Positions 1 through 64,000 of a stretch of 64,000 nucleotides of DNA are shown in pieces (within the stretch, counting starts at the first letter, position 1; each line of letters opens with the position of its first letter). A program made the translations under genes and the position numbers. This stretch comes from Loxodes magnus (taxonomy: Eukaryota; Ciliophora; Karyorelictea; Loxodida; Loxodidae), in the NCBI GenBank assembly GCA_946699065.1, contig CAMPDV010000061.1:1-64000 (forward strand). Reading direction: 5' to 3'. The notes under the pieces are model-generated. The model saw nothing but the letters and a program-made list of their open reading frames with translations. It did not search any database and had not been told where the DNA came from.

Positions 1-9
1 ATAAGTGCG

Positions 10-3000
10 TATTCCGGATGTCGACCTCGTTGAAATAAACTGATTTTTTTTTCTCTTTTTCAATACCTTAATAAAATACATTTCTTTTACTTTAAATTAC
101 TTTCCGACTTTAATATACATTACTCTCCAACGGTAAACCCTTTCCTAGTCTAAGCCAGTATAACTGGTTGCGAGGAAGACACCTATTCCGGATGTCGACC
201 TCGTTGAAATAAACTGAATTTTTTTTCTCTTTTTCAATAACTTAATAAAATACATTTCTTTTACTTTAAATTACTTTCCGACTTTAATATACATTACTCT
301 CCAACGGTAAACCCTTTCCTAGTCTAAGCCAGTATAACTGGTTGCGAGGAAGACACCTATTCCGGATGTCGACCTCGTTGAAATAAACTGAATTTTTTTT
401 CTCTTTTTCAATACCTTAATAAAATACATTTCTTTTACTTTAAATTACTTTCCGACTTTAATATACATTACTCTCCAACGGTAAACCCTTTCCTAGTCTA
501 AGCCAGTATAACTGGTTGCGAGGAAGACACCTATTCCGGATGTCGACCTCGTTGAAATAAACTGAATTTTTTTTCTCTTTTTCAATACCTTAATAAAATA
601 CATTTCTTTTACTTTAAATTACTTTCCGACTTTAATATACATTACTCTCCAACGGTAAACCCTTTCCTAGTCTAAGCCAGTATAACTGGTTGCGAGGAAG
701 ACACCTATTCCGGATGTCGACCTCGTTGAAATAAACTGAATTTTTTTTCTCTTTTTCAATACCTTAATAAAATACATTTCTTTTACTTTAAATTACTTTC
801 CGACTTTAATATACATTACTCTCCAACGGTAAACCCTTTCCTAGTCTAAGCCAGTATAACTGGTTGCGAGGAAGACACCTATTCCGGATGTCGACCTCGT
901 TGAAATAAACTGAATTTTTTTTCTCTTTTTCAATACCTTAATAAAATACATTTCTTTTACTTTAAATTACTTTCCGACTTTAATATACATTACTCTCCAA
1001 CGGTAAACCCTTTCCTAGTCTAAGCCAGTATAACTGGTTGCGAGGAAGACACCTATTCCGGATGTCGACCTCGTTGAAATAAACTGAATTTTTTTTCTCT
1101 TTTTCAATACCTTAATAAAATACATTTCTTTTACTTTAAATTACTTTCCGACTTTAATATACATTACTCTCCAACGGTAAACCCTTTCCTAGTCTAAGCC
1201 AGTATAACTGGTTGCGAGGAAGACACCTATTCCGGATGTCGACCTCGTTGAAATAAACTGAATTTTTTTTCTCTTTTTCAATACCTTAATAAAATACATT
1301 TCTTTTACTTTAAATTACTTTCCGACTTTAATATACATTACTCTCCAACGGTAAACCCTTTCCTAGTCTAAGCCAGTATAACTGGTTGCGAGGAAGACAC
1401 CTATTCCGGATGTCGACCTCGTTGAAATAAACTGAATTTTTTTTCTCTTTTTCAATACCTTAATAAAATACATTTCTTTTACTTTAAATTACTTTCCGAC
1501 TTTAATATACATTACTCTCCAACGGTAAACCCTTTCCTAGTCTAAGCCAGTATAACTGGTTGCGAGGAAGACACCTATTCCGGATGTCGACCTCGTTGAA
1601 ATAAACTGAATTTTTTTTCTCTTTTTCAATACCTTAATAAAATACATTTCTTTTACTTTAAATTACTTTCCGACTTTAATATACATTACTCTCCAACGGT
1701 AAACCCTTTCCTAGTCTAAGCCAGTATAACTGGTTGCGAGGAAGACACCTATTCCGGATGTCGACCTCGTTGAAATAAACTGAATTTTTTTTCTCTTTTT
1801 CAATACCTTAATAAAATACATTTCTTTTACTTTAAATTACTTTCCGACTTTAATATACATTACTCTCCAACGGTAAACCCTTTCCTAGTCTAAGCCAGTA
1901 TAACTGGTTGCGAGGAAGACACCTATTCGGATGTCGACCTCGTTGAAATAAACTGAATTTTTTTTTCTCTTTTTCAATACCTTAATAAAATACATTTCTT
2001 TTACTTTAAATTACTTTCCGACTTTAATATACATTACTCTCCAACGGTAAACCCTTTCCTAGTCTAAGCCAGTATAACTGGTTGCGAGGAAGACACCTAT
2101 TCCGGATGTCGACCTCGTTGAAATAAACTGAATTTTTTTTCTCTTTTTCAATACCTTAATAAAATACATTTCTTTTACTTTAAATTACTTTCCGACTTTA
2201 ATATACATTACTCTCCAACGGTAAACCCTTTCCTAGTCTAAGCCAGTATAACTGGTTGCGAGGAAGACACCTATTCCGGATGTCGACCTCGTTGAAATAA
2301 ACTGAATTTTTTTTCTCTTTTTCAATACCTTAATAAAATACATTTCTTTTACTTTAAATTACTTTCCGACTTTAATATACATTACTCTCCAACGGTAAAC
2401 CCTTTCCTAGTCTAAGCCAGTATAACTGGTTGCGAGGAAGACACCTATTCCGGATGTCGACCTCGTTGAAATAAACTGAATTTTTTTTCTCTTTTTCAAT
2501 ACCTTAATAAAATACATTTCTTTTACTTTAAATTACTTTCCGACTTTAATATACATTACTCTCCAACGGTAAACCCTTTCCTAGTCTAAGCCAGTATAAC
2601 TGGTTGCGAGGAAGACACCTATTCCGGATGTCGACCTCGTTGAAATAAACTGAATTTTTTTTCTCTTTTTCAATACCTTAATAAAATACATTTCTTTTAC
2701 TTTAAATTACTTTCCGACTTTAATATACATTACTCTCCAACGGTAAACCCTTTCCTAGTCTAAGCCAGTATAACTGGTTGCGAGGAAGACACCTATTCGG
2801 ATGTCGACCTCGTTGAAATAAACTGAATTTTTTTTCTCTTTTTCAATACCTTAATAAAATACATTTCTTTTACTTTAAATTACTTTCCGACTTTAATATA
2901 CATTACTCTCCAACGGTAAACCCTTTCCTAGTCTAAGCCAGTATAACTGGTTGCGAGGAAGACACCTATTCCGGATGTCGACCTCGTTGAAATAAACTGA

Positions 3001-6000
3001 ATTTTTTTTCTCTTTTTCAATACCTTAATAAAATACATTTCTTTTACTTTAAATTACTTTCCGACTTTAATATACATTACTCTCCAACGGTAAACCCTTT
3101 CCTAGTCTAAGCCAGTATAACTGGTTGCGAGGAAGACACCTATTCCGGATGTCGACCTCGTTGAAATAAACTGAATTTTTTTTCTCTTTTTCAATACCTT
3201 AATAAAATACATTTCTTTTACTTTAAATTACTTTCCGACTTTAATATACATTACTCTCCAACGGTAAACCCTTTCCTAGTCTAAGCCAGTATAACTGGTT
3301 GCGAGGAAGACACCTATTCCGGATGTCGACCTCGTTGAAATAAACTGAATTTTTTTTCTCTTTTTCAATACCTTAATAAAATACATTTCTTTTACTTTAA
3401 ATTACTTTCCGACTTTAATATACATTACTCTCCAACGGTAAACCCTTTCCTAGTCTAAGCCAGTATAACTGGTTGCGAGGAAGACACCTATTCCGGATGT
3501 CGACCTCGTTGAAATAAACTGAATTTTTTTTCTCTTTTTCAATACCTTAATAAAATACATTTCTTTTACTTTAAATTACTTTCCGACTTTAATATACATT
3601 ACTCTCCAACGGTAAACCCTTTCCTAGTCTAAGCCAGTATAACTGGTTGCGAGGAAGACACCTATTCCGGATGTCGACCTCGTTGAAATAAACTGAATTT
3701 TTTTTCTCTTTTTCAATACCTTAATAAAATACATTTCTTTTACTTTAAATTACTTTCCGACTTTAATATACATTACTCTCCAACGGTAAACCCTTTCCTA
3801 GTCTAAGCCAGTATAACTGGTTGCGAGGAAGACACCTATTCCGGATGTCGACCTCGTTGAAATAAACTGAATTTTTTTTCTCTTTTTCAATACCTTAATA
3901 AAATACATTTCTTTTACTTTAAATTACTTTCCGACTTTAATATACATTACTCTCCAACGGTAAACCCTTTCCTAGTCTAAGCCAGTATAACTGGTTGCGA
4001 GGAAGACACCTATTCCGGATGTCGACCTCGTTGAAATAAACTGAATTTTTTTTCTCTTTTTCAATACCTTAATAAAATACATTTCTTTTACTTTAAATTA
4101 CTTTCCGACTTTAATATACATTACTCTCCAACGGTAAACCCTTTCCTAGTCTAAGCCAGTATAACTGGTTGCGAGGAAGACACCTATTCCGGATGTCGAC
4201 CTCGTTGAAATAAACTGAATTTTTTTTCTCTTTTTCAATACCTTAATAAAATACATTTCTTTTACTTTAAATTACTTTCCGACTTTAATATACATTACTC
4301 TCCAACGGTAAACCCTTTCCTAGTCTAAGCCAGTATAACTGGTTGCGAGGAAGACACCTATTCCGGATGTCGACCTCGTTGAAATAAACTGAATTTTTTT
4401 TTCTCTTTTTCAATACCTTAATAAAATACATTTCTTTTACTTTAAATTACTTTCCGACTTTAATATACATTACTCTCCAACGGTAAACCCTTTCCTAGTC
4501 TAAGCCAGTATAACTGGTTGCGAGGAAGACACCTATTCCGGATGTCGACCTCGTTGAAATAAACTGAATTTTTTTTCTCTTTTTCAATACCTTAATAAAA
4601 TACATTTCTTTTACTTTAAATTACTTTCCGACTTTAATATACATTACTCTCCAACGGTAAACCCTTTCCTAGTCTAAGCCAGTATAACTGGTTGCGAGGA
4701 AGACACCTATTCCGGATGTCGACCTCGTTGAAATAAACTGAATTTTTTTTCTCTTTTTCAATACCTTAATAAAATACATTTCTTTTACTTTAAATTACTT
4801 TCCGACTTTAATATACATTACTCTCCAACGGTAAACCCTTTCCTAGTCTAAGCCAGTATAACTGGTTGCGAGGAAGACACCTATTCCGGATGTCGACCTC
4901 GTTGAAATAAACTGAATTTTTTTTCTCTTTTTCAATACCTTAATAAAATACATTTCTTTTACTTTAAATTACTTTCCGACTTTAATATACATTACTCTCC
5001 AACGGTAAACCCTTTCCTAGTCTAAGCCAGTATAACTGGTTGCGAGGAAGACACCTATTCCGGATGTCGACCTCGTTGAAATAAACTGAATTTTTTTTCT
5101 CTTTTTCAATACCTTAATAAAATACATTTCTTTTACTTTAAATTACTTTCCGACTTTAATATACATTACTCTCCAACGGTAAACCCTTTCCTAGTCTAAG
5201 CCAGTATAACTGGTTGCGAGGAAGACACCTATTCCGGATGTCGACCTCGTTGAAATAAACTGAATTTTTTTTCTCTTTTTCAATACCTTAATAAAATACA
5301 TTTCTTTTACTTTAAATTACTTTCCGACTTTAATATACATTACTCTCCAACGGTAAACCCTTTCCTAGTCTAAGCCAGTATAACTGGTTGCGAGGAAGAC
5401 ACCTATTCCGGATGTCGACCTCGTTGAAATAAACTGAATTTTTTTTCTCTTTTTCAATACCTTAATAAAATACATTTCTTTTACTTTAAATTACTTTCCG
5501 ACTTTAATATACATTACTCTCCAACGGTAAACCCTTTCCTAGTCTAAGCCAGTATAACTGGTTGCGAGGAAGACACCTATTCCGGATGTCGACCTCGTTG
5601 AAATAAACTGAATTTTTTTTCTCTTTTTCAATACCTTAATAAAATACATTTCTTTTACTTTAAATTACTTTCCGACTTTAATATACATTACTCTCCAACG
5701 GTAAACCCTTTCCTAGTCTAAGCCAGTATAACTGGTTGCGAGGAAGACACCTATTCCGGATGTCGACCTCGTTGAAATAAACTGAATTTTTTTTCTCTTT
5801 TTCAATACCTTAATAAAATACATTTCTTTTACTTTAAATTACTTTCCGACTTTAATATACATTACTCTCCAACGGTAAACCCTTTCCTAGTCTAAGCCAG
5901 TATAACTGGTTGCGAGGAAGACACCTATTCCGGATGTCGACCTCGTTGAAATAAACTGAATTTTTTTTCTCTTTTTCAATACCTTAATAAAATACATTTC

Positions 6001-9000
6001 TTTTACTTTAAATTACTTTCCGACTTTAATATACATTACTCTCCAACGGTAAACCCTTTCCTAGTCTAAGCCAGTATAACTGGTTGCGAGGAAGACACCT
6101 ATTCCGGATGTCGACCTCGTTGAAATAAACTGAATTTTTTTTCTCTTTTTCAATACCTTAATAAAATACATTTCTTTTACTTTAAATTACTTTCCGACTT
6201 TAATATACATTACTCTCCAACGGTAAACCCTTTCCTAGTCTAAGCCAGTATAACTGGTTGCGAGGAAGACACCTATTCCGGATGTCGACCTCGTTGAAAT
6301 AAACTGAATTTTTTTTCTCTTTTTCAATACCTTAATAAAATACATTTCTTTTACTTTAAATTACTTTCCGACTTTAATATACATTACTCTCCAACGGTAA
6401 ACCCTTTCCTAGTCTAAGCCAGTATAACTGGTTGCGAGGAAGACACCTATTCCGGATGTCGACCTCGTTGAAATAAACTGAATTTTTTTTCTCTTTTTCA
6501 ATACCTTAATAAAATACATTTCTTTTACTTTAAATTACTTTCCGACTTTAATATACATTACTCTCCAACGGTAAACCCTTTCCTAGTCTAAGCCAGTATA
6601 ACTGGTTGCGAGGAAGACACCTATTCCGGATGTCGACCTCGTTGAAATAAACTGAATTTTTTTTCTCTTTTTCAATACCTTAATAAAATACATTTCTTTT
6701 ACTTTAAATTACTTTCCGACTTTAATATACATTACTCTCCAACGGTAAACCCTTTCCTAGTCTAAGCCAGTATAACTGGTTGCGAGGAAGACACCTATTC
6801 CGGATGTCGACCTCGTTGAAATAAACTGAATTTTTTTTCTCTTTTTCAATACCTTAATAAAATACATTTCTTTTACTTTAAATTACTTTCCGACTTTAAT
6901 ATACATTACTCTCCAACGGTAAACCCTTTCCTAGTCTAAGCCAGTATAACTGGTTGCGAGGAAGACACCTATTCGGATGTCGACCTCGTTGAAATAAACT
7001 GAATTTTTTTTCTCTTTTTCAATACCTTAATAAAATACATTTCTTTTACTTTAAATTACTTTCCGACTTTAATATACATTACTCTCCAACGGTAAACCCT
7101 TTCCTAGTCTAAGCCAGTATAACTGGTTGCGAGGAAGACACCTATTCCGGATGTCGACCTCGTTGAAATAAACTGAATTTTTTTTCTCTTTTTCAATACC
7201 TTAATAAATACATTTCTTTTACTTTAAATTACTTTCCGACTTTAATATACATTACTCTCCAACGGTAAACCCTTTCCTAGTCTAAGCCAGTATAACTGGT
7301 TGCGAGGAAGACACCTATTCCGGATGTCGACCTCGTTGAAATAAACTGAATTTTTTTTCTCTTTTTCAATACCTTAATAAAATACATTTCTTTTACTTTA
7401 AATTACTTTCCGACTTTAATATACATTACTCTCCAACGGTAAACCCTTTCCTAGTCTAAGCCAGTATAACTGGTTGCGAGGAAGACACCTATTCCGGATG
7501 TCGACCTCGTTGAAATAAACTGAATTTTTTTTCTCTTTTTCAATACCTTAATAAAATACATTTCTTTTACTTTAAATTACTTTCCGACTTTAATATACAT
7601 TACTCTCCAACGGTAAACCCTTTCCTAGTCTAAGCCAGTATAACTGGTTGCGAGGAAGACACCTATTCCGGATGTCGACCTCGTTGAAATAAACTGAATT
7701 TTTTTTCTCTTTTTCAATACCTTAATAAAATACATTTCTTTTACTTTAAATTACTTTCCGACTTTAATATACATTACTCTCCAACGGTAAACCCTTTCCT
7801 AGTCTAAGCCAGTATAACTGGTTGCGAGGAAGACACCTATTCCGGATGTCGACCTCGTTGAAATAAACTGAATTTTTTTTCTCTTTTTCAATACCTTAAT
7901 AAAATACATTTCTTTTACTTTAAATTACTTTCCGACTTTAATATACATTACTCTCCAACGGTAAACCCTTTCCTAGTCTAAGCCAGTATAACTGGTTGCG
8001 AGGAAGACACCTATTCCGGATGTCGACCTCGTTGAAATAAACTGAATTTTTTTTCTCTTTTTCAATACCTTAATAAAATACATTTCTTTTACTTTAAATT
8101 ACTTTCCGACTTTAATATACATTACTCTCCAACGGTAAACCCTTTCCTAGTCTAAGCCAGTATAACTGGTTGCGAGGAAGACACCTATTCCGGATGTCGA
8201 CCTCGTTGAAATAAACTGAATTTTTTTTCTCTTTTTCAATACCTTAATAAAATACATTTCTTTTACTTTAAATTACTTTCCGACTTTAATATACATTACT
8301 CTCCAACGGTAAACCCTTTCCTAGTCTAAGCCAGTATAACTGGTTGCGAGGAAGACACCTATTCCGGATGTCGACCTCGTTGAAATAAACTGAATTTTTT
8401 TTCTCTTTTTCAATACCTTAATAAAATACATTTCTTTTACTTTAAATTACTTTCCGACTTTAATATACATTACTCTCCAACGGTAAACCCTTTCCTAGTC
8501 TAAGCCAGTATAACTGGTTGCGAGGAAGACACCTATTCCGGATGTCGACCTCGTTGAAATAAACTGAATTTTTTTTCTCTTTTTCAATACCTTAATAAAA
8601 TACATTTCTTTTACTTTAAATTACTTTCCGACTTTAATATACATTACTCTCCAACGGTAAACCCTTTCCTAGTCTAAGCCAGTATAACTGGTTGCGAGGA
8701 AGACACCTATTCCGGATGTCGACCTCGTTGAAATAAACTGAATTTTTTTTCTCTTTTCAATACCTTAATAAAATACATTTCTTTTACTTTAAATTACTTT
8801 CCGACTTTAATATACATTACTCTCCAACGGTAAACCCTTTCCTAGTCTAAGCCAGTATAACTGGTTGCGAGGAAGACACCTATTCCGGATGTCGACCTCG
8901 TTGAAATAAACTGAATTTTTTTTCTCTTTTTCAATACCTTAATAAAATACATTTCTTTTACTTTAAATTACTTTCCGACTTTAATATACATTACTCTCCA

Positions 9001-12000
9001 ACGGTAAACCCTTTCCTAGTCTAAGCCAGTATAACTGGTTGCGAGGAAGACACCTATTCCGGATGTCGACCTCGTTGAAATAAACTGAATTTTTTTTCTC
9101 TTTTTCAATACCTTAATAAAATACATTTCTTTTACTTTAAATTACTTTCCGACTTTAATATACATTACTCTCCAACGGTAAACCCTTTCCTAGTCTAAGC
9201 CAGTATAACTGGTTGCGAGGAAGACACCTATTCCGGATGTCGACCTCGTTGAAATAAACTGAATTTTTTTTCTCTTTTTCAATACCTTAATAAAATACAT
9301 TTCTTTTACTTTAAATTACTTTCCGACTTTAATATACATTACTCTCCAACGGTAAACCCTTTCCTAGTCTAAGCCAGTATAACTGGTTGCGAGGAAGACA
9401 CCTATTCCGGATGTCGACCTCGTTGAAATAAACTGAATTTTTTTTCTCTTTTTCAATACCTTAATAAAATACATTTCTTTTACTTTAAATTACTTTCCGA
9501 CTTTAATATACATTACTCTCCAACGGTAAACCCTTTCCTAGTCTAAGCCAGTATAACTGGTTGCGAGGAAGACACCTATTCCGGATGTCGACCTCGTTGA
9601 AATAAACTGAATTTTTTTTCTCTTTTTTCAATACCTTAATAAAATACATTTCTTTTACTTTAAATTACTTTCCGACTTTAATATACATTACTCTCCAACG
9701 GTAAACCCTTTCCTAGTCTAAGCCAGTATAACTGGTTGCGAGGAAGACACCTATTCCGGATGTCGACCTCGTTGAAATAAACTGAATTTTTTTTCTCTTT
9801 TTCAATACCTTAATAAAATACATTTCTTTTACTTTAAATTACTTTCCGACTTTAATATACATTACTCTCCAACGGTAAACCCTTTCCTAGTCTAAGCCAG
9901 TATAACTGGTTGCGAGGAAGACACCTATTCCGGATGTCGACCTCGTTGAAATAAACTGAATTTTTTTTTCTCTTTTTCAATACCTTAATAAAATACATTT
10001 CTTTTACTTTAAATTACTTTCCGACTTTAATATACATTACTCTCCAACGGTAAACCCTTTCCTAGTCTAAGCCAGTATAACTGGTTGCGAGGAAGACACC
10101 TATTCCGGATGTCGACCTCGTTGAAATAAACTGAATTTTTTTTCTCTTTTTCAATACCTTAATAAAATACATTTCTTTTACTTTAAATTACTTTCCGACT
10201 TTAATATACATTACTCTCCAACGGTAAACCCTTTCCTAGTCTAAGCCAGTATAACTGGTTGCGAGGAAGACACCTATTCCGGATGTCGACCTCGTTGAAA
10301 TAAACTGAATTTTTTTTCTCTTTTTCAATACCTTAATAAAATACATTTCTTTTACTTTAAATTACTTTCCGACTTTAATATACATTACTCTCCAACGGTA
10401 AACCCTTTCCTAGTCTAAGCCAGTATAACTGGTTGCGAGGAAGACACCTATTCCGGATGTCGACCTCGTTGAAATAAACTGAATTTTTTTTCTCTTTTTC
10501 AATACCTTAATAAAATACATTTCTTTTACTTTAAATTACTTTCCGACTTTAATATACATTACTCTCCAACGGTAAACCCTTTCCTAGTCTAAGCCAGTAT
10601 AACTGGTTGCGAGGAAGACACCTATTCCGGATGTCGACCTCGTTGAAATAAACTGAATTTTTTTCTCTTTTTCAATACCTTAATAAAATACATTTCTTTT
10701 ACTTTAAATTACTTTCCGACTTTAATATACATTACTCTCCAACGGTAAACCCTTTCCTAGTCTAAGCCAGTATAACTGGTTGCGAGGAAGACACCTATTC
10801 CGGATGTCGACCTCGTTGAAATAAACTGAATTTTTTTTCTCTTTTTCAATACCTTAATAAAATACATTTCTTTTACTTTAAATTACTTTCCGACTTTAAT
10901 ATACATTACTCTCCAACGGTAAACCCTTTCCTAGTCTAAGCCAGTATAACTGGTTGCGAGGAAGACACCTATTCCGGATGTCGACCTCGTTGAAATAAAC
11001 TGAATTTTTTTCTCTTTTTCAATACCTTAATAAAATACATTTCTTTTACTTTAAATTACTTTCCGACTTTAATATACATTACTCTCCAACGGTAAACCCT
11101 TTCCTAGTCTAAGCCAGTATAACTGGTTGCGAGGAAGACACCTATTCCGGATGTCGACCTCGTTGAAATAAACTGAATTTTTTTTCTCTTTTTCAATACC
11201 TTAATAAAATACATTTCTTTTACTTTAAATTACTTTCCGACTTTAATATACATTACTCTCCAACGGTAAACCCTTTCCTAGTCTAAGCCAGTATAACTGG
11301 TTGCGAGGAAGACACCTATTCCGGATGTCGACCTCGTTGAAATAAACTGAATTTTTTTTCTCTTTTTCAATACCTTAATAAAATACATTTCTTTTACTTT
11401 AAATTACTTTCCGACTTTAATATACATTACTCTCCAACGGTAAACCCTTTCCTAGTCTAAGCCAGTATAACTGGTTGCGAGGAAGACACCTATTCCGGAT
11501 GTCGACCTCGTTGAAATAAACTGAATTTTTTTTCTCTTTTTCAATACCTTAATAAAATACATTTCTTTTACTTTAAATTACTTTCCGACTTTAATATACA
11601 TTACTCTCCAACGGTAAACCCTTTCCTAGTCTAAGCCAGTATAACTGGTTGCGAGGAAGACACCTATTCCGGATGTCGACCTCGTTGAAATAAACTGAAT
11701 TTTTTTTCTCTTTTTCAATACCTTAATAAAATACATTTCTTTTACTTTAAATTACTTTCCGACTTTAATATACATTACTCTCCAACGGTAAACCCTTTCC
11801 TAGTCTAAGCCAGTATAACTGGTTGCGAGGAAGACACCTATTCCGGATGTCGACCTCGTTGAAATAAACTGAATTTTTTTTCTCTTTTTCAATACCTTAA
11901 TAAAATACATTTCTTTTACTTTAAATTACTTTCCGACTTTAATATACATTACTCTCCAACGGTAAACCCTTTCCTAGTCTAAGCCAGTATAACTGGTTGC

Positions 12001-15000
12001 GAGGAAGTTTTCTCTTTTTCAATACCTTAATAAAATACATTTCTTTTACTTTAAATTACTTTCCGACTTTAATATACATTACTCTCCAACGGTAAACCCT
12101 TTCCTAGTCTAAGCCAGTATAACTGGTTGCGAGGAAGACACCTATTCCGGATGTCGACCTCGTTGAAATAAACTGAATTTTTTTTCTCTTTTTCAATACC
12201 TTAATAAAATACATTTCTTTTACTTTAAATTACTTTCCGACTTTAATATACATTACTCTCCAACGGTAAACCCTTTCCTAGTCTAAGCCAGTATAACTGG
12301 TTGCGAGGAAGACACCTATTCCGGATGTCGACCTCGTTGAAATAAACTGAATTTTTTTTCTCTTTTTCAATACCTTAATAAAATACATTTCTTTTACTTT
12401 AAATTACTTTCCGACTTTAATATACATTACTCTCCAACGGTAAACCCTTTCCTAGTCTAAGCCAGTATAACTGGTTGCGAGGAAGACACCTATTCCGGAT
12501 GTCGACCTCGTTGAAATAAACTGAATTTTTTTTCTCTTTTTCAATACCTTAATAAAATACATTTCTTTTACTTTAAATTACTTTCCGACTTTAATATACA
12601 TTACTCTCCAACGGTAAACCCTTTCCTAGTCTAAGCCAGTATAACTGGTTGCGAGGAAGACACCTATTCCGGATGTCGACCTCGTTGAAATAAACTGAAT
12701 TTTTTTTCTCTTTTTCAATACCTTAATAAAATACATTTCTTTTACTTTAAATTACTTTCCGACTTTAATATACATTACTCTCCAACGGTAAACCCTTTCC
12801 TAGTCTAAGCCAGTATAACTGGTTGCGAGGAAGACACCTATTCCGGATGTCGACCTCGTTGAAATAAACTGAATTTTTTTTCTCTTTTTCAATACCTTAA
12901 TAAAATACATTTCTTTTACTTTAAATTACTTTCCGACTTTAATATACATTACTCTCCAACGGTAAACCCTTTCCTAGTCTAAGCCAGTATAACTGGTTGC
13001 GAGGAAGACACCTATTCCGGATGTCGACCTCGTTGAAATAAACTGAATTTTTTTTCTCTTTTTCAATACCTTAATAAAATACATTTCTTTTACTTTAAAT
13101 TACTTTCCGACTTTAATATACATTACTCTCCAACGGTAAACCCTTTCCTAGTCTAAGCCAGTATAACTGGTTGCGAGGAAGACACCTATTCCGGATGTCG
13201 ACCTCGTTGAAATAAACTGAATTTTTTTTCTCTTTTTCAATACCTTAATAAAATACATTTCTTTTACTTTAAATTACTTTCCGACTTTAATATACATTAC
13301 TCTCCAACGGTAAACCCTTTCCTAGTCTAAGCCAGTATAACTGGTTGCGAGGAAGACACCTATTCCGGATGTCGACCTCGTTGAAATAAACTGAATTTTT
13401 TTTCTCTTTTTCAATACCTTAATAAAATACATTTCTTTTACTTTAAATTACTTTCCGACTTTAATATACATTACTCTCCAACGGTAAACCCTTTCCTAGT
13501 CTAAGCCAGTATAACTGGTTGCGAGGAAGACACCTATTCCGGATGTCGACCTCGTTGAAATAAACTGAATTTTTTTTCTCTTTTTCAATACCTTAATAAA
13601 ATACATTTCTTTTACTTTAAATTACTTTCCGACTTTAATATACATTACTCTCCAACGGTAAACCCTTTCCTAGTCTAAGCCAGTATAACTGGTTGCGAGG
13701 AAGACACCTATTCCGGATGTCGACCTCGTTGAAATAAACTGAATTTTTTTTCTCTTTTTCAATACCTTAATAAAATACATTTCTTTTACTTTAAATTACT
13801 TTCCGACTTTAATATACATTACTCTCCAACGGTAAACCCTTTCCTAGTCTAAGCCAGTATAACTGGTTGCGAGGAAGACACCTATTCCGGATGTCGACCT
13901 CGTTGAAATAAACTGAATTTTTTTTCTCTTTTTCAATACCTTAATAAAATACATTTCTTTTACTTTAAATTACTTTCCGACTTTAATATACATTACTCTC
14001 CAACGGTAAACCCTTTCCTAGTCTAAGCCAGTATAACTGGTTGCGAGGAAGACACCTATTCCGGATGTCGACCTCGTTGAAATAAACTGAATTTTTTTTC
14101 TCTTTTTCAATACCTTAATAAAATACATTTCTTTTACTTTAAATTACTTTCCGACTTTAATATACATTACTCTCCAACGGTAAACCCTTTCCTAGTCTAA
14201 GCCAGTATAACTGGTTGCGAGGAAGACACCTATTCCGGATGTCGACCTCGTTGAAATAAACTGAATTTTTTTTCTCTTTTTCAATACCTTAATAAAATAC
14301 ATTTCTTTTACTTTAAATTACTTTCCGACTTTAATATACATTACTCTCCAACGGTAAACCCTTTCCTAGTCTAAGCCAGTATAACTGGTTGCGAGGAAGA
14401 CACCTATTCCGGATGTCGACCTCGTTGAAATAAACTGAATTTTTTTTCTCTTTTTCAATACCTTAATAAAATACATTTCTTTTACTTTAAATTACTTTCC
14501 GACTTTAATATACATTACTCTCCAACGGTAAACCCTTTCCTAGTCTAAGCCAGTATAACTGGTTGCGAGGAAGACACCTATTCCGGATGTCGACCTCGTT
14601 GAAATAAACTGAATTTTTTTTCTCTTTTTCAATACCTTAATAAAATACATTTCTTTTACTTTAAATTACTTTCCGACTTTAATATACATTACTCTCCAAC
14701 GGTAAACCCTTTCCTAGTCTAAGCCAGTATAACTGGTTGCGAGGAAGACACCTATTCCGGATGTCGACCTCGTTGAAATAAACTGAATTTTTTTTCTCTT
14801 TTTCAATACCTTAATAAAATACATTTCTTTTACTTTAAATTACTTTCCGACTTTAATATACATTACTCTCCAACGGTAAACCCTTTCCTAGTCTAAGCCA
14901 GTATAACTGGTTGCGAGGAAGACACCTATTCCGGATGTCGACCTCGTTGAAATAAACTGAATTTTTTTTCTCTTTTTCAATACCTTAATAAAATACATTT

Positions 15001-17011
15001 CTTTTACTTTAAATTACTTTCCGACTTTAATATACATTACTCTCCAACGGTAAACCCTTTCCTAGTCTAAGCCAGTATAACTGGTTGCGAGGAAGACACC
15101 TATTCCGGATGTCGACCTCGTTGAAATAAACTGAATTTTTTTTCTCTTTTTCAATACCTTAATAAAATACATTTCTTTTACTTTAAATTACTTTCCGACT
15201 TTAATATACATTACTCTCCAACGGTAAACCCTTTCCTAGTCTAAGCCAGTATAACTGGTTGCGAGGAAGACACCTATTCCGGATGTCGACCTCGTTGAAA
15301 TAAACTGAATTTTTTTTCTCTTTTTCAATACCTTAATAAAATACATTTCTTTTACTTTAAATTACTTTCCGACTTTAATATACATTACTCTCCAACGGTA
15401 AACCCTTTCCTAGTCTAAGCCAGTATAACTGGTTGCGAGGAAGACACCTATTCCGGATGTCGACCTCGTTGAAATAAACTGAATTTTTTTTCTCTTTTTC
15501 AATACCTTAATAAAATACATTTCTTTTACTTTAAATTACTTTCCGACTTTAATATACATTACTCTCCAACGGTAAACCCTTTCCTAGTCTAAGCCAGTAT
15601 AACTGGTTGCGAGGAAGACACCTATTCCGGATGTCGACCTCGTTGAAATAAACTGAATTTTTTTTCTCTTTTTCAATACCTTAATAAAATACATTTCTTT
15701 TACTTTAAATTACTTTCCGACTTTAATATACATTACTCTCCAACGGTAAACCCTTTCCTAGTCTAAGCCAGTATAACTGGTTGCGAGGAAGACACCTATT
15801 CCGGATGTCGACCTCGTTGAAATAAACTGAATTTTTTTTCTCTTTTTCAATACCTTAATAAAATACATTTCTTTTACTTTAAATTACTTTCCGACTTTAA
15901 TATACATTACTCTCCAACGGTAAACCCTTTCCTAGTCTAAGCCAGTATAACTGGTTGCGAGGAAGACACCTATTCCGGATGTCGACCTCGTTGAAATAAA
16001 CTGAATTTTTTTTCTCTTTTTCAATACCTTAATAAAATACATTTCTTTTACTTTAAATTACTTTCCGACTTTAATATACATTACTCTCCAACGGTAAACC
16101 CTTTCCTAGTCTAAGCCAGTATAACTGGTTGCGAGGAAGACACCTATTCCGGATGTCGACCTCGTTGAAATAAACTGAATTTTTTTTCTCTTTTTCAATA
16201 CCTTAATAAAATACATTTCTTTTACTTTAAATTACTTTCCGACTTTAATATACATTACTCTCCAACGGTAAACCCTTTCCTAGTCTAAGCCAGTATAACT
16301 GGTTGCGAGGAAGACACCTATTCCGGATGTCGACCTCGTTGAAATAAACTGAATTTTTTTTCTCTTTTTCAATACCTTAATAAAATACATTTCTTTTACT
16401 TTAAATTACTTTCCGACTTTAATATACATTACTCTCCAACGGTAAACCCTTTCCTAGTCTAAGCCAGTATAACTGGTTGCGAGGAAGACACCTATTCCGG
16501 ATGTCGACCTCGTTGAAATAAACTGAATTTTTTTTCTCTTTTTCAATACCTTAATAAAATACATTTCTTTTACTTTAAATTACTTTCCGACTTTAATATA
16601 CATTACTCTCCAACGGTAAACCCTTTCCTAGTCTAAGCCAGTATAACTGGTTGCGAGGAAGACACCTATTCCGGATGTCGACCTCGTTGAAATAAACTGA
16701 ATTTTTTTTCTCTTTTTCAATACCTTAATAAAATACATTTCTTTTACTTTAAATTACTTTCCGACTTTAATATACATTACTCTCCAACGGTAAACCCTTT
16801 CCTAGTCTAAGCCAGTATAACTGGTTGCGAGGAAGACACCTATTCCGGATGTCGACCTCGTTGAAATAAACTGAATTTTTTTTCTCTTTTTCAATACCTT
16901 AATAAAATACATTTCTTTTACTTTAAATTACTTTCCGACTTTAATATACATTACTCTCCAACGGTAAACCCTTTCCTAGTCTAAGCCAGTATAACTGGTT
17001 GCGAGGAAGAC
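10..17011. repeat. 174-bp satellite tandem array, about 98 copies
   Basis: A 174-bp monomer repeats head to tail with near identity; starts of one landmark fall at 181, 355 and 529. Differences between copies are mostly single-base indels in the T-run, plus a one-base loss in the TTCCGG landmark near 1927, 2797 and 6973, one short copy near 7205 and one partial unit at about 12008. Each monomer carries the interrupted palindrome CCAGT-ATA-ACTGG and a GTCGAC site. The first nine bases of the window do not match the monomer, so the left edge may lie here. The right edge is sharp at 17011/17012. Monomer length near one nucleosome and strong homogenisation fit a centromeric or heterochromatic satellite; that role is inference. 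I see no gene in it. Confidence 0.98.
12001..12015. other. Deletion junction inside the satellite
   Basis: Here GAGGAAG is joined directly to TTTTCTC. About 45 bp of the monomer, the segment holding the TCCGGA and GTCGAC landmarks, is missing, so this unit is about three quarters of normal length. Every other unit I inspected is complete. It can serve as a physical landmark in an otherwise uniform array. Confidence 0.85.
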
Positions 17012-18915
17012 AATCTAGATTTCTTATATTGCCATTATGAGGATATTTTCTAAGTCATGAATTTGTCTAGGGCATCTTTTGTACTTCTTACTCTCCTCAC
17101 ATTTGCTTTTACTAATTTTATTACTTATTTTTAATCTTTTTCTACGCCCCCTTTACTTTCTATTCACCTTTTTTATCTTCTTATTTATCATTCTATGCTT
17201 CCATATTTTTTTCTTATTAATTCTTTCCCTATTTTATCTTTTTAAACTTATTATTTACCTTTTCTTTTTTTATCTTTTCTAATCTTTTTTTCCTTTTCCT
17301 ATTAGTTGTTTTTTGAAAATTTCATTTTTTTTGATTTCTTAGCATAGTACATTCTAATTGAAGTTTGCTACAATTTGCTTTTTTATTCTATGTTCTCACT
17401 TTTATCTTGCATTTTATTCTTTTTCTTCTTAAGTTTGTTCTATGCTTTTTTGCTTTTTTTCTTTTTAGCGTTTTTCTTGACATACTCCATTATACTATTT
17501 TTTTAATTTCTTATTTCTTCTGTTTAGGTAAAGCGTTTTTACCATCACTTATCCTATCCTTTTTTCTAATTTGCTTTATGGTATATCTTATTATTTAGTT
17601 GATTTTTTTCTATTTCATTTAATTATTTGAACATTTATCTATCACTCTGTATTACGAATGCCCAATTCCATTTTGATGAAAAATAATTTTTATTTATTCT
17701 TTATGCATAAAAAACTTTTTATTATTTAATTGTTTAGTTTTTTTGATTATTTTTTATTCTCCTCATTTTATTTCCTTCTCTTCTTCCCTTGATTCCTCTA
17801 TAATCATTTATTCTTCTTCCCCAATTATCATCTTATTTGCTTGATTTGCTTCAAAGTCTGGTTTGTTTATTGTTAAAATGACTTCTCCTTCAAGCATCTC
17901 TAATTCTCTTGTATGTAGCTTTTTCCTTTTTGCTGTTTCCACCCTTCTGCATTGCTGGTCTGTGTGCCCTTTCACTTTACATAGGCAGAGATAAAATTTG
18001 CTGGGTGTTATATTCTCATTTTGTTTCCATTCAAATCTATTATTTCTGGTATCCTCTTTGCTTCGTCTACATCCTTTAAATCTAGGTAGACTACACTGCT
18101 CCCTGTTAGCATTGTTGTGTTTGGATATGTATGCTATATCTCTCCTCTTGATTTTCCATATTATCTTATTATTTCCATTACTTCCTTCATATTTGAGTAT
18201 TCGTTAATTATGAAGTAAATTGGGTAGTTATGAATGTCAAAATATTAAAATTATTTTCTAGCTTAGATAGGAATTCTAACTCCTTTGAATGTTCATTCCC
18301 TGAATTATGTGAAATGTTAGAATCTTTCTTCATTGCTAAATACCAAGTATACAATTCCTTTTTATTTCACTATGAACTTCGCCTCTGCTTTTCCGTAATC
18401 CTTTCATATTTGATTTATTAACACTTGTATGACTTCTTAGTCTTTGGCCTTTTTCTCTACTAAATCAGTGTTTTCCAAGTAATGGTTAAAGTAAACTGCG
18501 GCCACCATTTCTGATAAATCATCATAGGCATTTTAGTAGACCCTTTACATTTATTCTTCAGGTACGTTTGCTGAAATGAGTTGTTCATTATTTTGTTAAA
18601 TTATTACTTAGGTTGTTTACTTTTTTACCACATTCCTTTCTTATTTTGTGCTCCTCCTTTTAGTAAAGTCCGACCAATCATAGGTATATTGCTATTTTTT
18701 TCTATTATTCGTTCTATTATTTCGTGTTCGTTCGGTCAGTTAGTTTGGTCCTTCGTAGTCTGAGGTCTTGCATTATTAGTCTGGTTTCCATCCATAATAA
18801 AGAAGGTTGGAATAATTGAAGCAAAGATGTGGTAAAAGAAAGTGCTTCAGGTTTTCTCTCCTACTCTGAGGAGGTGGTATAAAGACCCTTCTTGAAGCTA
18901 ACCATTTTTTAATAT
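17012..18915 (-). mobile_element. LINE copy, 5' part only, truncated at the satellite
   Basis: Read on the minus strand this matches the first ~2.3 kb of the LINE at 43589-49410: the same 5' start (ATATTAAAAAATGG), the 5' leader, ORF1 including the region before its zinc knuckle, and the beginning of the endonuclease ORF. It stops at the equivalent of about 45872, exactly where the satellite begins. It lacks the 310-bp insertion found in the other copy and so shows the empty target site, which is why it is only 1.9 kb. The ORF1 frame is broken in several places, so this is a dead copy. Either the satellite expanded into the LINE or a rearrangement joined them. Confidence 0.93.
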
Positions 18916-19249
18916 TATAGTACTAATCATTTTTTTTCTTAACTTCGAGAAAATTTTTTTTTCTTTTTGCACTTAAATTCCACATTTAAGTCAACTATTT
19001 TTTTTCTAAAAGGCTTAATGCTCTCGTTTGAGTCATTGCGTAGATGTATTATTTTTTTATTTCTTCCGTTTTATATTTTATGGATTTTTCAAATCATTTT
19101 CTTTTTTTATTTTATTCTTTTCTAACTTTTTATTTTAAAAGATTTCTTTATTTATTCATTGTTTTTTTAAAAAATGTTAAAAAAATTTAACAAAATTTAA
19201 ACATATTTTTAGCTACAATTCTAATTTTTAATTACCTTCTATTATTATC

Positions 19250-19995
19250 ATCGCATATATTTAATAAATTTTATGCTGCTTTTTATCAAATGGAAAGTAC
19301 TTGGATCTCTACGTTTAATGTTGATTAGAATATTCAAAGAAAACTATTAATATTTTGCGTCTTTCACTAGTTTTTAATTTTTTCTTACTAAATATCGAAT
19401 TCACTTTTTTTAATAATTTTTTTTCATTTAAGTTTAGTAGTATTTTGTTTTTTTTCCATTTAGATATTATTGAATTATAAAAAATTTATCTTATTAAGTT
19501 TGGAAGTGACTTTATTTTAGTTTTTTTTTATTTATCAATGAGTTTTAGTTATTATTTCTTATATACTTGTTCAAACTTTTACCGAATTTTATTTTAAAAA
19601 TATTTATCAATTTATACTTCTTTTTTTTACTTCTCTCAGTCTATCCATCTAGATATTAATTAAACGGTTCATCACCTTTTTTATTTATCAAAACCTTAAA
19701 GATAGCTTTAAATGTCTTTAGATGCTTTAAAGAGAAGATCCAAAAATTAGAATATATTCAATGTATTTTACATTTTTTAAACTTGGATTTTATTTAATTT
19801 ATTCGATTTTTGTATTTAATCTTAAATATATTAGGTATTAAAATGGAATTACCTTCTTTCAATCATAAAAATAAAAGTTAAAATATCAACTCTGGATCTT
19901 ATCTCAAGGTTTATAACTCAGTGACTGGATTTGAAAATACTTTAATTCAAAACTAAGAAAAAGAATAGCATACTCAGTAATAAAATAAGGATTAA
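19250..19995 (+). repeat. Inverted duplication, left arm (upstream region plus gene start)
   Basis: The reverse complement of 28105-28830 is recognisable here at moderate identity, with many short indels. Matching blocks include the start of the membrane-protein gene, the AT-rich stretch upstream of it, and a GATCCAA...ACTTTCCA landmark near 19285 and 28770. The arms are about 8 kb apart and point towards each other. It is an old duplication of a promoter region and first ~50 codons, not of the whole gene. Confidence 0.75.
19843..19995 (+). pseudogene. 5' fragment of the polytopic membrane-protein gene
   Basis: From the ATG, about 50 codons align with the N-terminus of the gene at 28260 (minus). 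The shared start MELxSFxHKN and the motif INSGSYLKVY are seen in both. The alignment includes in-frame TAA and TAG read as Gln. After about 19995 similarity stops and the sequence becomes AT-rich spacer with no membrane segments. It is a truncated duplicate that cannot encode the full protein. Its orientation is opposite to that of the intact gene. Confidence 0.75.
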
Positions 19996-21206
19996 CATTT
20001 TACTAAAAATATAAATTTTATAAATGTTTACTTTTTATTTATAATTATTTAAGTATTAATGTAAATATATTAATTATAATCTTCAATATTATAAATTTAA
20101 ATAAACAAACTCTATTTATCTAATTAATTAATTAAATAAATTTTTATCATTTAAAATATCTTAAAAATTTTAATTTTTTATATTCAATTTTTTGATAATA
20201 ATTATATTTTAGCTGATTAAAACTTTTTTGATTCTTTTTAATTTAATTTTATATGTTAACTTAAAATTGAAACAAAATTTTTAATGTGCTATTTTGAGTT
20301 AAATTGTATATGATTCCATTAGTTTTAGATTAAACAAAAATCCAAGATTTATTGCAATATTAAAATGTCATAATTAGTATTAATTATTTAATTTAATTCT
20401 TAAGAAGTTTAATTTAAGTCGCAACATGCTAATATCGAGGAAAATAAATTTGCATACAATATTTTCTATTTTTTTTACTTTTATAATAAAAAATTATAAA
20501 CCAAAATTTAGTAAAAGCTCTCTGAACTCTAATTTTTTATTATATTCAAATTTTTTTAAGTAAAATGTTTTAATTTTTCTAACTGAAGTTTAAAAAAATT
20601 TATTTATTTCTTAATGAATGCAAATTGACGTTAGTATGCAAATCACTTAAACATCTAGACATAGATTTACCCATTTAAAAGGTTTTAATTTTAGGAAACT
20701 TAGAAATAATTTTAGGTTCTTTAATTTTCTTTATTTTTTTAAACGTGTTTTATTTACTTTTTATTAAAATATTCTTATCATTTGTTTTTTAATTTTATTT
20801 CTACAAATATATAACATTATAGTAATAAATGAAAAGCGAAGATTCTTCAGTATTCATTTCTTTTCAATTTGCAAATCTACGAATATTTTTAATTTAATTA
20901 TATGATTTGCCTTGATTATTAAATGGCTCTAATCCATCTCGTTTATTAAATATAATTTATATTAATTTTGCTTTCTTTTTAAACTAAATAAATCAAATCT
21001 CTGTCTTATTTTATTTGACATGAAGTTAGTTTTCTTTATATTTTCCCATTTAATCATAATTTTAGGACTAAATGTCTAATCTTGAAACTATAAATTCTTA
21101 TTAATTTAATTTTTCACTTAAATAACTCAAATTTCTCATTTAGACAACGAACTATTTTTAAATTAGATAAAAAGAGGCTTATAAAAAGTGAAAGAGCTAC
21201 TTAATT
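19996..21206. other. AT-rich spacer, no gene seen
   Basis: Composed almost wholly of A/T runs with no motif, paralogue match or RNA gene that I can recognise on either strand. Confidence 0.6.
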
Positions 21207-22180
21207 TAATAATAATAATATTAACTTTAAGTTTTCCGTTTTAGGGATTTCCAATCCGTCAGGAGGACGGCAGTTCGGACTCCCTGCTGTTAAATATAAA
21301 TGTTTGGGACGTCCAATTTTAGCGAGATTGGGAACTCGGGTTTCTCCAGGTTTTCCTTCCTTTTACTTGATATGGTTCCATCTTAATCTTGTATATTGAA
21401 CCATCCGGGTTGCAATACATTCTTTTCATTCTTACTTCTTCCTTTTTCTTCTTTTGTTGTTCTTTTATCCAATAGTTTCTTTATTTCTATTAGAATTTCT
21501 AACACTTCCGATAAAAATGTCATACGTTTCCACAGCAGAAACATTTCTTTTTTATTTTGAATTATTTTCCTTGATTTGTTTGCTCTTTCTAGACTTCGAT
21601 TTCCATTTGTATAGCTCCAGTTTCGCTTTAATCTTTCTTAAAAATTTACAATTTCTCTTCTACTTTTCCGAGTTTGTTATCCAGTTCAGTCTGTTTCTAA
21701 AGCTAAGTTTAGGATTCGTTAGTCTGACTTTGTGAGATATTCCAAAAGGCGTTAAGATCTCTTTCTTATGACATAAGTCTTGCCTCAATTCCTTCTGCTA
21801 GGTCTAGCTTTGCCATCAGCATATCATTGTCCTTCTTCAATCTCTTGACCTCTTCCTGGAGGTTCAGTACCACTTTGATGAGCTACTCCATACTCATCTG
21901 GCCAGAAGGGTTGAACTCTGATACCTCCTGGTGGAGAACAGACTTCATCTGTTTCCTCGGTTTCTCGCTTGAGGTTGGAATTTCCGTGTGTATATTCTTC
22001 AAGGTTGGTTTTCGTTCGTTTTGTTAGATTCCAAGTTGTTAGTTCAGTGTTGGTTAAGGTTGTGATAGAGAAGATTGTTAAGATTATTAAGATTTGGTTT
22101 CTTGCTTCCTCCCTTCCTTTTTGGCTTAGGAAGAGGTGGTATTGAAGCCTGACTTGAAACCTTCAACCATTTTTTTTATA
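21207..22180 (-). mobile_element. ORF1-only non-LTR retroelement (copy 1, frame open)
   Basis: A ~974-bp unit found again in opposite orientation at 61718-62689. On the minus strand both copies begin with TATAAAAAAAATGG and end with an (ATT)n tail after AAAACGGAAAACTT. It has one long ORF (coiled coil plus zinc knuckle) and no reverse transcriptase or endonuclease. This is the layout of a half-LINE such as mammalian HAL1 elements, which carry ORF1 only. The first ~50 bp resemble the start of the LINE at 43589 (shared TTCAAG and TATACCACCTC). Just before the tail, paired segments (AGGGA with TCCCT, CCGTC with GACGG) can form a hairpin. The poly-ATT end and lack of terminal inverted repeats support a non-LTR element over a DNA transposon. 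Confidence 0.85.
21259..22170 (-). CDS. ORF1-type coiled-coil/zinc-knuckle protein of the retroelement
   Basis: From the ATG at 22170 to a TGA at 21259-21261 the frame holds for 303 codons with TAA/TAG as Gln and TGA as Trp. The N-terminal ~60 residues are S/Q-rich. A heptad coiled coil follows at about residues 95-135 (LQEEVKRLKKDND...LMAKLDLAEG), then E/K/Q-rich helix. Near residue 210 is a CX2CX4HX4C zinc knuckle, CFCCGNVWHFYRKC, in which the Trp codon is TGA. Coiled coil plus knuckle is typical of LINE ORF1 nucleic-acid-binding proteins. The true start is uncertain, because the first ~20 codons overlap the 5' block shared with the LINE, where it is non-coding; an in-frame ATG further in is possible. 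Confidence 0.75.
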
Positions 22181-25100
22181 TAAATCATATTAATTAAAGA
22201 TATTAAAAAGAGTATAATTGTAAGGAAATTCATGCAGATTTATATTTTTAAGAGTTAAATCTGAAAATTTACTAGCATTAAAAACGAAAATTAAAATTTG
22301 CAAACTTGTAAAGAGAAATGAGGTCCAAAATAAATAAAAGTAAGATTAAAGTAAACAAAATTAAGCTCAAATAACTGCAAAAAATGAAATTCTTGCTTTA
22401 ACTTATTGAAATCTCAAATAAGCAGACTGAGTTTGTGCTCTTTGTTAACTGTGAAATATGATAATTTAAATAATTGTAAGCTTGACTTAAATTATAATAC
22501 TACTCAAATATAATTTTTAAGGAATTATTATATCATATTTAAAAGATAAAAGGAATATATTTTACAGAAATATCCAAGAATAGCAATAAGCTATACAGGG
22601 TAATGGTAAATTTTTATAAAATAAAGTATACAACAAATCAAGAAGAAACTAAATTTTAGCTTACCTTTAAAAATTAATAATTTGCTACAGTTAAGTAGAA
22701 TAGTTACTTAATAGATCTAACTTAGTAGTGAGTATCAGAAAAAATGTATACTTAAATTAATCTCTTTTATAATTCTTAGACAGACAATTCTTCAAAAAAC
22801 AAATATGAATATTTGTGTTTCTAAATAAAAAATTATAATTATTTAAGATAAAAGATTTTTAGCAAATCACAGGAAGCTTTTTAAATTATTATTCATTAAA
22901 CCTTAAATTAATAATTTTATCTATTAAATAATATATATAATCTAATTTTATAAGAACATTTTTAAATTAAAAAGGTGTAAAAGACAATATAAACTCAAAT
23001 AGATATTAGTATATTGTCACTTCTTAAATGAGCGAAAGTTTGAGATTTTTAATTTTATTATTTGAATGACAATTAAAAAATAAAGTTGGTAGTGGGTAAC
23101 ACTTTATACCAGGAAATACAAAAATTTTATTATATTTTACATATTTTTTAAGTAAAATATTTTTAATGCTTTAGTATTTATTTTTTAGTTATAAACATTT
23201 AACATCTTTTTATCACGGTTTTTACAAAAGTGACAGTGCTAAGTTTCGAATCTATGTCCAGAAAAACCAAGCCTTAGACTAATCAGTCTCTTTTTCTTTA
23301 AAATGGGGATTTACAATCTTTATATGAAATGATTAAATAACTTTAAGCAAAGCTTTCTATGTTTTAAACTTAAATTTTACAGGTAATTTTAATTAAATAT
23401 ACTTTTAAATATGATTAATATATGCTTTCTACTCTAAGTTAATGTGATATTTATATGTTTATATATCTTTAGATATCATTAAATTATAGGTACTCATAAT
23501 CATTTCATAAGCAATTTATATTATAATATCTCTAATTATTAATTAAGATAAGCATATAAATGGAATAGTAAAATAGAACTATACAATTATTTTGATTGCA
23601 TCAAATATGAAGATATTCTTAAATTACTTAATCAGTTAAAATTTTTGACATAAGTATTTAATCATGTAATTTGCAACTATAGAAAAAGCTAGAACTCTAA
23701 GAAGAGTTCATAGTTGAAAAAATATATTGATATAGAATTTACTAAAATAAACCAAAAGGTTTAAATTTATGAAGATTCTTATGAAGAAAAACAATTATTC
23801 GTTTTTCTATTTTACCTTATACATATATTATCAAATAAATATAATATTTCAAGTGATTTCAATCTTTATATATTATATGATATTTGAAACTGAATAAGAT
23901 TTTATAAAGAAGTAGAAAAATATATTTAAATTTTATTTAATACTGTTGATTGCTTTTCAAATGAACTTAAATTGTAAATATAGTGATTTAAAATTATTTG
24001 AATTAGATTCCTACTTTTTCTTATGTTTAAAAATGTAATTACTCATCATCTTTTTGCTTAAAAATAAAATCAGAAAATATTTAATTATATATTTTTGCAT
24101 TTTCTCTAGTATTAAATCGTTTGATTCTAATCATAGTTTTTCAATAATTGATAAATGCTTTTTAAGATTGGAAAATATCTTTTAGTGGAAAAGAGGTATT
24201 TGAAAGCTATTTTCCCATTTTTACTCTATGGCTAAGAATCTACATAATATTTTTTCTTCTAATTATGTTCTTAATAAAATAAATTAAATGTTAATCTATA
24301 TCTATAATATTTTCAATCGAATGATACTTAATTTTTGCATTTGATTTGTTTTCTTTATCATTTTAGAATTTATGTATATTGGAATTCTACATAATTATTA
24401 ATAAATTTGAGTTGTCTCGGCAACTTTTTGATTATTTATTTTACAATATTTTATAAACAATTGATTGGAAAATTATATTTGATTAATAAATTAATTACCA
24501 TATTATAAGAAATTGCTTCTCTATATACTGTAACTTAGAGTTTAAAGTAGATTTTTTAACTTTTATATATCAAAGAATCAGAATAGAACTAGAAGTTTAT
24601 AGTATTTTGTCTTATTTCTTAATAATCTTACTAAATATTATTATTATTGTATATCTAAATCAGTTGATTGTATTGTTCATCCAATTTTAAATGTGTCAAA
24701 AATAAAAAAAGAACATTTCATACTAGTTTTTATAATTATTTCTCATGTATTTCTAGTATTATTAAATGAGAAGGAAAATATATTAAAAAATTAAAATTTT
24801 TTTGTTAAAAAATTTGGAATGCTTGATTAGACGAATGAATATATCTACTATATTTCCATTCTTTTAGGTTTAGCAATAAGTCAAAGAATACCAACTATAT
24901 TAAATAATATAGCAAAATAGAAAAATTTATTAATTTGACTTATTTTAAGTTATATATATTTATAAAATAAATAAAATAAGATATATAATTTTTTTCATAT
25001 GAAAATACTCTAATTAAGTTAAAAATTAATTCTTGGTATCTTTTATAATATTAATAATAAATTTTTAATTTTATAGTATAAAAAAGAAATAAAATAGATT

Positions 25101-26769
25101 ATAAATAGTTTATTTAAGATTTAGTATAAAAAATATCTAATATCATAAATTTATTTGGCAAAATAAATATAAAACGATATTTCATATTTAATATCATAAA
25201 ATCTGTTTATTAAAGGTATATATTTTTAATAATTATTAATTAAGAATATTTAATTATTTATTTATTATAATAAAATTTAATTTTATTATTAAACATTTAC
25301 TAACTATTTTACTTCAAATTATTCTTTATTTATTTTTGAGAGTTTAATAAATTTCTTATTTTAGTACTTTTTTATTTCAAAATTGCATAAAAATTAAACT
25401 TTTAAGTATAAAAGTTTAAATATTTTATTTATTAATATTTAGTTTTTTTAAATAATTTATAATCTTAAGAATTTTTAGTTTTCATATATAAGTTTAAGTT
25501 AAAATATTCAATAAAATAATGCTTTTTATATAATTATTATATAAATATATATATATATTTTTAATTAGTGATATATTTAAATATTATATTCATTTTTATT
25601 TCACATTTGATATATTTATTTTATGTTTTATTCACTTACATAATTTTTATTTCTACTAGAAAAAAATAATTAATTTAGTTAAGCTTTTTTTAATTAATTA
25701 TAGATTATGCTTTTTATAATTTTTAAAATTTTTTAAATTTTTTAATAAAATATTATTTATAATTTACTTTTATTTATTCTTTTTATTTTCATTTTTTTCT
25801 CTTTTATGGTAACTTTTTACGACTTTTGAGACATATGATTAAAAAATTAGTAGTTAAAATTTTTAGAAACATCCGTGCCTTATTTTTTTTATTTAATATT
25901 TCGCGTAAAAAATTTAAAAAAAATGAATATAGTTTATATTAATTAATTTTATGTTTTAAATTAATAATTTGATATAATTAAAATGAAACTTTACAGTTAT
26001 TAAATGTTAAAAAGTTAAATAATATTATAGTATTTTAAATATTAATTAATTTTAATTAATAAAATAATAATTTTAATAGTATATAATTATAATAATATTA
26101 TAATATTATAGTAATAGTATTATAATAGTTTATTCTATTATTTTTACACATCAGAATTTGACTATTTCAATTCTATGTTTATATGTTTTTCAGCTATCTC
26201 GTCTTAGTTTTATGTTTTTCCAATTTTCTGAAATTTTTCTTTATTTTTGTAATTTAATATCTTCCAACTAAGATAGAATATTAATCTATTTTGTTTTCCC
26301 TAGTCTTAATTTTAACTTTAGAATCCTATATTTTATTTAAAAATATCATATTTTCGTTTATATGTGTATCTCTTATGCCATTATATTAATTAAAAAGTTA
26401 TATTTTAAAATATGTCCTTAGGATTACTAAAAACAATTTAAAATTTAATTATTAATTTAATTTTTTAGAGTTTAGCCTACTAGTAGCACATTAAAGATTT
26501 AATTGTTTAGGTACTAATTTCACTAATCAAAATTTATAAATCTTTAAGTTTTATATTTTATTTTATTTTACGATTACATTCTATGAAATTCTTTCAGGAT
26601 TACGTCTTCAATTTTTATGAGAATAAAAAATACAGCTTGATCTAGATTTTCCTTTTATTTAATATAATATACTTATATTTTTTAATGCTAAAGTTTAAAA
26701 TTATACACTTTTTTAAAATATTGTATAATAAATAAAAAATTAGATTTTAAACGCAATAGATTTTAGTTT
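22181..26769. other. Long AT-rich spacer, no gene seen
   Basis: About 4.6 kb of A/T runs with short simple-sequence patches. I found no recognisable motif, tRNA, repeat shared with the rest of the window, or paralogue. Open frames exist only because stop codons are reassigned. 26160-26660 is slightly less extreme in composition but gives no interpretable product. Confidence 0.55.
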
Positions 26770-28260
26770 TCATTCTCTCCTCATCATTGAATAAAGCCCT
26801 GGTAATCCAAAATTTAGTGTCATTCCTATAAACATGAGAATATAATAAATTCTTTCTTTTTATGTTTAGAATCTAACTTGTATAATTTGGAATAGGTTGT
26901 TTTTAAGAAATTTCTTATTAAATCTCTTAATGAGATTTATAAATAAATTCTAAAATAGTAATATAACTACCAATAAAAAATGTTCATTCGTTATTTTCGA
27001 TATATTTGCAATAGGCTGTCCTTTACAATCGACTAAAGCAATCATACAGAAGTTGTAATATTTTGTCGAAATCAATATAAAGTATATTAAAACACTATAT
27101 AGCTCCATTTCTGTTTTTATTCCTTAGTATATTAAGAGTGTAGGGCTAATATTAAAAGTTATTACTTTTTTCTTAGCGAAATACTTTCTTTTTAGCTTAA
27201 AAAACATTCTTTTGAAAAAGAAAATTTTACTTTGTAGTTCCATAACTAAATTTAAAGCAACAGTAAACCAGAAATTTTAAGAAGAAATTCCTTATTTATT
27301 TATTATAGAATGTAGTGTTCCTATATAAATAAAATCAAAAGTAGTGAAAAAAAGTAAAAAAACAGCAAAAATACCTTTATCATATCTTCTAAAATATTTG
27401 CTTTTAATTATTAATTAACCAATTATCTTTATAAAGAATATAAATAAGGGAACTAATTGTAAAGTTATTGCTGGGTTTCTTTCTTTTAAATAGGGAAAAA
27501 TTTCTTCGAAAAAAAATTTAACAAGTGAAAAATAAGTTAATATGAACATACCACCAAGAAAAATTTTAAAATATATTCAGGATTATTTTATTATAAGCAA
27601 AAACGAGGCGGCTTCGAGAAAGTTTCCTATCATAAAAGCCATTGATTTTTCATTAAAAAATGTTATGTTTCCTATTATATGTGTTATAAGAGGCATTAAT
27701 GCAATTATGTATAATAATGTACCTCTAAGCTTATTTTTTAATATTAAGATCAAAGAATAATAAATACTCATGCAATAGATTAAATAATAATCACTTTCTA
27801 ATATTTTTGTCATAGTAATATTAATTTTCTTCGAGCATTCTTCAGAACATATCACCTTATTTAAAGTAAGAATCTCTCCATTTTATATTTTCTAGTCGAA
27901 ATCATCCCATTTCTGAATATCACAAAAGGTGTAAAGATTGAAATTTTCTTATAAATAAAATTTTATAGAAGTGAGGGTAAAGAAAAGAAAATAACTAAAT
28001 AAGAAATCAAAAATTCGATTTTCATCTTTGATATCAGCGTCAACCTATAAATCCACAATAGGAAATTCACTATCCAAGGGATTAACTACAATTTCATTTT
28101 CAATTTATTAATCCTCATTTTATTACTAAGAATTTTATTCTTTTTCTTAATTTTGAATAAAAGTGTTTTCCACTACATATTCTGAGATATAAACCTTGAG
28201 ATAGGATCCAGAGTTGATACTTCCACTTTAATTTTTATGACTGAAAGAAGATAATTCCAT
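26770..28260 (-). CDS. Polytopic membrane protein, ciliate family, paralogue A (496 aa)
   Basis: The ATG at 28260 to the TGA at 26770-26772 is exactly 497 codons in one frame, with TAA/TAG as Gln. It aligns end to end with the gene at 49636-51144. Layout: a polar Q/E/N-rich N-terminus to about residue 80, a first membrane segment near 83-102 (FDFLFSYFLFFTLTSIKF), a Cys-containing loop (FCDIQKWDDFD, CSEECSKK), then several more hydrophobic segments, about eight in all. It ends in the conserved NFGLPGLYSMMRRE followed by TGA. Other shared blocks are YIGTLH, ISTKYY and ALVDCKG. I do not recognise the family; a multi-pass membrane role is inferred from hydrophobicity. Its 5' end and upstream region are duplicated in inverted form at 19250-19995. 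Start choice rests on alignment with that fragment. Confidence 0.85.
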
Positions 28261-28830
28261 TTTAAGAAAATTAATTAATTTGTTAGAGTAAATTAATAAT
28301 TGAACAAATTAAATCAAATTCAAGTGCAAGTGCAAGTGCAAGAAAATATAAAGTAAATTGGGTAAATTCTCATTTCTGAGATCTTCTATTTTAAACTTCT
28401 AAAGATAGCTAAAGCGATTTTTAAGGTTTGCAAAATAAAAAATAATAAATGATTTGATATATAATTGGATGGCATCTTTAGAAATGTAAAATAGAAATAT
28501 AAATTGATAAATATTTTTTAAATAAAAGTCGAAAAAATTAAGAAAAATATAAATCTAAAATAACTTAAAAATAATAAAATAATTCCAAATTAAAAATCTA
28601 GTTTGTAAAAAATTCGCTAATTATGTGATAGAGTTATAACCAAAACTATGCTAACTTAATGAATAAAAATTATTATAGTTACTAAAAAAAGGAATTTCGT
28701 ATCTAGGAAGAAAAATGAACTAATAAATATTAATAGTTTTTTAGTTCGTATATTCTAAATGAAAGTTAAATTTGCGATCCAAACACTTTCCAGATAAAAA
28801 ATAAGTAATATTAGATATTTTAAAATGTAT
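28105..28830 (-). repeat. Inverted duplication, right arm
   Basis: Partner of 19250-19995. It covers the first ~50 codons of the membrane-protein gene and ~570 bp upstream. Indels between the arms show it is old. A short hexamer repeat at 28321-28342 lies in this arm but not in the other. Confidence 0.75.
28321..28342. repeat. AAGTGC hexamer microsatellite, 3.5 units
   Basis: The hexamer CAAGTG is repeated about three and a half times just upstream of the gene starting at 28260. It is absent from the duplicated arm at 19.7 kb, so it arose or was lost after the duplication. Confidence 0.9.
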
Positions 28831-31800
28831 AAAATAGAATTTTTAAATAAAAATAGTTAAGAATGGAATTTAGCCAAAAATTTATTTTTAGATTTTGTAA
28901 AAATAAAAATAACAAGCATATCAATTATCTTAGTTAAAATTAAAAAAGTTTGTTAAAAGAAAAATAAAAAAATGGATAATAAAATTTAATTTTTATTAAA
29001 AAGATAATAAACTTTAAAAATTGATGCTTTTTAAGTTATTTGATAATTTTAGTAAAAATTAAATAGAAAATGAGATAATTATGTTTTTTTTTATTTAACT
29101 TATCTTTTTATATAGTTACTAAACATTTAGTTAAATTTAAATAAATTTAAAAAGTTTAAGTTTATATTTTTTAGCATAGATATTCATAAATAAATAAATT
29201 TTATTAACTTAATATTATTGATCTTTTAGTCTTCATCAAACTATTAAGTTTTAATTCTTTAGATTAAAAAATAATATCCAAAATATAATATTAGAATGAA
29301 AGCTTTTTTAAATGTAAATTTACTAAAATGGAAACATAAAAACTAGAAATACAAGAGTTTCCAGAACCATAAAATAAGTGTTCATATATGAGAATTTTTA
29401 TAATAAAATGACATCACAATATTAAATTTTATAATTTTCTGGAAATATCTTTCACTTTGTATTCCATCAATTGGTTTCTTATATTTTTCATCTTTATACA
29501 ACCTTTTATGATTATTAAATTAAATTTAACAAAAAAATTTGTGGTACCTTCAATTTTCAGAATATGTTCTTCCAATTGAAGGTATTATATTGTTTTTAAA
29601 TGTTATTGTATATCAAGTTTATTGCTCTTCAGAACTAATTTTCTAGTTTAGGTTTTTTTTTCTCTTCTAAGTATTTCCTTTCTTGTTCATTTTCAAGCTA
29701 ACTTACCTTTTATTATTATTTTATAAAATCTTAAATTTTTTTAAGTTTAAATGTTTTAAATTATTATTTTCTTAATTAAAAAAATTATTTTACAGATATA
29801 TACATTTTATTCTTAAAATTTAAATTTTCTTAAGTTTAAAATAATTTTATTTGTATCTACCTTTAATAAATTTATTACTTTATCTTTTTTAATAATAAAA
29901 TGTGCCTATCAAGTCTATGCACATTAAAAGATAAAAATGTTATATGCAATAACATTTTTGCTCATATTTATAATATTAAACTCTTTTATTTTTCAGATTC
30001 TATTTTACATTAAAATAAAAGAAAATAATTCATAATTAACTTAAATTATTATTTATAAAATTATAATTTTATAATTTTACTCTTATGATATTATTTAAAT
30101 TTATTTTTTGCATACCTATTTTAAAGAACCTTTTATATCTTTTTTTAATTATTTCTTGCTAATTTTGCTTTTAAGTTAAAAATATTAAAAAAATGGAAAA
30201 TTCTATGATTTTTGAATATTTTTTAAATTTTCTGTTTTTATAATATTAAACAATAAGAAGAAAATTAAAATTTAATAATTTTAAAATATAAAGAATTAAT
30301 TAAAAAATACATTTAAACTTATTTTTCTCATTTAAAGCTCTTTATATCTATATTTATAATTAAAATAACTAAATTACTAAAATAATACATTAAGTCTTTG
30401 AAAAATATTAAGTTAAATTACATAATAATATTTGGTAATAAATGATTTTATTATATAAATTTACTTATTTAAATTTATTATTAAATTTAATAATAAATTT
30501 GTTTATAAACTGTTTTATATTTTATCTTTTTGCTTTTTTATTTAATCATTTATTTTCAAGTCTTAGATTCAAATTTATGATAGAGAAATTAATTTGTATA
30601 TGTCAAGTCATTCAATTAAAATAATTTTATGTTAATTTTAATTTAAATAGCAATACCATAATAGAACATTAAAGTTTAAGACTTTAATTTTTAAGATAAA
30701 TTTAAATTGTATCTAAAGATTAAATTTTCATTAATATTTTGTTTTATATCATTTTATTTAAATTAGAAGCTAAAACTCATTTTTAAATATCTTCAATTTA
30801 ATAAAGCTACAAAAGGAGATATAGTTCTATATTTTAAATTAAGAATTAAGAATTTTATAGCTCTTTGCTATAATAATTTTTCATTACAATCTAAGAATCA
30901 AAGATTTAGATCATTATATTTTTTTATTTTCTCTAGCTTGGTTTCGATTATTTTTCACGATATTTTTACTTTTTGCTTTTGTTAGAAAAATAAAGTTAAA
31001 AGATATTTATTTTATATTTTGATTTTATCTCCAGTTGAATCATTTAGATAAACTTATAGCTTTTTACATTAATATATCAAAGTATTTTATGGTTGAAACA
31101 TTCTTTTAATTAAAAAATTTTTTTATCCTTAAGTTATGGATGTATTTCAAATGAACTACTACTGTTACACTATTAATTCTTATTTACTTTTATACATTTT
31201 TTTAATATTTTACCTATTATTCCCTCTAAAAACTAAAAATTCAGCTCTAATACCCGTTCATTTTATTTTGCTATTATTAAAGTAAATACGATAATTAATT
31301 AATGAATATAAAGTTTTCAATAGATATGAGGCTAAATTGGTTTATCTCAACTTCGTTTTCTTTTTCGTTTTTTTTATTTATTTATTCTGAAATTTTATAT
31401 AATTAAATTAATAAATCTAGAATTCCCTTTTTTAGCTTTTGATTTAATATTTTGTAACATCCCACGATAGAGTTGATTGGAAGAATATATTTAGATAATA
31501 TTTTTATTTACTATATAAAATAAATTTGTCTAGATATAGTATACTTTTAATATAAAATTAGTTATTATAATTTTTTGTCTAAATAATCAATTTTGTTAAT
31601 CATCCAATTGTAATTCTTTCAAATTAAAGAATGAACATTTAAAATTTGCTTCTATCTGAATTTTATAGTTAATACTAATTAAATAATTAAGAGAACAAAC
31701 AAAATATATATAAATAATAAAATATTTTTAATTAAAAAAGTTAAATTAGATTTAATGAAATGCTTATTAAGTATATTCTTTTCATTTTATAATAGAAATA

Positions 31801-33409
31801 ATTTAAGGAATATCATGGTTATGTTAAGGATTTAGTATGAATAAAAAAATAGTTTTTTAAATTTAACGTTTTAAGAATTTATAATTAAAAATAAAAGATA
31901 TATTTGCTTTTTATAATGAAAACTTTTTCTAAGGATCTTTAAAATTTAAATTTTTATTATTTTAAATTTGATAACTAAACATAAATTTTCATTAGTGTAT
32001 TTACTAGAAATAATATAGATTTAAATGATTTAATAATATCAAATAAAATAATTAATATTATAAATTTATTTTTAAAATAAATTAATATCATTTATTTTAT
32101 TTTATATTAAGTTAAAATATTTCTATTTATCAAATGAATATGCTTTAAATAAATATTTATTATAAAATTTAGTTATTTTTTATTCTTTTTACTAAGATTA
32201 AAATTAATAGTGTTAATTAATAAAATATTTATTAAAAAATTTTTTTCTTTAATTGCTTCTTGATAACATTTTTTGAATGCTTATGAAATATTTTTTTAGT
32301 TATTTAAAAAAATGGAAACTTAAATTTTTGAGCGTAAAATTTAAGTATTTAATTTTTTTAATTTTATTTTATTTATTGTAAAGTAAACTATAATCTCAAG
32401 AATTATTTTTCTTTTCATATATTTTTTATGTAAAATGTATTATTAAAATTGCACTTTAATAAATATTCAACGATAGCACTTATTATATCTATAGATTTTT
32501 TATTATAATATATTTAAATATAATATTTATTTTATATAATATGAATATACTTATTTTATTTTTATCAATAAAATGTTTATCTCTACTTGAAATAATATTA
32601 AATTATTATAAATTAATTTCGATACAAATAAGTAATAAATTATATTATTTAATATTTTTTAATTTTAAATTTTTTAAAAATTCTTTACTTTTTTAATATT
32701 TTTAATTTTATCTCTTTTAGGATAAAATTTTTAAATTTAAGAAATATTTATTTGAATAATTTAACCTTTCAAATTTCTAGAATTGTTCCTAGTTTAATTT
32801 ATTATCTTAAACTTTATTTTCCGCATACAACTATTTGTAAAAATTATAATTTTTATATTTTTTAGTTATATATATTTAGATTAATGATTTTGTTATTATA
32901 ATTTTTTATATTTAATAAAAAATACTTAATATCATAACTTTTAATATTATGATAACTTTTAAACTAAATAAAAGAATTAAATACATTTTAAATATAAAGA
33001 ATTTAAAGAGTTATGTTCGATTTTAATTAAGAATTTATAAGCATTTGAAGAGCTAAAAAATGATTTAATAATAACATTTTTTAATTTTAAAGTTCTTAAA
33101 GCTATTATTTAATTAAATTTTAATTGTGTGTTGATAACTATTTAAATAATTAAATTTATTTTTAAATTTTATCATAAATTAAAAAATCTAAATAGTTTTC
33201 TTATTTAATTACATTTTATAAATATTAGGAATAAATAAATTCCAAATAAAAGTTTCTCTTGTCTTTATTACTAAGCAATTTTGATTTGCTGGTATATCTT
33301 TTTTAACTATTATAAGATTATTATTTTGACTCTAATTATTTTAACTAAATTATTTTTAAACTTATTTTCTTTTAAATTTTTACTTTTAGTTATAATATAT
33401 TAAAATAAT
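28831..33409. other. Long AT-rich spacer, no gene seen
   Basis: About 4.6 kb with very low G+C, rich in poly-A/T and TTTAAA-like patches. I can support no gene, RNA or repeat element in it. Confidence 0.55.
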
Positions 33410-33414
33410 AAAAA
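33410..33414 (-). terminator. Pol III T-run terminator after tRNA-Leu
   Basis: Five T residues on the minus strand, one base past the 3' end of the tRNA, which is the usual RNA polymerase III stop. Confidence 0.8.
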
Positions 33415-33415
33415 T

Positions 33416-33494
33416 GACAGCGGTGGGATTTGAACCCACGCCCCGGAAGACTAGCACCTGAAGCTAGCGCCTTAGACCACTCGGCCACGCTGTC
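33416..33494 (-). tRNA. tRNA-Leu(CAG)
   Basis: A complete cloverleaf on the minus strand, 79 nt without CCA. The acceptor arms GACAGCG/CGCTGTC pair over 7 bp. The D arm has GGCCGAGTGGTCTAAGGC, which includes box A. The anticodon stem CTAGC/GCTAG encloses TTCAGGT, giving anticodon CAG. An 11-nt variable region (short for a class II tRNA) is followed by the T arm GTGGG-TTCAAAT-CCCAC, which includes box B. No intron is present. It decodes CTG as Leu. Its G+C content stands out sharply from the flanks. Confidence 0.97.
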
Positions 33495-34155
33495 TTATAC
33501 ATTCATATTACATTACCTTTTAAACAGATATTATATTTAAGCTATATTTACAATTATTAAATTTTACATCTCTTAACTTAAAATTCACTTGCAAAATTAA
33601 AAATAATTCCTAAATTGAAAATATAAAACCTATACTTACTAAAATTATTAAAGTATTAATTTATTTTAAAAATAACTAAATGCTTATTTCATATCTTTAT
33701 CCTCATATTAATTTTAAACTCTAATTTTTAAACTTATTTCTTCATCATTGTTATATATTGCAAATTTATTTCTTAAATTATTTGTTTATTTCCTGAAATT
33801 AAATTTGATGTAGGTAAAATATTAATCTATTTTCAATTTTCTTATTTATATAAAATATATTAGTCATACAAAATATATTAGTTATACAAAAGCTTTCATT
33901 TTGCATTCTTTCCTTATGCTATTTATAAGTATTTAATTTATTTAAATACTTATAGATTCTAAATTTTTAGTAATTATAATGTTTTTAAAAAACTAGCTTA
34001 TCACTATTTTATTATTTCCAAGGCTTTATTTAATTAATGTTTTTAAGCTTTTAGAAAATCGCGAAAGATAAAAATTTATTTATCTTAAAATAATAAAAAA
34101 GAAAATTAAACTAATATGTTTATATTTTATGCTTAGATTTTCTAAATAAGTTATT
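33495..34155. other. AT-rich spacer between tRNA and Kelch gene
   Basis: A/T-rich, with a near-direct repeat of AAAATATATTAGT around 33855-33885. I see no gene. Confidence 0.55.
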
Positions 34156-35153
34156 TCATTGCTTTACTTTTAGCAACAACTCAGTGTTCAAAGTTACTAA
34201 ATCAATTTTCATTACATAGTAATAATTTTGATCTTGAATTTATGAGTACATCCAACTGTATCCAATATTATTCAAAGTTTTGACTGAAGACATGCGAACA
34301 CAACCCTCTGGAATATATTTACTTTTTGTTCTATTACTTTCTAATTTATAGATTCTATTTGAATATTATAAAGATTCTTTATTGAAACCTCCTAATATTA
34401 CAAGAGGCTCTAAAACGATTGCTGGAAGAAGAGTAGACACAGGCAGATTTCCTTATTCGATTCACTTATCATTCTTAACATTATATTTCAGAATTGCTTT
34501 TATAGTTCTTTTGTTTATTCCTCCAAACAAGTAAATATTTTCTTCTTAGTTGTCTGTCTACAGAGTTTATCCGCTGATTTCAAAAGGCATTTATGAGCAA
34601 AGTATCCATCCAGTATCATTACTTAAATTTAGCTTTTCAACTGATTTTAATTAAATACTTTAATTAACATTTCCACCTGCAACATATAAAAATCCTTATA
34701 CTGCTTCAATTCCAAAATCATATCTTTCTTAGTTCAAATCACTCATTTTTGCGCATTTTCCATTTTAGCCTAATTATCAAGTAGTTTTAGCAACCTTTTA
34801 CTCAACTTCACCTCCAACTAAATATATTTTATTCTAGTAATCAACGCTTCCAAAGCAAAAAGGTACTTTCTAATCAATCAAAACTTATTTCATTTCTTCA
34901 GCTTCAATATCAAACATAAGTAGCTTTATTTTTGCCTAGAAAATGTATTTATATACTTAGATTATCTTTATGACACTCTCGTTACAATCTCCCAAGTTTC
35001 TGCATGAGAACTGTTGTTTTTCTCTTCTTCTTGTTCTAATTGAGCAATAGATTATCTCAATATATCTAAGTTTTATTATACAACATAGTTATTAGAAAAT
35101 AACTAGAATACTTCTCTTAATAGTTTTATCAATTTTTCTTTCTTTTCTTCCAT
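34156..35153 (-). CDS. Kelch-repeat protein (paralogue A)
   Basis: Minus strand, from an ATG at 35153 to a TGA after LLLKVKQ. Kelch blades are clear: KIYLVGGEVE, FLYVAGGNVN, NIYLFGGINKRT and VILGGFNKES, with the linking KYNVKNDKWIEQGNLP. In that last block the canonical Kelch Trp is encoded by TGA (34462-34464). Upstream lies a polar, probably coiled-coil N-terminus (NLDILRQSIAQLEQEEE). Kelch domains form beta-propellers that bind partner proteins; no catalytic domain is seen. The N-terminal frame and the propeller frame differ by one base near 35000-35030. This implies either a very short intron or a frameshift, and the 998-bp span is not a multiple of three. The gene diverges from the two-TM gene starting at 35780. 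Confidence 0.75.
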
Positions 35154-35779
35154 TTTATTTATCTCTTAAAATCCCATATTTTCAAACGAAATATATATTT
35201 AAAGGTTTTTCATAATGCAAACAGAAATAGTTTATTAAATAAATCTTAGGAGACATACTAGAACTACATTAATATATTCTAATCTTTATATTTAATTTAT
35301 TATTTTGCTATATATCTTTCCTTTTTTATACATCCTAATATGCTTCCTAAAGATACTCTAAATTCTAAATATCTCTAGTCATCATGAGAGAAAAATTAAA
35401 AAGTATTAATGAGAAAGCTAGAAATCAAAGATTTTAAATGTGGAATACACCTATTGAAATAGACCTGAAATAGGCAATTTTTTAAATAGCTTGTGGCAAT
35501 TTTTTTAGAACTCTGATAATTTACGAAATATCTCAATAAATATTAAGAAAACGCTACCAATTTATTCAATCACATACCCAAGAATAAACCTAATATAAAA
35601 ATCAAGCATATTGATTTACCAAATTCTCAAAATGCCATTAAAAACGAAGTCAACTCTATTTCTTGCTTAATGAGATTTGATAAGTATATTGAATATATTA
35701 GACGTAGAATTTAAAAATGGTATGCTTGTATATTTAATTTCCTTAAATTATCAATAAATAAAAGATAATCAAAAGTAAA
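35154..35779. other. Divergent intergenic region
   Basis: 626 bp between the starts of the Kelch gene (minus) and the two-TM gene (plus), so it should hold both promoters. No specific promoter motif stands out against the A/T background, though the middle part (35380-35700) is less A/T-extreme and might hold an unrecognised short exon. Confidence 0.5.
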
Positions 35780-38002
35780 ATGTCGTTAAGTCTTATAAGC
35801 TATTTAGATATTTATCCTACACAAATCTCTTTGTAATACAAGAGAACTAGAGGGTTCTATACGACCTTTGGAGCTTGCTTATCCATATGCACATATGTAC
35901 TCTTAATCCTTGCTTTTATAAATATGGGATGAGATATGATGTTTAGAAAGAATCCAAACGTTTCTTATTAGACATTATAGTAAGAAAATAGACCTTGACA
36001 TTATATTGGAATTAATAATTACAGCTTTTCATTTGTCTTATCGAATAACATTAATAGCATTTTTCTTTCACCTTCTTATTTTACCTTTGAAGCTAAATAT
36101 ATAAAAAAGGATTTTCTTAACTTTTCTTATCCGAATATTTCTACAAAGTAATGCAATCTAAGTAATTTCAAAGGCTTAGAAGCATAATATAATAAGCCAA
36201 GTGAAAATCTTAATCTAAATACCTGTTTGGACTTAGAGAGTTTTGAATTAGGAGGGTATTATAATGAAGATTAGATGAGTGGAATATAGATAAAACTATA
36301 AATGTGCTAAAATTCTACAACGTCAAATGTTAAATGCGCTCCACTAGAAGAGATTGAAAAAATTGTTCAAGGAGGCCTTTACTTTTTTATATATTTCACT
36401 GATAAAATTATCGATATTTAAAACTATGATAATCCTATATAAAACAAGTTCAGTGGCTTCTATTGAATGCTTGATATTTATACTTACAAGTTGACTAACA
36501 TCTTTTTTAAGTCAGTAGAAGTAGAAACTGATAGTGGCTTTATTATAGAGGATTTGCAGATTGCACGAGATGTTATAATAGAAAAGAGCTAAGTAGATTC
36601 AATTTCAAACAATAAGCTAGACAATCCTTATATTTTTGAACTTGATATATTTTCCTTTGATAATGTTGTTTAGTATAAGAGAAGATACAAAAAGATCTAA
36701 GATGTAATCTCACAAATTGGTGGTGTTCTGAGTATAATAATTATAGCATGCTAGTTTATGGTAAAAATCTATTCGAAGTTTGCTTTGGCATATATATTTG
36801 TTAATGATATTTTCGATATTTAAGATTCTGCAGGAAGTGAAGGTGAAAAAGAAGCTAGTGAAAGAGATTAAATCAACAAAATCAATTCTATCCAAAGAGT
36901 AGAGGATTTTGCTTAGGTGTCTAAGGAGAAGGCTGAAAATGAGAAAGGACAAGAGTATTTTTAAGAAAATTCGGAGTTCAAAAACGCTCTCAAAAAACAG
37001 ACGAACAAATAAACAGCAATAGTAGCTCCTTATTCAGATGAGAAAGAAACTCACTTATAGATAGAAAACGAAATTAAAGCAACTTATTAATTAAGTCAAA
37101 GCTATGATTTTAATAGCCAACAACCTACTAGTAAAGAAAATAAACTAATTGTGCTTGGACCAAAAGAGAATTTGATAGAAATGAAGTAAATGGAAGAAAC
37201 TTCAAGTAACTAACTTGAAAAAACTTTTGGTGATACTTTAGATTCTAGCCGAAAATTGAATGAAACTTAAAATTTAATACCATTAAATTCAATCATTACA
37301 GAAGAAAAGGATTAACTTTAAAAATCACAGCGAGAGAATATTAAGAAAAATTGCGAAGAAATGAGTCAAGAAAAAAACTTAAAAGCAAGCTAGAAGGTTA
37401 TATCATCTTCTTTTTAAGATAAATAGAATCAAAGTTATACATTAAATATTAGAAAGGCAAACGAATAAATGAACTAGTATTTGAAAAATAAAACATAAAA
37501 AGCAGATAACCTGAAATTAAATTTTTTCAAATACTATTTTTATGAATTTATTAGTATATTCAAAAAAACGAAACATCAATAAAAATTTAAAAAGAAAAAA
37601 CGAAGGGAAATTGAAGCTTTTGATAAAGCAAGAGAGACTTTTTATGATTATTTAGAAGCAAACTTTTTAGTTAAAAAGATGATTGAAATTGATAAGTTAA
37701 AAGCCATCTTCTTTAATGAGGAACAATTAGTAGTTTTTAACTATATATCTAAACCAAAAATAAAAATTTAAAAATCAGTTTCCCAAAGCAAAAATGACTT
37801 CACTTTGACTCCATCTCTAACTTACAACAAAGACGCTTGAGAGTAAAACTATAGAAACATAAAAGAGTTGGAAAAAGTTTTTGCATTCTGTAATGAAGTT
37901 ACCAATAAAAAATAAGTAAATCCAGTAGATTTGAAATTATATAACTTGTTAGATAAACAAATTCTCAAATACGTAGAAGTGGAAAAACTTAATAAATCTT
38001 AA
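35780..38002 (+). CDS. Large two-TM protein, ciliate family, paralogue A (740 aa)
   Basis: One frame runs from the ATG for 740 codons with TAA/TAG as Gln and TGA as Trp, and aligns along its length with the minus-strand gene at 57892-60081. Layout: a short N-terminus (SYLDIYPTQI), a membrane segment at about 32-55, a long loop with ENRPWHYIG and LGGYYNED, the block GFYWMLDIYTYK near 215-245, and a second membrane segment at about 312-333 (GGVLSIIIIACQFM). A long Q/K/E-rich tail, probably cytoplasmic, follows, ending in conserved helical blocks (FDKARETFYDYLEANFLVKK, ELEKVFAFCNEV). In RPW the Trp is TGA in both paralogues. Function is unknown. The end is odd: the paralogue stops at TGA, whereas here the matching place reads TAA at 38000 and the first in-frame TGA is at 38180, 60 A/T-rich codons later. 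Confidence 0.87.
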
Positions 38003-38178
38003 CATTAATAAAGATTTATTTCTTAATAAATATAAAATAAATATAAAATTATTATTTAAGATATATCTCTTTAAATAATATTTCAAGTATATATAAGTAT
38101 TTAATATAGTATGATCAACTTTTATTATATTTAAGAATAAAATTGTTGGTGTATTTGTTTTAGTATTTTTATAAGTTA

Positions 38179-38547
38179 ATGAAAGTGCTTTTTTATAAAA
38201 ATCTAGAAGGTTTTGAAAATAAACAATTACGAAATAAGTTAAGTAAACTTAAGAGTAGTGTTAGTTTTGTATCATTTCGGCTCAATATTAAGAGAACTCT
38301 GATTGGAAAAAGAATTGGAGGGAAATAATCTGAGATATTGTGCAGTTTTAGTAGAAAATTTAAGATTGAAAGTTATTAGAATTTAATTTCTAGATTAATA
38401 ACTATAGAGTTATTATTATACTATGATATTCCGTTGAAATAAAACAAAAAAAGAATAACAAAATGGAGAAAATATATTGCTGAAAAGAAATAAAATATTA
38501 TGATTTTAAATGGATCCTAAGAAATAACCAACTAAAACCTAATATGA
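38179..38547 (+). CDS. Possible small protein, 122 codons
   Basis: An ATG at 38179 is followed by 122 codons before TGA. It begins MKVLFYKNLEGF and is basic with a hydrophobic stretch (LITIELLLYY). It lies between the end of the two-TM gene and the coiled-coil gene and overlaps the latter's start in another frame. With TAA and TAG sense, a frame this long is expected by chance fairly often, and there is no paralogue or motif, so support is thin. Confidence 0.25.
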
Positions 38548-39335
38548 CATCAATTAATAAAGCCCCCTCCTTGAAATTTACTCTTTAGAAACAGAAAACA
38601 GAAAGATATAGCAGCAATTCTAAGACTTAAATTAGTGAATCAATTCTCTAACTTATACTATACAGTAACTATAAAATGAAAACCAACGATTAAAAACGGA
38701 ATTAAACATCAAGGCCTTAACGTCTCGATTTAACTAAGAATTAGAAAGAGCAGCAAAAATAAAAGAAATTAATAATTAGAATAATTCTGAATAGCTTCTT
38801 TTCTTTCGCAATGATCCTATTGATGTAGAATAACAGAATCAAAAACTTTTAGAATCAGAAAAAAAAGTTATAAATATCAAAAAATAAGTCACGATGCGAA
38901 GAATCGCAAGTAAAGATGTTTCTACTGTTTTAAGACGAAACATATATATATAAACTGCAGATAAATTCAGAAAAAAAATTAGAATTAAAAATACAAATTT
39001 TTGATAAAAAAACCAAATTATACTGCACTGCAAACAGAGAAGTATTTGATAGAAAAATATACAATGGAGATCAGTTTTTAGAAGATATTACTAATGCTTC
39101 TGAGAGAAGGATTTTATTAATGTTTGGAAAAGACTGAAATTAAGGCAAGATTCCAATCATAAAGAAGAGACAAGTCACAAAAAATAAATATGTAATTGAT
39201 GAAATTGTTCCTGAAAAATAAAATACGGAAAAATTATTAGCAACATTTAGACTATCCATAATTAACCAATAAAGGTAGACATTACGCTAATTCATTGTTC
39301 TTATTACTATAATTTACGAATATATCTACTGGTGA
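38510..39335 (+). CDS. Coiled-coil protein with probable 34-nt intron (263 aa)
   Basis: The ATG at 38510 opens 139 codons rich in Q/E/K/N with a long coiled coil (LQNENQRLKTELNIKAL, QNQKLLESEKKVINI). A GT...AG segment at 38927-38960 (34 nt, GTTTTAAG to CTGCAG) starts exactly on a codon boundary. Removing it joins the frame to 124 further codons up to a TGA at 39333-39335. The second part has more ordered sequence (KLYCTANREVFDRKIYNGDQ, ASERRILLMFGKDW with Trp as TGA). A simple one-base frameshift is the alternative to the intron. I do not recognise the family; a structural or scaffold role would be a guess. Confidence 0.55.
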
Positions 39336-40002
39336 TTAAATTTATTTCTAGATTATCTAAATATATACACTTGATCTTACTAACCTTTTTGTTTCCTTAT
39401 TTTTACTATTTTTACTATTTTTAATAAGAATAAATAAATAAAAATAAAGCCTAAAATATATTTTTTATTAAAAGAAATATCTAAAAACTGTAGAAGCATT
39501 TTTATATTTTATAATATCAGATTAAAATTATAATATGGTTTAGTTATCTAAAATATAAAAAGGAAATATTTAAATAATAAATTTCCAGTTTGTACCTTCA
39601 ATTTAATCTATAATAATCATTATTTTAAACTTGTTCAAAAATAAATATATTTAATAGTAAAATATTACCTTAAATTTATATAATTAATTATAATATAAAT
39701 TATCTATCTTTAAGTTATCCAATTAAATTTTAATCTATTTTAATTTTAATTAAAAATATAGAAATATAGTAATATAGAGAGTATAATACTTAAATAATTT
39801 AAAATATTTATCTAGTATCTTTTCAATATATTTCTTAAGATTTTTTTAAATTAGTTAAATAAATTTACTATTATTGCAAAATTTAATTTTAAGTGATTAA
39901 ATTATTTTCTGTTAAGTATATTATAATAAATAAATAATAAATTAATTTAATCAATTATTATGCTACCACTATTATTAGGATCACAATTATTAGTAAAATA
40001 AA
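39336..40002. other. AT-rich spacer, no gene seen
   Basis: Low-complexity A/T sequence between convergent features. Nothing recognisable. Confidence 0.55.
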
Positions 40003-40311
40003 TCAAGTTTTATTGTTTGTAATAGTATGAAATGATTCTAGTTTAACCTGGTCGCTTTGATCCACATTTTCTTTATTTCTTTTTCCTTCGTTGGATTATA
40101 TTATTTCCATTTCCATTTTTAGAATCAAAATTGAATAATTTCTTTTAATATTCTTGAAGTTCTTTAAGAAGGCTGGAGTTAAAGGGGATAATAAGAGTAC
40201 CAGTTATTGTGCTAAATGGCAAAGTCGAATTAAATTCTTCTAAATAATAATTATAGTTGATCATAGTCTATTCTTTAGTTATTTTTCAATTCCTGCTCAG
40301 ATTAGCGACAT
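40003..40311 (-). CDS. Possible gene fragment, unknown function
   Basis: On the minus strand an ATG at 40311 opens 102 codons to a TGA, ending in a polar tail (NEGKRNKENVDQSDQVKLES). The same frame continues upstream of the ATG to about 40520 with protein-like sequence (SKDVPFVWLVFYLRILSKST, TRCWLIGTEIQISESFDLSM), so the true start may be higher. A second frame near 40140-40260 is equally protein-like, so a frame change or intron is possible. G+C is above the surroundings. A SINE-like element begins at 40604, possibly inserted in or next to this gene. No family recognised. Confidence 0.3.
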
Positions 40312-40603
40312 GGAAAGATCGAAGGACTCTGAGATCTGGATTTCAGTACCAATTAGTCAGCATCTCGTACTCTTAGAGAGAATTCTCAAATAAAAAACTA
40401 ATCATACAAAGGGCACATCCTTACTTATCAGTGGTGGTATCTATTTCGAGAGCACTTTAAATGTAATCTACAATACCAAAAATAGGGTACTAGAGCATAT
40501 TATTCATTTTCAATTATTATATATATAATAAATAATTATTAGTTTAGTAGTATTAAACCATTTCTAATTTCGTCAATTTTTTAATTTTATTATGATAATA
40601 AAT

Positions 40604-41009
40604 TAATATCGGCTGAGGTCAGGAGAACTAGTAGGTAATCTTGTGCAGCGTATGCTGCATTGTGAGTAAACTCACACTAGATGCCATTAAGGGGAAGGGT
40701 AGACAAGCTAGAAAGAGATAAGCCTAATTTACTCGAGGATTCTTGCTAGCAGTATGAATTTTTGCTGACGGACCTTCTAAATAATGACTTTTTTAAATAA
40801 TTCTTATATGGATCTTGTTCAAGAAGACAGGAACATTTGGTTCAAGATTCAAGAATAATCTCTAATAAGTAGGTTTCCTATTTGGAGAAGCTAATGTGAT
40901 TCATTGGAAAGCTAAAATTATAACAAAAAGTATAGGAACATTTTTCTTAATATTAATTATTAATATTGAAAGAGCTGCTAGCCAACGAGATGGTACGCAC
41001 TCTATAATA
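40604..41009 (+). mobile_element. SINE-like element with LINE-type 3' stem-loop
   Basis: A ~400-bp block with much higher G+C than its flanks. Near its 5' end GGCTGAGGTCAGGAG is loosely like a Pol III box A. Its last 41 nt (40969-41009, AAAGAGCTGC...CTCTATAATA) match the 3' ends of the LINE (49370-49410) and of the element ending at 63904. It has no convincing ORF. A Pol III-like head plus a LINE tail is the standard SINE layout. The middle includes segments resembling the 63.5-63.7 kb tail region (AGACAAGCT, a TTCTTG-containing block). Flanking A/T sequence makes a target-site duplication hard to call. Confidence 0.7.
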
Positions 41010-41278
41010 ATATTTATTTATTCTAAAAATAATTTTATTTAGTTTAAATTTTTACTTTTTTATTTATATTTTCTTTATTATTTTCTTGACATTGCTGTTT
41101 TCTTTTATGCATATTAAATTATTTTTATTTTTTATGTAATTAGAGTAGTGATCTAAGTTTAATTAATTTACATTTACTTTTTTATTGACTATAAAGAGTT
41201 TTTATATAAACATTCTAGAAAAGGGTTCTTATTAATATATTAAATAAGATTTAAATTGCTTTATTTCATAATAATAAA

Positions 41279-42235
41279 ATGCAAAGGTAAGAAAGTTAAC
41301 TCATCAAAGTTTTGTTCTTAAGAAAGCTTTTAAGGAAATCTTAGCACTAAAAAGGAATTTTAATAATAGGTAAACTAGGAATAGGTGTATTCAAATATGA
41401 AATATGCTCTAACCTAAAAATTTTAAACTTCCTCAGCATTTCTACTATCAAAGCATACTCGAATCAACTGATTAGTTATTAAACTGGTAGAAATAGTTTC
41501 TAGTGCAAAGCTATTGAAATAGAAAAGATTAAGTATTCTACTTTTGTTGAATAGATTTATTGTTAGACTTTAATAGTTTCAGGAAATTTAGTTATTGGAA
41601 TAAAAAAGTTTATCGTATGTGACTAATGTGATGTCTCTTTGAATCTTGAAATGAACTATAAAAGATTTTTTCATCAAACTAATTTCGATAAAAGAAGTTT
41701 AACTTTTATTCTTTCAGGAGCTTTGAAGCAAAGCGAGTTATATAAAGATTTATCAGAATGTGAAGTTTTTAATATGAGAAACAAGAAATTTAAGAGCATA
41801 AATTAAATAGAAACTCCTGCTGCTTATTTTGGCTGTGACTAGACTGCCTAATAACTTTATATCTTTGGAGGATTTTCTTTATAACTTAATAAAGCTTATA
41901 ACATAATACAATTTTACGATAAGGCTTAAAATAAATGAGTAAGGAACTTATCTAAGTTAACGAAAGAAGCAACTACTTCAGCTGTTTATATTTCTTAGAT
42001 AGATTCCTTTCTAATCTATAATAATGGCTACTAAAAGATAGACACTTTGCTATTTGATTTAAAGAATATCACTAAGTGAGATGAGATATTTACTATAGAT
42101 AATATTAGTCAAACTCGACCAGTTTTAAGTAGAAACATTGTATTTCATTTTGATCGATTTAGTGAATTATATTGTTATGATTTGGAAAATAAGGATTGGA
42201 AAAAAGTAAAAAATTTGAAAGATAAAAAAACTTGA
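41279..42235 (+). CDS. Kelch-repeat protein (paralogue B, 318 aa)
   Basis: From the ATG at 41279 one frame of 318 codons runs to a TGA at 42233-42235. The C-terminal half has clear Kelch features: QLYIFGGFSLQLNKAYN then QFYDKAQNKWVRNLSKL, and DLKNITKWDEIFT, ending YDLENKDWKKVKNLKDKKT. The Trp codons in NKW and TKW are TGA, in the position where Kelch blades keep an aromatic residue. The N-terminal half is hydrophobic/basic with a CDQCD pair and is less clearly Kelch. It belongs to the same broad family as the minus-strand gene at 34156-35153 but is not a close copy. A protein-binding beta-propeller is inferred. If the final TGA were also Trp, the frame would run on into A/T-rich sequence, so I take it as the stop. 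Confidence 0.7.
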
Positions 42236-43379
42236 ATTCTTCACATAAACTTAAATTAAAAAAAGGAATATTAAGAAATAGCTTTTCAATCTAAATCTAT
42301 AAAAGATGTCCCTTGTTATATATTTATTTAAATATTTATTATTAAAATAAGTTTTACAATGTTTGAAATAAAAAGCCAATCTTTATGTAATGTATATCAT
42401 ATTTCCATAAACAATCTTTAATCTAGGAATTATTAATTATTAGTTATTTTTACTTAAAGATAGAAAAATATTTTTATCAGAAGATATGAAAAAATAATTG
42501 TAGCAGAAAAGATTTAGTGTTTAAAAGGAAGAAAAAAGGATTTAAAATTTTGAACAAAGGAGATAAAATAAAGCTTACTGATGATTTCTTTTACAAATAT
42601 AGTAGAATGAAATATTTATTCAAAATCTTATTGAACAAAATTTAAATAATGATTGATAGTTTTATAGAATATTGATAAAATATAATTAAAAATGAATAAA
42701 AATAATAAAATAGTATAATATAATTTAATTTTTTTTAATTATACTATTAAATATCTAAATTAAACTAGGATTGTGTAAGTAGGTAGAAATAATAAAAATA
42801 TAATTAATTTATAATGAAATGTTTATTTTTATTACTAAGGATTTAAATAAATTTATAATTGTTCATACATTATTTTTCTTATTAAAGAACTATATATTTT
42901 TTATTTATTATAGCAGTTATTATTTTATTTAATATTAGCATATTCAGATACCTTAAAATTGATAATATTTTCAATTTAAATTTTTTAAAAGAAGCAGATT
43001 ATTAATATTAAAAGAATTTTAATATAAAATTTGGAAAAAAAATTGAGATTGAAAATTAGGAAAAAGAAGAAACTAAAAGCTTAGATTAGACTAGCTTTCA
43101 ATGTAAAAATACTAAGATTTGACATAAAATAAATGCATAATCATACAAAAGAGGCATTCATATAATATTTAGCATCGAAATAACTTATATTAAAGCTATA
43201 TCTCTTAATTTCTTTCTAAGTCAAAATTAATCTTAGAGGATATAAAAATAATTTAGTTTAATAAATCAATAGTTTAGCTTTACATACTTATAACTCGTTC
43301 ATTTAGTTATTTTGATAGAAAGTAAACCTAGCAGTAGAATTAATAAAATGCTTACTGAGATTATATAATTCTATTTTTA
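42236..43379. other. AT-rich region upstream of the LINE
   Basis: Mostly A/T-rich. The part from about 43180 on is somewhat less extreme and may hold more of the decayed RING-like gene whose end is recognisable at 43380-43588, but I cannot align it with confidence. Confidence 0.45.
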
Positions 43380-43588
43380 AGAGAAATTGATAAACTATAG
43401 GGCTAATTATTAAGAGTAGTGCTTTATTTTATGAGTTTTACCAGGGATATTCAATAATTAGTCAAAATTTAGGACTTAAAATAAAGAATATTTTCCATTT
43501 TTTAGTTATAAGATAGAAATTATATAGCTAAATAAATTAAAGAGCACTTGCGAGATGGTAAAATACGATGGGATTTTATTTTATATAT
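43380..43588 (+). pseudogene. Decayed RING-type gene copy, part upstream of the LINE
   Basis: The last ~100 bp before the LINE align at the DNA level with 53915-54000: GTTATAAGATA..., GAGCA.TTG.GAG and GATGGGATTTTATTTT against AATGGGATTCTATTTTG. A one-base indel changes frame between the KExLR and GILF motifs. Similarity continues beyond the LINE at 49425. It is a broken duplicate of the gene relic at 53-54 kb into which the LINE inserted. Confidence 0.55.
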
Positions 43589-43708
43589 ATATTAAAAAAT
43601 GGTTAGCTTCAAGAAGGGTTTTTATACCACCTCCTCAGAGTAGGAGAGAAAATCTGAAGCACTTTCTTTTACCACGTCTTTGCTTCAATTATTCCAACTT
43701 TCTTTATT

Positions 43709-44795
43709 ATGCATGGAAACCAGACTAATAATGCAAGACCTCAGACTACGAAGGACCAAACTAATTGACTGAACAAACACGAAATAATAGAACGAATAAT
43801 AGATAAAAAATAGCAATATACCTATGGCTGGTCAGACTTTACTAAAAGGAGGAGCACAAAATAAGAAAGGAATGTGGTAAAAAAAGTAAACAACCTAAGT
43901 AATAATTTACAAAATAATGAACAACTCATTTCAGCCAACGTCCCTGAAGAATAAATGTAAAGGATCTACTAAAATGCCAATGATGATTTATCAGAAATGG
44001 TGGCCGAAATTTACTTTAACCATTACTTGGAAAACACTGATTTAGTAGAGAAAAAGGCCAAAGACTAAGAAGTCATGCAAGTGTTTATAAATCAAATATG
44101 GAAGGATTACGGACAAGCAGTGGCGAAGTTTATAGTGAAATAAAACGGAATTGTATACTTGGTATTTAACAATGAAGAAAGATACTAACATTTCACTTAA
44201 TTCAGGGAATGAACATTCAAAGGAGTTAGAATCCCTATCTAAGCTAGAAACTAATTTTAATATTTTGACATTCATAACTACCCAATTTACTTCATAATTA
44301 ACGAATACTAAAATATGAAGGAAGTAATGGAAATAATAAGATAATATGGAAAATCAAGAAGAGAGATATTGCATACATATCCAAACAGAACAATGCTAAC
44401 AGGGAGCAGTGTAGTCTACCTAGATTTAATGGATGTAGACGAAGCAAAGAGGATACCAGAAATAATAGATTTGAATGGAAACAAAATGAGAATATAACAC
44501 CCAATAAATTTTATCTGCTGCCTATGTAAATTGAAAGGGCACACAGACCAGCAATGCAGAAGGGTGGAAGCAGCAAAAAGGAAAAAGCTACATACAAGAG
44601 AATTAGAGATGCTTGAAGGAGAAGTTATTTTAGCAATAAACAAACCAAACTTTGAAGCAAATCAAGCAAATAAGAGGATAATTGGAGAAGAAGAATAAAT
44701 GATTATAGAGGAATCAAGGGAAGAAGAGAAGGAAAAAAATGAGGAGAATAGAAAAATAATTAAAACAACTAAACAATTAAATAATAAAAAGTTTT
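43709..44795 (+). CDS. LINE ORF1, nucleic-acid-binding protein (split by insertion)
   Basis: Begins MHGNQTNNARPQ; the other copy reads MDGNQTNNARPQ at the same ATG, which supports this start over the ATG at 43599, which is out of frame with it. The frame is intact to the zinc knuckle at about residues 270-283, CCLCKLKGHTDQQC (CX2CX4HX4C). Before it lies a globular region (FREWTFKGVRIPIQARNQF, YFIINEYQNMKEVMEIIRQY, SSVVYLDLMDVDEAKRIPE) that may be an RNA-binding fold. After it comes an acidic, charged helix. A 310-bp element then interrupts it. Beyond the insertion, a K/E-rich tail continues towards ORF2. LINE ORF1 proteins coat the element RNA; that role is assigned by analogy. Confidence 0.85.
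44778..44795. repeat. Target-site duplication, left (18 bp)
   Basis: TAAATAATAAAAAGTTTT occurs here and at 45106-45123, on either side of the 310-bp insertion. The other LINE copy has this sequence once, confirming it as the target site. Confidence 0.92.
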
Positions 44796-45105
44796 ATAAT
44801 TGAAAATATGGTGGGAGCTGAGAATGACCTTCGTGACAACACTTTCTGGTTTTATGGCTAGGAGCAAGTTCCTTTCCTGTCGCTGAGAAAGTCCCTGGTA
44901 AGAGTCATTTTCTGAAGGGAACACTTTCTTTGAGATTATCCGCTCTTGGTAGGGGCTTGAAGCCTGGCTGCTCATAGCGATGGAGCTCCCTAGCATCTGT
45001 GCCTGGAGCACAACAGGATATCCCCGTTATTCCATAAAAAGAGAGCGTCGGGCCGTGCAATCGGAAAGGAGTTTACGGTCCAAAAACTTTTTTAGTTGAA
45101 ATTAA
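44796..45105. mobile_element. 310-bp insertion element, G+C-rich, SINE or small non-autonomous element
   Basis: Bounded by an 18-bp direct repeat and absent from the sister LINE copy, so it is a real insertion. It is far richer in G+C than anything near it and has no coding potential that I trust. TGGCTAGGAGCAAG near 44860 is loosely like a Pol III box A; no good box B is seen. The ends have only a trivial inverted match (TAATT), and an 18-bp duplication is long for most cut-and-paste transposons, so LINE-style insertion of a SINE is favoured. It lacks the 3' stem-loop of the other short elements, so it may use a different LINE. No other copy is in the window. Confidence 0.85.
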
Positions 45106-45123
45106 TAAATAATAAAAAGTTTT
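45106..45123. repeat. Target-site duplication, right (18 bp)
   Basis: Second copy of the 18-bp repeat that flanks the 310-bp insertion; see 44778-44795. Confidence 0.92.
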
Positions 45124-45731
45124 TTATGCTAAAAGAATAAATAAAAATTATTTTTCATCAAAATGGAATTGGACATATGTAAGACAGAGGGATAGAGAAA
45201 TGTTCAAATAATTAAATAAAATAGAAAACAATCAACTAAATAATAAGATTTACCATAAAGCAAATTAGAGAAAAGGATAGGATAAGTGATGGAAAAAACG
45301 CTATACCCTAACAGAAGAAATAAGAAATAAACAAAATAGTATAATGGAGTATGTCAGGAAAAACGTGAATAAAGAAAAAAAGCAAAAAGAAATAGAACAA
45401 ACTCAAGAAGAAAAAGAATAAGATGCAAGATAAAAGTGAGAAGAAAGAAGAAAGAAGTAAATTGAAGCAAACTTCAATTAGAATATACTATGCTAAGAAA
45501 CCGAAAAATAAAAATGAACAATTATCCAACTACAACTAATAGGAAAAAGAAAAAGAAGAAGATTAGAATAGATAAGAAGAAGGAAAAGGTAGATAATAAG
45601 ATGAAAAAGATAAAAAAGGGGAAAGAACTAATAAGGAAAATAATATGGAAGCATAGAATGTTAGATAAGAAGAAAAGGTGGAGAAGGAAGATGAATAAAA
45701 AGAAGAATAAGGTGAAGAGGAAGTAGAGGGA

Positions 45732-48700
45732 ATGGGTGTAAAAAAAGATTAAGAATAAGTCATAAAAATAGGGACAGAAAATGTTAGGGGAGTAAGAAGT
45801 GCAAAAGAGGCACTAGCCAAATTCATGACTCGAAAAAGTATCCACATAATGGCAATATAAGAAATTTAGATTGAAGACTAAAAAGATATGTGTAATATAG
45901 CAGGATATAAAAACTTAATAGATGTGGGATCAAAAAAAGGAAAAAGAATATCATTCTATATTAGAAACGACATATGTTAGGAGATCAGAGAGATATAGAA
46001 TGAAGTAAACCAAATGACGCTTTTTGGATGAGCGAGAGTAATGGCAATAGAAATAATGAAATAACTAGCAGTAATAAATGTCTACGCTCCTGTTGCAAAT
46101 GAAAACGAACATTATGAGCCTTTCTATAATTTAGTGAATGAATTTAAACTATAAGCAATAGAAAAAGGACTTAATATAATGATAATAGGAGACTGAAATG
46201 CGCACATAGAAAAATGACTGCCAAAGAAAACAAACTCAGCAGGAAAGAGAATGGCATAGTTTATGGAACAGAATAATTTAATATGCCTAGACCCAACTGA
46301 AATAGGAACCTTTATTCACTAAAACAATGAGTATAAAATAGATTACTTTTTAATCGAAGAGAAAATGAGAGAAAAGGTGATAAAAAGTGATTTTTATTAC
46401 TCATACGTAATAGGAGACCATAGGCCTAGTATTATATAGTAAAGATGGGTAAAGAAGTAAGAAACCCATAAAAGATAGCAAAAATAAATTACTTACTATT
46501 AAAGAAAAAAGAGATATAAGAAAAATTTTAAAGATTTATACAAGAAAATCTCTAAGAAGAAGAAATTGATAACCTAAGCGGCACATAGACTTATAAATGA
46601 TGAAAGAAAAAGATATAAGAAGGAGTTTAAATGGTATGTGGAAAATTTAAAACATAAAACTCTAAGATATATAAATATTCAGAAACAACAAAATAGTGTA
46701 ATAAAATCTTTAGAAAATGCAGCAAAAAATTAAAATAAAGGGTAAAGAACAGAGAACAAATAAATGAAAATCAATAAAACGAGAATCAAAGAGAATAGCA
46801 AAGAGTAAGATAAGAGTACATTTAATCAAGAAAAAAAGATAAAAGAAACTAACTAAACATATTTATGGACAATGTAAATAAAGGAAGTCTAACAGATATG
46901 TGGAAGAAACTAAAAAACTTACTTAATAGAAAAAATAATTAATGAGTACCCTTATCAAAAGAAGATGTTAATACTTTCAGGGATGAATGATAGAAACTGT
47001 ATGAAGATGGCGATAATACGTTACCAACTAAATTCTTAAACAAGAGATAAATAGTGATAAAAGAATATGAAATTTGAGGAAACATCAACTAATTGGCGAA
47101 ATGAAAAGCAGGACCTGATGAAATACAAGTAGGTACAATATTAGCAGGCGGGAAAAAATTAACAGAAATAACATGTAAAATGATAGCTAAGATGATTTAA
47201 GAGGGAGTAATACCTTAAGAGATGAAATAATAATACATAATATTAATATACAAAAAAGGAGGACAGATGAACCCGATGAATTATAGACCAATCTCTTTAC
47301 TGAATCATGCTTTAAAAATAGTAGATGCATGAATTTTCTAGCAACTATAAGGATATCTGCATAATGATGAAAGCGAATATTAATATGGCTTTAAAAAAGG
47401 AAAATCATGCTCACTATAAATTTTCAACCTAAGAACAGTATAGGAATGATCAATACGGAACAAAAAAGATGTTTTCGTAATATTTGTTGATATTAAAAAA
47501 GCGTACGACTCGGTGCAAAGAAAATATATATGATAAATCCTAAACGATCTAAAAGTATCGGAATAGATAATTAAACTCCTAGCAAACTTCTACTGTGAAG
47601 AAGAAATTAAACTTAAAATCAATGAATAAATAGCAAAATCATTCGCAACAAATAAAGGACTAAAACAGGGAAGCATAACGTCGCCAAAACTATTTAACTT
47701 AATAATAGCAAGACTCCTCCATAGCTTGGAAGATTAAAAGCTAGGAATTACGATAGACTTTAAAAACGAAGAGGGATGAACACAAGAAATATATGCAGGA
47801 TGTTTTGCATATGCAGATGACCTAGCCTTAATAAGTGAATGAGAATAATTAGAGGAAGTAATCAAAAATTTAACCTCATGGGCAGAAAAATACAAATTGG
47901 AAATTGCAGATAAAACAAAATGAATGATATGAAAAGCAGCAGAAAATAGAAACTGAGAAAATATAGGCAATACTATTGAGGTGGGAAATTTAAGAATCGA
48001 AAGAGTAACGTCCTTTTAGTACCTAGGGCATATAATAGAAGAGACCATCAGTTTTGAAAAACACATGGAGTTTAGACTAGAAGCAGCATAAAAGATGTAA
48101 ACATGAATATTGGGTAAAATAACAATGAATAAGGGATTAGCACCATATAATGCAGGAATAATGATAAAAACGTCGTAAGCTCAGTATTCAACTATGGGAC
48201 AGAAGTTATCCTTTATTGTGAATAATTTATAGGAAAATAAGTGATGGAGCAATTAGAAATAATATAGAGAAGATCTTTAAGAGCAATCATAGATGCCCCT
48301 TTCTAAGTGTAAAATGAGATGCTAGAACACAAGTTATAGTTTATGAAATTTAAACATTACCTATGGCAGAAAACGCTGAGATTAAGAGGCAGACTAATAG
48401 GTAACTAAGGAAAAACAGTAGATGGATTAATGTTCGACCTATGTAAAGAAGAGAACTTTATATTTGAACAATACTGTACAACAATAAAATTTAAATTTAA
48501 AATTGAAGACAAAGATATATTTATAGATGATGGTAATAATAACCAAAAAGGGAAGAAAAACATTAATCTTGCAATTTGAGAACATAGAGTATACGTAGAA
48601 GATAGAGAAAGAATGGAGTAAATGATAACAACTCTACAGTATTGAAAAACATGATTTGATGAATATGTAGTAGGACCACCCAACTACCTGAGATACAATA

Positions 48701-49359
48701 AAAATAGAAAAGAAGAAATATGCTTCATATTTAGAATAAGAACGAGATGTAATGGGAGCCAGGATTGTTTAAAAGAAAGACACCTAGTTGTGACTAGCAA
48801 ATGCCCTTTCTGTAATGATGCAAGAGAAAACGAAAGGCATATCATAGAAAAATGCTCAGAATACAAAGAAAGTAGATAAATATGTATTTGAAATTTAAGA
48901 ACAATAGGAGTAGAAAGACAAGGAATGGAATTATTTGATATAATATGAGGTACGGCAAAATTCGAAAAATTAATTAGAACCTAAGAAGAGTAAAAAAGAG
49001 CTAAAACTGACTTGATAATAAAAGATTATATCAAAAACATATTAGAGAAAAGAAAAAAAGGATACTTAGAAAAGAAAATTGAATGAAGAAAAGAAACAGG
49101 AAAATACTATAGAGCAGGAAAAGGATAATTTTTATGAGTTTATAAAAGCTTGATTAAGAAGAAAAGAATTAGAAACGAAAATTAGCAAAGTATGTAAGAA
49201 AAAATAATGGACGCTTGTAACAAAGAATCAATAAAACGTAGATAGATAGAAGACAGAAGAACAAGAGATAATGAAGAAGAAAATGATAAAGATATGGAAC
49301 TAATAAGAGAAGAATTTCTATTACCTGAAGGTTTACTTGAAGAAATAGACATGTATTGA
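45732..49359 (+). pseudogene. LINE ORF2: endonuclease, reverse transcriptase, CCHC (broken copy)
   Basis: The ATG at 45732 may not be the true start, since an acidic E/K/Q-rich stretch upstream (from about 45540) is in the same frame. Apurinic-type endonuclease motifs: TENVRG, MAIQEI, NVYAPV, GDWNAHI near 46190 with Trp as TGA, YKIDYFLI, and YVIGDHRPSI. Reverse transcriptase: WKAGPDEIQVG, MNPMNYRPISLL, FVDIKKAYDSV, LKQGSITSPKLFN and the catalytic FAYADDLALIS near 47804. The C-terminal domain has CPFCNDARENERHIIEKC (CX2CX8HX4C). It ends near the TGA at 49357. The endonuclease, RT and C-terminal domains lie in three frames, so at least two frameshifts have occurred, near 46855 and 48178. Endonuclease type and the terminal CCHC place it among APE-clade LINEs; the exact clade needs a tree. 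Confidence 0.93.
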
Positions 49360-49369
49360 AACATTTATT

Positions 49370-49410
49370 AAAGAGCTGCGCACCAACGAGGTGCTACGCG
49401 CTCTATAATC
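49370..49410 (+). other. LINE 3'-terminal stem-loop
   Basis: AGAGC pairs with GCTCT, GCG with CGC and CACC with GGTG around an AACGA loop, with small bulges. The same 41-nt unit ends the elements at 41009 and 63904, with paired changes that keep the stem. In several LINE/SINE pairs such a 3' structure is what the reverse transcriptase recognises. Confidence 0.85.
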
Positions 49411-49424
49411 AAATTTATTTATTT

Positions 49425-49575
49425 ATTATGTGTTTTGTAGGAGAATCATAGAAGATGGATATGCTTGGAGATTTAAACTTAAACTATAAAAAGTTGATTT
49501 CGTAAATAAATATAACCAAGAAAAACTTAGAAATATAACTTTTTTTGCATCCTTAGTTGAAGGATTTTTGCTCTT
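49425..49575 (+). pseudogene. Decayed RING-type gene copy, part downstream of the LINE
   Basis: Just after the LINE the s equence encodes CRRIIEDGYAWRFKLKLQKV, matching the CIFKRIVEDGQDWRFQFKIQ block at 53995-54060. It is the 3' half of the gene copy whose upstream part ends at 43588. It runs into the 3' side of the convergent membrane-protein gene. Confidence 0.65.
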
Positions 49576-49635
49576 TATTTAAATAATAAATTAATTTATC
49601 TCTATAAAAATGTAAAATTTAGTTGCTAATCTTTT

Positions 49636-51144
49636 TCACTCTCTCCACATCATAGAATAAAGTCCTGGCAATCCAAAATTTATTGAAACGCCAAATATCA
49701 TTACGACGTAGAAAAATCTTTGCTTTAAAGAAGTTAATTTAAATTTTATCTCTCTAAATGGCGAGCAATTAGCTTTTCTCATAATTACCTTTATAATTAA
49801 AACTATTAAAATCTGAATTAGCAACATAAGTACTAGAAGAAAATGTTCGTCTTTAATTTTTGACATACTAACAATAGGAAATCCCTTACAGTCAACTAGA
49901 GTAGTCATACAATAGTCATAATACTTAGTTGATATTAGTAAAAAGTAGATTAAAATGCTATATAATTCCAGTTCCGTTTTTAAGCCATAATAAACACAAG
50001 TAGCAGGGTTAATTTTCATTTTGTATTCCTTATTTCTAGCAAAAATATATTTTTTTATATAAAACACAAGCCTATTCAGTAGTCTATTCAGTAGAAAAGT
50101 TTTTGCTATTAAATCCATTATAAAACTCTAAGTCATAGTAAATCAAAATGCCATAGAGTTAATTCCAACTTGATCAATTAAGGTATGTAATGTTCCTATA
50201 TAAATATACTCGAATGTAATAAAGAACATTAAGATAATTGCAAGAATGTTATGTTCATACCGCTTGAAGTATCTGTATCTAAGTAACAAATTACCACCAT
50301 ACTTTATCAAAAATAAAATGAAAGGAACTAGTTACAAAGTTGTTTCTGGTTTTTCAGCCATCAAATATGGAAAAATTGTTTCAAAAAAAAATTTAACTCC
50401 AGAGAAATAAGTTAATAGTAATAAGACAGCCGTAAATATTTTGAAGTATATCAATGATTGTTTTATGATTAGAAAAATTTCAGCTACATACATGAAATTA
50501 CCAACCATAAATGCGAATGATTTTTTGCTGAAAAAAATAATATGACCCACTAAATGATTAAAAAGCGGTATAAATGTCAGAGTAATAATTATACGACTTT
50601 GGAGGTTATTTTTAAGAGAGTAAAGCATCAAAAAGTAAACGTTTATGCAATAGAAAAAGTAATAATTAGATTCGAATAATTTAGTCATTACTAGATTTGT
50701 TATTTTTTAGCACTCATCAACACAACTAATCTATTCTTGTGTTTCAATCACCCTATTCTTCACTTTTTGGTCGAAACTTTCTCATTTTTATATATCACAG
50801 AACGTGGAAAGATTAAAATGATTCATTATGAAAAACTTGATAGAAGTGACAGTAAAAAAGAAAAAAATTGAAAAGGTAAAATCGTAGACTCTATTTTCGT
50901 CGTGGATATTAACGCTATTCTCTTCAGTTCAATTTACTACAGGAAATTCAGTTTCTAGAGGCGTTTTCATTATTTCAATTTCGTTTTAGAAATCAAATCT
51001 GAGTTACTAGAATGTTTTCTCTTCTGATATTGATTCTTTTTATTGACTTTTATTGTCAATAGCACTTTCTGATAAATTAGCTTGAAGAGAGGACTCTGAA
51101 TTAATAGGTTCTATTTATACTGATTTTCTTGTTAAAGATTTCAT
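49636..51144 (-). CDS. Polytopic membrane protein, ciliate family, paralogue B (502 aa)
   Basis: ATG at 51144 to TGA at 49636-49638 is 503 codons in one frame. It aligns end to end with the gene at 26770-28260. A polar N-terminus is followed by a first membrane segment (YDFTFSIFFFFTVTSIKFF), about seven more hydrophobic segments, and the conserved end NFGLPGLYSMMWRE-TGA. Key positions prove the code: IQKWESFDQ uses TGA for Trp (50782-50784) where the paralogue has TGG, and CAA for Gln where the paralogue has TAG; MAFWFT again has TGA against TGG. Function is unknown. The LINE lies just beyond its 3' end, in the opposite orientation. The gene looks intact. Confidence 0.88.
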
Positions 51145-53069
51145 TTTATTTAAGTTTATTTATAATAGCATTGATAATCTTCAATTTATTATAAACAAAA
51201 ACGTAATTTCTCATTTGAATCCTTAAAGAATACTTAAGATAAAATATAGCAAAAGTTAAGAATAAAAAAAGAAGTTAAAAAGCACAAAAAAAGGAACTAA
51301 GAATCACAGTTGAACTAATTTAAAAAAGGTAAAGATTGATTAACATTGAATAAGTAAAACAATAGAAAATTCCTACAAAAAAAAGCGAAAAAATGAATAA
51401 TTTGACTATGCATAGTTAAATCTAACTAATGTAAGTTATATTAAATTTATTTAAGGGTTTTTAGTAATGCTAAAATATAATTATCTATAAATACAACAAA
51501 ATTTAATTAAAATAATTCTAAAGAGTTTGAGGAAAGAATACAATGGATTTTAGTGGCTGAATATAAGACAAAAAGAACCAAAATGTTTATTGATAATATA
51601 AAAAGCTAAAACTTTCTTGAAAACAGCAATCAACATTCATTAAAATTATTAATCTGATTACTTAACTGAAAGCATCAATGAGATTTTTAAAATTTAGTAT
51701 TTTTGATTAAGTTTCACAATGGAAATATTTAGTAAGTATCTAAATTAAAATGCTTAAAGCGTTAATTATTACTAATACACCTTAAACAGAAGAAAGAATA
51801 TTAATTTTTCATCTAAATAATAGTCATCCTTAAGATACTAATATTCAAATATTTATCCCTTTATCTATTAAGAGAGTATATATATAGAGCCTTAAACTTA
51901 ATAGTGATTATATTTTATAGTTATAAAACTAATAATTTAAAGAGGAGCTTTCGATTTTTATGACTTTCAATTAATTAGATAATTCTACTTTTATATGGTA
52001 ATTTAGATATGTAATTTAAATTATGTTTGTCCACTTTATGTTTATTATAATTATCATCCCTCACTAACTAACCCCAAAGAAAACCTAAATTTAAGTCTCC
52101 CTTGAAGTTAATCATTTTTAGGAAATCCAAGACGTTAAGTTAATTGATCATTATTCTTCTGTACTAATGGTATTTTAACTATTTCACTTTGCTTACTTTT
52201 GTAATGTTTTTTCTTATTTATTTTAAACCATATCGCTGATCATTATTTTCTATTGATTTATTCCTATTATTTGAAAATAATCAAGAACGAATAAAGGAAA
52301 TCAATAATACCATTCTGACTTTATTGATTGATAAACAATAGAGAGTTACTGGAATCAAAAAAGTAGGATAGTAAATAGCAACTACATAGCTTTAGATATC
52401 TCTAGAGATATAACTTAAAATGTGAATTTTAAAATCTTTCTAATCATATTAAGTCTATTTCTAGCGCTATGTACCAAACTTAAACTTAAATTTGCGTACA
52501 TTTGCAGTTAGCTTCTAGTAAGGAAGTTCACTAATAAAGCTTGCTTATTTTTTATATGATAGCTTACCTTAAAAATATTTGAGTAAGCACTCAAAAAATG
52601 TTAAAGCTGAAGCTAAAGTTAAATATCTAATTTCATAGAAATATATTCTAAGTCCTACTTTGCTTTATGTTCCATTAAGAACTAGAACTGCTAGCAACGT
52701 ATTTAGAGGATTCATTTTATTTTATAAAAGTCTTTACATTATTAAATGCATAAGCATATTCAAGTATCTTAAATTGATGAAATGTATAAAACATTAAAAT
52801 GTGGGAGCGATCATAGTTAGGCTAGTTTAAATTATGACACTTCATAATTGATATATGATTTAAGAGCTATAGCATTATCTTTTATAGACTAGAAATTTAA
52901 GTACTAATACGTCCCTTTTAACTACCTTCTTCTCTGTAGTAATAAATCTATCTTTGAGATTTAAAAACTAAATTAATATAAAAAAAGAAATTAAGATAAA
53001 AGCTATAAAGATACTTAAATTTGGTGTTTGTTCTATAATTATACAGTTACAAGATAAATTAAGTATACC
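51145..53069. other. Unassigned region
   Basis: Mixed composition, with some parts (52040-52700) less A/T-extreme. All frames are nearly open, and I found no motif or paralogue to choose one. It may include the 5' part of the RING-like gene relic that becomes recognisable after 53070. Confidence 0.4.
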
Positions 53070-54110
53070 AAGCTTTTTGCTTAGAAATAAGATGCTCACA
53101 AAAATACTTAGATTTAGTACTCTGCTTAGTATCAGTTTTAAAATGCTCTAACTTGTTTAACTCCCTATGTGCTAAATTAATATTAGCACTAGAAATTTGA
53201 TTAGTAGGAAATCTTAGAAAATCAATAATTAATATACGAAGAATTGCTTAAAAGTCTAGAAATATATGAGTAGTAGTTAAGTTAAATGGATAAATAACTT
53301 ATAGAATATCAAAATAAATCCATGAAGAGACAGAAAATAAATAATAGCTAGAAAAAATAAAATTTGGTGATGATGCTGAGATTGTCTTAGATTTATTAAA
53401 ATGAAAAGCTAGAAATAGAATAAAATTAATTTCAAATGCTCCTTAAAAAAGTATATCATAAAGTAGGAAGCTAATCAAAATTAAGATATTTAAGCTACTA
53501 TAATTTTTAGTAAAATTAGTAAGATCAAATGCAATAATAACTATGAAATGCTAGAGTAAATTAAGTTTCTTATCCACAAGATTAAAATAATAAATAAACT
53601 AAGATTAATGCATAAAATGCTTCAACAAAAGCAAAACTTATTAGCTTTGACTTTTAGTCATAATTTTTGCAAGGATTGCTTGCTTAACTGAATCAGAAGT
53701 TAAACTGAAAGGAATTTTATTATTTTAGAAGAAGAAAAAAGGAAGGATTGAAATAATACGAATTGCAAAGTTTCTTTAAAAGACTTTGAAATAGAAAATG
53801 TAATTGGTAAAGAAATGATTACTAAGCGAATAAAATAATTGAGGAATAGTAATAGCAAAATAATAATAAAGATAAGTAGAATAATTCAATTATTCTTGCT
53901 GCAATTGCGTGCTGAAGTTATAAGATACAATTTTGATAAAAAACTATTTAAGGAGCAATTGAGAGGAGGTTAAAATGCTAATGGGATTCTATTTTGTATT
54001 TTTAAGAGAATTGTAGAAGATGGATAAGATTGGAGATTTCAATTTAAGATATAAAAAGTTATTTAATAAAGAAAAAACTTAGAATAGTTAAGAGAGTGTA
54101 TATATACAAA
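53070..54110 (+). pseudogene. RING/RBR-like gene, probably degenerate
   Basis: A Q-rich coiled-coil segment in one frame (ILENQQLIYEELLKSLEIYE) precedes, in another frame, a RING-like piece: LTFSHNFCKDCLLNWI near 53650, like the H-x-FC-xx-C core of RING fingers. This is followed by NTNCKVSLKDFEIENVIGKE, which resembles the end of RING1 in RBR-type ubiquitin ligases. Several Cys expected in a working RING or IBR domain are not seen, and the frame changes at least once, so I favour a relic; introns are the alternative. The C-terminal block EDGQDWRFQFKIQKV recurs next to the LINE at 49.45 kb, so the gene exists in at least two copies. Confidence 0.4.
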
Positions 54111-54600
54111 TCTTAAAACTAAATTTACTAATTCATAATTCAGCTAATAATATAAACCAATGCAGAATAAGTTAAATGAAGATAAGTGAAATAATAAAAA
54201 TTAAAAAAGAGTGATATTAAACGCATCTATTAAAGTTCATAATTTATCCTTTAATATTACATGACTAGCTTATAAGCAAAAGAAGCTATATACATTAATA
54301 TAACAATTATCAGCTAAAAATAAACTAACAAAATCATGCTTAAATTAATATAATTTGTATATAATATATTTCTAAATAACTTAATCAATTAAATAAAAAG
54401 CTGAAAGTATATGATTATATAGTTAACTTTAAATTTAAGCTACTTAATCCTAAGGATAATAAGTTAATCTTTTTAATTATTTTGTTTTAAAAATAGTGAT
54501 ATATTTCAAAATTTTAGTAAAGGAAAGGTTTAATTCTTGCTTTCTTTCTTCAAACTTGTAAATTCATAATTTCATAGATTTAGGCAATTATAAAATCTCT
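54111..54600. other. AT-rich spacer
   Basis: A/T-rich, with nothing recognisable. Confidence 0.45.
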
Positions 54601-56500
54601 AATGTATTCTACTATATAATTGCTTGAGAGGTTGACATTATACTGTAAATTAATTTTACAAGTAGTTTAGAAGCTATTTCTTGATTTAGGAATGTGTGAT
54701 ATTAAGATATAGCAAAGATATGCAATAAATAAAAATTTTTGATTATTAATGAAATATTTTCTCTTAAGATTTAAAATGTAATTTATGAATTTTATAGAAA
54801 CAGATTAATTAGTGGACTGAACATTTTATGTTTAACTACAAAATTCAATCTTGTTGAATAAACCTCTAAAAAGTAGAAAATTTTCCCTCATAAAGCATGA
54901 CCCCAATTAATTTGATCTTCATATAGAAAAAGTTTATTATTTCTAATTTATTGATAAAAGGTTATTTATCCTTTTTTAAGCTATTTTTCTTTATCATGAA
55001 ATTTGTCTAAAAGTGAATTTTATTTTTAGAAAGTAAGTTACTCAAGCTAAAGATAGATGAAGCTTTTTATATAAAAAGGAAAATTTTAGCATTCTGAGAT
55101 TATTGGTTCATAATAATTGCATTTATTATTGTTTTTGCTGTTTAAAATCCCTTCATTTTATCTTTTATCTACTTAATTTATTTTTAACTTGAACATATTC
55201 TTCGATTTATATCTTTATCTAGGAGAAAAAACGTGGATAATAATCTCAGGTGTAACTATATATGTGATCTGAAATTAATCTAAGATTATTTCTCATTGTT
55301 GTCTTAAAAATGGATATCTGCAGTTGAGTCTTTTTGTCTCTTGACTTGGAACAATTTATAAATGTTTCTATAAAAATACCATAAAGCTTTCACATATCCT
55401 TCTTTTATGGAATCTACTAAACTTGAGCAAATATTCCAGCTAATTTTGGAAAATGGTGATTTCTGCACATGATTGCCCAACTCTTTAGTAATTAATTTTT
55501 AGAAAGATGTCGACTTTCTGTAGTTTAATATAAATCTTATTTTGGTTACTTAATACAGTCTGAAAAATGTTTCCTTTGATTATTTTAGTTGAATTTTATA
55601 TTCCAGATGTAAAAAAATTTTATTAAAGATTTTGAAGTTTTTGTGACTTTTTCGTGATAGAAATGGAATTATCAAGTAGTATCTAAATCTATAGCATTAC
55701 AATAATGAAAATTTTTCTTCTGTTAACATTCCGTGAAGACTCGAAATGATTGCTATCGAGGTGACAGTAGACATCCTTTGCAGAATTAGAGATAATTTAA
55801 ATAAGCTAAGCTAATGACCCAATATCTTGTATTCCAATGGCAATGCTATGAAACTCATTAGAAAATAGGTAAATTAGTGCTTTTTTAAGTTAAAATTACC
55901 TTTCTTTACCTGGCTAAAAGGATAAATCTTCCCAAAATTAAATGTTTAAAATTAAAATTTTGTTATATCTTTACTATTAATATACTAGTAGCAAACTATT
56001 TCTCAATCTAATAAAATTAAATAATATAGCACATCAAAAGGAATCATTCAAACGAGCTATCATGATTAACTAATAAATTGGTAACAGCTTAAGATAGAAA
56101 TTAGCGAAGAATTCAAGGCAAAAGCAGAAAGATAGCTAAATGATTTTGATAATTAGGGAAATCTAATTTAGAAAAACACTACAGAAACACTCTCTTAACT
56201 ATCTTAGCATAACACCGTTAATATCTATAAAAGTTTCGGTCTAAAATAAATCAAAAACCAGCTTTCTGAAAAATAACTATTAATTAAGATGCTTCTAAAT
56301 AACCTCCGATAGTGTTACAAGAAACTTGGTGTATCAGATAAAAGCTTTTGAGAAAGCTAATGATTAAAATAATAAAAAGAAAGGTAAATGAAATAAATCC
56401 TAATGATAAAAGATTAAGTAAGATGAGCTTAAGTGAATAAAAAAGTTTGTTCTTGCTACTCTCTAAAATATTAACAATAAACAAAGAGGCTAAAATAAAA
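54601..56500 (+). other. Coding-like stretch, frame not resolved
   Basis: Less A/T-rich than the surrounding spacer and probably part of a gene. On the plus strand one frame, from an ATG at 54897 through another at 55407 to beyond 56050, gives a membrane-like N-terminal part (FWDYWFIIIAFIIVFAVQNP) and then FLQKYHKAFTYPSF. Another frame is equally protein-like near 54770-55000 (KFSLIKHDPNQFDLHIEKVY), and the third near 56280-56480 (SLSEQKSLFLLLSKIL). Because neither TAA, TAG nor internal TGA closes a frame, I cannot choose between a single gene, a gene with short introns and a decayed gene. No family is recognised. Confidence 0.35.
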
Positions 56501-57891
56501 AAAAGGAAATGATTCGTTTATGTATTAAATAAAGTTTTCTAAATATAAAGCAACTTAAAGAGAAATATCTCTTTTTAATTTAAATAACTTAAGAAAGTTA
56601 AAAAACTTTTTCTAAAGAATCTATTTTTAGGAATCATAGTTTTTTATTAGAATATAAAGAACTTATTGAAAGAAGTTACTTTATTTACTTTTCAAGAAGC
56701 TAAATAATCTAACAGAAAAGGATATTAGTAAATTAAAAGCCTATATTTCAATTATTAGATTAATTATCTTAATTAAAGCAAATAATTTTATATTAAAAAA
56801 ATATTATTTTTAACTTGAAAATAACCATATAGAAAATACTAAATTTTCTAAATATGATTAAAAATAAAAATGCTTAAATAATAAAAAATATAAAAATAAT
56901 AAATATCAAATAAATTAAGTAAATAAAAAGCTATTATTTTTATAATAATTTTGATAGATTAATTTAACCTTTATTTAATTTTCAAACGAATTAATAAAAA
57001 TTCTAAAAATTTAAAACTTTTTTTATTTAATTTTAATTATAAATTTTGCTTTTCTTATTGAGTAAAATAATATAAATAAGCATTTTACTCTTTTCAATTT
57101 TCTAAAGTTTACTCTTCATAATTATGTTTTTTATTTTTTTTGGAAATATAATTTTATTTATATTAAATTAATGAAATTAAAATTACTCTGCTAATTTAAA
57201 AATTTATTTATGCTTTAAAATAATTTTAACTGTAAAATGAAAAAAATTTAGCTCTTTTAATGAAGGTATTTGGACAAAATTGAAAAAAACAATTATTTTT
57301 ATATTAATTACTATATAAAATAGGTGAAAAAAACTATAAAATTTTCATTTTTCATTTATAATAAAAAATATTAGTAAATAAATCCTATCTTTAGTATAAA
57401 CTTAAATTATGAAGTTTACTATTTTTTTAAGTAAAAAATATATATAAAATAAAAGTGTTAAATAGAATTAAATAAAGTGCTTAAATAAAATAAAATTACA
57501 TTAAAATTCTATTTTTAAAGATTTTATTAAAAAATTTTAATTTTTATAATAAAAATTGAATGATATAAATAGTTTAATTTAGTAATTAAAATTTATTAAG
57601 TATGATTTACAATCTTAAAGTTTTGCTTATTTAAAATCTCTTTTTAAATAAAATTACAAATGTATATTTTAATTATTTTTATAAAAGTCAATAAATATAA
57701 AATTGAATCAAAAAATTAAATATTTAAACTTCTATAAGACTAAAAAATTACTTCTTTTGTTTTTAGATAATTTTTATAATATTTTTGATATAAAAAGTTT
57801 TAGATATATTTTTATATATAATCAATTTATCTAATTTTTTAATTTATGCTTTATTTTATTTTTTTAATTTAATTAAATTTAGAGTCATTTT
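56501..57891. other. AT-rich spacer, no gene seen
   Basis: Very A/T-rich from about 56800 on. It contains the 3' flank of the minus-strand gene ending at 57892. No motif found. Confidence 0.55.
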
Positions 57892-60081
57892 TCATTCTTC
57901 TTCTACATAATTAAAAATCTTTTTGTCGATCAAATCAAATAATCTATTGTCTATTTCATTCTCTGTACTTTTATTAATAATTTAATTGCAAAATTTAAGA
58001 ACTTTATCCAAATCTTAAATGCTTCTAATATTTTCTGCTTCATTTTTATTCTTAAACATCTAAGAAGGTAATAGAGTAACTTCGTGTTCTTTCAATGTTT
58101 CTATCTAACCTATTTGGATTTTTGGTTTAGATACATAATTAAAAACTGCCAATTACTCTTAATTGAATAAAACATTTTTTAATTTTTCAATTTCGACCAT
58201 TTTTTGAATTAGAAAATCCATTTCCAAATATTAGTAAAACGTATCACTAGCTTTATCAAAAAGTTCCATATTCTTTTAGGTAGCTTTTTTAATCTTCGAT
58301 TGTCTATTCTTTGCTCTAAAAAAGTTAACGAGCTTGTAAAAATAGTAGGTGAAAAAGTTGATTTTTAAAGGAGTTTCATTATTATACTTAGTTTTTAAGT
58401 ATTTTTTCTTCTATTCTTTTGAGATTTAAAATATAAACTTTCTTTTATGCTTCTATATATTTTGCATTGTTTTAGGATTTTCTTATTCTAGATTTAAAGA
58501 TCATTCTTAATCTGTTTTATTTAAATTTGACTCACTATTTTCTCTTTGTGACTTTAAAATATAGTAATTTTCTTCCTTTTAAAGAGTATTTAAAATATTA
58601 AATTTTTTTATTTCATTTTATTCTCTATCAGACTCAGAAATATCCTATTCTAGTAATGTCATTTATATCATTTTATCTGAAGAATTTCCTACTTATTGAT
58701 TTTAATTTTATTCTTGTAATTATTCTAACTATATTATTGAAGCTTCTTTTAAGCTAGTTTATTAGTTTGATGAGTCATGAAATTTAAACTGCTCATTATC
58801 ATCTTTAAGTTTCTTTTCTTCAAAAAAATTAGTTTAGTTTATCTCTTAAAGTTGATCTGAATTTTATTTTTAGTTTTTTCCTTTCTTTCTTGCCTTTTTT
58901 CATTCTTATTTTTCTTATAAAGGCATTTTTTAAATTTCAGAATTACAACAAAGTTTACCTTCATTTCCTGAATCCAGCTTTTGATCAGTTTGTTATAATG
59001 GTATAACTTTTGCTATATTCAAGCTTTAATTTTCTTAGCAGTCTTCTATATCAAAAATATCGTTGATAAAACTTTTTGCGAAAGCGTATTTCGAATATAT
59101 TTTAATCAGAATCTTGCTTACAATGAAAATTGCATTAAGAACACCTCCTAATTGAGAAATCACATTTTGGAATTTTTAATATCTTCTCTTGTAATGGAGT
59201 TAGCTATCAGAAGAAAAAACCCATAGCGCAAACACATCGGTAGAGTAAAGATTAATGTTTGATATAGAGTTTATTTATTATTTCTCTAGAGTAGTATCAT
59301 GAATCACATTTTTATTCTCTAATAAATATCCATCGTCAGTTTCTATTTTGATAGGTTAGAAAGCTATGTATCCTTATTAAAAGGAATAAATATCAACCAT
59401 CCAGAAATATGCGCTAATCTAGGTTTTGATTGGATTTTCATAATTTGTAATATCTATAGATTTATCAGTAAAGATGACAGTAAAGTAAAGTTAGTTTTAT
59501 ATCATCTCTTCAATTTCACTCAAAGAAGCACACTAAACTTTCGTTGAATTCTCGCACATTTTTACTTATAACTTCACGCTTTAGGCTTTTTTCTCATCTA
59601 TATATCCTCCCAATTCAAAGGATTCTTAGTCAAAACATTACATAAGAGAAATATTCTGGAATTCATTTTAGGAGTATTCTTCAGAGTCTTTAAAGGAATT
59701 AGCATCACACTTCTTGGTTGGAATTTTCTAAAAATATCCGTCATATTAATCTTATATATAGTATCAAGCCTCTAAGGTGAAATAAGTAGGAGGAACTTCA
59801 ATAATTCCTTAAAATTTAGAAAATCCAAACGAAAAGCTAAAATTATTTGTCCCAATATACTATCAAGGACGATGATATTGTTTAATTGTTTGAGATAACG
59901 TTTCTGGGTTTCTTCGAAGCATCATATCTTGTCCTAAGCTAATAAATGAAAGCAAAAAAATTATATAAGTGCAAAGTGATAAAAATGCTCCAATAAATGT
60001 ATAAAATCCTCTAGCTCCCTTATACAGAAAGCATATTTATGTTGGATAAATATCTAAATAGCTTAATAAGCTAGATGCCAT
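57892..60081 (-). CDS. Large two-TM protein, ciliate family, paralogue B (729 aa)
   Basis: ATG at 60081 to TGA at 57892-57894 is exactly 730 codons with no break. It aligns along its length with the gene at 35780-38002: SYLDIYPTQI, GFYTFIGAFLSLCTYIIFLL (membrane segment 1), HRPWQYIGTNNFSFSFGF with Trp as TGA at 59863-59865, WMVDIYSFQQG, HYKRRYQKFQNVISQLGGVL leading into membrane segment 2, FINDIFDIED, then a long Q/E/K-rich tail with KQEWKKARKK (TGA again). Conserved C-terminal helices (FDKASDTFYQYLEMDFLIQK, DLDKVLKFCNQIINK) end in NYVEEE-TGA. The two-TM plan with a large loop and long charged tail suggests a surface or vesicle membrane protein; function unknown. Confidence 0.88.
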
Positions 60082-60859
60082 TTATTTTTATAGTTAGATC
60101 TTTTTCTAAAAATATAAAAAATAAAATAGTTAAAATAGAATAAATTTTAATTCAAAAAAAAAAAACAGATTTGGTCGAATATGACGAAGAATATTTCTAA
60201 TTCCTTCAGCAGTAAGCAAAAATCAATTTCAGTAAATTTTTTAATTTCTATTAATAATGAAGTTTTATAAAAATAATATTGCATTTCTATCCTGAATAGT
60301 ATTGTTTACTAAAACCTTTTTAAAATATCTTTCCTTAATTTATTTTATATCATATCAATTTTCCTTACTAATATTAAATGCTATATTTAAATATTAATTT
60401 CTAAATATCTTTATAAACTATTTAATTTGTTTTATTTAGGTTAAATATTTATACTTCAAGTATTTAAATTGTATTATTTAGATTTTGATTTAATTGATAA
60501 ATAACTAGGTTTATATTTATTTTATTTCATATTAGCATTAATTTAAATATATCTGCTTTAAAGGTAAAATGTTTAAAGTTTTTAAATCCTTTATTTTGCT
60601 AATGATAAAGATATATTAGACTAACTAGAATAAATTACTTATATAATATTTCAAATTAATAATAAAGTGCTCATATTCTAATTTTTTAATTATTGATCTT
60701 AGTGAGATGAAGGGGAAGTGGTAATCATCCATATAGAAAAATGGTACAGGAGTTCAACCTCGATAAAATGGATAACTGAAATAGATTGAAATTCCAGGAA
60801 AAGCAAACATGTTTTAAATTTTTATTTGATAAAAACTGTGTATCTAATCTGTATTTAAG
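60082..60859. other. AT-rich spacer
   Basis: A/T-rich, with a poly-A run near 60155-60170 upstream of the two-TM gene. A slightly G+C-richer patch at 60700-60800 is unexplained. Confidence 0.5.
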
Positions 60860-61165
60860 TCATTTTAGATTCTGTTTATATTTATAAAAATTATTATTAG
60901 TTCTTTCCCAGTTCTTTAGTCTCTTTATCTTTTAAATTATTTGTAGCTAGAGCAGTACTTTATTAGTTTTTGGGAAGAATTACAATATCAGCACTTTTTT
61001 ATCTTCTACATTTGCTTCTATTTCGGAAGAATAAAGTTCGCAAGTTTTCCAATCTTTTATTATCTCAGTTTTTTCAAATTTTTTTAAATTCTTTAATAGA
61101 TTTACCACTATACTAGTCTTATTTTCTTCATTTTCATTGGAACTTCTTTTATTTTGCTGACTCAT
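60860..61165 (-). CDS. Small hypothetical protein, 101 aa
   Basis: ATG at 61165 opens 101 codons to a TGA at 60860-60862. The first 61 codons contain no TAA, TAG or TGA at all, which in this A/T-rich DNA is better than chance. It is acidic, N/E/K-rich at the start (NKRSSNENEENKTS), then VVNLLKNLKKFEKTEIIKDW and KTCELYSSEIEANVEDKK. The C-terminal 40 residues are less certain. No family recognised. Confidence 0.45.
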
Positions 61166-61717
61166 TATTAATTAAATAACATTCTTCTGCTAAGACTTTA
61201 TTTTATACAAGTTATTTCCGTAAACATGCCGCTTATAAGGATAGTTGTTTAAAATGAATCACCCTTTATTTTATTTTGTCTGAAAGAATGCAAATTAACT
61301 TGCATTTTTACTGATAATTTTCTTTATTTTGTCTTATTATACAGATACGAATTGTTCTATTATTGAAGAGCTTTCCAGGTTTTTTATAGTCATTTATCTT
61401 GATATTATAATATTGGCTAAGGTGGCTTTCACTTTTTCTCTTTTAGTCTGACTTATCTCCTAACATTTATTGCTAAGATTTTGATGTTTATCTGTTCTCC
61501 ATTTATTGGGCTTTTTTAGATTATTCAAAGGGAAAAAACCTTATTTATATTTGATTTTTTAATCTAAATAAATTATCATATAGATGTAGAATAATTTTAT
61601 AACTTAATTAAATACTATTCATTCATAATTTTAACTTAAATAAAATAATTAAGATAAATAAATATTTTTTATTATTAATTGAAGAATAATAATACCTTAA
61701 TAAAATATAACTAAGAG
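61166..61717. other. AT-rich spacer
   Basis: Between the small ORF and the retroelement. Nothing recognisable. Confidence 0.5.
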
Positions 61718-62689
61718 ATATAAAAAAAATGGTTGAAGGTTTCAAGTCAGGCTTCTATACCACCTCTTCCTAAGCCAAAAAGGAAGGGAGGAAGTAAGAG
61801 ACCAAATCTTAATAATCTTAACAATCTTCTCTATCACAATCTTAATCAACACTGAACAACAACTTGAAATCTAACAAAACGAACGAAAGCCAACCTTGAA
61901 GAATATACACACGGAAACTCCAATCTCAAGCGAGAAACCGAGGAAACAGATGAAGTTTGTTCTCCACCAGGAGGTATCAAAGTTCAACCCTTCTGGTCAG
62001 ATGAGCATGGAGTAGCATATCAAAGTGTCTGAACCTCAAGGAAGAGGTCAAGAGATTGAAGAAGGACAATGATATACTGATGGCAAAGCTAGACCTAGCA
62101 GAAGGAATTGAATCAAGACTTATGCCCTAGGAAAGAGATCTTAACGCCTTTTGGAATATCCCACAAAGTCAGACTAACGAATCATAAAATTTGCTTTAGA
62201 AAAAGACTGAACTGGATAGCAGACTTGAAAAAGAAGAAGAGAAATTGTAAAATTTTAAGAAAGAGTAAAGCGAAACTGGAGCTATACAAATGGAAATCGA
62301 AGTCTAGAAAGAGCAAACAAATCAAGGAAAATAATTCAAAATAAAAAAGAAAAAATCGCTGTGGAAGCGTATGACATTTTTATCGGAACTATTAGAAATT
62401 CTAATAGAAATAAAGAAACTATTTTATAAAAGAACAATAAAAGAAGAAAAAAGAAGAAGCAAGAATGAAAAGAATGTATTGCAACCCAGATGGTTCAATA
62501 TACAAGATTAAGATGGAACCATATCAAGTAAAAGGAAGGAAAACCTGGAGAAACCCGAGTTCCCAATCTCGCTAAAATTGGACGTCCCAAACATTTATAT
62601 TTAACAGCAGGGAGCATGAACTGCTGTATTCCTGACGGGGCTGGAAATCCCTAAAACGGAAAACTTAAAATTAATATTATTATTATTAT
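61718..62689 (+). mobile_element. ORF1-only non-LTR retroelement (copy 2, frame broken)
   Basis: About 972 bp, the same family as 21207-22180 but on the plus strand, with the same 5' start and (ATT)n tail. The coiled-coil coding region is recognisable (NLKEEVKRLKKDNDILMAKL). A one-base loss occurs before it, near 62020, compared with copy 1. The zinc knuckle is destroyed near 62350: the block encoding its first Cys residues is shortened and changed. ATAAAATATA stands both ~10 bp before and just after the element and may be the target-site duplication. This copy looks older or faster decaying than copy 1. Confidence 0.87.
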
Positions 62690-62822
62690 AAAATATATGC
62701 TTCGTAATTACTTCAATTATTATATGATATTACTATCAAATGGCTTCTAGGAAATAACTGATCTATGAACAAAACATTTAAACAGGAAAATTCTTTAAAA
62801 ATAAATAAGCGAAATAATTAAA

Positions 62823-63374
62823 ATGAGTGAAAGTGAGAAATATGATTGATATGACGAACATTAACCACTTGGAAATCCAGAATTGACACAAACTCAAATA
62901 GAAATATTATCTAAGTCATTAAAAAAGTTTATGTTTAAAAATAGATACCTCAGGAATAAAGTAGAAAAATTAGAAAAACTAATAATGTTTTTACTTGAGA
63001 AACAATATTAATAATCATAAGAAATAGAAAACAAACTGGAACAAAGAATTCTTTAAATTTAATAATAAATTCAGGTAACGCCATTTTCGTTTTAACAGAA
63101 TTAATCAGATCCTATAGAAATAGAAAATGAAGTCTCAAATTAAAATAAACAGTAAACGTTTATTTAAAATAAGTAGTAAATTTAAATTAAATAAGTGCTA
63201 CAGGAATAATAGTTTAAAAGAAGAATAAAATGCCACGTGTGCAATAAATAACATCAATGAAAATACTGCTACTAACTAAGCGAAATTTAAAGAAAGAATA
63301 AATAAGATATTTTAAAAAAAATAATTAAGATATATCCAACAAAAAGCGGAAAATTTATAGAAAAAAATTCTTGA
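62823..63374 (+). CDS. ORF1-like coiled-coil/zinc-knuckle protein (183 aa)
   Basis: ATG at 62823 (MSESEKYDWYDEHQP, with Trp as TGA) runs 183 codons to a TGA at 63372-63374. A coiled coil at about residues 30-65 (NRYLRNKVEKLEKLIMFLLE) is followed by a Q-rich stretch. At about residues 137-149 lies the knuckle CHVCNKQHQWKYC. Its spacing is CX2CX3HX4C, one residue short of the standard CX2CX4HX4C, so zinc binding may be altered. It is followed by a basic tail. The 3' region carries the LINE-type terminal stem-loop, so I read it as ORF1 of a small non-LTR element and not as a host gene. It is not close in sequence to the ORF1 at 21259-22170. Confidence 0.65.
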
Positions 63375-63863
63375 ACTCAAATCTTAATCCTTGGATAAAT
63401 AATTAGGAACACTACGTTCAAGATCAAAATTATTCAGAATATTAAAGGATGGTGCACTAATGAAGTGCTACACCGCCTAGCTAAGCCTAGTAGAAATTCA
63501 AGACAAACTAATAGAGACAAGCTGATAGAATAGGTCAGATGGCTGACTACTAAGGCTTTAGCAAAGCATTTTAACTTTAACTTTATATAGTTGATTTTAA
63601 ATAGGGAGAAGAAATCCTTCTACTGTGATTAATAGAAATTCTGGTACCAGGAAGTACTCCGTGTGAAGACCTGAGCAAGAATCTTGGCAGGAGCCAAGAA
63701 TGTCAAGACCGATGCACCAAGTAAAGATATGTTGAACGATACCTGATATTAAGGCTTTTAGGGAAGCACTCCAATACTGGTGCTATAGGAGAAAAGAAAT
63801 TCCAAGGGTGTTAGCACAGGGAAGAATGTATGTAATACGTTTTTAACTTTAAAAACTTTAATT

Positions 63864-63904
63864 AAAGAGCTGCAATCTATCGTCATGTTACGCGCTCTAT
63901 AATC
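63864..63904 (+). other. LINE-type 3' stem-loop
   Basis: Third instance of the 41-nt terminal unit; AGAGC pairs with GCTCT as in the LINE, while the inner stem is more divergent. See 49370-49410. Confidence 0.8.
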
Positions 63905-64000
63905 TTATTTTATTTTATTTTTATTATTTAAAAAACGAGTTTTTTTTTAATGAATATTTTACTTTTTAACCTTTAAAAAGAGGTATAAAATCACCTTTAA

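Follow-up and report, generated by a model that had tools for sequence, protein, structure and literature searches.

TGA as probable tryptophan and stop codon in a 64-kb window of ciliate-like DNA

In the 64-kb stretch of DNA analysed here (the window), TGA appears to stand for Trp inside genes and for stop at their ends, with TAA read as Gln. We give this reading of the sequence a probability of about 0.85, a figure that overlaps with the Condylostoma-type code (NCBI table 28), which shares the duality of TGA and adds TAA and TAG as stops. The duality is supported because paralogue and kelch columns, selection downstream of the internal TGA codons, the lack of spanning introns at 10 of 12 sites and the depletion of TGA, TAA and TAG ahead of gene ends all point to it. 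An ambiguous TGA code is already known from karyorelicts (NCBI table 27), the paper on the karyorelict code reportedly being that of Seah et al. 2022. The window is almost certainly ciliate DNA, best explained as nuclear and with an ambiguous, context-dependent code, in which TAA and TAG would be read as Gln and TGA as Trp within coding sequences and as stop near the mRNA 3' end. On the published model, as given in the excerpt of PMC4967479 (papers with PMC numbers are cited here from excerpts), translation would be the default at ambiguous codons and eRF1 would prevail only near the poly(A) tail.

Four long genes form two pairs of paralogues, neither of them a chance match (A/B, self-match E 6e-129 and dN/dS 0.216; C/D, E 7e-88 and dN/dS 0.239; dS is near saturation in both pairs, which makes all dN/dS values given here rough). 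Gene A (26773..28260, minus strand, 496 codons), whose product is a hydrophobic, membrane-like protein, ends with TGA at 26770..26772 (minus), and its paralogue B (49639..51144, minus, 502 codons) ends with TGA at 49636..49638 (minus), at the identical place in the paralogue alignment. Beyond the gene A stop the identity is 13/37 aligned residues with a dN/dS of 0.57, and GC passes from 0.247 before the stop to 0.147 after it. Gene C (57895..60081, minus, 729 codons) has its TGA stop at 57892..57894 (minus; GC 0.213 before, 0.093 after), so that the common A/B end and the C end of the original prediction were both recovered. Gene D, the paralogue of C (35780..37999, plus strand, 740 codons), is followed by an apparent TAA end at 38000..38002 (plus), placed by composition and by the absence of TGA. 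The predicted frames of 497, 503, 730 and 740 codons are present, as 496, 502 and 729 codons plus TGA in A, B and C and as 740 codons followed by TAA in D. That such frames exist only with this reading, however, is no proof of it, since table 27 has no pure stop and leaves every frame open; frame openness was rejected as evidence for the code. The longest open runs in A, B, C and D are 268, 212, 287 and 457 codons with TGA as stop, and 99, 163, 57 and 62 codons with the standard code.

Genes A-D contain 12 internal TGA among 2467 codons, and as Trp codons TGA outnumbers TGG by 12 to 5; the count of 12 leaves out the end TGAs and the non-coding rows (TGA at 51183, 26610 and 38180; TGG at 49518 and 38147). 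Three of the 12 lie opposite TGG, two opposite each other, and seven opposite L, L, Q, K, K, F and E. Alignment confirmed the two TGA/TGG exchanges that had been proposed, namely gene B TGA 50784-50782 opposite gene A TGG 27909-27907 in FCDIQKW, and gene B TGA 50145 opposite gene A TGG 27270 in FWFT, and added a third, gene D TGA 36464 opposite gene C TGG 59403. The remaining TGA of gene B (50931) faces TTA (Leu), and the only one of gene A is at 27579 (codon 228). Gene C TGA 59865 faces gene D TGA 35996, so that this codon is common to both paralogues at a conserved site, while 59766, 58902 and 58503 in C lie opposite Lys, Phe and Lys, and 35930 and 37838 in D opposite Gln and Glu.

With TGA, TAA and TAG masked during alignment, the paralogue columns fitted TGA best as Trp (14.9 bits; next Gln, -1.3) and TAA best as Gln (21.2 bits; next Arg, -0.3). 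At the strictest cut on local identity four TGA sites are left, with Trp ahead by 1.5 bits (3.4 vs 1.9). At the 24 TAG sites Lys scored 8.5 and Gln 7.2 bits, and Gln codons CAA/CAG are themselves opposite K in 9 of 34 cases. TAG does lie opposite CAA twice, as had been noticed (A codon 123 / B 126; D 64 / C 64), and opposite CAG once (A 437 / B 444). Of the proposal that TAA and TAG both mean Gln, the TAA half is supported; for TAG, Gln is likely and with the present columns inseparable from Lys.

Two kelch genes carry TGA on a kelch Trp. In kelch gene 1 (34159..35153, minus, its first exon putative) TGA 34464-34462 is opposite W in 4/4 chains compared, two of them through weak domain matches, and in kelch gene 2 (main exon 41627..42232, plus, its 5' part tentative) TGA 41936-41938 is opposite W in 2/2 chains; the inferred stops are TGA at 34156..34158 (minus) and at 42233..42235 (plus). 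The change of frame between the two parts of kelch gene 1 requires one intron of length 3n+2, for which there are eight GT-AG candidates (14, 20, 20, 20, 23, 32, 38 and 41 nt), one of 20 nt being at 34966-34985. A LINE copy of about 5.8 kb (43587..49423, plus), its borders inferred from flanks matching 53950-54074, encodes, in three frames, an endonuclease, a reverse transcriptase and a zinc-knuckle-like C terminus (PF14529, 2e-11; PF00078, 1.9e-33). Its reverse transcriptase frame of 397 codons has 12 TGA vs 1 TGG; eight of these TGA codons could be aligned, being opposite W in 2/8 for R2 and in none for L1, and TAA 47381 falls on a Q found in both R2 and L1. The last LINE frame has an inferred TGA end at 49357..49359 (plus), just before the likely 3' end motif.

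Were TGA a stop only (table 6), the internal TGA codons would be premature ones in decaying or germline-only copies. One transition is enough to turn TGG into TGA, and there are duplicates that do look decayed (19543-19995, the LINE), yet we consider this very unlikely: genes A-D are in frame over 496-740 codons despite one to four internal TGA each, one TGA is common to C and D at a conserved site, and dN/dS beyond every internal TGA remains at 0.19-0.32 (0.07-0.39 upstream). Both pairs are under constraint over their length (0.22 and 0.24), although in C/D the segment before the first TGAs is tighter (0.07-0.14) than that after them (0.26). When G>A is set ten times faster in a mutational null, at least 3 of 10 TGA codons opposite W has a P of 0.05, or of 0.47 if all present TGA were once TGG; under the mutational null 34-42% of TGA would be opposite Gln, whereas 1/10 is observed. 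That the TGA codons lie inside short introns and are spliced out is less probable still. A GT-AG stretch of 15-30 nt can be drawn around two of the 12, B codons 72 and 121, but the other ten lie outside any such stretch, and removal of that at B codon 121 would delete residues matching A (CDIQKW) in a part of the paralogue alignment without gaps.

The inferred gene ends are TGA in 6/7 cases, TAA in 1/7 (gene D) and TAG in 0/7. TGA, TAA and TAG taken together are absent from the last 20 codons (0/140 vs 181/3111 upstream; Fisher 0.00027, seven ends), whereas CAA/CAG are not depleted there (2/140 vs 62/3111, P 0.47); the tail free of the three stop-like codons reaches back over 25 codons. For both kelch genes and the LINE, three of the seven, the end was set where the coding signal stops, which favours a clean tail; in genes A-D alone the counts are 0/80 vs 136/2387 (P 0.0099). 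TAA by itself gives 0/140 vs 123/3111, and 0/120 vs 96/2391 in the six frames other than D (P 0.008); TGA by itself gives 0/140 vs 23/3111, numbers too small for a test. Absence of stop-like codons before gene ends is a published mark of context-dependent stops: in L. magnus UGA and UAA are depleted some 20 codons ahead of the stop, with UGA as the sole stop (excerpt of PMC11441545), and depletion is described for UAA, UAG and UGA in C. magnum and for UGA in Parduczia (excerpt of PMC4967479). The original prediction that TGA is both Trp and stop thus holds on the paralogue and kelch columns, on the six TGA ends and on this depletion.

Strict table 27 seems to be challenged by gene D, a fourth gene without a TGA end on which the original prediction was silent. 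Gene D has no TGA at the place where gene C stops; after TAA 38000 the next in-frame TGA comes only at 38180, and none of the frames has a TGA starting within 37933-38111. The 60 codons from 38000 to 38179 have 11.7% GC and 12 TAA/TAG (P 4e-5), and the region after the TAA looks non-coding. TAA may also act as a stop here, as in table 28, or gene D may have lost its stop. Under a Condylostoma-type code all three codons would be sense and stop, with TGA the commonest terminator, TAA and maybe TAG also terminating, and gene D as an example. In C. magnum, too, UAA and UAG mean Gln and UGA means Trp, all ambiguous, and UAA/UAG are depleted before stops; TAA is also missing before the other six ends, as expected if eRF1 still reads TAA there. 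We nevertheless find table 28 unlikely: gene D is one gene and TGA ends 6/7 frames, L. magnus also has UAA depletion yet UGA as sole stop, sense UGA in C. magnum is rare (0.042%, in the excerpt of PMC4967479) compared with 12/2467 codons in A-D, and one heterotrich intron of 15-16 nt (excerpt of PMC11441545) cannot give the 3n+2 change in kelch gene 1.

A tentative possibility between tables 27 and 28 is that UAA kept or regained a stop role near mRNA ends and is Gln elsewhere, with UGA as the main stop and UAA as a minor one, which would account for the UAA depletion before stops both here and in L. magnus. No report of a UAA stop in a karyorelict was found among open-licence papers, including the excerpts of PMC11441545, PMC4967479 and PMC6935857. 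Termination at UAA as well would call for a revision of the published view of UGA as the sole karyorelict stop, and would give the UAA depletion before stops a direct cause.

To return to TGA as Trp and stop with TAA as Gln, the window resembles table 27 (Loxodes magnus, Parduczia sp.) in that UAA, and probably UAG, is Gln and UGA is Trp inside genes and stop at their ends; the gene D end is a difference. L. magnus also has LINEs 5-6 kb long that carry PF00078 and PF14529, domains not unique to it, and much tandem repeat (excerpt of PMC11441545). The LINE and the satellite of the window agree with this and with the original prediction of a karyorelict such as Loxodes; the source is probably Loxodes or a close relative. 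The reported GC of L. magnus is 33.5%, compared with a coding GC of 0.24-0.27 in A-D. UGA is commoner in A-D than in Parduczia (0.12%, excerpt of PMC4967479). For Loxodes/Karyorelictea introns mostly of 16-25 nt instead of 15-16 nt would be expected; the kelch gene 1 candidates span 14-41 nt. All three standard stops are used as sense in Blastocrithidia too, but there UAR is Glu, UGA is Trp and UAA is also a stop (excerpt of PMC12153298), unlike UAA as Gln and TGA as main stop here; Amoebophrya likewise uses all three as sense (excerpt of PMC6394959). Codons that double as sense and stop show that a stop is recognised according to where it stands in the mRNA, and the main contribution of the window is one more clean genomic case of a known code, with TGA outnumbering TGG as Trp codon.

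Genes A, B, C and D matched no Pfam family at E 0.1, a PDB profile search gave one chance match (E 0.38) for one of the two pairs and none for the other, and an AlphaFold model of the gene A product, built from two sequences, had a mean pLDDT of 36. No relatives of A/B and no occurrence of the satellite word were found in viral contigs, nor relatives of the reverse transcriptase in genome contigs. An Rfam scan of the window found one tRNA and no rRNA, with no tRNA-Gln(UUA/CUA) or tRNA-Trp, and eRF1 had no Pfam match in the frames scanned within the window. Pfam over many other frames, the scan leaving out 29.2-34.1 kb and several minus-strand stretches, gave only weak sub-threshold matches. 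One RING-like stretch with a TGA (about 53640-53700; PF00097, E 0.0064) was left out of the Trp evidence. Its PDB matches are at E 0.045, to a non-RING protein, and at 0.14 or worse, and in the best domains the TGA is opposite W in two chains and another residue in two; it sits where RING proteins presumably often carry Trp. A satellite of 174-bp tandem repeats fills 1-17012. Inverted duplicates (17.4-18.9/43.6-45.4 and 21.3-22.2/61.7-62.6) have no codon-position bias and are therefore uninformative on the code. Some duplicates in the window look decayed, among them a truncated copy of gene A at 19543-19995 and the LINE in its three frames.

The evidence on TGA rests on four genes in two paralogue pairs: gene A (26773-28260, minus strand), for a membrane-like protein, with gene B (49639-51144, minus), which have 49% of residues in common (self-match E 6e-129), and gene C (57895-60081, minus) with gene D (35780-37999, plus), with 42% in common (E 7e-88). 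Frames, first ATG and ends were taken from the sequence; the starts are putative. Frame openness is no evidence here, because all frames are open under the karyorelict code (table 27). The original prediction held that TAA and TAG encode Gln and that TGA is both Trp and stop, and its TGA/TGG exchanges are correct (TGA 50784 versus TGG 27909; TGA 50145 versus TGG 27270). The paralogue alignment adds a third, TGA 36464 versus TGG 59403, and a TGA common to C and D (59865 and 35996) in the motif RPWxYIG; the five TGG codons of the four genes face TGA (3/5), AGG (1/5) and GAT (1/5). The predicted TAG/CAA exchange was also found, with CAA opposite TAG twice and CAG opposite TAG once. A truncated copy at 19543-19995 covers the region upstream of gene A and about the first 50 of its codons; it is 75% identical and then diverges.

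To keep the answer out of the alignment, we masked TGA, TAA and TAG and aligned both pairs anew. At 10 TGA sites opposite ordinary codons Trp scored 14.9 bits, followed by Gln at -1.3, and at 83 TAA sites Gln scored 21.2 bits, followed by Arg at -0.3. The 24 TAG sites gave Lys 8.5 and Gln 7.2 bits; since Gln written as CAA/CAG in these proteins is itself often opposite Lys (9/34), these columns make Gln the likely meaning of TAG, short of proof. Under the strictest local-identity cut (0.45) only 4 TGA sites remained, with 3.4 bits for W against 1.9 for Q, and the 3 TAG sites left favoured His.

If the 12 internal TGAs were premature stops in decaying genes, a mutational null would place 34-42% of them opposite Gln via TAA, and 1 of 10 was observed there. 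Under that null, at least three TGAs opposite Trp have P 0.0001-0.05, or 0.005-0.47 if every present TGA is assumed to have once been TGG. Gene decay is excluded by selective constraint, not by the alignment columns alone. Differences at codon positions 3/1/2 number 275/198/150 and 407/325/224 in the two pairs, counted over stretches slightly longer than the genes, with position 3 changing most and position 2 least; dN/dS is 0.216 (A/B) and 0.239 (C/D), a rough ratio given a dS of 1.7-1.9. A premature stop would release the part downstream, and selection persists past every internal TGA (dN/dS 0.19-0.32 on the 3' side of 12/12, 0.07-0.39 upstream); the N-terminal part of C/D is more conserved, at 0.07-0.14 before the first TGAs versus 0.26 after. 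Beyond the common end TGA of A/B similarity drops (13/37 aligned residues, dN/dS 0.57) and GC declines from 0.25-0.31 to 0.15-0.19. Nor are the internal TGAs hidden by introns: for 10 of the 12, no GT-AG stretch of 15-30 nt contains the codon. The original reading of TGA as Trp and stop is judged correct and carefully put.

By our placement of the ends, genes A, B and C, two kelch genes and the final frame of a LINE finish on TGA; D, whose frame meets TAA, is the exception. None of the final 20 codons in any of the seven frames is TGA, TAA or TAG (0/140 versus 181/3111 upstream, P 0.00027), a count somewhat biased because the kelch and LINE ends were placed where the coding signal stops; the paralogue-anchored A-D alone give 0/80 versus 136/2387 (P 0.0099). 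CAA/CAG is not depleted there (2/140 versus 62/3111), nor are six AT-rich or common control codons. Such depletion is a published mark of end-ambiguous codons, for UGA in Parduczia and for all three in C. magnum (available text of PMC4967479), and before L. magnus stops UGA and UAA are depleted (available text of PMC11441545); stop-like codons are missing before gene ends here too. In the published model, sense reading would be the default at TGA, TAA and TAG, with eRF1 prevailing only near the poly(A) tail, and clean last 20-25 codons would be the expected product of selection if end-near stop-like codons risk early release.

The code itself is known, if rare, and the interest of the window lies in the TAA of gene D. 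C ends Val-Glu-Glu-Glu-stop, whereas D reads Val-Glu-Val-Glu and continues with Lys-Leu-Asn-Lys-Ser up to a TAA at 38000. In the frame of D the following TGA comes at 38180, and across 37933-38111 a TGA begins in none of the frames; therefore a small frame error cannot provide a nearby one. The 60 codons up to 38180 have 11.7% GC and 12 TAA/TAG (P 4e-5). Either TAA is a stop in D, which table 28 (the Condylostoma-type code) allows and table 27 does not, or the stop was lost; one gene is not decisive.

TGA also falls on a kelch Trp in kelch gene 1 (34159-35153, minus) and kelch gene 2 (41627-42232, plus). W stands opposite TGA 34464 of the former in 4/4 PDB chains listed, two through weak domain matches, and opposite TGA 41936 of the latter in 2/2 listed; another TGA of gene 1 has W opposite in none of the alignments listed, and TGA 42077 of gene 2 lies outside them. 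Gene 1 requires an intron of length 3n+2, with 8 GT-AG candidates of 14-41 nt; introns of L. magnus are mostly 16-25 nt (available text of PMC11441545). At 53640-53700 (plus) a RING-like HNFCKDCLLNW, its W written TGA, matches PF00097 below threshold (E 0.0064), with mixed PDB columns.

The LINE (about 43587-49423, about 5.8 kb), with endonuclease PF14529 and reverse transcriptase PF00078, is a copy spread over three frames and probably not intact, and its frames were analysed separately. The reverse transcriptase frame (397 codons) has 12 TGA versus 1 TGG; of 8 aligned TGAs, 2 face W in R2 and 0 in L1, and TAA 47381 faces Q in both. Its flanks at 43539-43586 (78% of 50 nt, E 6e-4) and 49424-49510 (82% of 87 nt, E 2e-17) match parts of 53950-54074, a continuous stretch that looks like the same site type without the insert.

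We place the source, with fair confidence, among the karyorelicts and, a little less firmly, in Loxodes itself. Rfam and ARAGORN found no rRNA in the window, and a single tRNA, tRNA-Leu with anticodon CAG (33415-33494, minus). The window is similar in setting to the L. magnus genome, which has abundant 5-6 kb LINEs with PF14529 and PF00078 and large tandem-repeat arrays (available text of PMC11441545); the LINE here carries the same two domains, and 174-bp units extend over 17 kb, whereas the coding GC of A-D (0.24-0.27) is below the 33.5% reported there. A motif shared by 40958-41026, 49359-49427 and 63853-63921, AAAGAGCTGC followed about 20 nt later by GCTCTATAAT (replaced at 40958 by ACTCTATAAT) and then by T-rich tails, is probably the 3' terminus of LINE copies belonging to at least two types. 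Inverted duplicates (17173-18915 versus 43589-45676; 21256-22181 versus 61718-62638) consist of segments that agree at 90-96%, falling to 76% at one edge; they contain short indels, one of 328 nt, and show no codon-position bias. The duplicate at 17173-18915 apparently represents the 5' portion of the LINE, adjoining the satellite array (1-17012), whose 174-bp unit recurs in 69.0 + 28.8 copies with 99-100% matches and a single shorter 130-bp register at 11878-12137.
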